Below, one piece after another: positions 1-37,350 of a DNA stretch of 37,350 nucleotides; within the stretch, counting starts at the first letter, position 1, and every line of letters begins with the position of its first letter. The stretch spans positions 4,091,354-4,128,703 of the forward strand of contig NZ_CH672413.1 of NCBI RefSeq assembly GCF_000152705.1, read 5' to 3'. The position numbers and the translations under genes are program-made. The DNA comes from Janibacter sp. HTCC2649 (lineage in GTDB: Bacteria; Actinomycetota; Actinomycetes; Actinomycetales; Dermatophilaceae). Below the pieces are notes generated by a model. That model saw nothing but the letters and a program-made list of their open reading frames with translations. It searched no databases and had not been told where the DNA came from.

Positions 1-60
1 TTCCGTCGGTACCGACGGAATGCGCAATCAGTGCCACGCCGCGACGGATTGCGCAATAAG
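1..60. promoter_or_regulatory. Palindrome and repeated operator-like motif downstream of the permease gene
   Basis: Positions 1-20 are a perfect 20-bp palindrome (TTCCGTCGGTACCGACGGAA). The 16-mer at 13-28 recurs with one mismatch at 42-57. TGCGCAATC (21-29) and GATTGCGCA (47-55) form a 9-bp inverted repeat. The block lies just past the 3' end of the minus-strand permease gene, so it may be a terminator for it, or a dimeric-regulator operator for a gene left of the window. There is no U-tract. The sequence symmetry is directly visible; the function is inferred. Confidence 0.5.
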
Positions 61-73
61 TCGGGGTGGGGGG

Positions 74-1465
74 TCAGGTGTCGATGCGGAGGGCTTCGAC
101 GGGGGCGACGGCGATCGCGCGCCGCGCCGGGCCCTGTGACGCCACGAGCACGAGGACCACGCCGGCGACGGCGATCCCTGCGAGGGCGCCGATCGGCAGC
201 CCCCAGACGATCCCGGGCGTGGGAGCGCCGACGAGCGACTGCGCGCCGAGCGTGCCGTAGACCAGGCCGAGGACGATCCCGAAGATCACCGCCGAGGCGG
301 ACAGCGCGACGGACTCCTTCGTGATCATCGTGCGCACCTGACGTCGGGTGAAGCCGAGCGAACGCAGCAGCCCGATCTCGCGGTGACGCTGGATGACCGT
401 GAGCGACATGGTGCTGACGAACCCGACGGCCGCGATGACCGCCGAGATCACGATGATGCAGATGAGGATCACCGACGTGACGGCGAGGGCCTGGTCGGCC
501 TGGGCCGCCTGCGACGGGTCCATCTCCCAGGAGTGCACCGACGCTCGCAGCGCCGACATGCCCGAGGCAAACGTCGTGACGAGCGTGACGCCGATGACGA
601 GCCCCATGGTGGACCGCGTCGTGCGCAGCGGGTCGAGCAGGGCGTTGCGCCGCGCGACCACGCTCGCGGGGTCCCGACCCAGCAGTCGGCTGAAGGCCGC
701 CACCACACCGGGGATGACGAACCGTGCTCCGATGAGGAAGCCCGTGCCTGATGCCGCCGCACCGAGGAAGGCCAGGACGAATCCGACCCCGGGGTTCGAC
801 TCACCGAGCACTGCTCCGAGGGCGAGCGCGAGGAGTCCGCCGATGATGCCGAGCCCGGCGAGGATGCTCCGGATGACGGAGGACCGGCGGGGCGTGGGGA
901 TGGGAGCCGATGAACCGGCCATGGCGCTCGCGGGGGAGACGCGCAGGACCACCCGGGAACCGAACCACCCGGCAATGGTCGCCGACGCCGTGATCGCCCC
1001 GAACGCTGTGAGCAGCTGCGGTTCGAACCAGGCGTATGCCGCGTCGGGCAGGGTCTCGCGTGCCACCAGGACCGCTCGGGTGAGGTGGGTGAGCGCCGTG
1101 CCGACGAGGATCCCGGTGAGTGCACCGAGCGCGCCGACCGTGGCGGTGCCCCTCATGACCGAGCTGCGGAGTTCGCGCCCGCGGGAGCCGAGGAGGCGGA
1201 GCAGGGCGATGTGGCGGAGCCGACCCGAGATGACGGTGTCGACGGCGCCGACGATGACGACGGCTCCGACGTAGAGCGCGATGAGGATGAACACGCCGGC
1301 GACGATGCCGAGGAAGAGGGCCTGAGCGCCGCCCGACTGCGTGCTCAAGGTCGACAGCAGCGACGACGTCATGATGAGCACGGCGGCATACGCTCCGCAC
1401 AACCCGGCCACGAGACCCACGGTGCCGAGCTCGCGCAGGCTGCCAAGGGTGAGGTTGCGTCTCAT
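74..1465 (-). CDS. FtsX-family ABC transporter permease
   Basis: Membrane subunit of an ABC exporter, 463 aa, working with the ATPase encoded immediately upstream. Two FtsX-type halves are visible. Each has several hydrophobic helices and the family's cytoplasmic coupling segment: RLRHIALLRLLGSRGREL near residue 82 and RHREIGLLRSLGFTRRQ near residue 355. The extracellular domain between helices is very short, unlike MacB-type permeases with a large periplasmic domain and unlike the ~800-aa versions common in actinobacteria. The start codon overlaps the ATPase stop (TCAT at 1462-1465 on the plus strand, i.e. ATGA), which implies translational coupling. A two-component system lies 1.3 kb away, so export of or resistance to an envelope-active compound is plausible. 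The substrate cannot be read from the sequence. Confidence 0.9.
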   Translation of the reverse strand: MRRNLTLGSLRELGTVGLVAGLCGAYAAVLIMTSSLLSTLSTQSGGAQALFLGIVAGVFILIALYVGAVVIVGAVDTVISGRLRHIALLRLLGSRGRELRSSVMRGTATVGALGALTGILVGTALTHLTRAVLVARETLPDAAYAWFEPQLLTAFGAITASATIAGWFGSRVVLRVSPASAMAGSSAPIPTPRRSSVIRSILAGLGIIGGLLALALGAVLGESNPGVGFVLAFLGAAASGTGFLIGARFVIPGVVAAFSRLLGRDPASVVARRNALLDPLRTTRSTMGLVIGVTLVTTFASGMSALRASVHSWEMDPSQAAQADQALAVTSVILICIIVISAVIAAVGFVSTMSLTVIQRHREIGLLRSLGFTRRQVRTMITKESVALSASAVIFGIVLGLVYGTLGAQSLVGAPTPGIVWGLPIGALAGIAVAGVVLVLVASQGPARRAIAVAPVEALRIDT

Positions 1466-2235
1466 GCGGCACCGACCTCGAAGCCGATGAGCAGGTCCGA
1501 GATCTGCTGTGGGGTGAGCGCGTCGTGGTCGCCCACGAGACGGCCGTCGGCGATGACGAGGATCCGGTCGGCGTAGGACGCGGCCACCGGGTCGTGGCTC
1601 ACCATGGCGATGGTCTGGCCGTACTCACGGGCGGCCGTCCGCAGCAAGGTGAGGACCTCGCGTGAGCTGCGCGAGTCGAGGTTGCCGGTCGGCTCGTCGG
1701 CGAAGATCACGGCCGGGCGGGAGGCGAGGGCGCGGGCAATGGCCACACGTTGCTGCTGCCCGCCGGAGAGCTCGCTCGGCCGGTGGGTGATGCGGTCGGC
1801 GAGGCCGAGCGTGCCGACGAGGTGGTCGATCCAGGCCCGCTGTTCGTCATCGATGCGCCGCCCCGCGAGCTCGAAGGGCAGGAGGATGTTCTCGTGCGCC
1901 GAGAGGGTCGGCACGAGGTTGAAGGCCTGGAAGATGAAGCCGACCTCGCTGCGGCGCAGGGTGGTGCGGGCGTCGTCCCCCAGGTGGGTCAGTGCGGAGC
2001 CGGCGAGCATGACCTCTCCGCTCGTCGCGTCGTCGAGTCCGGCCGCGACGTTCATGAAGGTCGACTTCCCCGAACCCGACGGACCCATGATCGCCGTGAA
2101 GCCCCCCCGGTGGATGTCGACGGTGACCTCGTCGAGGGCGGCCACCCTGCCGGTGCCCTCGCCATAGATCTTGGAGACCCGACGGAGTGAGACGACGGGC
2201 TGAGCTGCGCTGTGCTGCAACGTTTCTGAGTTCAT
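1462..2235 (-). CDS. ABC transporter ATP-binding protein (MacB/LolD-like)
   Basis: ATPase subunit of 257 aa that pairs with the FtsX-type permease. It shows Walker A GPSGSGKST, Q-loop region VGFIFQAFNLVPTLSA, signature LSGGQQQR, Walker B VIFADEPTGNLD and the H-switch in MVSHD. This set is typical of the lipoprotein-release / macrolide / peptide-export ATPases. I place the start at the ATG (MNSETLQHS) ending at 2235, although the frame stays open further upstream. A TAGCGT box ends 7 nt before this ATG, as in leaderless transcripts. The ATPase and permease form a two-gene operon with a 4-nt overlap. A CATAC-N10-GTATG inverted repeat is centred about 66 bp upstream of the start. Confidence 0.92.
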   Translation of the reverse strand: MNSETLQHSAAQPVVSLRRVSKIYGEGTGRVAALDEVTVDIHRGGFTAIMGPSGSGKSTFMNVAAGLDDATSGEVMLAGSALTHLGDDARTTLRRSEVGFIFQAFNLVPTLSAHENILLPFELAGRRIDDEQRAWIDHLVGTLGLADRITHRPSELSGGQQQRVAIARALASRPAVIFADEPTGNLDSRSSREVLTLLRTAAREYGQTIAMVSHDPVAASYADRILVIADGRLVGDHDALTPQQISDLLIGFEVGAA

Positions 2236-2242
2236 GGCTACG

Positions 2243-2248
2243 ACGCTA
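2243..2248 (-). promoter_or_regulatory. Putative -10 box of the ABC operon (leaderless)
   Basis: TAGCGT on the minus strand matches TAnnnT and lies 7 nt before the ATG ending at 2235, placing transcription start at or next to the start codon. No clear -35 is seen, which would suit an activator-dependent promoter. Confidence 0.5.
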
Positions 2249-2291
2249 GGGATGCGCGGACCGCAGCACATCCGGCGCCGGGACCAACCGG

Positions 2292-2311
2292 CATACATCG
2301 TGGGGTGTATG
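2292..2311. promoter_or_regulatory. Candidate response-regulator site CATAC-N10-GTATG (site 1)
   Basis: GCATACA (2291-2297) and TGTATGC (2306-2312) form a 7-bp inverted repeat whose core is CATAC-N10-GTATG. It is centred about 66 bp upstream of the ATPase start on one side and about 37 bp upstream of the start at 2339 on the other. The same spaced motif occurs at 4633-4652 at an equivalent distance before the sensor kinase gene. Binding by the local NarL-type regulator is inferred. Each arm also belongs to the genome-frequent CGGCATAC word. Confidence 0.45.
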
Positions 2312-2326
2312 CCGCGCAGCGGAACG

Positions 2327-2332
2327 TAGGCT
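2327..2332 (+). promoter_or_regulatory. Putative -10 box TAGGCT (leaderless)
   Basis: TAGGCT lies 6 nt before the ATG at 2339. The same hexamer at the same spacing precedes the kinase gene, the GNAT gene and the 18.9-kb divergent pair. Confidence 0.55.
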
Positions 2333-2338
2333 CGACGC

Positions 2339-2776
2339 ATGAGCCAGACACCGGACACCAACCCGATCGATGCCCTCTCCGACGCCGCGCGAACAGCGGG
2401 GAGCGATGTCGATGCCCAGACGACCCTGTGGCAGGCGATGTTCGAGCTGGAGCGCTGGTACTTCGTGGCCCGAGGCACGATGCCGGACGTTTCGCCTCTC
2501 GTCGGGGTGGTCGACGGTGTGCCGTCACTCCTGGCGTTCACGACTGGTGCTCGGGCACGGGAGTTCGCCCTCAAGAGCGGGTTCAGCGAGGAGGAGGCGA
2601 GTCAGGTTCTCGGCGTGCCGACCACGGGGGTGCTCGACCTGTGCGACCAGTTCACCACGCAGGGTGTGGAACGCCTCGTCATCGACCAGGGGGTGCTCGG
2701 GTTCTTCGCGCCGCTGGCGCAGCTGCGCCCGATCCACGGCTTCATCAACCGCCCACGCAGGGCGCCTCGCAGCTAG
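2339..2776 (+). CDS. SseB-like N-terminal domain protein
   Basis: A 145-aa soluble protein with no signal peptide or membrane segment. Its layout, an N-terminal LWQAMFELERWYFVARG segment, a short region on use of displayed data (VVDGVPSLLAFTT), and a C-terminal VERLVIDQGVLGFFAP strand-loop, resembles the SseB N-terminal-like domain that is common in actinobacteria and has no established general function. The assignment is by pattern only. It has its own leaderless promoter. Its stop codon shares CTAG (2773-2776) with the stop of the convergent response-regulator gene, so the two transcripts overlap at their 3' ends. Candidate site 1 overlaps the -35 region of this gene. Confidence 0.75.
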   Translation: MSQTPDTNPIDALSDAARTAGSDVDAQTTLWQAMFELERWYFVARGTMPDVSPLVGVVDGVPSLLAFTTGARAREFALKSGFSEEEASQVLGVPTTGVLDLCDQFTTQGVERLVIDQGVLGFFAPLAQLRPIHGFINRPRRAPRS

Positions 2777-3420
2777 AGCAGGCCGTGCTCGTAGGCGTAG
2801 ACCACGAGCTGGACCCGGTCGCGCAGGGCGAGCTTGCCGAGGATGCGTGACACGTGGGTCTTGACGGTCGCCTCGGAGAGGAACTCGGCGGCCGCGATCT
2901 CGGCGTTGGACAGGCCCTGAGCGGCCCGCAGCAGGATCTCGCGTTCGCGTGGGGTGAGGCGCTCGTAGTCGGCACCCGGCGTCGCAGTGGCCCGCTCGCG
3001 GAAGCGTTCGAAGACAGCGCGAGTCGCCCCGGCGGCCACCACCTGCGTCCCGTCGGCGACGGCTCGGATGGCCGCGAGCAGGAACTCGGGGCGCGTCTCC
3101 TTGAGGACGAACCCGGACGCACCCGCCTCGATGGCGTCGGCGGCGAGCTCGTCGAGGTCAAAGGTCGTGAGGACGAGGACGCGCGGGGCGTCCTCGCCGA
3201 ACCGCGCGACGATCAGGCGGGTCGCCTCGACCCCGTCGACACGTGGCATGCGCACGTCCATGAGGACCACGTCGGGACGGGAGGTCTCGACGAGCGCCAC
3301 GGCCTCGCCCCCGTCACCCGCCTCACCGACGACGGTGAGGTCGTCCTGGCTGCCGACGACCATGGCGATGCCGGCGCGGAAGAGCGCCTGGTCGTCAATG
3401 AGGGCAACACGGATCGTCAT
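2773..3420 (-). CDS. NarL/LuxR-family response regulator
   Basis: Transcription factor of 215 aa, the output partner of the sensor kinase encoded just upstream. The receiver domain (about 1-120) has acidic residues DD at 9-10, phospho-acceptor D55 in VVLMDVRMP, T85/T86 and K107. The C-terminal LuxR-type helix-turn-helix (about 154-205) reads LTPREREILLRAAQGLSNAEI then SEATVKTHVSRIL. I chose the ATG ending at 3420 because translation from there gives the standard receiver N-terminus (MTIRVALIDDQ) and the codon overlaps the kinase stop (ATGA). A longer open frame exists but would add non-conserved residues. Likely targets are the two CATAC-N10-GTATG sites nearby. Confidence 0.95.
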   Translation of the reverse strand: MTIRVALIDDQALFRAGIAMVVGSQDDLTVVGEAGDGGEAVALVETSRPDVVLMDVRMPRVDGVEATRLIVARFGEDAPRVLVLTTFDLDELAADAIEAGASGFVLKETRPEFLLAAIRAVADGTQVVAAGATRAVFERFRERATATPGADYERLTPREREILLRAAQGLSNAEIAAAEFLSEATVKTHVSRILGKLALRDRVQLVVYAYEHGLL

Positions 3421-4577
3421 GCGGGACTGCCCGGGATGTGCGCGTCGACGATCCACCGGTCGCCCTCTCGTCCGGCCGCGAACGTGCCGCCAGCAACCGT
3501 GGTCCGCTCTGCCATGCCGACGAGCCCGTGCCCGCCCGAGGGTGGGTCGACCGCCGATCCGTTCACGTGGTTGGTCACGTGCAGACGGTAGCCGTCGGTC
3601 CAGTCGACGGCGACGTGGACGGGTGCCGAGAGGTCGCCATGCTTGAGCGCGTTGGTGAGGGACTCGCCGAGGAGCCGGTGGGCCGTGAGCGCGATGAGCG
3701 GGGACTCGTTGCGGGTGCCGGTCTCGGTGAGGTCGAGGGCCATCCCGGACGCACGCATCCGATCGACCAGCTCGGCCTGCTGCGCATAGCCGGGGGTGCT
3801 GGGCTGCAGCGCCGGGTCGCGGAGCTGCGCAACGATGGTGCGGAGGTCGGTGATTGCTGTGCGAGCCGTCTCGCCGATGACCTCGAGAGCACGTTCGGCG
3901 CCAGCAGGATTGTCCTGCAGCGCATATCGCGCACCATCACTCTGCGCCGCGACAACCGCCCAGGAGTGGGCGACGACATCGTGCATGTCGGCGGCGATGC
4001 GTCGGCGCTCCTGCTCGATGTCATAGAGTTCGGTGACTCGGCGTCGTTCGACGGCTTCGAGCTGGGCGTCGACCCGTGCCTGGATCGTTTGTCGGCTCTG
4101 CCACCGCAGGTAGCCCGCGACCCATCCACCGAAGACGAACAGCGCGGCGGTGGAGCCCAGCCCGATGGCCGTTGCCCAGCCGGCGAAACTGGCGATGTCG
4201 CCCGCGCCACGTAGCAACCCGTAGGTGGCCGCGCCAGCCACGGCGACGCCCGCCCCGACCAGCCCGAACTTGCGAACGCGAGCGTCCCGGTGAGATCCGA
4301 GCGTGAAGAAGCACACGGCATACGCCGCGTTGGCGAGGTAGGCGATGTCGGACCCGACCACCTGCGAGACGGCGCCGGCGAAAGCAAAGACCGACATGAC
4401 CTGCCACGACACGCGTCGGAACGCCAGGGCCACCGCAAGGAGCACGGTGGCGATGGCCGCACCCATGCCGAGGCTGACGTGGATGGCCAGCATGACGAGC
4501 CCGAAGAGGACGGCGCCGACGATGTCGAGGACCAGCTGCCGACGCGTCGCGCGCTGGTCACCCCACACATCGGTCAT
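3417..4577 (-). CDS. Sensor histidine kinase (HisKA_3 type)
   Basis: Membrane sensor kinase of 386 aa. The N-terminal 160 residues hold about five to six hydrophobic helices with very short loops, an intramembrane-sensing layout without a large extracytoplasmic domain. A coiled stretch leads to the HisKA_3 dimerisation region with H199 in RRRIAADMHDVVAHS. The ATPase domain has the N-box around E305/N309 (GESLTNALKHG) and the G-box GGHGLVGM (348-355). Together with the response regulator and the nearby FtsX-type exporter this resembles envelope-stress or antimicrobial-peptide sensing modules; that role is inferred. The start is supported by a TAGGCT box 6 nt upstream. Confidence 0.95.
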   Translation of the reverse strand: MTDVWGDQRATRRQLVLDIVGAVLFGLVMLAIHVSLGMGAAIATVLLAVALAFRRVSWQVMSVFAFAGAVSQVVGSDIAYLANAAYAVCFFTLGSHRDARVRKFGLVGAGVAVAGAATYGLLRGAGDIASFAGWATAIGLGSTAALFVFGGWVAGYLRWQSRQTIQARVDAQLEAVERRRVTELYDIEQERRRIAADMHDVVAHSWAVVAAQSDGARYALQDNPAGAERALEVIGETARTAITDLRTIVAQLRDPALQPSTPGYAQQAELVDRMRASGMALDLTETGTRNESPLIALTAHRLLGESLTNALKHGDLSAPVHVAVDWTDGYRLHVTNHVNGSAVDPPSGGHGLVGMAERTTVAGGTFAAGREGDRWIVDAHIPGSPA

Positions 4578-4583
4578 GCCGCC

Positions 4584-4589
4584 AGCCTA
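4584..4589 (-). promoter_or_regulatory. Putative -10 box TAGGCT of the two-component operon (leaderless)
   Basis: On the minus strand TAGGCT is separated by 6 nt from the kinase ATG ending at 4577. Candidate regulator site 2 is centred about 65 bp upstream of this ATG, a typical activator position. Confidence 0.55.
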
Positions 4590-4632
4590 GGCAGACGGGG
4601 GAGGCTCCGTCGTCCCTCGCGCGACGGACCGG

Positions 4633-4652
4633 CATACCTCTGTAGAGGTATG
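4633..4652. promoter_or_regulatory. Candidate response-regulator site CATAC-N10-GTATG (site 2)
   Basis: CATACCTCT (4633-4641) and AGAGGTATG (4644-4652) form a perfect 9-bp inverted repeat with a 2-nt spacer. Outer arms and spacing match site 1 (2292-2311). The position relative to the kinase start suggests positive autoregulation of the two-component operon. Confidence 0.5.
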
Positions 4653-4664
4653 GGCGGCAGACGA

Positions 4665-4701
4665 CGAGGAGGGCGACACCGTCGCGGTGCCGCCCTCCTC
4701 G
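4665..4701. terminator. Hairpin terminator downstream of the lysozyme-like gene
   Basis: CGAGGAGGGCGACACC (4665-4680) pairs with GGTGCCGCCCTCCTCG (4686-4701) with one mismatch around a 5-nt loop. There is no U-tract, which is common in high-GC actinobacteria. It lies 30 nt past the stop of the minus-strand gene ending at 4731 and insulates the kinase promoter. Confidence 0.7.
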
Positions 4702-4730
4702 CAAACTTCAGGCCGTGTGCCGGCGCGGGT

Positions 4731-5588
4731 TCACGCGTAGGCGTTGTAGACCTGCTGGGCGTAGCGCACTCGGGTGGAGTGGTAGCAGGTGCCGCACCGC
4801 TCGTACTTCGACTCGAACGCGGTGACCGCGGCGTCGATCGTGGTGGCCGCCTTGAGTGACGCCTTGCCGAAGCCGGAGAAGGTGTTCAGCTCGTAGGTGA
4901 TGAACTTCAGCTGGAGGTTCAGGGCCCACACCGACTGTCCCTGCTGGTTGGAGTACCAGACGGTGTTGTCGTTGGTGTCGTGGTCCCAGCGACCGCCGAC
5001 ACTCCACTGGGCGATGCCGCGACCGGCGCCGCCCGGCTGGGAGGCCCGCGGGTCGATGCTGCTGCCGGACTCCTGCATCAGGTTGCCGACGATGCCGGCG
5101 GACTGCACCTTGGTGTAGCCCGCGCTGACGAAGTAGTTGAACGCCGCCTGCTGGTTGTTGAGCGAGAAGCTGTGCGAGGCGTTGTTGTTCTTGAGGGCGG
5201 TGATCAGGTTGGCCTTGGCCCCTGCGGCGATGGTCTGCGAGGTGCCCTGGTAGTCGCTGTTGTAGTAGACGGTGACGGGCTTGGTGCTGCGGTTCCAGAC
5301 GGACGCGGCGTTGTTCTTGACGCAGATGCCCTTGCCCGTGCCGGTGCCGCGGAACTCGTAACAGGTCGGCTGGGTTGCGCCGTAGTCGCCGATCGATCCG
5401 GTGAAGTCGGAGATGGAGCCGGCCTCATTACTGTTGTAGTAGTAGCAGAACTCGCCGGAGTCGCAGATGCCGTCGCGGCTGGCGGCTTGTGCGGTCGACG
5501 GGAGGGCGATCCCAGCCAGGATCATGACGAACGTAGCAAGGGGTGCGAGTAGGAACGCGGTACGTCGCGCGGAACTGCGGGTGCTCAT
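4731..5588 (-). CDS. Secreted protein: peptidase-inhibitor I36-like plus phage-tail-lysozyme domain
   Basis: Exported 285-aa protein. A Sec signal peptide (basic MSTRSSARR, hydrophobic core, cleavage likely after AQA at residue 35) is followed by a Cys- and Tyr-rich module (about 36-140, CDSGEFCYYYNS... SDF) resembling the peptidase inhibitor I36 / gamma-crystallin-like fold. The C-terminal module (about 145-285) resembles the phage-tail lysozyme domain: GYTKVQSAGIVGNLMQESG with a candidate catalytic Glu in QESG, then GRGIAQWS and RWDHD. It probably cleaves peptidoglycan outside the cell, either in remodelling or against competitors. GGGAGAG 5 nt before the ATG is a good ribosome-binding site. 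No prophage genes surround it. Confidence 0.85.
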   Translation of the reverse strand: MSTRSSARRTAFLLAPLATFVMILAGIALPSTAQAASRDGICDSGEFCYYYNSNEAGSISDFTGSIGDYGATQPTCYEFRGTGTGKGICVKNNAASVWNRSTKPVTVYYNSDYQGTSQTIAAGAKANLITALKNNNASHSFSLNNQQAAFNYFVSAGYTKVQSAGIVGNLMQESGSSIDPRASQPGGAGRGIAQWSVGGRWDHDTNDNTVWYSNQQGQSVWALNLQLKFITYELNTFSGFGKASLKAATTIDAAVTAFESKYERCGTCYHSTRVRYAQQVYNAYA

Positions 5589-5638
5589 CGATTCTCTCCC
5601 TGGTACTGATGACGGACGGGGCCTGGTCCCGGGCGGGG

Positions 5639-6502
5639 CTAGGCCTGATTGCGGAGGTACTGCTCCCAGGTGACCTTGGTGACCTGTGGTCCGTCGTCGG
5701 GGGCGTTGCCCGACAGGCCGTTGCGGCCTTCGTAGTACGCGCCGATCTGCTTCTGCGCGGACAGCGAGAGATCGGTGTCGTTGGTGGCGACGGCGTGGAT
5801 GTGCCAGGGCCAGTCGTCCTGGCTCGGGTTGCGCAGCCAGGCTGCGAAGCCGACGCGACGCAGTGCCGTGACGGCCGCGGTGCGCTGGGTGGTGGACAGC
5901 GCCTCGGCATCAAGGTCGGCGGTTCCACCACCGTCGTGGGTTCCGGCGGAGGTCGGGTCGACGTCGGGCGAGTAGGAGCCCTGCTCGACGACGAACGCCT
6001 TGCCGGCCAGCAGCCGCGCCTCGGCGAGCATCGCGACCGTGCGGGTGTTGAAGGGGAAGCCCTGAAACGTCGTCCGCGCACCTGGCGTGACCGGCCGAGT
6101 GACCGAGAACCGCTGTGCGCCAAGGGAAGTCAGTGATGCCTTGCCGGGCAGGCCGGTGGCACCCAGTCCGGTGTAGCCCAACGAACGCTGCCACGCGGCA
6201 TACGCCGTGCGGGTCACGCTGCCGAAGTGACCGTCGACGTACTGACTGTCCAGGAAGCCGCGCGCGACGAGCGCCTGCTCGACCAGGGTCACGCTCGGTC
6301 CGGCGCCCGAGGTGATGCCCGTGCCGGTCTTGACCGGGTCCCACTGAGCAGCCAGCAGCACCTTCTCCATGTCGATCGAGGGGAGCGCGGCGCTCGCGGG
6401 CCCGGCGCCGATGGTGGCCAACGCCGCGGCTCCCGAGCCGGCGAGGAACACCCTCCGGCCAAGTGCCAGTCGTGCGTTGTCAGCCCTCTTCATGTCCCCC
6501 AT
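5639..6502 (-). CDS. Tat-exported D-Ala-D-Ala carboxypeptidase-like protein (M15)
   Basis: Secreted 287-aa cell-wall protein. The N-terminus carries a twin-arginine signal (RRVFLAG, R16-R17) and a likely ASA cleavage site near residue 38. A peptidoglycan-binding-like helical segment (about 65-125; VEQALVARGFLDSQYVDGHFG then TRTAYAAWQ) precedes an M15-type metallopeptidase region. H189 and D196 keep the H-x6-D spacing of the SxHxxGxAxD motif, and WHIH (H234/H236) offers the last zinc ligand. Start: ATG ending at 6502, with AGGA 7 nt upstream; an in-frame ATG ending at 6493 is the alternative. It lies 50 nt upstream of the lysozyme-like gene on the same strand, so the two may be co-transcribed. 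Confidence 0.85.
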   Translation of the reverse strand: MGDMKRADNARLALGRRVFLAGSGAAALATIGAGPASAALPSIDMEKVLLAAQWDPVKTGTGITSGAGPSVTLVEQALVARGFLDSQYVDGHFGSVTRTAYAAWQRSLGYTGLGATGLPGKASLTSLGAQRFSVTRPVTPGARTTFQGFPFNTRTVAMLAEARLLAGKAFVVEQGSYSPDVDPTSAGTHDGGGTADLDAEALSTTQRTAAVTALRRVGFAAWLRNPSQDDWPWHIHAVATNDTDLSLSAQKQIGAYYEGRNGLSGNAPDDGPQVTKVTWEQYLRNQA

Positions 6503-6592
6503 GTGGACATCCTGCCGCGCGGACTGCGATACCGCCTGCTGAAGAATCCGGGAGGGGTGCAACCTGCCGGAATCGTGTGGTCCACTGCTGTC

Positions 6593-7900
6593 GTGGATCG
6601 TGTGAGGTGGGGGACCGGACCTGTTGTGCTTCTCGCTGTCCTGGCGCTGAGCGGCTGCTCCGAGGTCAACAAGGGGTCGGCCAAGGGTGCAGACTTCGAA
6701 CGCGCACTCAAGGCGCGCCATGGCGCGCTGGTCGAGGACATCCATGTCGGTGCCCAGAATTCGCTGCCCTGGATGGGGACGTTCGACGCGACGGTGACGC
6801 TGCTGCCCACAGCGTCGATGGCCGATCTCGCCGCGGTCGAGAGCACCATCGCTGAGATCATCAAGGATCCCTCCGACTCAGCAGTGGTGTGGGCCAACGG
6901 AATTGAGATCTGTGCCGAGGGCGCCGGTCCTCGTGCGCAGCACCTCGCGTTGCGTGGTCAGTTGCTTGCGTCCTCGGCTTCCCTGGCGGGGCGTCTCGAG
7001 TGCGAGGACGGGTATGCCGGTGAGCTGGCAGACCTGTCCGCGGACATTCCTGTGGTCCAGTCCGCCGTCGCTGCGGACGCCTCCATCACGGACCTGCGGA
7101 TCGACGGTCGCATCAGGAAGCCCTCCGGCGAGGTCGACGGGCTGTGGCGCGAGCTGACTCCCCACGTCGCCGAAGCGCTGGGCGCAGTGACGCAGGAGGA
7201 CCTCAACTCGTTCGAGCTCCATGGCACTGACCTCAGCGTGAAGGTTCAGCCGGGCGTCGACGTGACGAAGCTGGGTGCCGACGTGAAGGACGTCGCACCG
7301 GACGTCGTCCTGACCGTGCTCCAGGGCGACGACGGTGCGTCGGGTGCCCCCGAAGCGGCCGCACTCCGCGCCGAACTGGGCCGACTGCCGGGTGTGCAGT
7401 CGGTGCGTTTCACGTCGGCCAAGCGGATTGTCGTCAGGGTGGCGACGCCAGCCGATGTCGCGCCGATGGTCGGTCGGGCTCGTGAACTGTCGTCGGCGGT
7501 GGGCTCGTTCCATCTCCACGTCACGACCCAGGCGAGCGACAACCCGCTGTGGACGGTTGACGCCGGTGCGGACTTCGAGGTCGCGGCGGATGCTGATCTG
7601 GCCCACGTCAAGGACTTCGCCGCCCTGGTGGGTTCGGACAAGATCTCGGCAGTGGGATGGCGCGAGGACCGGGGTCGTGCGGCGGGTGCCCCCATGGTGA
7701 CCATCACGGCGCCGGGGGGCGGGGACCTGAGGGACGTCCTGCCGATCGTCAAGGCCCACGTCCCCGACGGAGCGGTTCTCAACCTCCACCTCGGGGACAA
7801 GGACTACTACTTCGATGTGGCCTCGAAGCTCGACTCCACGGACGGGCAGGTGCGCGAGCTCCCGCGCACGTTCGTCGAGACGTGGAACTCCATCCTCTGA
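6593..7900 (+). CDS. Putative lipoprotein, function unknown
   Basis: A 435-aa protein I do not recognise. A short basic N-terminus and hydrophobic stretch end in the lipobox LSGC near residue 22, so it is likely lipid-anchored on the outer face of the membrane. The rest is soluble, acidic and rich in Val/Asp/Ala, with recurring alpha/beta-like segments of about 70-80 residues (around 30-100, 180-260, 260-340, 350-435) that may be degenerate repeats of one fold. The open frame extends upstream, but the lipobox fixes the start at GTG 6593 or GTG 6602. It diverges from the Tat-exported M15-like gene and lies 22 nt upstream of the secreted RNase gene. Confidence 0.8.
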   Translation: MDRVRWGTGPVVLLAVLALSGCSEVNKGSAKGADFERALKARHGALVEDIHVGAQNSLPWMGTFDATVTLLPTASMADLAAVESTIAEIIKDPSDSAVVWANGIEICAEGAGPRAQHLALRGQLLASSASLAGRLECEDGYAGELADLSADIPVVQSAVAADASITDLRIDGRIRKPSGEVDGLWRELTPHVAEALGAVTQEDLNSFELHGTDLSVKVQPGVDVTKLGADVKDVAPDVVLTVLQGDDGASGAPEAAALRAELGRLPGVQSVRFTSAKRIVVRVATPADVAPMVGRARELSSAVGSFHLHVTTQASDNPLWTVDAGADFEVAADADLAHVKDFAALVGSDKISAVGWREDRGRAAGAPMVTITAPGGGDLRDVLPIVKAHVPDGAVLNLHLGDKDYYFDVASKLDSTDGQVRELPRTFVETWNSIL

Positions 7901-7922
7901 TCACCCGCCCGCACCGGGCACA

Positions 7923-8411
7923 ATGGCGCACGTGTCGAAACCCCTGACCGGAGCGCGCTCCTCCCTCAGCTGGCTGGCCCCGCTGCTCGTCATCGTGCTC
8001 GTCGTAGGGGTGTGGTGGTTGGCCAGTCGCGACGACTCGACCGGCTCCACGGGCTCGCCGGGCGCTCAGGCAACGGCGACCACGGGACCCAGCGGGACGG
8101 CATACCCGTCGAACACGCCTGACTCGGGACTGGACACGATCGCCGAGTCGAAGCTGCCCAAGGAGGCGAAGGCGACGCTGGCGCTGATCCGCGCGGGCGG
8201 TCCCTACAAGTACGACCAGGACGACAAGACCTTCCAGAACCGAGAGGGCATCCTGCCGAGCCAGAAGAAGGGCTACTACCGCGAATACACCGTGGTGACA
8301 CCGGGATCCGGCGACCGCGGTGCCCGTCGGATCATCGGTGGCCGCGACGGTGACCGGTATTGGACGGACGACCACTACGACAGCTTCCGGCAGATCCAGG
8401 AGGGGCAGTGA
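7923..8411 (+). CDS. Membrane-anchored guanyl-specific ribonuclease (barnase / RNase Sa family)
   Basis: A 162-aa RNase of the N1/T1/barnase family, closest in pattern to Streptomyces RNase Sa. The catalytic domain (about 75-162) has the family landmarks: IRAGGPYKYDQDD, FQNREGILP, the catalytic Glu in YREYTVVTPG, the Arg in ARRIIGG and the His in TDDHYDSF. It lacks the disulfide cysteines of RNase Sa. Ahead of it come one hydrophobic helix (APLLVIVLVVGVWWLA) with no clear cleavage site and a ~40-residue Ser/Thr/Gly/Pro-rich linker, so the enzyme may stay tethered outside the membrane. The start may instead be GTG 7932, which lies 7 nt after a CACAAT -10-like box. The next gene encodes its inhibitor. 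Confidence 0.93.
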   Translation: MAHVSKPLTGARSSLSWLAPLLVIVLVVGVWWLASRDDSTGSTGSPGAQATATTGPSGTAYPSNTPDSGLDTIAESKLPKEAKATLALIRAGGPYKYDQDDKTFQNREGILPSQKKGYYREYTVVTPGSGDRGARRIIGGRDGDRYWTDDHYDSFRQIQEGQ

Positions 8412-8755
8412 TGCGAGTACTCAACGATCGTGTCGATCTCGACGGGCTCATCGCGGACGCCGTCGAGGAGGGTCGACAGGTCCAGGTGATCCCGGGGCGC
8501 GCGACGAAGCAGGCAACCCTGGAGGCGTTCTCGCAAGAGCTGAACTTCCCTGAGTGGTTCGGCATGAACCTCGACGCGCTCGCCGACTGTCTCGACACGC
8601 TGGCCCGGGAGAGCGAGGGGGAGTGGGAGATCGTCTGGGACGGGATCGCTGAACTCCGCCGCGACGACCCGCGCGCCGCCGCCGGGATCGAGAGCATCCT
8701 GCGCGAGCTCAACGACGAGCACCCCAAGGTCCACGTCACCCTCATCAACCGCTGA
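8411..8755 (+). CDS. Barstar-family ribonuclease inhibitor
   Basis: A 114-aa cytoplasmic inhibitor that would protect the cell from the RNase encoded directly upstream. The barstar signature FPEWFGMNLDALADCLDTL (about 43-62) contains the acidic helix that plugs the RNase active site in the family. The C-terminus (HPKVHVTLIN) forms the last strand. The ATG shares one base with the RNase stop (TGATG at 8409-8413) and AGGGGCAG precedes it, so toxin and inhibitor are translationally coupled in the order toxin then antidote. Confidence 0.95.
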   Translation: MRVLNDRVDLDGLIADAVEEGRQVQVIPGRATKQATLEAFSQELNFPEWFGMNLDALADCLDTLARESEGEWEIVWDGIAELRRDDPRAAAGIESILRELNDEHPKVHVTLINR

Positions 8756-8784
8756 CCCGACGAGACGACCAGCTCTTCGTGAGA

Positions 8785-8802
8785 CGTCCACCTCCAGGTG
8801 GA
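8785..8802. terminator. Hairpin downstream of the RNase/barstar pair
   Basis: GTCCACCT and AGGTGGAC form the inner stem with CC between; flanking bases extend the pairing imperfectly over about 8771-8817. The 115-bp gap before the next gene holds nothing else I can identify. Confidence 0.5.
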
Positions 8803-8870
8803 CGCGTCGCCAAGAAGTGGTCGTGTCGTCGTGGGGTGCGGGTGTCCGGGGGCTGTGGGACGGTGAGGCC

Positions 8871-9461
8871 ATGGTGAGTCCTCCGGATCTGAGTCCTGCT
8901 GCCCAGCGGCTCCGCGACGTCGTGCGCCACGTCAGCGATGCCCAGCTCAACCACCCGACGCCGTGCGAGGGCCGCACCGTTGCGCAGCTCCTCGCCCATC
9001 TCAGCGGCCTCACCGCAGCCTTCCGCGCCGCCGCCGACAAGGAGCTCGGCCCGCTCACGGACACCACCCCCGACCAGAACGGTTGGCCCGAACCGGCATC
9101 GACCTGGCGCGACGACATCCCCGCGCAGGCCGATCGGCTCGCCATCGCCTGGCACGACCCCGAGGCCTGGACCGGCATGACCCGCGCGGGCGGCTTCGAC
9201 GCACCGGCCGAGGTCATGGGGCTCGTGGCGCTGGGCGAGATCACCTTCCATGCCTGGGACCTCGCGACCGCGACCGGACAGGAGCTCGAGGTGGACGACG
9301 CAACGACCGACGCGCTCACGGCATACGTCGAAGGCTTCGACCCGAGCGGCACCCCCGGAATGTTCGGTCCGGCGGTGGACACGCGCTGGCCCACGCCGTT
9401 CGAACGCGTCATCGCCCGCACCGGTCGCGACCCGCGTTGGCAGGCACCCGAAACCGCCTGA
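8871..9461 (+). CDS. TIGR03086-like / mycothiol-dependent maleylpyruvate isomerase (DinB-like) family protein
   Basis: A 196-aa cytoplasmic protein of the DinB/MDMPI-like four-helix group. The N-terminal pattern LNHPTPCEGRTVAQLLAHLSGL supplies one putative metal-ligand His, and GEITFHAWDLATATG supplies the H-x-W-D ligand pair near residue 128. Members bind a divalent metal and many are thought to be mycothiol-dependent transferases, but the substrate of this subgroup is unknown. I chose ATG 8871 because GGTGAGG lies directly upstream; the open frame extends further but with poor coding character. Confidence 0.85.
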   Translation: MVSPPDLSPAAQRLRDVVRHVSDAQLNHPTPCEGRTVAQLLAHLSGLTAAFRAAADKELGPLTDTTPDQNGWPEPASTWRDDIPAQADRLAIAWHDPEAWTGMTRAGGFDAPAEVMGLVALGEITFHAWDLATATGQELEVDDATTDALTAYVEGFDPSGTPGMFGPAVDTRWPTPFERVIARTGRDPRWQAPETA

Positions 9462-9471
9462 CCGCCGCTGG

Positions 9472-9477
9472 CAGGAT
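9472..9477 (+). promoter_or_regulatory. Putative -10 box CAGGAT (leaderless)
   Basis: CAGGAT lies 6 nt before the GTG at 9484, matching the spacing of the other leaderless starts. It would serve the thioesterase and probably the following dxr. Confidence 0.35.
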
Positions 9478-9483
9478 GGCCCT

Positions 9484-9981
9484 GTGACGACACCCACCGA
9501 GACCAACGTGCAACTGTCCGAGATCATGCGCGCCTACGACGCCAACCTCCTCGGCACGGTCCATGGCGGCAACCTCATGAAGGCGGTCGACAGCACCGCC
9601 GGCGTCGTCGCCAACCGCTATGCCGGCGGACCGGCGGTCACGGCCGCTCTCGATGAGATGAGCTTCCTGACACCGGTCCGGGTCGGCGACGTCCTCCACA
9701 CGAGCGCGCAGCTCAACTGGGCCGGCCGCTCCTCGATGGAAGTCGGAGTCCGGGTCGAGGTCGACCGCTGGGATGCCGTCACCGAACGGGTTCACGTGGC
9801 CAGCGCCTACCTCGTGTTCGTTGCCGTCGACGCGGAGGGCAAGCCCAAGACCATTCCGCCACTTGATCTGGAGACGCCCGAGGAGCGCCGCCGCTTCCGC
9901 GAGGCCGAGATCCGCCGCGAGCACCGCCTCGCGATGCGTGCCGCCATCGCCGCCTCGCGCGAGAGCGAGGACAACGCATGA
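9484..9981 (+). CDS. Acyl-CoA thioesterase (hotdog fold)
   Basis: A 165-aa hotdog-fold hydrolase of acyl-CoA thioesters, similar in pattern to YciA / brown-fat-type thioesterases. The helix GTVHGGNLMKAVDSTAGVVA contains the HGG and acidic residue typical of the active site. TAALDEMSFLTPVRVGDVL is the substrate-facing strand-turn region. An Arg/Glu-rich tail ends the protein. The chosen GTG gives the conserved N-terminus (NVQLSEIMRAYDANLLG) although the frame is open upstream. Its stop overlaps the dxr start (ATGA, 9978-9981). Confidence 0.9.
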   Translation: MTTPTETNVQLSEIMRAYDANLLGTVHGGNLMKAVDSTAGVVANRYAGGPAVTAALDEMSFLTPVRVGDVLHTSAQLNWAGRSSMEVGVRVEVDRWDAVTERVHVASAYLVFVAVDAEGKPKTIPPLDLETPEERRRFREAEIRREHRLAMRAAIAASRESEDNA

Positions 9982-11168
9982 CCGCCCGCACCGTCGCCCT
10001 CCTCGGCTCGACCGGCTCGATCGGCACCCAGGCCCTCGACGTCATCGGCCGCAACCCCGAGCGCTTCACCGTCGTCGCGATCAGCGCCGGCAGCAACATC
10101 GACCTCATCGCCCGCCAGGCGGTCGACTTCGACGTACCCTTCGTTGCCGTCGCGTCCGGCGCGCCTGAAGACGTGAGAACCGCAATCCGCGCGTATGCCG
10201 TGGAGCTGGGCAAGACGGCATACGCACCGGAAATCGTGGTCGGGGACCAAGCCGCCGAAGCGGCTGCCGCCGTCGGGGCCGATGTCGTCCTCAACGGCAT
10301 CACCGGTTCGATCGGCCTGCGACCCACCCTCGCCGCGCTCAAGGCCGGCTCCACGCTGGCCCTCGCCAACAAGGAGTCGCTCATCATCGGCGGCGACCTC
10401 GTGCGCCGCGCGGCCAGGCCCGACCAGATCGTCCCCGTCGACTCCGAGCACAGTGCCATCGCCCAGTCGCTCCGAGGAGGCCGCGCCGACGAGGTGCGCC
10501 GGCTCGTCGTCACCGCCAGCGGTGGTCCGTTCCGCGGCAGGACGCGTGCCGAACTCAAGGACGTCACGCCAGAGCAAGCCCTCGCGCACCCGAACTTCTC
10601 CATGGGTCGCGTCATCACGACGAACTCCGCGACGCTCGTCAACAAGGGGCTCGAGGTCATCGAGGCGCACCTGCTCTTCGACATCCCCTACGACCGGATC
10701 GACGTCGTCGTCCACCCGCAGCAGCAGATCCACTCGATGGTCGAGTTCCGCGACGGGTCGACGATCGCCCAGCTCGGGCCGCCCCGGATGCTCGTCCCGA
10801 TCGCGCTCGGATTGTCCTGGCCGGAGCGGCTCGACGACATCGATGAGCCCTGCGACTGGACCAAGGCGCAGTCCTGGGAGTTCGCGCCGCTCGACGACGC
10901 GGCGTTCCCCGCGGTGCGGCTGGCCCGACGGGTCGGCGAGGCGGGCGGGACCTTCCCCGCCGTCTACAACGCCGCCAACGAGGTCGCCGTCGACGCCTTC
11001 CACGAGGGGCGGATCGGCTTCGTCGACATCGTCGACTCCGTGGAGCGGGTCGTGGATGCCCATGCGGGCGCGCATACTGGGAGTGATTTCGACTCGTCGA
11101 CCGTTGAGGGAGTGCTCAGCGCCGACGCTTGGGCCCGGGGGCAGGCCGCCACCGAGCTCGGGCTGTAG
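9978..11168 (+). CDS. dxr: 1-deoxy-D-xylulose 5-phosphate reductoisomerase
   Basis: Second enzyme of the MEP isoprenoid pathway: NADPH-dependent conversion of DXP to MEP. The 396 aa fit the family. The NADPH fold opens with LLGSTGSIGTQALDVI (about 8-23). Metal-binding residues lie in VPVDSEHSAI (D155, E157) and in LEVIEAHLLF. SGGPF and the flexible loop HPQQQIHSMVEF complete the active site. The third MEP gene of the window, ispG, follows the intervening protease gene, the order dxr-rip-ispG being conserved in actinobacteria. An 881-codon open frame antisense to this region is a GC-bias artefact. Confidence 0.97.
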   Translation: MTARTVALLGSTGSIGTQALDVIGRNPERFTVVAISAGSNIDLIARQAVDFDVPFVAVASGAPEDVRTAIRAYAVELGKTAYAPEIVVGDQAAEAAAAVGADVVLNGITGSIGLRPTLAALKAGSTLALANKESLIIGGDLVRRAARPDQIVPVDSEHSAIAQSLRGGRADEVRRLVVTASGGPFRGRTRAELKDVTPEQALAHPNFSMGRVITTNSATLVNKGLEVIEAHLLFDIPYDRIDVVVHPQQQIHSMVEFRDGSTIAQLGPPRMLVPIALGLSWPERLDDIDEPCDWTKAQSWEFAPLDDAAFPAVRLARRVGEAGGTFPAVYNAANEVAVDAFHEGRIGFVDIVDSVERVVDAHAGAHTGSDFDSSTVEGVLSADAWARGQAATELGL

Positions 11169-11204
11169 TCCACTCAGACCCGAAGACACCGAGGTGCTCG
11201 TTTC

Positions 11205-12569
11205 ATGACCGTTCTCGCTTACATCGTGGGCGTGCTCGTCCTCGCCTTCGGCGTGGCTGCCTCCATCGCGCTGCACGAGGTCGGCCACCTGGTGCCGGCC
11301 AAGCGGTTCGGCGTGCGCGTCACCCAGTACATGGTCGGCTTCGGGCCCACGGTGTGGTCGCGCAAGCGTGGTGAGACCGAGTACGGCATCAAGGCGATCC
11401 CGCTCGGCGGCTACATCCGGATGATCGGCATGTTCCCGCCCCGCGCCGGCGACGACCCGACCAAGATGCGCGTCTCTTCGACCGGGCGCTTCAGCCAGCT
11501 CGCCGACGAGGCCCGCAAGGCGTCGCTCGAGGAGATGCGCCCCGGCGACGAGAACCGCGTCTTCTACCGCCTGCCGGTGCTGCGCAAGGTCATCATCATG
11601 CTCGGTGGCCCGTTCATGAACTTCGTCATCGGCACCGTCCTCCTCACCGTCCTCGTCACCGCCCACGGCGTGCTCGCGCTGCAGGACGGCGCCCGGGTCG
11701 CGAGCGTGGCCCAGTGCGTCAAGACCGTCGACGAGGCCAAGACCAACCCGAGCTGCGCTGGTGCCCCTGACACTCCGGCCAACGCCGCCGGCATCCTGCC
11801 CAACGACGAGATCAAGACCATCAACGGCGAGCCCGTCACGTCCTCGGCCGACGTCGGTCGCCTCGTGCGTCCCCGCGTGGACCAGCCCACCTCGATCGTC
11901 GTCCTGCGTGACGGTGCTGAGAAGACCCTCACCGTCACCCCGATCCTCAACACCCTGCCCGCCTATGACGACGCGGGCCAGCCGATCCTCGACGCCGACG
12001 GCACGCAGAAGGTCGTCGAGACCGGCTACCTCGGCATCTCCTCGGCGGGAGTCCTCGGCTATGAGACCCAGCCGGTCACCGCGGTGCCAGGCATCATCGG
12101 CGACAACCTCTGGCGCACCGCCGGGGCCATTTTCAAGATCCCGCAGAAGATGGTCGGCGTTTGGAACGCCGCCTTCTCCGGCGAGAAGCGCGACATCGAG
12201 AGCCCCATGTCGGTCGTCGGCGTCGGTCGCGTCGCCGGTGACGTCTCCGCGGGCAAGCTCGACAACTTCGTGGGGGAGTCGTGGAGCGACAAGGCGTGGT
12301 TCCTCGTCATGCTCATCGCCTCGCTGAACTTCATGCTCTTCGTCTTCAACCTCATCCCACTGCTCCCGCTCGACGGCGGTCACGTCGCCGGCGCGCTCTG
12401 GGAGGGCGTCAAGAAGAGCTGGGCCAAGGCCCGCGGCAACCCCGACCCCGGTCACGTCGATGTCGCCAAGGCACTTCCCGTGGCGTATGCCGTGTCGCTG
12501 GGTCTGTTGGTCATGTCGGCTCTGCTGATCTACGCCGACCTGGTCAACCCGATCAACCTCGGCGGCTGA
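11205..12569 (+). CDS. rip: Site-2 intramembrane zinc metalloprotease (RseP / Rip1 family)
   Basis: A 454-aa intramembrane protease that cleaves transmembrane substrates such as anti-sigma factors in relatives. The first helix holds the zinc motif HEVGH (H24-E25-H28). The third zinc ligand is D390 in NLIPLLPLDGGH in the C-terminal helix region. A PDZ domain (about 170-255) contains AAGILPNDEIKTING and sits between the membrane segments. GIKAIPLGGYIRMIGM is the conserved re-entrant stretch. It lies 36 nt after dxr, with GAGGTG upstream of the ATG. Its position between dxr and ispG matches Rv2869c of M. tuberculosis. Confidence 0.95.
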   Translation: MTVLAYIVGVLVLAFGVAASIALHEVGHLVPAKRFGVRVTQYMVGFGPTVWSRKRGETEYGIKAIPLGGYIRMIGMFPPRAGDDPTKMRVSSTGRFSQLADEARKASLEEMRPGDENRVFYRLPVLRKVIIMLGGPFMNFVIGTVLLTVLVTAHGVLALQDGARVASVAQCVKTVDEAKTNPSCAGAPDTPANAAGILPNDEIKTINGEPVTSSADVGRLVRPRVDQPTSIVVLRDGAEKTLTVTPILNTLPAYDDAGQPILDADGTQKVVETGYLGISSAGVLGYETQPVTAVPGIIGDNLWRTAGAIFKIPQKMVGVWNAAFSGEKRDIESPMSVVGVGRVAGDVSAGKLDNFVGESWSDKAWFLVMLIASLNFMLFVFNLIPLLPLDGGHVAGALWEGVKKSWAKARGNPDPGHVDVAKALPVAYAVSLGLLVMSALLIYADLVNPINLGG

Positions 12570-12630
12570 CGTCGGGTACGCGCCCTTTCGCTGTGTCGAC
12601 TGCCGCGTCGGTCGTCACAGCAGGGTGAGG

Positions 12631-12636
12631 GATACT
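12631..12636 (+). promoter_or_regulatory. Putative -10 box GATACT for ispG (leaderless)
   Basis: GATACT ends 7 nt before the ATG at 12644. No Shine-Dalgarno sequence is present in between, so ispG may have its own leaderless promoter besides read-through from rip. Confidence 0.35.
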
Positions 12637-12643
12637 TGGTGAC

Positions 12644-13804
12644 ATGACTGTTGGTCTCGGTATGCCGTCCCTGCCCGCTCCCGTTCTGGCGCCGCGTCGC
12701 AAGACCCGCAAGATCAAGGTCGGCAAGGTCGAGGTCGGAGGCGACGCCCCCATCTCGGTGCAGTCGATGACGACCACCCCGACGACCGACATCAACGCGA
12801 CCCTGCAGCAGATCGCCGAGCTCACCGCGTCCGGCTGCGACATCGTGCGCGTGGCCTGTCCGACCCAGGACGACGCCGACGCCCTGCCGGCCATTGCGCG
12901 CAAGTCGCAGATCCCCGTCATCGCAGACATCCACTTCCAGCCGAAGTACGTCTATGCCGCGATCGACGCTGGCTGCGCAGCCGTGCGCGTCAACCCGGGC
13001 AACATCCGCCAGTTCGACGACCAGGTCAAGCAGATCGCCGCCGCGGCCAAGGACGCTGGCGTCTCCATCCGCATCGGTGTCAACGCCGGGTCCCTCGATC
13101 CGCGCCTGCTCAAGAAGTACGGCAAGGCCACGGCCGAGGCGCTCGTCGAGTCGGCTGTCTGGGAGGCCGGGCTCTTCGAGGAGCACGACTTCCACGACTT
13201 CAAGATCTCGGTCAAGCACAACGACCCCGTCGTCATGGTCAAGGCCTATGAGCTGCTGTCCGAGCGGGGCGACTGGCCCCTGCACCTCGGTGTCACCGAG
13301 GCGGGGCCGGCGTTCCAGGGCACCATCAAGTCGGCCACGGCCTTCGGTGCGTTGCTGTCCAAGGGCATCGGCGACACCATCCGCGTCTCCCTGTCGGCTC
13401 CTCCCGTCGAGGAGGTCAAGGTCGGCAACCAGATCCTGCAGTCGCTCAACCTCAAGCCGCGCAAGCTCGAGATCGTGTCGTGCCCGTCGTGTGGCCGCGC
13501 CCAGGTCGATGTCTACACGCTGGCCGAGCAGGTCACCGCTGGGCTCGAGGGCATGACCGTGCCGCTGCGCGTTGCCGTCATGGGCTGCGTCGTCAATGGT
13601 CCCGGCGAGGCGCGTGAGGCCGACCTGGGTGTCGCCTCCGGCAACGGCAAGGGCCAGATCTTCGTCAAGGGCGAGGTCATCAAGACCGTGCCCGAGTCGA
13701 TGATCGTCGAGACCCTCATCGAAGAGGCCATGCGCATCGCCGAGGAGATGGGCGAGCCCATGGACGAGGCCTCCGCAGGTGCGCCGAGCGTGACCGTCAG
13801 CTGA
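12644..13804 (+). CDS. ispG: 4-hydroxy-3-methylbut-2-enyl diphosphate synthase
   Basis: Seventh MEP-pathway enzyme (386 aa), an iron-sulfur reductase that converts MEcPP to HMBPP. The N-terminal TIM-barrel includes [19 protein letters not shown] and ADIHFQPKY. The C-terminal domain has the three cluster cysteines C280 and C283 (CPSCGR) and C315 (GCVVNGPGE), with E322 as the fourth ligand seen in the family. Length and motifs are complete. The downstream gap to the GNAT gene (13805-13892) holds a copy of the CGGCATAC motif in the context GAGCGGACGGCATACC and the GNAT promoter. Confidence 0.97.
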
Positions 13805-13880
13805 AGCGCTGGTGAGCGGACGGCATACCCGCCGTTCGTGAATTGATGCACGACAGCACGTGAGACGGCGTCTCGCCGCT

Positions 13881-13886
13881 TAGGCT
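13881..13886 (+). promoter_or_regulatory. Putative -10 box TAGGCT of the GNAT gene (leaderless)
   Basis: TAGGCT lies 6 nt before the GTG at 13893, with no ribosome-binding site in between. Confidence 0.55.
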
Positions 13887-13892
13887 GAACCC

Positions 13893-14738
13893 GTGCTTCG
13901 CACCCGCACCCCGGTGAGGTCGCTCACCAGATCCGACGTCGACGACGCCCTCGAGCTCTGCTCGCGCAATGTCCCGGCGCACGTTTTCGTGGCCGCGCGC
14001 ATCCTCGAGTCGGTGCCGACAGGGACACTCTCCGCCGCGATGGGTGTGCGTGAGGACGGTCGGCTGACGTCGGTCTGTTGGGCGAGCGCCAATGTCGTGC
14101 CCGTCGAGACGTCGGCAGAGTCCCGAGCCCTGTATGCCGAGCGGATCCGTCGGTGGCGCGGTCGGGTTGCGTCGTTGCTGGGTCCGCGTGACGAGGTCGT
14201 CGACCTGTGGAACTCGGTGGAGCCACACTGGGGTGCGCCTCGGGCGGTGCGGGCCCACCAGCCGTTGCTCGCGACGTCGACCCCACCGTCCGCGCTGGGG
14301 GTCGAGCTGGATCCGCGGGTGCGGGTGGCTCGGGCCGATGAGGTCGAGCTGATCCTGCCGGCTGCGGTGCACATGTTCACTGCCGAGATCGGGTATGCGC
14401 CCTACTCCGGCAACTCGCGGGGCTATCGCGGGTCGCTGGCGGCACTGGTTGCCCAGGGGCACACCTATGTCGTCGTCGAGGACGGTGAGGTCATCTTCAA
14501 GACCGACATCGGGTCGCTGGCGTTGGGATGCGCCCAGTTGCAGGGAGTGTGGCTGGCGCCGCGACTTCGCGGCAAGGGCTTGGCCGCGCCGATGCTGGCG
14601 TCGGTGATGGAGCAGGTCATGGCCGGGCCCGCGCCGATGGTGTCGCTCTATGTGAACGACTTCAACGCGCCGGCGCTGGCGACCTATGAGCGACTGGGGT
14701 TTGCGCCGGTCGGGGACTTCACCACTGTTCTTCTCTGA
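13893..14738 (+). CDS. GNAT-family N-acetyltransferase with DUF4081-like N-terminus
   Basis: A 281-aa acetyltransferase. The N-terminal ~130 residues resemble the DUF4081 region that precedes the GNAT fold in actinobacterial homologues. The C-terminal GNAT domain (about 145-281) has VARADEVELILPAAVHMFTAEIG, the acetyl-CoA loop LQGVWLAPRLRGKGLAAPML (R/QxxGxG/A-type pyrophosphate loop) and the end LYVNDFNAPALATYERLGF typical of the family. It occupies the slot after ispG held by Rv2867c in M. tuberculosis. The substrate is unknown. The GTG start is supported by the TAGGCT box. Confidence 0.9.
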   Translation: MLRTRTPVRSLTRSDVDDALELCSRNVPAHVFVAARILESVPTGTLSAAMGVREDGRLTSVCWASANVVPVETSAESRALYAERIRRWRGRVASLLGPRDEVVDLWNSVEPHWGAPRAVRAHQPLLATSTPPSALGVELDPRVRVARADEVELILPAAVHMFTAEIGYAPYSGNSRGYRGSLAALVAQGHTYVVVEDGEVIFKTDIGSLALGCAQLQGVWLAPRLRGKGLAAPMLASVMEQVMAGPAPMVSLYVNDFNAPALATYERLGFAPVGDFTTVLL

Positions 14739-14825
14739 GGGCTTGTTGTCGAAACGTGTCGCGCTGGTTCGTCATCGCAGTGACCCGTGCACGATCCGTG
14801 CACACACACCACGGAAGGACACACC

Positions 14826-15179
14826 ATGCAGTTCCTCATGCTCGTCTGCCGCGATCGCGCGGACTCTCCCCAGCCGCCCTCGCAGGCTGACCGCGACGGA
14901 GCCCCGGACGTCGAGCAGTGGTGGCAGGGCGCCAACGACGCGGGGAAGTACGTCATGGGCGAGCGGCTGCGGCCCGTGGAGGAAGCGCGCAGTGTGCGGG
15001 TGCGCGGCGGGGACGTGTTCGTCACGCAGGGGCCGTTCACCGAGACGAGTGAGCTCATCGCTGGCTTCGACGTGCTCGAATGCGAATCGATGGAGGAGGC
15101 CGTGCAGATCGCCTCCGGTCACTCCATGGCGCACGCTGGCCTCATCGAGGTTCGGCAGATGTGGCCCTTCGAGGGCTGA
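14826..15179 (+). CDS. YCII-related (DGPF-type) domain protein
   Basis: A 117-aa protein of the YCII/DGPF superfamily, small ferredoxin-like-fold proteins with no general catalytic role established. MQFLMLVCRDR starts the first strand, and VFVTQGPFTETSELIAGFDVLEC is the family signature, followed by SMEEAVQIASGHSMA. I chose ATG 14826 because GGAAGGA lies 6 nt upstream. Such genes are often neighbours of ECF sigma factors, but none is seen here. Confidence 0.9.
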   Translation: MQFLMLVCRDRADSPQPPSQADRDGAPDVEQWWQGANDAGKYVMGERLRPVEEARSVRVRGGDVFVTQGPFTETSELIAGFDVLECESMEEAVQIASGHSMAHAGLIEVRQMWPFEG

Positions 15180-15290
15180 CCTCGCACGCGTTCTGTGAGG
15201 GGCTCGGCGAGTCGGAAGGGGTGGTGGTCGGGAACACTGCGGCCCGCCCGCGAGTTCACTCAGTTCACCCCCAAGCTCAAGGAGTCCCTC

Positions 15291-15539
15291 ATGGCACGCG
15301 CCATCAAGTTCGCGGCCCTGGCCGGTATCGCCAAGCAGGCCCGCGACTACGCCCGCAAGAACCCCGACTCCGTGTCGTCGAAGATCGGCAAGGTCGAGGA
15401 AGCCGTGAGTCGCAAGGTCGGCCCGAAGTACGCCGCTCAGGTCGGCAAGGGTGGCCAGGCCGTGCGCTCCGGCCTCGGCATCTCCTCCACCCCGCCCGCT
15501 CCCGGCGTGACCCCGCCGCCCCCGCCCACCACCGACTGA
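15291..15539 (+). CDS. MT0933-like antitoxin-family protein, orphan
   Basis: An 82-aa, Lys/Ala-rich helical protein. GIAKQARDYARKNPDSVSSK and VSRKVGPKYAAQVGKGGQAV match the MT0933-like antitoxin pattern (repeated short amphipathic helices with K-NPD-V and G-KYA-QV). The tail is Pro-rich (SSTPPAPGVTPPPPP). In M. tuberculosis the prototype (Rv0909) is paired with a START/SRPBCC-type toxin. No such partner lies within 5 kb here, so an antitoxin role is doubtful. The ATG follows AAGGAG at good spacing. Confidence 0.75.
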   Translation: MARAIKFAALAGIAKQARDYARKNPDSVSSKIGKVEEAVSRKVGPKYAAQVGKGGQAVRSGLGISSTPPAPGVTPPPPPTTD

Positions 15540-15557
15540 CTGACCCGAGTCAGCTCA

Positions 15558-15601
15558 CGGTCCTCACAACCGCGTGAAATACCCCGCAGTTGTGAGGACC
15601 G
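15558..15601. repeat. Hairpin repeat, left copy, flanking the DUF559 pseudogene
   Basis: CGGTCCTCACAAC (15558-15570) pairs perfectly with GTTGTGAGGACCG (15589-15601) around an 18-nt loop that contains GCGTGAAATA and CCCGC. A related hairpin with a similar loop lies at 16581-16628. This copy is 19 nt past the MT0933-like gene and can act as its terminator. Read in frame it resembles the last codons (VLTTA-stop) of a DUF559 gene, so it may be the 3' scar of a lost paralogue. Confidence 0.75.
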
Positions 15602-15667
15602 GCGGCGTCCACAGCACCGATGAGCCGCGAGGGTTGTCCACAGATGTCCATCTGGGGGTGGCGGCGG

Positions 15668-16602
15668 ATGACGCGCGTGGCAACGCTGCAGGTCATGAAG
15701 AAGGAGTCGCGGCGACTCGTGGCCGTCGAACTCGCCTCGGACCACGGTGGAGTCGCGCACCGGCGTGATCTGCGTGCGAGAGGTGTGGATCGCCACGATG
15801 TGCGCATTGAGGTGGACGGTGGCCGATGGCGCGCAGACGGCCTGCACACCGTGGAGGTGCTTGAGGTGACGAGGGAACCCGTCGCCGACCTGTGGCGTGC
15901 GGTGTGGGAGTCCGGGCCGGGCGCCGTGCTGGATGGTGCTGCCGGGTTGGTGGCTCAGGGAATGACCGGGTTCACCCCGGCGTCCATCGATGTCAGCCTG
16001 CCGAGGTCGGCCACCGTGCGCCTCGTTGATGGCGTCACCCCGCACCAACGACGCAAGCTTGAGCGCTGCCTTCGTGCGGGGGTCCCTCGGGTCGTTCCTG
16101 AGTGGGCAACGATCCACGCCGCGCAGTGGGCTGTCAGCGACCGTCAGGCGGCGCTGCTTGTCTGCCTGCCGGTTCAGCAGCGCTTGGTGCCCCCGAGCCG
16201 CCTGCTCGACACTGGCGGAGTGTGTTCAGGTCACCCCGCCGAGACTTCCTCGGCCACGTGATCGCGGATGTGTGCGACGGCGCGCACTCGCTGGGCGAAC
16301 TCGATTTCGGCGCGTGGTGCCGTCGCTATGGGTTGCCCGAGCCGCTGAGACAAACTCTGCGAACGGGCCCTTCCGGACGGGTCTATCTCGACGTTGAGTG
16401 GGAGGGGTTGGTCGTGGAGATCGACGGGGGACACCATCTGCTCGGGCTCAACCCGACCGATGACGCACTCCGGTCGAACGAGGTGGCGCTCGGTTCGAGT
16501 CGGGTCCTGCGGATCCCCTTGTTGGGGCTGCGGCTGGAGGCGGATCGGTTCATGGCACAGGTTGCTCGCGGGCTCGGGCTCCCGGTCCTTGCAAGCGCGT
16601 GA
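15668..16602 (+). pseudogene. Frameshifted AbiEi-antitoxin-like / DUF559 nuclease-like gene
   Basis: Two adjacent frames encode the two halves of one ~310-residue family. The first (to about 16210) has the AbiEi-type winged-helix start VAVELASDHGGVAHRRDLRARG and continues to PVQQRLVPPSRLLD. The second frame resumes at WRSVFRSPRRDFLGHVIADV and ends in a DUF559 / VSR-like fold (VYLDVEWEGLVVEIDGGHHL, NPTDDALRSNEV, VLRIPLLGLR) with the acidic residues of a PD-(D/E)xK core. Loss of one base near 16208-16213 (GACACTGG) would explain the shift. The start (ATG 15668) is uncertain; ATG 15620 and 15695 are alternatives. It could also be a sequencing error. The related hairpins on both sides suggest movement or duplication as a unit. 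Confidence 0.85.
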
Positions 16603-16628
16603 AATAGCCCGCGTTTGTGAGGACCGGG
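16581..16628. repeat. Hairpin repeat, right copy, overlapping the pseudogene stop
   Basis: CCCGGTCCT (16581-16589) pairs with AGGACCGGG (16620-16628); the inner bases match the left copy with a few changes, and the loop again has GCGTGAAATA-CCCGC. The TGA stop of the pseudogene (16600-16602) is inside the loop. It can also terminate the convergent minus-strand gene ending at 16642. Confidence 0.7.
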
Positions 16629-16641
16629 AGGTGGAGCGGGG

Positions 16642-17145
16642 TCAGCAGCCGCCGCAGTTGTAGTAGAGGATGTCCCAGTGGTTGCTCTCGCGGGCGTAGA
16701 CGTTGCCCGCGCCTGACTTGTACATCGTCGCGCCGTCGCTGCGGACGCCCGCGTAGGCGAACGTGCCCGTGATGTAGTTGCTGATGCAGGTGTAGGGCGT
16801 GATGTCGACCTTGTAGCCGTTCCAGTGGCTGTAGGTCCCCGACGCGTGGCCCACCTCCGTGCCGCCGGTGATGTTGATGGCGCACCCACTGGCCTGCTTC
16901 AGGGTGACGATGCCGCTGATGGTGCTCGAGTTGATCTGGTCGAAGGACGTGCACGTCGACACGTTGCGGTTGCTGCAGCCGCCGCTCGACGACCACGTGA
17001 TCCCGGCGGCCGAGAGCTGGGCCGTGGCCTGGGCGGGGGTGAGCTTGGTGACGGCCGAGGCGGATGGTGCGGCGCTGAGGACGGCCGCGACGGACACGGC
17101 AGCGACCGCGACGGTGCGGGCACCCCGAGTGGCGAGCATGTTCAT
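16642..17145 (-). CDS. Secreted Cys-rich protein with M15-like metallopeptidase motifs
   Basis: A 167-aa exported protein: Sec signal (hydrophobic TVAVAAVSVAAVLSAA, cleavage likely after SASA near residue 31), then a compact domain with six cysteines (57, 65, 88, 120, 164, 167) that could form disulfides outside the cell. H107 and D114 in SHWNGYKVD keep the H-x6-D spacing of M15 D,D-peptidases, and E153/H156 (ESNH) fit the ExxH motif. I infer a zinc peptidase acting on peptidoglycan or a related substrate; I have seen similar actinobacterial proteins only as hypothetical. Start: ATG ending at 17145, 7 nt after AGGAGG. Confidence 0.8.
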   Translation of the reverse strand: MNMLATRGARTVAVAAVSVAAVLSAAPSASAVTKLTPAQATAQLSAAGITWSSSGGCSNRNVSTCTSFDQINSSTISGIVTLKQASGCAINITGGTEVGHASGTYSHWNGYKVDITPYTCISNYITGTFAYAGVRSDGATMYKSGAGNVYARESNHWDILYYNCGGC

Positions 17146-17278
17146 GATGAAACCTCCTGCATCGATGAATGAAGCCAACGTCTCGACGCTAGGACGGCGC
17201 AGGCCAACGCCCGGTCAACAGGGGTTCTGCACTTGGTCAAGGCTCGTCACTCACGCCCCATCTGACACGATGACGGGT

Positions 17279-17683
17279 ATGCCGCAGACGACGCCGCCGC
17301 TCGACAAGGCCACCATGGGTCTCGCCACCGCCTTCCTCGCCTCTGGCGCCACCCACCTGGTGCGGCCCCAGGTCTTCGAGGGCATGGTCCCGAAGGTGCT
17401 GCCGCGCCGCCGCGAACTCGTCTACGTCAGCGGGGTCGCCGAGATCGTCTGTGCCCTCGGCCTGCTCCACCCGCGCACCCGCAAGGTCGCCGGCCTCGCC
17501 AGCGCCGCCCTGCTCGTCGGCGTGTTCCCGGCCAACGTCCAGATGAGCGCCGACCAGGCCAAGCGGGCCCAGCGCAAGGGCGACACCGGCTCCAGGGCCT
17601 TCTTCGCGGGCACGATCGCGCGCCTGCCCCTGCAGTGGCCGCTCATCCGTACGGCCCTGCGCGCCAGCGGTCGGCTTCGCTGA
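17279..17683 (+). CDS. DoxX-like small integral membrane protein
   Basis: A 134-aa membrane protein with about four hydrophobic segments (GLATAFLASGATHLV, LVYVSGVAEIVCALGLL, VAGLASAALLVGVFPAN, and a short C-terminal one). PQVFEGMVPKVLP and LVYVSGVAEIVCALGLLHPRTRKVAG are typical of DoxX-family proteins, whose role is mostly unknown (some link to thiosulfate or redox functions). Start choice: ATG 17279 lies 7 nt after CACGAT, a leaderless spacing; ATG 17270 in frame is the alternative. The start codon is inside a CGGCATAC motif on the opposite strand. Confidence 0.85.
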   Translation: MPQTTPPLDKATMGLATAFLASGATHLVRPQVFEGMVPKVLPRRRELVYVSGVAEIVCALGLLHPRTRKVAGLASAALLVGVFPANVQMSADQAKRAQRKGDTGSRAFFAGTIARLPLQWPLIRTALRASGRLR

Positions 17684-17706
17684 GCCGAACTGGGCCCAAC
17701 CAGGAG

Positions 17707-17729
17707 CTGACGCGACGCGGCAGCGTCAG
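17707..17729. terminator. Hairpin between convergent DoxX-like and PPOX genes
   Basis: CTGACGC (17707-17713) pairs with GCGTCAG (17723-17729) across a 9-nt loop, placed where both converging transcripts would end. A CGGCATAC motif follows in the context GCGGGCGGCATACCCGC. Confidence 0.55.
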
Positions 17730-17770
17730 GCGAGCGGGCGGCATACCCGCCGACGTGCCGGACACAAGGA

Positions 17771-18409
17771 TCAGTAGAGCCCGGTCGAGTAGGTCTCGCC
17801 GTAGTACTTCTCCAGCTCCACCACGCTGTCGAGCGGCCTCTCGGTGAGGTGGGCGATGTTGGCCCGAGAGGGCACTGCACCCGGCTGCCACGTCTCGGGG
17901 TGCCACAGCTGGCTGCGCATGAACGCCTTGGCGCAGTGCCCGAAGATCTCATCGATCTCGACGACGAGGGCCAGCACCGGCCGGTGTCCCTTGACCACCA
18001 TGTCGTCGAACCACGGGGCATCGGAGACCAGGTGCGCGCGGCCGTTGATCCGCAACGTGTCGCCGCGCCCGGGGATGACGAACATCAGCCCGACGTGCGG
18101 GTTGAGGAGCACGTTGCGGTAGCCGTCGGCCCGGCGGTTGCCCTTGCGCTCGGGGATGGCGATGGTGCGGTCGTCGATGACGTGGACGAACCCCGCCGGG
18201 TCACCCTTGGGGGAGGCGTCGCACGAGCCGTCGGGCGCACTCGTCGCGACGACGCAGAAGGGCGACGCGGCCAGCCACTGGCGGTCGATCTCCAGCAGCT
18301 CGCTCCGCACCTTGGTGCGCACGGCCTCGGTCGGCTCGCCGAGCAGCTCGGTGAGCTCGGCGTCGCTCGAGATGATGGCGGCGCTGCGGCCGGTGTCGAC
18401 GTCGGTCAT
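17771..18409 (-). CDS. PPOX-class FMN-dependent flavoprotein (pyridoxamine-phosphate-oxidase-like)
   Basis: A 212-aa protein with the split-barrel flavin-binding fold. SPFCVVATSAPDGSCDASPKGDPAGFV and TIAIPERKGNRRADGYRNVLLNPHVGLMFVIPG are the FMN-phosphate-contacting stretches, as in the DR_2398-type subfamily. The reaction is unknown; members include oxidases and heme- or F420-linked reductases. I chose ATG ending at 18409 because it overlaps the stop of the upstream alkyltransferase-like gene (ATGA), giving a two-gene operon. GTG ending at 18418 in frame is an alternative. Confidence 0.9.
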   Translation of the reverse strand: MTDVDTGRSAAIISSDAELTELLGEPTEAVRTKVRSELLEIDRQWLAASPFCVVATSAPDGSCDASPKGDPAGFVHVIDDRTIAIPERKGNRRADGYRNVLLNPHVGLMFVIPGRGDTLRINGRAHLVSDAPWFDDMVVKGHRPVLALVVEIDEIFGHCAKAFMRSQLWHPETWQPGAVPSRANIAHLTERPLDSVVELEKYYGETYSTGLY

Positions 18410-18936
18410 GGCTTCCACTCCAGGTCGGCTTCGGTCAGGGCCTCGTCGAGCATCCGCAGGGCCTTCGGCCCCATGCCGTGGCGCTCAGCGACGTCGGCAC
18501 GGCGCCACTCGCTGAGCTCCTCGAGCGTCGTGATCGACGCGGCGGTCAGCGCCCGAGCGGCCGGGTTGCTCGTGTGGGGGATCGCTGTACCCATGGCTGT
18601 CAGCGTATCGGCGATGCGTGTGCGGTATGCCGCCTCCAGGGCGTGGAGGTCCGCGCGGTAGTCCGCGATCCGGCACCCCAAACCGTTGCGCTTGACGAGG
18701 ATTCCCTCGTCGGTCCAGTGCGGGTGAGCCTGCGAGAGCAGCGGCGCAGGGAGGTCGCCGGCCGCATTGGTGATCCGCCACCAGGGCAGACCCTCGCTGT
18801 GGTGGCGCATGAACGACCCCACCTGTCGCGGCCCGATCCCGACGATCTTGCCGAGGTCGCCATAGCTGACGACCCGACCCCGGGGCACGAGCTCCACGAG
18901 GGTCAGCACCCGCTCGATGGTCAGTTCACTCGCCAC
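18406..18936 (-). CDS. Alkyltransferase-like (ATL/MGMT-family) protein with C-terminal helix-hairpin-helix-like tail
   Basis: A 176-aa DNA-damage-recognition protein. The N-terminal part follows the MGMT DNA-binding domain (VPRGRVVSYGDLGKIVGIGPRQVGS, arginine finger region, then LPWWRITNAAGDL). Methyltransferases have PCHR at the active site; here it is PWWR, so the acceptor cysteine is replaced by Trp as in ATL proteins, which flag O6-alkylguanine for nucleotide-excision repair. The C-terminus (LEELSEWRRADVAERHGMGPKALRMLDEALTE) resembles a helix-hairpin-helix like that of the RNA polymerase alpha C-terminal domain. GTG ending at 18936 is chosen because a TAGGCT box precedes it by 7 nt. Confidence 0.88.
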   Translation of the reverse strand: MASELTIERVLTLVELVPRGRVVSYGDLGKIVGIGPRQVGSFMRHHSEGLPWWRITNAAGDLPAPLLSQAHPHWTDEGILVKRNGLGCRIADYRADLHALEAAYRTRIADTLTAMGTAIPHTSNPAARALTAASITTLEELSEWRRADVAERHGMGPKALRMLDEALTEADLEWKP

Positions 18937-18943
18937 GATGCCC

Positions 18944-18953
18944 AGCCTAGGCT
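18944..18953. promoter_or_regulatory. Symmetric divergent promoter AGCCTAGGCT with two overlapping -10 boxes
   Basis: The 10-bp palindrome AGCCTAGGCT contains TAGGCT on both strands: 18948-18953 on plus, 6 nt before the MFS GTG at 18960, and 18949-18944 on minus, 7 nt before the ATL GTG at 18936. Both genes would therefore be leaderless and start within 24 bp of each other, from -10 boxes that share the central TA. Confidence 0.7.
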
Positions 18954-18959
18954 GGAGGG

Positions 18960-20216
18960 GTGACGACGACCGCACACCAGACGCTGTGGAAGCACCCCGA
19001 CTTCCTCCGCTTCTGGGCCTCGCGTGCCGTCACGATGATCGGCTCATCGGTCACGGCCGTGGCTCTGCCGGTCCTCATCTACCAGCTCACCGGATCGCCG
19101 GCCCTGACCTCGGCCCTCATGGCGACGAGCACCCTGTCGATGGCGTTCTTCGGACTCGTGGGTGGCGTGCTCGGCGACCGATTCGACCGCCGCCGCATCA
19201 TGATCGGCGCCGATCTCACGTGTGCCTTCGCCATCGGCTCGCTCGTCGTGGCTCACCTTGCCGGTGTCCTCACCCTTCCTCACGTGTATGCCGCCGCCTT
19301 CGCCTCTGCTTCTGCGGCTGTCCTTTTCGACGGGTCCAGTGCCGGCGCCCTGCCTTCGCTCGTCGGCCGGGAACGCCTGCCCGATGCCAATGCCCGCATC
19401 TGGGGGACGCAGGGCGTCCTCGACGTCGCCACCCCGGCCGTCGTGGGACTCGCGCTCGCGATCTGGTCGCCTGCGACGTTGCTCGTCGTCGACGTCCTGT
19501 CCTTCCTGGGCAGCCTGCTGCTGGTGCGGGCGATTCGCACGGCGATGAACGGTCAGCGCGACCGGACGGCGCCGGTCACTGCGCGCGTCCTGTGGGCCGA
19601 CCTCGTCGAGGGGGTGACCTTCCTGCGTCGCCACCCGACCCTGTGGCCGCTCGCGATGGTTGCCGTCTTCGGCGCAGGGTCGGCCGCCGCCCTCCTCGGC
19701 CTGGTCGTGCCCTGGGCGGATCGGGTCCTGGGGGTCGGCACGAGCGGGTGGAGGTTCGGGTTGCTGTTCGGGAGCTGGGCGGCTGGGGCGTTCGTGGCCT
19801 CGTTCCTCATGCCGCGCCTCAGCCGACGGTTCGGCGCCATTCGACTCGGGCAGTGCCTCTTCCCGGTCATGACCGTCCTCCTGGTCGTGCTCAGCCGGTT
19901 GGACCGCTACGGCCTGGCGCTGGGTGTCTACCTCGCCTATGCAGTGCTGCACGTCCTCGTCATCTCGGCGACCGTGACCTATCGGATGCAGGTCATCCCC
20001 GAGCGTCTGCTGTCCCGGGTCAGCACCGCCTCACGGACGATCTCGTGGGGCGGGGGAGCCACCATCGGGGTCCTCGTGTCGGGTCAGGTGGCCTCACACC
20101 TCGGAGTGCCTGACGCCCTCGCCGTCGTGGCGCTCGCCAACGGGTGCGCGGCCGCCCTGATGTGGGTTCCCGCACTGCGTCGGGCGGCCCCCACCGCGCG
20201 CTTCATCGAAGCCTGA
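18960..20216 (+). CDS. MFS transporter (enterobactin-exporter / DUF894-like)
   Basis: A 418-aa integral membrane protein with about twelve hydrophobic segments. The start HPDFLRFWASRAVTMIGSSVTAVALPVLIYQLTGSP and the loop GVLGDRFDRRRIMIGADL (MFS signature between helices 2 and 3) match the MFS group that includes macrolide-efflux-like and EntS-like proteins. Substrate unknown. It is driven by the symmetric promoter shared with the ATL gene, so a link to exposure to alkylating or toxic compounds is possible but unproven. Confidence 0.92.
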   Translation: MTTTAHQTLWKHPDFLRFWASRAVTMIGSSVTAVALPVLIYQLTGSPALTSALMATSTLSMAFFGLVGGVLGDRFDRRRIMIGADLTCAFAIGSLVVAHLAGVLTLPHVYAAAFASASAAVLFDGSSAGALPSLVGRERLPDANARIWGTQGVLDVATPAVVGLALAIWSPATLLVVDVLSFLGSLLLVRAIRTAMNGQRDRTAPVTARVLWADLVEGVTFLRRHPTLWPLAMVAVFGAGSAAALLGLVVPWADRVLGVGTSGWRFGLLFGSWAAGAFVASFLMPRLSRRFGAIRLGQCLFPVMTVLLVVLSRLDRYGLALGVYLAYAVLHVLVISATVTYRMQVIPERLLSRVSTASRTISWGGGATIGVLVSGQVASHLGVPDALAVVALANGCAAALMWVPALRRAAPTARFIEA

Positions 20217-20305
20217 TCACCACCCAAATGGGCCAGCCCACCTGAGTGTTGTGGTGCCGCGCACAACTGAGGACCGTGAACAGGAGGCGCGGAAGGAGGC
20301 TGGTC

Positions 20306-21217
20306 ATGACGCTCGCGCAGATCGCCGCTGGCACAGCCAACGTCTCGGTTCAGGACTTCGCCGGACAGGCCGTCCTTGCCAAGGAGGCCCAGAGCCGGCT
20401 CATCGCCCTCGGCTGTCTGGACCCACCAGCCGACGGCTCGGTCGGTCCGGTCACGAAGCTCGTGCTCCCCACGTTCGCGAAGACCCTGAACCTGCCGTAC
20501 CCCCAGGCCATCACACCCGCGATCGCCAAGGCCCTGCTCCAGCAGACTCCACAGACCTTCCTGCCGTGGACGCTGGGCACCGACCTCGGAAGCAAGCTCG
20601 TGAGGTTCATGCTCGCCAACGGCTTCTTCGTGGCGCGCCTTCCGGGTTTCCTGACCATCGCCTACATCGAAGGGGCGAACGACGACGGTCGCCCCAACCC
20701 CGACAAGCCCAACGAGTTCAACGATCGTCGGATCGTGCTCAAGCGAGACAGTGCCGGACGGCCGGTGGTGCTGCACAACGTGCAGGCCACCACCGAACCG
20801 GGCACGTTCTTCACGCTGAACCCGCTCAACGCCGAGGGTGCCGCCCGGATTGCATTCGGGCAGTACAAGGCGTGGCGAGTGGGCTTCCACCGGGCGAACC
20901 AGTCCCCGCCCCGCAAGCACCTGGCCCTCGTGCAGGCCGGAAACATCACCATTCATCGCGACAAGAACAAGGACGGCAAGCGCACGGGCGACAAGACGTT
21001 CACCGGAGACGGGTTCGGCATCAACCAGCACAACGCGCACGACGCCCCGGTGAACAACATCGGCAAGAACGGCGCTGGGTGCCTCGTCGGTCGTACCACC
21101 GCTGAGCACAAGGCCTTCATGGCGCTGGTCAAGACGGACCCCAGGTTCGGCGCCAGCAACGGCTACATGTACATGTCCACGGTGATCAACGGCGACACGT
21201 TCGGCGCCTTTGTCTGA
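20306..21217 (+). CDS. Peptidoglycan-binding-like protein with YkuD-like or phage-like C-terminal domain
   Basis: A 303-aa protein without a recognisable signal peptide. Residues about 18-90 resemble a peptidoglycan-binding 1 domain (AKEAQSRLIALGCLDPPADGSVGPVT, then LPYPQAITPAIAKALL). The C-terminal 130 residues include ITIHRDKNKDGKRTGD, GFGINQHNAHD, and IGKNGAGCLVGRTTAEHKAF; a His followed by an S/G-A-G-C turn is reminiscent of L,D-transpeptidase-like or phage lysis-associated proteins. I cannot assign the fold firmly. AAGGAGG upstream fixes ATG 20306. Without a signal, export would need a non-classical route, or the protein acts inside. Confidence 0.75.
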   Translation: MTLAQIAAGTANVSVQDFAGQAVLAKEAQSRLIALGCLDPPADGSVGPVTKLVLPTFAKTLNLPYPQAITPAIAKALLQQTPQTFLPWTLGTDLGSKLVRFMLANGFFVARLPGFLTIAYIEGANDDGRPNPDKPNEFNDRRIVLKRDSAGRPVVLHNVQATTEPGTFFTLNPLNAEGAARIAFGQYKAWRVGFHRANQSPPRKHLALVQAGNITIHRDKNKDGKRTGDKTFTGDGFGINQHNAHDAPVNNIGKNGAGCLVGRTTAEHKAFMALVKTDPRFGASNGYMYMSTVINGDTFGAFV

Positions 21218-21256
21218 CGCCCACGGGCGCGGTGGCGAGGTCCCTGCGTAATCCGA

Positions 21257-21286
21257 GTGAACGGCATACGCAACCGTCGTTATCCT
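21257..21286 (+). promoter_or_regulatory. Putative proS promoter
   Basis: GTGAAC (21257-21262) and TATCCT (21281-21286) are separated by 18 bp. Transcription would start near 21293 and leave a ~30-nt leader with GGAG before the GTG start of proS. A CGGCATAC motif sits in the spacer. Confidence 0.4.
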
Positions 21287-21323
21287 TGGCGAGTTCCCCT
21301 CAACTGATCCCTGGAGACTCACC

Positions 21324-23111
21324 GTGGCCATGCGCATGTCGTCGCTGTTCCTGCGAACCCTGCGCGAGGACCCGGTCGACGCCGAGCTCCCGGGCCACCG
21401 CCTGCTCGTCCGTGCCGGCTATGTCCGTCGCGCCGCCCCCGGCATCTACACGTGGCTGCCGCTCGGGCTGCGGGTGCTGCGCAAGGTCGAGGCGATCGTG
21501 CGCGAGGAGATGGACGCCATTGGTGCGCAGGAGCTGACCTTCCCGGCGCTGCTGCCGCGCGAGCCCTACGAGGCGACGAACCGCTGGACGGAGTACGGCG
21601 ACAACATCTTCCGGCTCAAGGACCGCAAGGGCGGCGACTACCTGCTCGGGCCGACGCACGAGGAGATGTTCACCCTCGCCGTCAAGGACATGTTCAGCTC
21701 CTACAAGGACCTGCCGCTCAGCCTCTACCAGATCCAGAACAAGTACCGCGACGAGGCGCGTCCGCGTGCAGGGCTTCTGCGCGGGCGCGAGTTCGTCATG
21801 AAGGACTCCTACTCGTTCGACGTGAGCGATGAGGGGCTCGAGGCGTCCTACCAGGCGCACCGCGCGGCCTACATCAAGATCTTCGACCGGCTCGGCTTCG
21901 AGTACGTCATCGTCTCCGCGATGTCGGGTGCCATGGGCGGCTCGGCGAGCGAGGAGTTCCTTGCCGTGAGCGCGATCGGCGAGGACACGTTCGTGCGCAA
22001 CGACGCCGGCACGTATGCCGCGAATGTCGAGGCCGTCGTCGTGACTCAGGCTGCGCCCGTCGACGCCTCGGGCGTGCCGGCCGCGCACGTCGAGGACACC
22101 CCCGACACCCCGACGATCGACACCCTGGTCGCGTCGCTCAACGCCAACCACGCGCGCTCGGACGGTCGCTCGTGGACGGCTGCCGACACGCTCAAGAACG
22201 TCATCGTCATGCTCGTGCACCCCGACGGCACGCGTGAGCCGCTCGCCATCGGCGTGCCCGGTGACCGCGAGGTCGACGCCAAGCGGCTCGAGGCGCAGGT
22301 CGGCCCGGCCGAGGTGGAAGCCTTTGAGGAGAAGGACTTTGCGACCCACCCCGAGCTGGCCAAGGGCTACATCGGGCCGGGTGTGCTGGGTGAGGAAAGG
22401 GTGTCCAAGATCCGTTATGTCCTCGACCCGTCGATCGCCGAGGGTTCTGCCTGGGTGACCGGTGCGGACGAGGCTGGGAAGCACGTGCTCGATCTCGTGC
22501 ACGGACGCGACTTCACCGCGGACGGCACCATCCAGGCTGCCGTGGTGCGCGACGGTGACCCGAGCCCCGACGGCAATGGTGTCCTGCACACTGCCCGCGG
22601 CATCGAGATGGGCCACATCTTCCAGCTCGGCCGCAAGTTCGCCGAGGCGCTCGACCTCAAGGTGCTCGACGAGAACGGCAAGCTCGTCACCGTGACGATG
22701 GGGTCCTATGGCGTCGGTGTCTCGCGCGCCGTCGCGGCGATCGCCGAGGACAACCTCGACGACCTCGGCCTCATCTGGCCGCGCGCCGTCACGCCCGCAG
22801 ACGTCCACGTCGTCGCCACGGGCAAGAACCGGGACCGCGACGGTGACGTCTTCGCCAAGGCCGACGAGATCACGGCTTCCCTTGAGGCGCAGGGGATTTC
22901 GGTGCTGTATGACGACCGCGAGAAGGTCAGCCCCGGGGTGAAGTTCAAGGACTCCGAGCTCATCGGCATCCCCACGATCGTCGTCGTCGGCAAGTCTCTC
23001 GAGAACGGCGTCATCGAGATCAAGGACCGTCGCTCCGGTGAGCGTCGCGAAGTCGCCGTCGACTCCGTCATTGACGAGGTGCTGGCAGAGGTTCGCGGAG
23101 GCAGGGCGTGA
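21324..23111 (+). CDS. proS: Prolyl-tRNA synthetase (bacterial type)
   Basis: Class II synthetase of 595 aa that charges tRNA-Pro. Motif 1 is in [22 protein letters not shown], motif 2 in [25 protein letters not shown], and motif 3 in [18 protein letters not shown]. The INS editing domain that clears mis-charged Ala is inserted between motifs 2 and 3 (about 225-400), as in bacterial-type enzymes. The C-terminal anticodon-binding domain ends the protein ([11 protein letters not shown]... [24 protein letters not shown]). GTG 21324 is preceded by GGAG at suitable spacing. The stop overlaps the next gene (GTGA). Confidence 0.97.
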
Positions 23112-23869
23112 GCGACGCTCGCCCCCTCGAGGCGGTCATCTTCGACTGGGGCGGCACCCTCACGCCGTGGCACGCCGTCGACCTGCCAGAGCAGTGGCGG
23201 GTCTATGCCCGTGAGGTCCACGGACTACCGGTCGATGCTGCCGACATGCCGGCCGAGGACCTTGCCGAGGCCGACTCGCTCGCGCTGCGCATCCTCGAAG
23301 CCGAGGACCGCGCGTGGAAGCGTGGCCGCACCGACCACAGCAGCGCGACCCTCGAGGCCATCCTCGACGATGCCGGCATCGACGCTGAGCATGATCGGCA
23401 CCATCTGGCGCTCGCGGCATACCGCGGGTTCTGGGAGCCGCACACCTTCACTGACGACCAGGTCCGACCACTGTGGGAAGGGTTGCGCGATAGGGGAATT
23501 CGCGTCGGCGTCCTCTCCAACACCATCTGGTCGCGTGACTACCACCGTGGGGTCTTCGAGCGCGACGGCGTCCTTGACCTCATCGATGGTGACGTTTACT
23601 CGTCCGAGATCCACGTGGTCAAGCCGCACGCCGACGCGTTCCGGGCGGCCTGTGCCGCTGTCGGTGTCGAGCCCGAGAACGCCGCCTACGTCGGAGACCG
23701 TCCCTTCGAGGACGTCTTCGGCCCGCAGCAGATCGGGATGCGCGCCATCTGGATCCCGCACTCCGACATCCCGGTCGACCAGCAGGTCAGTGTCGATGCC
23801 ACCCCGGACGCCGTGGCCCACGAGCTGCTCGACATCTTCGACATCGTCGACGCCTGGGCACAGGCCTGA
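23108..23869 (+). CDS. HAD-superfamily hydrolase
   Basis: A 253-aa HAD phosphatase-like enzyme. Motif I is FDWGGTLTP with the nucleophile Asp; the usual second acidic residue at D+2 is Gly, so catalysis may differ from classic DxD phosphatases. Motif II is VGVLSNT, the Lys of motif III lies in [14 protein letters not shown], and motif IV is [13 protein letters not shown] cap domain is inserted after motif I (about 20-125). The substrate is unknown. The GTG start overlaps the proS stop by 4 nt, so it is translated with proS. Confidence 0.92.
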
Positions 23870-23876
23870 CGAGCGG

Positions 23877-24656
23877 ATGGCCGACCCCGAACTGACCACG
23901 CTGGCCCTCATGGGTCTCGCTGGGTTCGTCGCGGGGTGGATCGACGCGGTCGTGGGTGGCGGGGGGTTGGTGCAGCTGCCGGCCCTGTTGCTCGGTTTTC
24001 CGGGTGCGACGCCGGCGCAGCTCCTCGCGACCAACAAGTTCGGGTCGATCTGGGGCACGGTGACGAGTGCTGCGACCTACTGGCGGCGGGTGAAGCCGGA
24101 TCTGCGGACCGCTTTGCCCATGGCTGCCGTGGCCTACTTCGGCGCCATCGGGGGAGCGCTCCTCGGCCTGCACATCCCCAAGTCGGCGTTCAACCCGATC
24201 ATCCTCGTCATGCTCATCGGTGTCGGCGCCTACACGCTCTTCAAGCCAGCCCTCGGCACCAAGACCGCGCTGCGCTGGGACGGCACCCGGCACACCGTGA
24301 CGGCGATGCTCGTGGGCTTCGTCATCGGGGTCTACGACGGGGCGCTCGGGCCGGGGACTGGCTCGTTCATGGTGTTCGCGCTCGTGGGGCTGATGGGCTA
24401 CGCATTCCTGGAGGCCAGTGCCAAGGCCAAGATCGCGAACTTCGCGACCAACCTCGGGGCGCTGACGGTGTTTGCTCCGGGCGGTCACGTCATGTGGAAG
24501 GTCGGCGCGGTCATGGCGGTTGCCAACCTTCTCGGCGGCTACGTCGGGGCGCGCACGGCGGTGGCCCGCGGGAGCGGATTCGTGCGCGTAGTGTTTGTCG
24601 TCGTGGTCGCGGCCTTCACGATTCGGATCGGTGGGCAGGTGCTTGGTGTCTGGTGA
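23877..24656 (+). CDS. TSUP/TauE-SafE-family sulfite or organosulfur permease
   Basis: A 259-aa membrane protein with about eight hydrophobic segments. GFVAGWIDAVVGGGGLVQLPALL in helix 1 and GVYDGALGPGTGSFMVFALV in the second half are the repeated signature of the TSUP family, whose members move sulfite, sulfoacetate or related anions. It starts 7 nt after the HAD gene and its 3' end overlaps the kinase gene by 11 nt, so it belongs to the proS-to-cobK run. Confidence 0.92.
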   Translation: MADPELTTLALMGLAGFVAGWIDAVVGGGGLVQLPALLLGFPGATPAQLLATNKFGSIWGTVTSAATYWRRVKPDLRTALPMAAVAYFGAIGGALLGLHIPKSAFNPIILVMLIGVGAYTLFKPALGTKTALRWDGTRHTVTAMLVGFVIGVYDGALGPGTGSFMVFALVGLMGYAFLEASAKAKIANFATNLGALTVFAPGGHVMWKVGAVMAVANLLGGYVGARTAVARGSGFVRVVFVVVVAAFTIRIGGQVLGVW

Positions 24657-25323
24657 ACAACGCCCAGTCGAGGACCTTTTGGGACGACTCGAAGAGTTGG
24701 TCGCCCGAGTGGCGCCCCGCCGCGCGGTCCTCGGGATCGCGGGACCCCCGGGATCCGGCAAGACGACCCTGGTGACGCGGTTGCTCACTGCCGTGGCGGC
24801 AGACCCAAGTCTGGATGGTCGGGTCGCGCACGTGCCGATGGACGGTTTTCACCGGACGAACGCCGAACTCGACGCCCTGGGACGACGCGACCGCAAGGGC
24901 GCGGCGGACACGTTCAATGCCATCGCGTATGCCGGCGTGCTGGCCTCCGTGCGCGCGTTGCCGCGCGCTGTCGTGATGGCACCCAGCTTCAACCACAACG
25001 TCGGGGAGCCGATGGCGGACTCCTTGGTCGTTCCCGTCGACGCGGATCTCGTGGTGACAGAGGGGAACTACCTGTTGCTCGGTGACGGCGACTGGGCAGG
25101 CGTTCCGGCGTTGCTCGACGAGGTGTGGTGGTGCGCGCTCGACGGTGATGTGCGTGTGGAACGGCTCGTCACGCGCCACGTCGAGACCGGTCGGGAGGTG
25201 TCCGACGCGACTGAGTGGGTGCTTCGGTCGGACGAGGCCAACGCGAAGGCGGTCGACGGCGGAGCCGAGCGGGCGGACGTCGTGCTGCTCGATGGTGTGG
25301 TTGTGAGCGAGAGCGACCGATGA
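24646..25323 (+). CDS. P-loop nucleoside/nucleotide kinase-like protein
   Basis: A 225-aa kinase of the uridine-kinase / pantothenate-kinase-like group. Walker A is GIAGPPGSGKTT (about 30-41). VPMDGFHRTNAELDALGRRDRKGAADTFN is the substrate-binding region typical of this group, PSFNHNVGEPMADSLVV follows, and VTEGNYLLLGDGDW is the Walker-B-like and acceptor site. The phosphorylated substrate cannot be named; sugars and nucleosides are both found in the family. GTG 24646 is chosen for coding continuity and a nearby GCAGG. Its stop overlaps the cobK start (ATGA). Confidence 0.88.
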   Translation: MSGEQRPVEDLLGRLEELVARVAPRRAVLGIAGPPGSGKTTLVTRLLTAVAADPSLDGRVAHVPMDGFHRTNAELDALGRRDRKGAADTFNAIAYAGVLASVRALPRAVVMAPSFNHNVGEPMADSLVVPVDADLVVTEGNYLLLGDGDWAGVPALLDEVWWCALDGDVRVERLVTRHVETGREVSDATEWVLRSDEANAKAVDGGAERADVVLLDGVVVSESDR

Positions 25324-26054
25324 CCCGAGTGCTCCTGCTCGGTGGGACGGCCGAGGCTCGGGCACTTGCTGCTGCGCTGGTTGATGCTGGGTTCGATGTG
25401 GTGTCCTCGTTGGCGGGCCGCGTGTCGAAGCCACGGATGCCGGTGGGTGACGTGCGCGTCGGTGGTTTCGGTGGCGTGGGCGGGCTGGCTGGGGTGCTCG
25501 TCGGGGGAGGCTTCACGCACCTCGTGGACGCGACGCATCCGTTTGCTGTGCGCATGACGGCGAATGCGGGTACGGCCTCGGCGATTGCTGGCGTGCCGTG
25601 CCTGCGTCTGGCCCGTCCGGGGTGGAGCGAGCACGCGGATGCGGGGTCCTGGCACTGGGTCGACGACTACGACAAGGCGCGCGTGGCGGCCGAGGCGTTG
25701 GGGGCGGCGCGGCCGTTCATCACGACCGGGCGGCAGACGCTGGAGCACTATGCCTCGTGGGCTGATCGTGATGTCGTGTTGCGGGTGGTCGAGGCCCTTG
25801 AGGAGGAGGCGCCGGCGCGCTGGACGGTGTTGCTGGATCGCGGACCGTTCGAGGTGGCTGACGAGCGAGCTCTCCTGAGCCGGCACCAGGTCGACGTCGT
25901 GCTCACCAAGGACTCAGGTGGCGCCTACACGGCAGCCAAGCTCACAGCCGCCGCCGAACTCGGCGTGTCCGTCGTCGTCGTCCGGCGGCCAGCGGTACCC
26001 GCCGGAGTCGCCGAGGTGGAGACCGTCGGCGAGGTGCTCACCTGGCTCACCTGA
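25320..26054 (+). CDS. cobK: Precorrin-6A reductase
   Basis: A 244-aa cobalamin-pathway enzyme reducing the precorrin-6A macrocycle with NADPH. LLLGGTAEARALAAALVDAG is the N-terminal nucleotide-binding motif. FTHLVDATHPFAVRMTANA, FITTGRQTLEHYA, WTVLLDRGPF and VVLTKDSGGAYTAAKLTAAAELGVSVVVVRRP are conserved CobK blocks. It ends at a normal stop (26052-26054). Its last ~55 bp is the left end of a tandem repeat, so three further copies of its C-terminal codons (VGEVLTWL) follow as non-functional debris. It converges with the large minus-strand cob operon. Confidence 0.95.
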   Translation: MTRVLLLGGTAEARALAAALVDAGFDVVSSLAGRVSKPRMPVGDVRVGGFGGVGGLAGVLVGGGFTHLVDATHPFAVRMTANAGTASAIAGVPCLRLARPGWSEHADAGSWHWVDDYDKARVAAEALGAARPFITTGRQTLEHYASWADRDVVLRVVEALEEEAPARWTVLLDRGPFEVADERALLSRHQVDVVLTKDSGGAYTAAKLTAAAELGVSVVVVRRPAVPAGVAEVETVGEVLTWLT

Positions 26055-26732
26055 CGACTTTGTGCCCCGCACGGACATGGTCCGTCGGCCGAAGGCCTCG
26101 TCTTCATGTCCGTGCGGGGCACGAAGTCGCATCAAGGCTGGTGCAGGATCACGCGCGCGCTGACGATGGCCGGAGGTGCCCGCCGGTGTCGCCGAAGTGG
26201 AGACTGTCGGCGAGGTGCTCACCTGGCTCGCCTGACGACTTCGTGCCCCGCACGGACATGGTCCGTCGGCCGAAGGCCTCGTCTTCATGTCCGTGCGGGG
26301 CACGAAGTCGGGTCAAGGCTGGTGCAGGATCACGCGTGCGCTGACGATGGCCGGAGGTGCCCGCCGGGGTCGCCGAAGTGGAGACTGTCGGCGAGGTGCT
26401 CACCTGGCTCAGCTGACGACTTCGTGCCCCGCACGGACATGGTCCGTCGGCCGAGGGCCTCGTCTTCATGTCCGTGCGGGGCACAAAGTCGCGTCAAGGC
26501 TGGTGCAGGATCACGCGCGCACTGACGATGGCCGGAGGTGCCCGCCGGAGGTGCCCGCCGGAGGTGCCCGCCGGAGTCGCCGAAGTGGAGACTGTCGGCG
26601 AGGTGCTCACCGGGCTCACCTGACGACTTCGTGCCCCGCACGGACATGGTCCGTCGGCCGAAGGCCTCGTCTTCATGTCCGTGCGGGGCACGAAGTCGCG
26701 TCAAGGCTGGTGCAGGATCACGCGCGCGCTGA
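25998..26732. repeat. Four-copy tandem repeat (~181 bp) of the cobK/cobD convergent junction
   Basis: Units begin with CCCGCCGG at 25998, 26179, 26360 and 26567, so periods are 181, 181 and 207 bp; the last unit is cut off at the true cobD end. Each unit is the last ~55 bp of cobK, a 75-nt hairpin (26055-26129, 26236-26310, 26417-26491, 26624-26698) and the last ~35 bp of cobD. Stems are 25 bp, perfect in copies 2 and 4 and with one mismatch in 1 and 3. The loop holds GGCCGAAGGCC, itself foldable. Copies differ at a few bases, so the array is not a very recent event. The hairpins probably terminate both converging transcripts. Confidence 0.95.
26534..26572. repeat. 13-bp triplet repeat inside the third unit
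   Basis: GGAGGTGCCCGCC occurs three times head to tail (26534, 26547, 26560). The two extra copies account exactly for the 26-bp excess of the third 181-bp period. This looks like replication slippage nested inside the larger array. Confidence 0.95.
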
Positions 26733-27633
26733 CCAACGCCACGATGGCGGCGGTTGAGAGGTTGCGCAGGTGTCGAGTGGCTCGCGGGATGTCGGCGACG
26801 GTGACGGGGGGTCCGTCACCGAGGTGGCCGCGGTCCTCGTCGACGCCGTCGTAGTGGTTCGTCCCGCCGAGCCTCACTCCCAGAGCGGCTGCCCAGGACG
26901 CCTCGACCGGGCCGGCGTTGGGGCTCGGGTGGGCGGGGGCGTCACGACGCACGACCCGGACGACCTCCGCGCCTCGCCCCGGGCCAACCAGTGCTGCGTT
27001 GATCGCGACCGTGGCGCGGGCCGGAAGCCAGTTGGCGACATCGTCGAGTCGCGCTGCGGCCCAGCCGAATTCGCGGTATCGCTCGTTGCGGTGACCCCAC
27101 ATCGCGTCGAGCGTGTTGATCGCGCGATAGGCGATGAGACCCGGCACGCCTGCAGCTGCGCCCCAGAACAGGGGAGCGACCACGGCATCGGCGGAGTTCT
27201 CGGCAACGCTCTCGACACAGGCGCGGGCGATGCTGTGGGCGTCGAGGGTGCTCGGGTCACGGCCCACGAGGTTGCGGATGCGGATGCGGGCTCCGGCGAG
27301 ATCATCGGCGGCAAGGAGTGCGGCGATTGCCTCACCCTCGCGTTCCAGCGACCTGCCACCGAGGACGGCCCACGTGGCTGCCGAAGCGACGACGATGCGG
27401 GCCACCGAAGGCAGCCGTCGCTCGAGCAGTCCGAGGCCCACCGTCGTCGTGATGAGAGCACCCACCGACAACGCGCCCCTCGATCGGCTCGACGTGTACA
27501 CGCGGTCCTCGAGTCGGGCCGCCACCTGACCGAACCCGGCCACGGGGTGGAACCGGCGCGGATCGCCGAGCGCCCGATCGGCGAGAAAGCCGACGACGAG
27601 ACCCACGGTCACCGGGTCCAGGTGCCGCTTCAC
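26701..27633 (-). CDS. cobD: Adenosylcobinamide-phosphate synthase (CobD/CbiB)
   Basis: A 310-aa membrane enzyme that attaches aminopropanol (phosphate) to adenosylcobyric acid. LVVGFLADRALGDPRRFHPVAGFGQ (N-terminal), SIARACVESVAENSADAVVAPLFWGA, AYRAINTLDAMWGHRNERYREFGWAAARLDDVANWLPAR and PNAGPVEASWAAALGVRLGG are CbiB signatures, with several hydrophobic helices. GTG ending at 27633 overlaps the cobU stop (GTGA). It is the last gene of the riboswitch-controlled operon, and its 3' end is included in the tandem repeat. Confidence 0.95.
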   Translation of the reverse strand: MKRHLDPVTVGLVVGFLADRALGDPRRFHPVAGFGQVAARLEDRVYTSSRSRGALSVGALITTTVGLGLLERRLPSVARIVVASAATWAVLGGRSLEREGEAIAALLAADDLAGARIRIRNLVGRDPSTLDAHSIARACVESVAENSADAVVAPLFWGAAAGVPGLIAYRAINTLDAMWGHRNERYREFGWAAARLDDVANWLPARATVAINAALVGPGRGAEVVRVVRRDAPAHPSPNAGPVEASWAAALGVRLGGTNHYDGVDEDRGHLGDGPPVTVADIPRATRHLRNLSTAAIVALVSARVILHQP

Positions 27634-28181
27634 GGTTGACGAAGGGGGAGGAGGTGGCCGGCGGCGACAAGAAAGACTCGGTCGCTGGCCCGGGCGATGT
27701 CCTGGTTGAGCCGTCCGAGCTCGTCGGCGAAGATGCGGCCGGATCGGTGCTCGGACACGACGCCCCACCCGACTTCGTTCGTCACCGCGACGACGTCGTG
27801 CGGGCACCGTGCCCAGGCCCGGACGACGTCCGCCGTGCGCTTGTGGAGCGCGTCCTGCCAGCCCTCCCGCGGCGCCTCCCAGACATCGAGCTCGTCGAGG
27901 ACGGCCGTGAGCCACGTGCCGAGGCAATCGACAAGAGCCGGGCCGGTCAGAGCGTCGAGGGCGGAGGCGAGGTCGTGCGTCTCGACGGTCTGCCACGTGT
28001 CCGGGCGTCGACTGCGGTGTGTGGCAATGCGATCGGCCCAGTCCGCGTCGTCCGCGGCCGGGCCGGTGGCGACATACGTGACCGGCACGCCCGGCGAGTG
28101 CAGGGCCGCAGCATCCGCGATGAACTTCTCGGCGATGACGGACTTGCCCGAGCGAACGCCACCCGTGACGAGGGTCCTCAT
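27630..28181 (-). CDS. cobU: Adenosylcobinamide kinase / guanylyltransferase
   Basis: A 183-aa bifunctional enzyme: phosphorylates adenosylcobinamide and then transfers GMP to it. The P-loop GGVRSGKS is near residue 7. VTYVATG, the active-site region IATHRSRRPDTWQTVET (His that carries GMP in the family), LVDCLGTW and VVAVTNEVGWGVV, plus FADELGRLNQDIA, are all conserved. The ATG ending at 28181 gives the usual N-terminus; an upstream in-frame ATG (to 28190) would overlap the cobS end. It is the middle of cobS-cobU-cobD, the nucleotide-loop module. Confidence 0.95.
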   Translation of the reverse strand: MRTLVTGGVRSGKSVIAEKFIADAAALHSPGVPVTYVATGPAADDADWADRIATHRSRRPDTWQTVETHDLASALDALTGPALVDCLGTWLTAVLDELDVWEAPREGWQDALHKRTADVVRAWARCPHDVVAVTNEVGWGVVSEHRSGRIFADELGRLNQDIARASDRVFLVAAGHLLPLRQP

Positions 28182-28183
28182 CG

Positions 28184-28960
28184 TCACCATCTCCCGGAAC
28201 TGAGGACGATGAGGATCACGGTGAAGGCCACCTCGATGGCGGCCCCCATGACGTCGCCCGTCACCCCGCCGAAGACGCGTCGACACGTCCGAAGCAGGAT
28301 CCCCACGGCAACGGCGGCCAGGACGACCGCGACGACTCCCGCAGCAGGGCTGAGGCGTGAGGCCGCGACGGCCGCCGACAACAGCGCCGCCACGACGAGT
28401 CCGCCGAGCCCAGCCACCCACGTCGGCACGGAACCGGCGACAACGGCGCCGAGCCCGCCCGGGCGAGCGGACGGCATACCCACTCGGCAGGTGAGCAAGG
28501 TCGAGGCGCGCGAGGCGACCACGGCGACACCGGCGACCAGCCACCCCTGCGGGCGATCGACGATGGCGGTCAGCGCGGCCACCTGGGCGAGCAGGACAAG
28601 GAGGAGGGCAGCAACTCCCATGGGACCGACGTCGCCGCTGCGCATGACTTCGAGTGCGCGCTCACGGGTCCACCCCGCGCCGAGCCCGTCGACCGTGTCG
28701 GCCAGCCCGTCGAGGTGCATCGCCCGCGTCCCGGCCGCGATGACGGCCACGGCGAGGGCAGCGGTGAGAAGCGTCGGCAGAGTGGCCCAGTGGCCGAGCG
28801 CGACCACTGCACCGACTGCGACGGCGACGGGCAATGCGGCGACCGGCGCCAGAACCATCGCCCAACGCGCGTGTTCCCTCGTCGGGTCAGCGATCGTGCC
28901 GACGGGGACGACGGTGAGTGTCCCTACGGCGAGCCTGAGACCAGCAGTGCTGTCGTGCAA
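28184..28960 (-). CDS. cobS: Adenosylcobinamide-GDP ribazoletransferase (cobalamin synthase)
   Basis: A 258-aa membrane enzyme joining alpha-ribazole to adenosylcobinamide-GDP. LRLAVGTLTVVPVG begins the protein. MHLDGLADTVDGLGAG (about 81-96), with its acidic residues, is the metal-binding active site, followed by ERALEVMRSGDVGPMGV. GVTGDVMGAAIEV near the C-terminus is another family block. Five or more hydrophobic segments are seen. The only start giving full length is TTG ending at 28960, 6 nt after cobA, an unusual start that may lower its yield. Confidence 0.93.
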   Translation of the reverse strand: MHDSTAGLRLAVGTLTVVPVGTIADPTREHARWAMVLAPVAALPVAVAVGAVVALGHWATLPTLLTAALAVAVIAAGTRAMHLDGLADTVDGLGAGWTRERALEVMRSGDVGPMGVAALLLVLLAQVAALTAIVDRPQGWLVAGVAVVASRASTLLTCRVGMPSARPGGLGAVVAGSVPTWVAGLGGLVVAALLSAAVAASRLSPAAGVVAVVLAAVAVGILLRTCRRVFGGVTGDVMGAAIEVAFTVILIVLSSGRW

Positions 28961-28966
28961 CGGAGT

Positions 28967-29974
28967 TCAGCCCTCGAGGGCGGTCACGACGCGCCCGATG
29001 ACAGTGATCGCCGGGGGAGTGAGGTCCTCGGCGTCAGCGACCGACGCGATGTCCGCCAAGGTGCCGCGTGCGGATCGCTGGCTCGGCATGGCGCCATCAG
29101 CGATGCAGGCCGCGGGCGTCGACGGGTCCATGCCGTGCTCGATCAGTGTCTGCGAGATCTCGGCGAGCGCGGCCACGCCCATGAGGATGACGATGGTGAG
29201 GCCGCACTGCGCGAGGGCGGCCCAGTCGGCATCGTTGCGCTCGTCCTTGGGGCCGACGTGTCCGGAGACGACAACAAACCCCTGCGTCAGGCCTCGGTGG
29301 GTGAGCGGGATGCCGGCGAGGGCCGGGACGGCGACGGCCGACGAGACACCCGGGACGACGTCGACGGGTATGCCGTTCGCGACGCACGCGTTCCATTCCT
29401 CACCACCGCGCCCGAAGACATAGCTGTCGCCGCCCTTGAGCCGGACGACGTACTTGCCCGCGAGGGCGTGCTCGACGAGGAGGGCGTTGATCGACTCCTG
29501 CGGGGTGAAGGCGCCGCGCGGGATCTTGCCGACGTGGATGACCTCGACGTCGGAGCGTGCCTCGGCGAGTACCGACAGCGGGGCGAGTCGGTCGCAGACG
29601 AGGACGTCGGCCTCACGGACCGCGTGCAGGCCACCCACGGTGAGCAGGTCCACCGAACCGGGCCCTCCTCCGACGAGAGTGACGCGACCTGTGCCAGCTG
29701 TCTGCGGCGGCATGAGCTCGGCTGTGCTCCGCGTGCCCGGGTCGCGCAGGACGAGGTCGAAGTCGCCCGGAGCGGGATGGGCATCGACACTCACGAGACG
29801 GCGGCCGCTGAGGTCGTCGAGGGCGGCGCGAGTGGCGGCGTCGGTGATGTCCGCGGCGGCCACGGTGACGACCGCGCCCTGGTCGGTGAGCGCGTGCACG
29901 GTCTCGGCGATGCGTGAACCCGGACTCGTGATGAGGACGGTCGGGTTCGCAGTCGTCGGAAGGGTGAGACTCAT
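28967..29974 (-). CDS. cobA: Uroporphyrinogen-III C-methyltransferase with degenerate SirC/Met8-like N-terminus
   Basis: A 335-aa enzyme methylating uroporphyrinogen III at C2 and C7 to precorrin-2, the entry to corrinoids. The methyltransferase domain is 97-335: VTLVGGGPGSVDLLT, VCDRLAPLSVL, KIPRGAFTPQESINALLVE, RLKGGDSYVFGRGGEE, VVPGVSSAVAVPALAGIPLTHRG. The first ~95 residues form a Rossmann-like beta-alpha segment (TVLITSPGSRIAETVHALTDQGAVVTVAA) similar to the precorrin-2 dehydrogenase start in CysG/Met8, but too short and without an intact NAD motif or dimerisation and catalytic parts. Dehydrogenase activity is therefore unlikely here. Its start overlaps the cobB-cobC stop (ATGA). Confidence 0.95.
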   Translation of the reverse strand: MSLTLPTTANPTVLITSPGSRIAETVHALTDQGAVVTVAAADITDAATRAALDDLSGRRLVSVDAHPAPGDFDLVLRDPGTRSTAELMPPQTAGTGRVTLVGGGPGSVDLLTVGGLHAVREADVLVCDRLAPLSVLAEARSDVEVIHVGKIPRGAFTPQESINALLVEHALAGKYVVRLKGGDSYVFGRGGEEWNACVANGIPVDVVPGVSSAVAVPALAGIPLTHRGLTQGFVVVSGHVGPKDERNDADWAALAQCGLTIVILMGVAALAEISQTLIEHGMDPSTPAACIADGAMPSQRSARGTLADIASVADAEDLTPPAITVIGRVVTALEG

Positions 29975-32436
29975 GCGGTGCGCTCCTTCGAGGTCAGCAC
30001 AGTGGCGAGCTCGCGGAGCATGCCGTCAGTGGTCTGGGGGTCGCGCACGGCGATGCGGACCCACTGCGGGCCCAGCCCGGGGAAGGTGTCGCCGCGGCGC
30101 AGGGCATAGCCGCGCCCTCTCATGACCTCACGCACCCCGACGCCGACGTCCACGAGGACAAAGGACGTCTGGGACCTGATCGGGTCCAGGCCGAGCGCGT
30201 GAAGTCCAGCCAGCAGGTGCTCCCGCCAGCGGGTGGTGTCGGCGACAGCGGCCTCGGCCTCCGTGAGCGCCGGCCCCGTCGTGGTCGCCTCCATGACGGT
30301 CGCGGCCAGCGTGCTCACCGACCAGTGGGGCTGGTGGAGCGCCAGGTCGGCGATGACGGAAGGGGAGCCCACGGCATACCCGGCTCGTAGTCCAGCCAGA
30401 CCCCAGGTCTTGGTGAGAGAGCGCAGGACGAGGACACCCTCCATGTTGGCCGAGATGAGCGAATCCCCCTCTCCCGCAATGGTGTCCATGAAGGCCTCGT
30501 CGATGACGAGCAGGCGCCCCGGTCGTCGCAGAGACTCGAGGCCCGCGCGCGGGTGCAGCACGCCGGTGGGGTTGGTCGGGTTGCCGATGACGACGAGGTC
30601 GGCGTCTGGGGACACGAGTTCCGGCGTGAGCGTGAAGCCGTTGGCGGCGTCGAGAACGACCCGTCCGGGGTTGATGCCCGCGCGACGCAGTGCGGCCTCG
30701 GGCTCGGTGAACTGCGGATGCACGATGACCGGGTGCTTGGCGCGTGTCAGGTGCGCCAGGAGGACGAAGGCCTCCGCGGCGCCGCTCGTGGGAAGGACCA
30801 TGTCCTCGTCGACCCCGTGCCGGCGCGCGATCGCTCGGCGCGCGTTGCGGACATCCGGGTATGCCGCGAGGTCGCCGATGCTGTCGCGGAGCCTCTGCGC
30901 GAGCCAGGCGGGAGGCGTCGTGAGGCGCACGTTGACCGCCAGATCGACCAGGGCAGGGTCGGTCTCTGCGTCCCCGTGGTGCTCGAGCGGGTCGACCGGC
31001 TCGGCCTCGAACTGCGGGGAAGGTGTTGGCGAAATGCTGGAAAGGGTCGCCCAAGAACGGGATTCGCTGCCGTGGACGGCGCGGGCGAAGCTCATTGCCA
31101 GCTCGGGGTGGCCCGCCCAGTGGGTGTGGAGATAGGACGCGTGCACGGTCGCTGATCCCGTCCCTGCGGGGTCGAGCGACCAGCCTTCGGGAGCTCCATC
31201 GAGGAGCCAGGCGGCGTTGTCGCCTCGGCCCGGCGTGGTCTGGGTTCGGTGGAACTCGTGGCCGCGGACCCGCGTGCCCGCGGGGCCCAGCAGGGTGTCC
31301 TCGGGCGCGATGGCGGTGACGTAGCGCAGGGTGAGGCGAGGGTGCATCGCTGCCGTCGCCGGGACCGCGCCGACGAGCCCGTGTCCATCCACGGCCTGGG
31401 AGAGATAGAGCAGCCCGGCGCACTCGGCCACGGTCGGCACGCCGGACAGGACGGCGTCGCGCACGTCGGCCAGTAGGCGCTTGTTCGTGGAGAGTGTGGC
31501 CGCGTGGACCTCGGGGAAGCCACCGCCGAGATAGATGCCGTCCGTTCCCGTCGGCAGGGCCGTGTCGAGCGCCGGGTCGAAGGTCACCGGCTCGCACCCG
31601 AGTGCCCTCAGCTGCTCCTCGGTCTCGGCATAGCGGAAGGTGAACGCCCGGCCACCGGCCACGGCGACCCGGCGGGGTGCAGCCGTCGAGAGGGCGTCCG
31701 AGGTGACCGGAGTCCAGGCGGACGTGTCGAGATCCGGTGCGGCAGAGGCGATGTCAACGAGCGCATCGAGGTCGATGAACTCCGCTGTCTGCTCGGCCAG
31801 TCGATCCAGCGCCGCGGCCGCCTCGGGGCGCTCGGCGGCCGGCACCAGCCCCAGATGGCGTGACGGCGCACTCACCCCGGCATCGCGAGGCAGCACCCCC
31901 AACACCGGCATACCCAGCTGCTCGACACTGCGTCGCACCTCGTCGGCATGACGGGACGAACCGGCCTTGTTGAGGATGACCCCAGCCACGTGGACCCGGG
32001 GATCGAAGCCGCGCAGGCCATGCACAACGGCAGCGACCGTTCGAGCCGCCGACGAGATGTCGATGACGACGACGACCGGGCTGCTCGTGAGCGTCGCGAG
32101 ATGTGCCGTCGATGCCCATCCGTCACTGCCGAGGCGCCCGTCGAAGAGGCCCATGACGCCCTCAATGACGGTGAGGTCGGACGGAGCCGGGCTCCGGGCA
32201 CCGTGGACGAGCAGCGGCAGGACGCGGTCCTCACCCTGCAGCCACGGGTCGAGGTTGCGGCCGGGGCGTCCGGTCGCCAGCGCGTGATACCCCGGATCGA
32301 TGAAGTCCGGCCCGACCTTGGCACCGGCCACGACCCGACCAGCGCGCGTGAGGGCGGCCATGACACCGACCGCCACGGTCGTCTTGCCCTGACCCGATGC
32401 AGCGGCCGCGATGACGACCCGCGGGAGCTTCACCAC
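29971..32436 (-). CDS. cobB: Fusion: cobyrinate a,c-diamide synthase (CobB) + PLP-dependent CobC/CobD-like aminotransferase
   Basis: A single 821-aa frame with two enzymes. The first half (1-~460) is CobB: P-loop ASGQGKTT (13-20), VGPDFIDPGYH, VIEGVMGLFDG, and the class-I-like glutaminase domain with GGGFPEVHA, Cys339 (AECAGLLYLS) and GHEFHRT. It amidates the a and c side chains. A ~35-residue Pro/Glu-rich linker (about 465-498) follows. The second half (~500-821) is a fold-type-I PLP enzyme: SGAAEAFVLLAH, GNPTNPTGVLHPR, VIDEAF and Lys676 in LRSLTKTWGLAGLRAGYAVG, like L-threonine-phosphate decarboxylase/CobC, which supplies the aminopropanol. GTG ending at 32436 has AAGGG 6 nt upstream; GTG ending at 32433 is the alternative. 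Confidence 0.93.
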   Translation of the reverse strand: MVKLPRVVIAAAASGQGKTTVAVGVMAALTRAGRVVAGAKVGPDFIDPGYHALATGRPGRNLDPWLQGEDRVLPLLVHGARSPAPSDLTVIEGVMGLFDGRLGSDGWASTAHLATLTSSPVVVVIDISSAARTVAAVVHGLRGFDPRVHVAGVILNKAGSSRHADEVRRSVEQLGMPVLGVLPRDAGVSAPSRHLGLVPAAERPEAAAALDRLAEQTAEFIDLDALVDIASAAPDLDTSAWTPVTSDALSTAAPRRVAVAGGRAFTFRYAETEEQLRALGCEPVTFDPALDTALPTGTDGIYLGGGFPEVHAATLSTNKRLLADVRDAVLSGVPTVAECAGLLYLSQAVDGHGLVGAVPATAAMHPRLTLRYVTAIAPEDTLLGPAGTRVRGHEFHRTQTTPGRGDNAAWLLDGAPEGWSLDPAGTGSATVHASYLHTHWAGHPELAMSFARAVHGSESRSWATLSSISPTPSPQFEAEPVDPLEHHGDAETDPALVDLAVNVRLTTPPAWLAQRLRDSIGDLAAYPDVRNARRAIARRHGVDEDMVLPTSGAAEAFVLLAHLTRAKHPVIVHPQFTEPEAALRRAGINPGRVVLDAANGFTLTPELVSPDADLVVIGNPTNPTGVLHPRAGLESLRRPGRLLVIDEAFMDTIAGEGDSLISANMEGVLVLRSLTKTWGLAGLRAGYAVGSPSVIADLALHQPHWSVSTLAATVMEATTTGPALTEAEAAVADTTRWREHLLAGLHALGLDPIRSQTSFVLVDVGVGVREVMRGRGYALRRGDTFPGLGPQWVRIAVRDPQTTDGMLRELATVLTSKERTA

Positions 32437-33044
32437 TCGATGCCCTTCTGCCCCTTCTGGCCCTGCTCGAAGGGGTGCTTGATCTGGGTCATCTCGGTGA
32501 CGACGTCTGCGATCTCGACGAGGCTCGGGTGTGGGTCGCGCCCGGTGATGACCACGTGCTGGAACCCTGTCCGGGAGGAGAGCACCGACACGACCTCCTC
32601 GACGTCGACCCAGCCCCACTTGAGGACGTAGGTGAACTCGTCGAGCACATACAGCCCGTGCGTCTGCGCCTCGATGCGCCGACGGATCTCGGCCCAACCC
32701 TCCCGGGCGGCGGCAGCGTGGTCCTCCTCGGACCCGGCCTTGCGCGACCACGACCAGCCGGAGCCCATCTTGTGCCACTCGATCGGGCCGCCCTCGCCGG
32801 TCTCCTCGTGGATTCGGTTGAGCGCTTCCAGGGCGGTCTGCTCACCGATGCGCCACTTGGCCGACTTCACGAACTGGAAGACGCCGATCGACCACCCCTG
32901 GGTCCACCCTCGCAACGCCAGCCCGAACGCTGCGGTCGACTTGCCCTTGCCCTTGCCCCCATGGATGAGGAGCAGAGGTCGGTTGCGGCGTTGCCGCGTC
33001 GTCAGACCGTCGGCCGCCTGGACCGGGACCTGTCCCTGCACCAT
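32430..33044 (-). CDS. cobO: Cob(I)yrinic acid a,c-diamide adenosyltransferase
   Basis: A 204-aa CobA(Salmonella)/CobO-type enzyme placing the adenosyl group on cobalt, using ATP. The P-loop HGGKGKGKSTAAFGLALR (about 28-45) is characteristic. SIGVFQFVKSAKW, GSGWSWSRKAGSEEDHAAA, LYVLDEFTYVLKWGWVD and HVVITGRDPHPSLVEIADVVTEM are family blocks. I chose the ATG ending at 33044, which shares one base with the chelatase stop (TGATG); the frame is open further upstream. Its 3' end overlaps the CobB start. Confidence 0.95.
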   Translation of the reverse strand: MVQGQVPVQAADGLTTRQRRNRPLLLIHGGKGKGKSTAAFGLALRGWTQGWSIGVFQFVKSAKWRIGEQTALEALNRIHEETGEGGPIEWHKMGSGWSWSRKAGSEEDHAAAAREGWAEIRRRIEAQTHGLYVLDEFTYVLKWGWVDVEEVVSVLSSRTGFQHVVITGRDPHPSLVEIADVVTEMTQIKHPFEQGQKGQKGIEW

Positions 33045-35122
33045 CAGGCAGCCCGCCCGCCACGACCGGCGCGCCATTCGTCGCGTGCCGACGTGACCGA
33101 CTCGACGATCGCTCCCGCGGCCACCTCTGCGAGGGGGACGTGGGTCGCACCCATGCGGGCCGCGAGGTCGGCGGCCAGTCCCAGCCTGAATCGCCCTGTC
33201 TCACAGTCGATGACGACCGACTGATGTCCCGTGCGTCCCCACGCGCATGCGATGGTGCGCGAGCGTTCGAGGGCGTCGGGTCCTGCCGTCGCGCGTCCGT
33301 CGGTGACGACGACGAGCAGCGGTCGGCGCTTGGGGTCGCGCAGCTTCTCGCGGGCCAGGACCTTGGTCGCCATGAGCAGGCCCTCGGCAAGGGGAGTGCG
33401 CCCACCGTGGGCCAGGGTCGTGAGCGAACGTGCGGCCGCGTCGACGGATGAGGTCGGGTGCAGCGCGACCTCGGCGCCCTGCCCTCGGAACGTCACGAGC
33501 CCCACGCGGTCACGCCGCTGGTACGCATCGAGCAGCAGCGACAGCACGGCCGTCTTGACCTCTTCCATGCGGCGACGCGCACCCATCGACCCGGACGCAT
33601 CGACCGCGAGGAGAACGAGATTCGACTCCTGGCCTTGGGTGACCGCTGTGCGGAGGTCTCCGGGCAGCAGGACTAGCCGTCCGTATGCCGTCCCGCGCGT
33701 TCCGCGGTGACGCGCGGCTTCGGTGATGGTCGCCGGGAGGTGCAGTCGACCGCGGCCTGTTGTCGTGGAGCCGATGGTGTGACCGGTGGCGGTGAGGGCG
33801 CGGCTGCGGCGACCCGACTCGCCGGTGCCGACGCCGGTGAGGGTGAAGGCCCGAGCCCGGAACGGCGTCCCCGCCGCAGCGACGCCGACCGGAACCACGG
33901 CCGGGGCATCGCTGTCGGTGGCGGAGTTCCCTGGGTCGCCGTCGCTGGACTCGGGTGTCTGTGGGGTGTCGCCGGTTGCCCGGGACGGCTCGGGCTGAGC
34001 CTCGGGCCCCGACCCTTCTTGACCTATTGGTCGATTGTGGTCGTCCTCGTCCGAGCCCTGGGGGTCCTCGGGGCCGGGGTCGTCGGGGTCGGGGTCGTCG
34101 GGGCTGGGGTCGTCTGGCTCGTCACCCAGCAGGCGGTCGAGCAGGTCCTCGTCCAGGCCAGGGGCGTCGAACGGGTTGCGCCGACGACGGTGGGGCAGGG
34201 CGAAGATCGCCGCTGCGCGGATGTCCTCGCGGGTCACCGACAGTCGGCCGTGCCAGGCGGCGTGGGCCATCGCAGCACGCGCGGTGACGATGTCGGCGCG
34301 CATCCCGTCGACCTCGAACCCAGCGCAGACACGCGCGATCGTCGCCAACGACCGGTCGCTCAGCTCCACCTTTTCGACAGCGATCCGCGCAGCGGTGACG
34401 CGGTCCGCGAGGTCGCGCTGCGCGGCGGCATACCCGGCAGCGAAGGCGACTGGATCGGCGTCGGAGGCGAGTCGACGACGAACGACCTCGGCACGCAGCA
34501 ACGGATCCCGCGAAGCCGCGACCTCCACGGTCAGGCCGAAGCGGTCGAGGAGCTGCGGGCGGAGTTCGCCCTCCTCGGGGTTCATCGTGCCGACCAGCAC
34601 CAAACGCGCGGCGTGGCTGACCGAGACGCCGTCGCGTTCGACCGTGTTGCGGCCCATGGCGGCGGCGTCGAGCAGCAGGTCGACGAGGTGGTCGTGGAGG
34701 AGGTTGACCTCGTCGACGTAGAGGATTCCGCGGTGCGCCTCCGCCAGGAGCCCGGGCTGGAAGGCCGCCTCACCGGAACCGAGCGCCTTGCCGAGGTCGA
34801 GCGAGCCGATCACGCGGTCCTCGGTCGCGCCGACGGGAAGCTCCACGAGGCGTGCCGGCCGGGACGTCGTGGTGGTGGTCGCGTCATGGGGACCATCGGG
34901 GCACGTGGGGTCGGGGCGCACGGGGTCGCAGGCGAAGCGGCAGCCTTCGAGGACGTCGTGCGGGGGCAGGAGGTCGACGAGTCCGCGGACGATCGTCGAC
35001 TTCGCGGTGCCCTTCTCGCCGCGCACGAGCACGCCACCGATGGCGGGGGAGACCGTCGTGAGAATGAGGGCGAGGGAGAGATCGTCAGCCCCGACGACTG
35101 CGGTGAAGGGGTAGTGCGTCAC
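33044..35122 (-). CDS. ChlI/ChlD-type chelatase ATPase-VWA fusion, putative cobaltochelatase subunit
   Basis: A 692-aa protein joining the small and middle subunits of Mg/Co chelatases. The AAA+ part (1-~330) has Walker A GEKGTAKS (35-42), GSLDLGKALGSG, Walker B ILYVDEVNLL, and sensor VGTMNPEEGELRPQLLDRFGL. An acidic/Pro-rich linker (about 336-370) joins a C-terminal VWA domain with MIDAS residues D508-S510-S512 (DASGSMG), T576 and D608 (TDGRAT). It would power cobalt insertion with a CobN-like subunit that is not in this window. The GTG ending at 35122 is preceded by AAGGAG; longer N-termini would run into the riboswitch. The upstream neighbour is the cobalamin riboswitch. Confidence 0.93.
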   Translation of the reverse strand: MTHYPFTAVVGADDLSLALILTTVSPAIGGVLVRGEKGTAKSTIVRGLVDLLPPHDVLEGCRFACDPVRPDPTCPDGPHDATTTTTSRPARLVELPVGATEDRVIGSLDLGKALGSGEAAFQPGLLAEAHRGILYVDEVNLLHDHLVDLLLDAAAMGRNTVERDGVSVSHAARLVLVGTMNPEEGELRPQLLDRFGLTVEVAASRDPLLRAEVVRRRLASDADPVAFAAGYAAAQRDLADRVTAARIAVEKVELSDRSLATIARVCAGFEVDGMRADIVTARAAMAHAAWHGRLSVTREDIRAAAIFALPHRRRRNPFDAPGLDEDLLDRLLGDEPDDPSPDDPDPDDPGPEDPQGSDEDDHNRPIGQEGSGPEAQPEPSRATGDTPQTPESSDGDPGNSATDSDAPAVVPVGVAAAGTPFRARAFTLTGVGTGESGRRSRALTATGHTIGSTTTGRGRLHLPATITEAARHRGTRGTAYGRLVLLPGDLRTAVTQGQESNLVLLAVDASGSMGARRRMEEVKTAVLSLLLDAYQRRDRVGLVTFRGQGAEVALHPTSSVDAAARSLTTLAHGGRTPLAEGLLMATKVLAREKLRDPKRRPLLVVVTDGRATAGPDALERSRTIACAWGRTGHQSVVIDCETGRFRLGLAADLAARMGATHVPLAEVAAGAIVESVTSARDEWRAGRGGRAA

Positions 35123-35171
35123 GCGAGGAATCTCCTTGAGACGAGTGACCACGCTCGTCTGAGTGCCGGCA

Positions 35172-35191
35172 CGCGTCGGGTGTCCGACACG
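35172..35191 (-). promoter_or_regulatory. Riboswitch expression-platform hairpin
   Basis: In the leader RNA, CGUGUCGG pairs with CCGACGCG (one G-U pair) around an ACAC loop, directly 3' of the aptamer. It probably switches access to the downstream sequence. No U-tract follows, so control of translation or Rho-dependent termination is more likely than intrinsic termination. Confidence 0.45.
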
Positions 35192-35194
35192 AGA

Positions 35195-35283
35195 GTCCCC
35201 GACGACGTCCTGGCTTTCCCGACGCGTCGGGATCACAGTGGCGGGACCGCTCCGGAGTTGCACCGGTATTCCTCGCGGGGGAC
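35195..35283 (-). promoter_or_regulatory. Cobalamin riboswitch aptamer
   Basis: The minus strand reads GGUGCAACUCCGGAGCGGU then CCCGCCACUGUGA, the conserved cobalamin-aptamer core, and GAAAGCCAGGAC (35207 onward, the B12 box). CCCGACGCGTCGGG (35218-35231) is a perfect hairpin of the variable arm. GUCCCC (35283-35278) pairs with GGGGAC (35200-35195) to close P1, so the aptamer is compact at 89 nt. It precedes the chelatase-cobO-cobB/C-cobA-cobS-cobU-cobD operon, so high cobalamin should shut that operon down. A CATGAT at 35296-35291 is a possible -10 for the leader. Confidence 0.9.
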
Positions 35284-35327
35284 CGGCGCCATCATGGCAC
35301 GACGGCGCGGACGGGCGCCGGTGTGTC

Positions 35328-35333
35328 TACAGT
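35328..35333 (+). promoter_or_regulatory. Putative -10 box TACAGT of cobL (leaderless)
   Basis: TACAGT matches TAnnnT and lies 7 nt before the GTG at 35341. It diverges from the riboswitch leader, so cobL-cobM are transcribed without the aptamer. Confidence 0.55.
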
Positions 35334-35340
35334 GAGCGCC

Positions 35341-36555
35341 GTGATCGACGTCGTCGGGGTGCCAGCTGAGGGGCTCGAGAGTCTTCCGGCCGTGCAGCGT
35401 GAGCGGGTGGCTGCCGCCCGCATGCTCGTCAGCTCGCCTCGTCTGCTCGCTCTGGCGCCGATGGTTCAGGGGCAGGAGCGGCGTGTGTGGCCGTCGCCGA
35501 TGCTGCCAGCGCTGGAGGATTTCCTGGTTGATGTCGGCTCCGATGGTGTGGTCGTGCTGGCCACGGGGGACCCGCTCGTGTCGGGTGTCGGCTCGACGCT
35601 CATCCGCGTCTTGGGGGCCGACGCGGTGTGCGTGCACCCGGCGGTGTCGTCGGTCGCGCTGGCACGCGCCCGGATGGGGTGGCCCAGTGAGAGTGTCGAG
35701 GTGGTTTCGCTCGTCTCTCGATCCGTGTATGCCGTCCGCCGTCACCTTGCGCCGGGCGCTCGGGTCGTGGCGCTGTCGGCGAGTGGAGCCACACCGGTGG
35801 GGCTGGCCCGAGCGCTGGTTGAGCTGGGCCTGGGGGCTGCTGCGATGAGCGTGCTCGGCGACCTCGGCACGGTGCAGGAGAGCCGGTTCGACTGTGCCGC
35901 AGCGGAACTCGCGGCTGGGAGCGCTCCGGGAGCGGACGGCATACCGGCTCTCAACGTCGTGGCCTTCGAGGTCCCCGCGACCGCCGTGCTGTGGGGGTCC
36001 TCGCCGGGGCTGCCGGAGGAGGCGTTCGCCCACGACGGACAGATCACGAAGCGCGAGGTTCGGGCCCTGGCCATCGCTGCCCTGCGACCGATGGCCGGTC
36101 AGCGGCTGTGGGACCTCGGTGCAGGTTCTGGCTCGGTGTCGGTGGAGTGGTGCCTCGCGGCGCCGTGCACGACCGCCGTGGCCGTCGAACGCGATGGGGG
36201 GCGGGCGCAGCGGGTGGGTGAGAACGCCACGACCTTCGGCGTGCCCATCGCCGTCCAGATCGGCGACTCCCTCGACCTCATCGGCGAACTGCCTTCTCCT
36301 GACGCTGTGTTCATCGGTGGCGGGGCCAGCGAGTCACTGATCGACCAGGCGTGGGATGCGCTCGCACCGGGTGGGCGGCTCGTCGTCCACTGCGTCACCC
36401 TCGATACCGAGGCCCTCGTCGTCGCGGCCCACCAGCGCCTGGGCGGGGATCTCCGACGGGTGACCATCGAACGCGCCGAGGCTCTCGGCCGCCACCTGTC
36501 GTGGAAGCCGGCCCGCCCCATCGTCCAGTGGTCCGCCACCAAGGAAAGCTCATGA
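35341..36555 (+). CDS. cobL: Precorrin-6Y C5,15-methyltransferase (decarboxylating), CbiE-CbiT fusion
   Basis: A 404-aa bifunctional enzyme methylating precorrin ring carbons 5 and 15 and decarboxylating the acetate side chain at C12. The CbiE part (1-~200) has VVVLATGDPLVSGVGSTL and VHPAVSSVALARARMGWP. The CbiT part (~210-404) has the SAM motif LWDLGAGSGSVSVEW (about 255-269), FIGGGASESLIDQAWDALAPGGRLVVHCVT and a C-terminal strand. I chose GTG 35341 because it lies 7 nt after TACAGT; GTG 35323 and 35332 are in-frame alternatives. Its stop overlaps cobM (ATGA). Confidence 0.94.
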   Translation: MIDVVGVPAEGLESLPAVQRERVAAARMLVSSPRLLALAPMVQGQERRVWPSPMLPALEDFLVDVGSDGVVVLATGDPLVSGVGSTLIRVLGADAVCVHPAVSSVALARARMGWPSESVEVVSLVSRSVYAVRRHLAPGARVVALSASGATPVGLARALVELGLGAAAMSVLGDLGTVQESRFDCAAAELAAGSAPGADGIPALNVVAFEVPATAVLWGSSPGLPEEAFAHDGQITKREVRALAIAALRPMAGQRLWDLGAGSGSVSVEWCLAAPCTTAVAVERDGGRAQRVGENATTFGVPIAVQIGDSLDLIGELPSPDAVFIGGGASESLIDQAWDALAPGGRLVVHCVTLDTEALVVAAHQRLGGDLRRVTIERAEALGRHLSWKPARPIVQWSATKESS

Positions 36556-37295
36556 CCGTTCACTTCATCGGCGCCGGTCCCGGCGCTGCGGACCTGCTCA
36601 CCCTGCGCGCCGTCAGGTTGCTCGGCGAGGCTCCCGTGTGTCTCTATGCCGGGACCTACCTCGACGCAGAGGTGCTCTCGCACTGTCCGGACGATGCCGA
36701 GCTCATCGACACCCAGAACATCGACCTCGACACGATCACCGCGCACCTCGTCGAGGCCCACGAGGCCGGCAAGGACGTCGCCCGGCTGTGCTCCGGCGAC
36801 CCGTCGGTCTATTCGGCGATTGCGGAGCAGACCCGCCGGCTCGACCGCGCCGGCGTGCCGTGGGACGTCACGCCGGGCGTGCCCGCGTATGCCGCCACTG
36901 CCGCCATCATCGGCCGTGAGCTGACCGTCCCCGAGGTGGCGCAGACCGTCGTCCTGACCCGCGCGCAGCGCGACTCGACGTCATTGCCGCCGGGCGAGCA
37001 GCTCGCGACCTATGCCGCGACGAAGGCGACCTTGGTCCTGCACCTGGCCATCCGGCATACCCGTCGTCTGGCAGCGGAGCTGGCCGAGCACTACGGCGCG
37101 AACTGCCCTGTCGTCGTGGGCTCCCAGGTCACCCAGCCCGACGAGCTCATCCTGCGCGCCACCCTCGCTGACATCGCCGACAAGGTCGAGGAGGCGGGGC
37201 TTCGCCAGGCCGCCGTCATCATCGTCGGGTGGGCGTTGGAGGCGGAGGACTTCGTCGAGAGCCACCTCTACGGAACCCGGATCACTCGACCCTGA
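36552..37295 (+). CDS. cobM: Precorrin-4 C11-methyltransferase
   Basis: A 247-aa SAM-dependent corrinoid methyltransferase acting at C11. FIGAGPGAADLLTLRAVRLL is the N-terminal SAM-binding strand-loop, CLYAGTYLDAEVL follows, ARLCSGDPSVYSAIAEQ and VTPGVPAYAATAAIIGRELTVPEV are CobM blocks, and RAQRDSTSLPPGEQL precedes the second domain. The length fits the family. GGAAAG lies 4-5 nt before the ATG, which overlaps the cobL stop by 4 nt, so the pair is translationally coupled. An arm of the 26-kb hairpin repeat lies 16 nt past its stop. Confidence 0.96.
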   Translation: MTVHFIGAGPGAADLLTLRAVRLLGEAPVCLYAGTYLDAEVLSHCPDDAELIDTQNIDLDTITAHLVEAHEAGKDVARLCSGDPSVYSAIAEQTRRLDRAGVPWDVTPGVPAYAATAAIIGRELTVPEVAQTVVLTRAQRDSTSLPPGEQLATYAATKATLVLHLAIRHTRRLAAELAEHYGANCPVVVGSQVTQPDELILRATLADIADKVEEAGLRQAAVIIVGWALEAEDFVESHLYGTRITRP

Positions 37296-37311
37296 CGTCG
37301 AGGCGTTTCGT

Positions 37312-37331
37312 CTTCGTGCCCCGCACGGACA
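37312..37331 (+). repeat. Arm of the cobK/cobD-type hairpin repeat at the window edge
   Basis: CTTCGTGCCCCGCACGGACA is identical to 20 bp of the stem in the 26-kb array, but is followed by different sequence (ACTCGCTGG). It lies 16 nt after the cobM stop. The second arm, if present, is beyond the window. It indicates a dispersed hairpin family at gene 3' ends. Confidence 0.85.
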
Positions 37332-37350
37332 ACTCGCTGGCGCTCGTTGT

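Follow-up and report, generated by a model that had tools for sequence, protein, structure and literature searches.

An abundant octamer in an actinobacterial family bears the genomic signature of a putative DNA uptake sequence

Introduction

Two proteobacterial families provide the best-described DNA uptake sequences, according to the available part of PMC1626085. Among actinobacteria, the accessible portion of PMC6370729 describes comEA, comEC and tad clusters in Micrococcus luteus, in which Flp pili are required for transformation. No report of an uptake-sequence system in actinobacteria was found in the open literature searched, in agreement with the first-pass annotation of the DNA described here, which knew of none, and the available text of a paper on abundant octamers (PMC2843746) holds nothing on CGGCATAC, the word treated below. 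This word was followed through a window (the whole stretch of 37,350 nt from Janibacter sp. HTCC2649 that was analysed), its 4.235-Mb source genome and the genomes of the family. Judged from sequence, its pattern is the one that DNA uptake sequences leave in genomes, and we consider it probable that the word works like one.

Results

Abundance of the octamer

The window contains 35 exact copies of CGGCATAC, 18 on the forward and 17 on the reverse strand, where base composition predicts 1.35. GCATAC occurs 37 times (19 forward, 18 reverse) and 35 of these extend to the 8-mer, which reproduces the first-pass counts of about 37 and 35, with orientations of 19 and 18 and one or two copies expected by chance. 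The positions given there were right to within 0–3 bases, the true starts being 17739, 29368, 31906, 35937 and 37053 instead of 17740, 29371, 31909, 35938 and 37055. On both strands of the source genome there are 2982 copies (1496 forward, 1486 reverse) against 59 (24 + 35) of the reversed word used as a control, and the first-pass observation is confirmed. The density, one per 1.42 kb or 0.70 per kb, is far above chance and in the range of the DUS/USS class, with its roughly one exact copy per kb. A genome sample of 437 kb, consisting of the window and 20 stretches of 20 kb (21 stretches), contains 316 copies, against 5.9–16.2 predicted by Markov models of orders 0–3. As in the DUS/USS class, perfect copies outnumber the 24 one-mismatch words summed (316 vs 272).

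All window sites are exact matches. Those on the forward strand lie at 1384..1391 (inside a called gene), 2289..2296, 4316..4323, 4630..4637, 6196..6203, 8098..8105, 9319..9326, 10216..10223, 13821..13828, 17739..17746, 21262..21269 (upstream of proS), 23415..23422, 28472..28479, 30372..30379, 31906..31913, 34426..34433, 35937..35944 and 37053..37060. On the reverse strand they are found at 1034..1041 (inside a called gene), 2307..2314, 7012..7019, 10193..10200, 12485..12492, 12660..12667 (in ispG, GcpE), 14132..14139, 17277..17284, 18625..18632, 19286..19293, 22013..22020 (in proS), 24927..24934, 29368..29375, 30859..30866, 33683..33690, 35727..35734 and 36887..36894. The copies at 2289 and 2307 form an inverted pair, as do those at 10193 and 10216, both in dxr. 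The gene around 12485 is presumably rseP-like, a name suggested by the neighbouring dxr and ispG, between which it lies. Sites outside called genes are 4630, 13821 (with the long match GAGCGGACGGCATACCCG), 17739 (with the long match GAGCGGGCGGCATACCCG) and 6196, the last within an ORF at 5639–6745. Those at 29368 and 35937 use an ATA codon.

Genes were called with a home-made GC3 filter, which missed the ORF just mentioned, and densities outside genes are only approximate because such calls miss some genes. With this restriction, the source genome has 1.03 copies per kb outside called genes and 0.66 inside. A preference for non-coding DNA, alongside many coding copies, characterises the DUS/USS class; here it is not uniform across genome sets: labelling CGGCATAC as word A and two relatives, CGGCATCC and CGGCGTAC, as B and C, the approximate non-coding/coding densities per kb are 1.07/0.85 and 0.68/0.59 for A, 2.13/0.83 and 1.31/1.42 for B, and 0.55/0.66 for C.

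Spacing, pairs, flanks and islands

Sites are spaced more evenly than at random (p 0.0015, in the 800–1600 bp class), and 21 of the 22 pairs less than 100 bp apart are inverted; regular spacing with some close inverted pairs is also a feature of the DUS/USS class. After correction for codon phase, the flanks carry A at −11 (p 3e-35), A at −1 (p 6e-22) and C at +9 (p 3e-11), bases that are maintained even within genes, together with a surplus of T at +12 to +16 and at +19. The phased flank spans about 30 bp and is clear in the source genus, weaker elsewhere. Against 0.67–0.70 copies per kb genome-wide, 20 kb of a metal-resistance island contain only 2 copies and an apparent integrative element of G003 has 4 in about 49 kb, so that the two islands examined show the scarcity in acquired DNA known from DUS and USS.

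Dialects within the family

Over 89 genomes of the family, which lies near Knoellia, the distribution of CGGCATAC is bimodal, 51 having 939–4724 copies and 38 at most 293; it is dense in no genome sampled outside the family. Relatives, whose comparison the first-pass annotation had proposed, use the sister words CGGCATCC or CGGCGTAC, the Janibacter-like genera have the unrelated CGAAGGGG, and genus g44 carries A plus B together. On a three-gene tree of 47 taxa, from which 4 were dropped for an incomplete set of the three genes, the dialect changed more than once. With thresholds for word presence set by eye, 22 of the 89 genomes have none of the four words above threshold. Other words head the over-representation list in the low genomes G016, G048 and G097.

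Some assignments are weak. The CGGCGTAC counts of G061, G075 and G026 are equalled in density by G126 and G141, of another family, and G135, a 7.2-Mb genome, has 1214 copies; G009 and G108 are weak for CGGCATCC, a word with background counts of up to 1038. CGGCGTAC also seemed dense in Kribbella, but its density there is probably a matter of composition, because the control CGCCGTAC is about equally dense (59 vs 72 for CGGCGTAC, four loci); the corresponding numbers in G047 plus G031 are 52 for CGGCGTAC and 11 for the control.

Conservation and switching in place

Most of the compared species that share the word retain its copies at the same positions, as DNA. A species whose aligned DNA is 83% identical keeps 30/34 window sites, and the full series for seven A genomes is 30/34, 11/13, 10/16, 9/12, 7/16, 5/8 and 5/9, with 20–30% of all 8-mers identical as background. 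Three genomes with other words kept 0/7 (weak B), 0/4 (B) and 0/4 (C), and 0/15 has a chance of 0.02 at background. Conservation in place with family dialects is a DUS/USS trait seen here as well, though two same-word comparisons kept few sites: 1/7 between the A genomes G032 and G059 (background 24%) and 2/13 between the C genomes G047 and G083 (background 23%).

Between the congeners G032 and G075, 4 of 10 A sites read exactly CGGCGTAC in G075, a change shown, as the only one in the word, by 2.1% of 1922 control words (chance 4e-5). Eight of these ten aligned sites lie opposite substitutions and two opposite gaps. Such switching was not observed between G046 (A) and G033 (B), with 0/7 sites and 1/13 in the reverse direction, and at the 15 window sites compared in B and C genomes.

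Competence and pilus genes

In the source genome comEA and comEC are adjacent, and Tad genes are present too. The Flp/Tad-competence gene set (comEA, comEC, tad) is found in wordless genomes as well, which are included among the 82/88 genomes with ComEC and the 139/147 with ComEA. Type IVa PilT, the retraction motor in the known DUS/USS systems, among them the DUS of Neisseriaceae with the minor pilin ComP as receptor, exceeds the cut-off in 16/88 genomes and in 1/54 family genomes searched (G032), G013 having PilT pieces below the cut-off. Counts of ComEC, PilT, T2SSE/TadA, ComEA and the DUF4244 Flp-like pilin do not separate word-bearing from wordless genomes, and no candidate receptor stood out among the genes counted. 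In a comparison chosen post hoc, 5/22 wordless and 1/67 word-bearing genomes have a T2SSE count of two or less (p 0.003), the word-bearing exception (G038) being 75% complete; this link between few T2SSE genes and the lack of a word is a hint only. CGGCATAC persists in G001 and G003 despite a split Flp-like pilin gene, which reflects either a recent loss or a pilin that is not needed.

Discussion

Alternative explanations

The alternative that survives best, yet one we regard as improbable, is that a chromosome-organising or nucleoid-associated protein binds the word and that selection on chromosome structure keeps the sites. This would fit the site-level conservation, the phased flanks of about 30 bp, the even spacing and the depletion in new DNA. 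The dialects speak against it, as several whole-genome word changes took place in one family, including the one to the unrelated Janibacter-like word, and thousands of sites would have to change under selection without drive. Nor is there a strand pattern, and perfect copies exceed all one-mismatch copies, whereas the sites of regulatory proteins are relaxed, as stated in the available part of PMC1626085.

We think it very unlikely that a DNA methyltransferase targets the word or gave rise to it as a by-product, or that the word is HIP1-like, for all that it is short and fixed with an exact core. HIP1, an example of a word piling up in a lineage, is palindromic, which CGGCATAC is not; flanks of about 30 bp and inverted pairs are unexpected for a methylation target. 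Both this explanation and a nucleoid protein explain fewer facts than an uptake sequence.

Still less credible is a signal for recombination or DNA translocation of the kind of Chi or KOPS. Chi, KOPS and HIP1 are short words over-represented genome-wide, and CGGCATAC resembles the first two in being non-palindromic and different between lineages; Chi and KOPS, though, are strongly oriented along chromosome arms. The 316 sites are balanced in orientation, with no stretch off equality beyond chance across the 21 stretches (heterogeneity p 0.98), and the best two-arm skew is 0.54 vs a null median of 0.56. The lack of strand bias noticed in the window therefore holds over the sample, as in DUS and USS, and contradicts a signal like Chi or KOPS.

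There is next to no chance that the word results from mutation bias or from the use of codons or dipeptides. In its favour, the reading frames of coding copies are unequal (102, 68, 39, 22, 11, 6) with Tyr-Ala favoured, and a fifth-order Markov model predicts 195.6 of the 316 copies in the 437-kb sample. The first-pass annotation had named closeness to this model, or a full explanation by dipeptide and codon-pair usage, as a refutation. The model does come within a ratio of 1.6, but we do not regard it as a fair null: 6-mers of the word itself enter into it, and of 340 GCATAC words in the sample 316 sit within CGGCATAC. Synonymous shuffles within genes (n=20) yield a mean of 23.8 and a maximum of 29, against 253 coding copies (248 under a stricter rule), so that codon and dipeptide usage account for only about a tenth. 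Copies also occur outside called genes, and the word differs between congeners. All six frames are used, as had been claimed, though not equally; of the 78 ATA codons in the sample, 41 lie inside the word. The first-pass view that the process acts on DNA and not on protein is supported by most of the sequence tests.

A simple mobile micro-repeat, also among the options raised initially, is unlikely because the G032 sites mostly face substitutions in G075 (8/10) and the replacements at window sites in other genomes, among those printed, are mostly substitutions too.

A putative uptake sequence

Most sequence tests favour the likeness to DNA uptake sequences, which had been named first of four options. 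As a mechanism, CGGCATAC would be the core of an uptake-like site of about 30 bp, recognised by a DNA-binding protein on the cell surface. This receptor would probably be a Flp/Tad pilin or pseudopilin, from the kind of pilus used by the competent actinobacterium Micrococcus luteus. Site-bearing fragments would enter by way of ComEA/ComEC and join the chromosome by recombination; this bias, repeated over time, would make the word accumulate and be maintained by molecular drive, and a shift in receptor specificity would let the whole genome drift to a new dialect. A more far-reaching proposal, which we consider evenly poised, is a Gram-positive, self-recognising uptake through Flp/Tad and not type IVa pili, independent of that of Proteobacteria. 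A single family would then have four or more dialects, among them one with an unrelated word; receptor shifts would have rewritten thousands of sites in a genome on several occasions, and mobile elements would counter the system by inserting into the pilin gene.

If correct, this would be a third uptake-sequence group, in Actinobacteria mostly without the usual pilus motor. Sequence-selective uptake of DNA would then seem to have more than one evolutionary origin, and the soil and wastewater bacteria of this group would be expected to be naturally transformable; the literature searched contained neither uptake nor transformation results for them. A testbed for how the word spreads, by drive or selection, and for the receptor would be offered by the 67 word-bearing genomes, whose words are switched, mixed or single, and by the 22 wordless ones.

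Comparison with known systems

Taken one by one, nearly all the published features of USS and DUS, as given in the available parts of PMC1626085 and PMC2397512, are found here. The source genome has the same kinds of genes (comEA, comEC, tad) as Micrococcus luteus, for which the available part of PMC6370729 names no uptake sequence. The Pasteurellaceae USS, as far as the available text of PMC1626085 describes it, likewise consists of a core plus flanks with T-rich 3' positions, is more regularly spaced, and comes in two related core types within a family. Its core is a different one, however, the T-rich stretch is weak around CGGCATAC, and the flank information of CGGCATAC lies mostly upstream, at −11 and −1. 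From the Neisseriaceae DUS, the putative uptake word CGGCATAC differs in word and host phylum and in the lack of type IVa PilT in 53/54 family genomes searched. The likeness, drawn from the available parts of PMC3630211, PMC2397512 and PMC1626085, extends to about one exact copy per kb without orientation bias, to inverted pairs (in DUS at terminators), to depletion in acquired DNA with strict conservation in place, and to dialects about one base apart, sometimes two per genome, as with A plus B in g44.

Abundance of the word

The distribution of the octamer CGGCATAC is, judged from the DNA itself, what an uptake sequence would leave behind. In the window, 35 of the 37 GCATAC words are extended to CGGCATAC, 18 on the + strand and 17 on the − strand, which agrees with the counts (about 37 and about 35) and the roughly equal orientations reported in the first-pass annotation. 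The genome of Janibacter sp. HTCC2649 (4,235,068 bases; window at C1:4091354-4128703) contains 1496 and 1486 copies by strand, and a control made of the same letters backwards 24 and 35. A 437-kb sample of this genome, composed of 20 evenly placed 20-kb stretches and the window, contains 316 copies, against 5.9–16.2 expected under Markov models of orders 0 to 3. The fifth-order comparison proposed earlier also leaves an excess, with 195.6 copies expected, but it is of little use as an expectation: since 316 of the 340 GCATAC words in the sample lie inside CGGCATAC, high-order models merely restate the word. Codon usage is not the full cause either, as 20 synonymous within-gene shuffles keep on average 23.8 (at most 29) of the 253 copies in coding sequence. 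The excess is therefore real, and neither composition nor codon usage is its source. The 24 words that differ from CGGCATAC at one position sum to 272 copies, fewer than the 316 perfect ones; 120 kb from three wordless genomes have 96 of the former and 2 of the latter.

Distribution among relatives

Counts in 147 relatives, 89 of them in the source family and 58 in other families, are bimodal within the former: 51 of the 89 genomes contain 939–4724 copies and 38 contain 7–293. The 58 others have 167 at most. Among 394 genomes sampled across the class, eight of them from the source family, the word is dense only in members of that family, the highest count elsewhere being 386 in 7.5 Mb. Six of 80 named loci, each about 21 kb or less, hold 5 to 17 copies: Knoellia flava and Pedococcus bigeumensis (17 each), Arsenicicoccus cauae (10), Terrabacter (8) and two from Ornithinimicrobium (8 and 5); the remaining 74 hold 0–2. 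From these dense loci, we take the source family to be the Dermatophilaceae/Intrasporangiaceae group. Protein identities place the source near Knoellia. Two words with a relaxed third position accompany CGGCATAC in some relatives: CGTCATAC in G034 (L055-L056, 22 copies in 40 kb) and CGCCATAC in G034 (L055-L056), G012 (L049-L050) and G042 (L057-L058), with 10–12 copies each.

Sister words

De novo word counts in genomes low in CGGCATAC (word A) yielded other words of the same kind, or dialects, counted here over whole genomes and both strands. Word B, CGGCATCC, reaches 3949 copies in G033, 3816 and 3838 in genus g17, and 2195 and 2099 in genus g44, where it coexists with A at 1217 and 1189; G009 is a weak case (1336). 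B is also found in another family, f19 (4491 and 4128, and weakly in G108, 1548), and all remaining genomes have at most 1038. Word C, CGGCGTAC, is found at 3903 copies in G047 and at 2618, 2366, 2216, 2111, 1463, 1359 and 1125 in seven others, G061 and G075 being the weakest cases; elsewhere its highest count is 1214, in a genome of 7.2 Mb. Word J, CGAAGGGG, has 3180, 2589, 2201 and 1813 copies in genera g37 and g38 and 34–396 in every other genome of the 147. It is dense in Janibacter terrae (22 copies in 21 kb) and J. hoylei (12 in 11 kb); for J. massiliensis the counts are 2 in 21 kb and 171 genome-wide. By thresholds that we set, 67 of the 89 family genomes carry one or more of the four words. 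A FastTree phylogeny of 43 taxa, built on 1321 columns from the proteins of dxr, ispG and the rseP-like gene, has A spread across most of the family, J within a set of A genomes and C in three places. Support is poor for the B/A order in the Terrabacter group (0.08) and at several other nodes.

In Janibacter-like genera (L118, L136, L039, L040), J is flanked by G at −2 (76%) and at +8 (66%), and its density outside called genes is more than double that within them. In G108 (L067), 20 kb contain 12 copies of AGGCATCC and 19 of GGCATCCG, a strong excess and perhaps a further B variant in family f19, and GCCGATGC, with 21 copies in 20 kb of G097 (L076) against 4 expected, is a possible further word in family f10.

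Placement and flanking sequence

By our own gene calls, on which the split depends, 248 copies of the 437-kb sample lie in genes (0.66/kb), 63 outside (1.03/kb) and five on gene edges. The word had been described as kept whatever the frame, and coding copies do use all six (102 TAT-GCC, 68 GCA-TAC, 39 GGC-ATA, 22 ATG-CCG, 11 CGG-CAT and 6 GTA-TGC); of 78 ATA codons, 41 lie within it. Across the 21 stretches, orientation follows no pattern (p 0.98 for heterogeneity; best two-arm split 54%, null median 56%). Gaps between copies are more even than random, with 100 of 273 at 800–1600 bp against 74 expected (p 0.0015) and a deficit of both short (p 0.024) and long gaps (p 0.015). Of 22 pairs less than 100 bp apart, 21 are inverted, and several non-genic ones would form long terminator-like hairpins (for example, L011:15729/15750 and L018:10593/10615). 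Within the window, several overlapping open reading frames at 26050-26760 share repeated peptide stretches, probably an intergenic repeat array.

After codon-phase correction, coding copies show A at −11 in 37% against 12% (p 3e-35), favor A (44/21) and shun T (2/19) at −1 (p 6e-22), favor C at +9 (60/38, p 3e-11) and have excess T at +12 to +16 and +19. Non-genic sites follow the same trend; 4 of 63 match GAGCGGRCGGCATACCCG exactly, against 0 of 248 genic sites, and 9 of 63 against 5 of 248 agree with it as far as the core. These preferences, the spacing of −11, −1 and +9 by about one helical turn and the non-genic matches are read together as the footprint of a putative protein reading about 30 bp. 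The flank signal is weaker in other genera.

Conservation and exchange of sites

When the window was aligned to seven genomes using A, in which 20–30% of all 8-mers are identical, 30/34, 11/13, 10/16, 9/12, 7/16, 5/8 and 5/9 sites were kept. The three genomes with other words, G009 (weak B; 0/7), G033 (B; 0/4) and G047 (C; 0/4), kept none, and the sister word stood at none of the aligned sites. Sites were kept at 5/8 between B genomes and 8/13 between J genomes; C pairs were mixed, with 8/11 in one and 2/13 in the other (23% of 8-mers identical there), and the A genomes G032 and G059 shared just 1/7. In genus g25, A is the word of G032 and C that of G075. None of the 10 alignable A sites of G032 is kept in G075 and four read exactly CGGCGTAC, a change seen in 2.1% of 1922 control words; of the eight C sites of G075, four read CGGCATAC and two CGGCGTAC in G032. 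Between G046 (A) and G033 (B), exchange was seen at 0/7 A sites and 1/13 B sites. The G032/G075 exchanges show that, at least in one pair, a site's position can outlast the swap of its word.

Acquired DNA

A metal-resistance stretch of the source genome (L004, C1:205001-225000) has two copies in 20 kb. Its island genes, named by eye, are DsbA-like, cation-efflux, copper-ATPase and multicopper-oxidase-like. Site density is low over about C1:149-240 kb, the + strand having just three sites in 91 kb. In G003, the gene for the DUF4244 Flp-like pilin is broken in two, with 161 kb between the halves (C1:680895-680963 and C1:842354-842452; L222, L224) and a serine-recombinase-like gene, also named by eye, near one junction; if a single inserted element fills this interval, about 49 kb of it has four copies, where the genome mean predicts about 33. 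The gene is also split in G001 (C78; 73 kb apart) and G041 (C412/C745). Elsewhere, elements insert into the competence genes comK and comM, which this split resembles.

Putative machinery and comparison with known uptake sequences

The putative uptake machine would likely be a Flp/Tad pilus with ComEA and ComEC, by analogy with Micrococcus luteus, for which a review (PMC6370729) describes this combination. In the source genome, comEA adjoins comEC and Tad genes are present. None of five families (ComEC, PilT, T2SSE/TadA, ComEA and the DUF4244 pilin) splits word-bearing from wordless genomes. Two wordless genomes may have a damaged comEA: in G017 (C5:80161-81036) it has an in-frame TAG, and in G022 (C1:1681167-1681821) its pieces lie in different open frames.

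The first-pass annotation knew of no uptake sequence in actinobacteria, and we likewise found none in the open full-text literature, judged by titles and abstract starts, a scope that leaves outside most subscription papers and all preprints. The one paper found there that contains CGGCATAC is a Ralstonia typing paper. The kind of system is already known; if uptake were confirmed, the novelty would lie in the host phylum, in the probable pilus, in a Janibacter word unrelated to the others and in dialects that apparently changed repeatedly. According to PMC1626085, the uptake sequences of Pasteurellaceae (USS) and Neisseriaceae (DUS) occur about once per kb, in both orientations alike and at regular intervals, form inverted pairs, prefer non-coding DNA and have a strong consensus, with AT-rich flanks in USS; CGGCATAC matches all of these apart from the non-coding preference, on which the counts are ambiguous. 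It also matches the strict conservation, low-retention same-word pairs excepted, and the absence from acquired genes described in PMC2397512. DUS have dialects as well, also two in one genome, according to PMC3630211.
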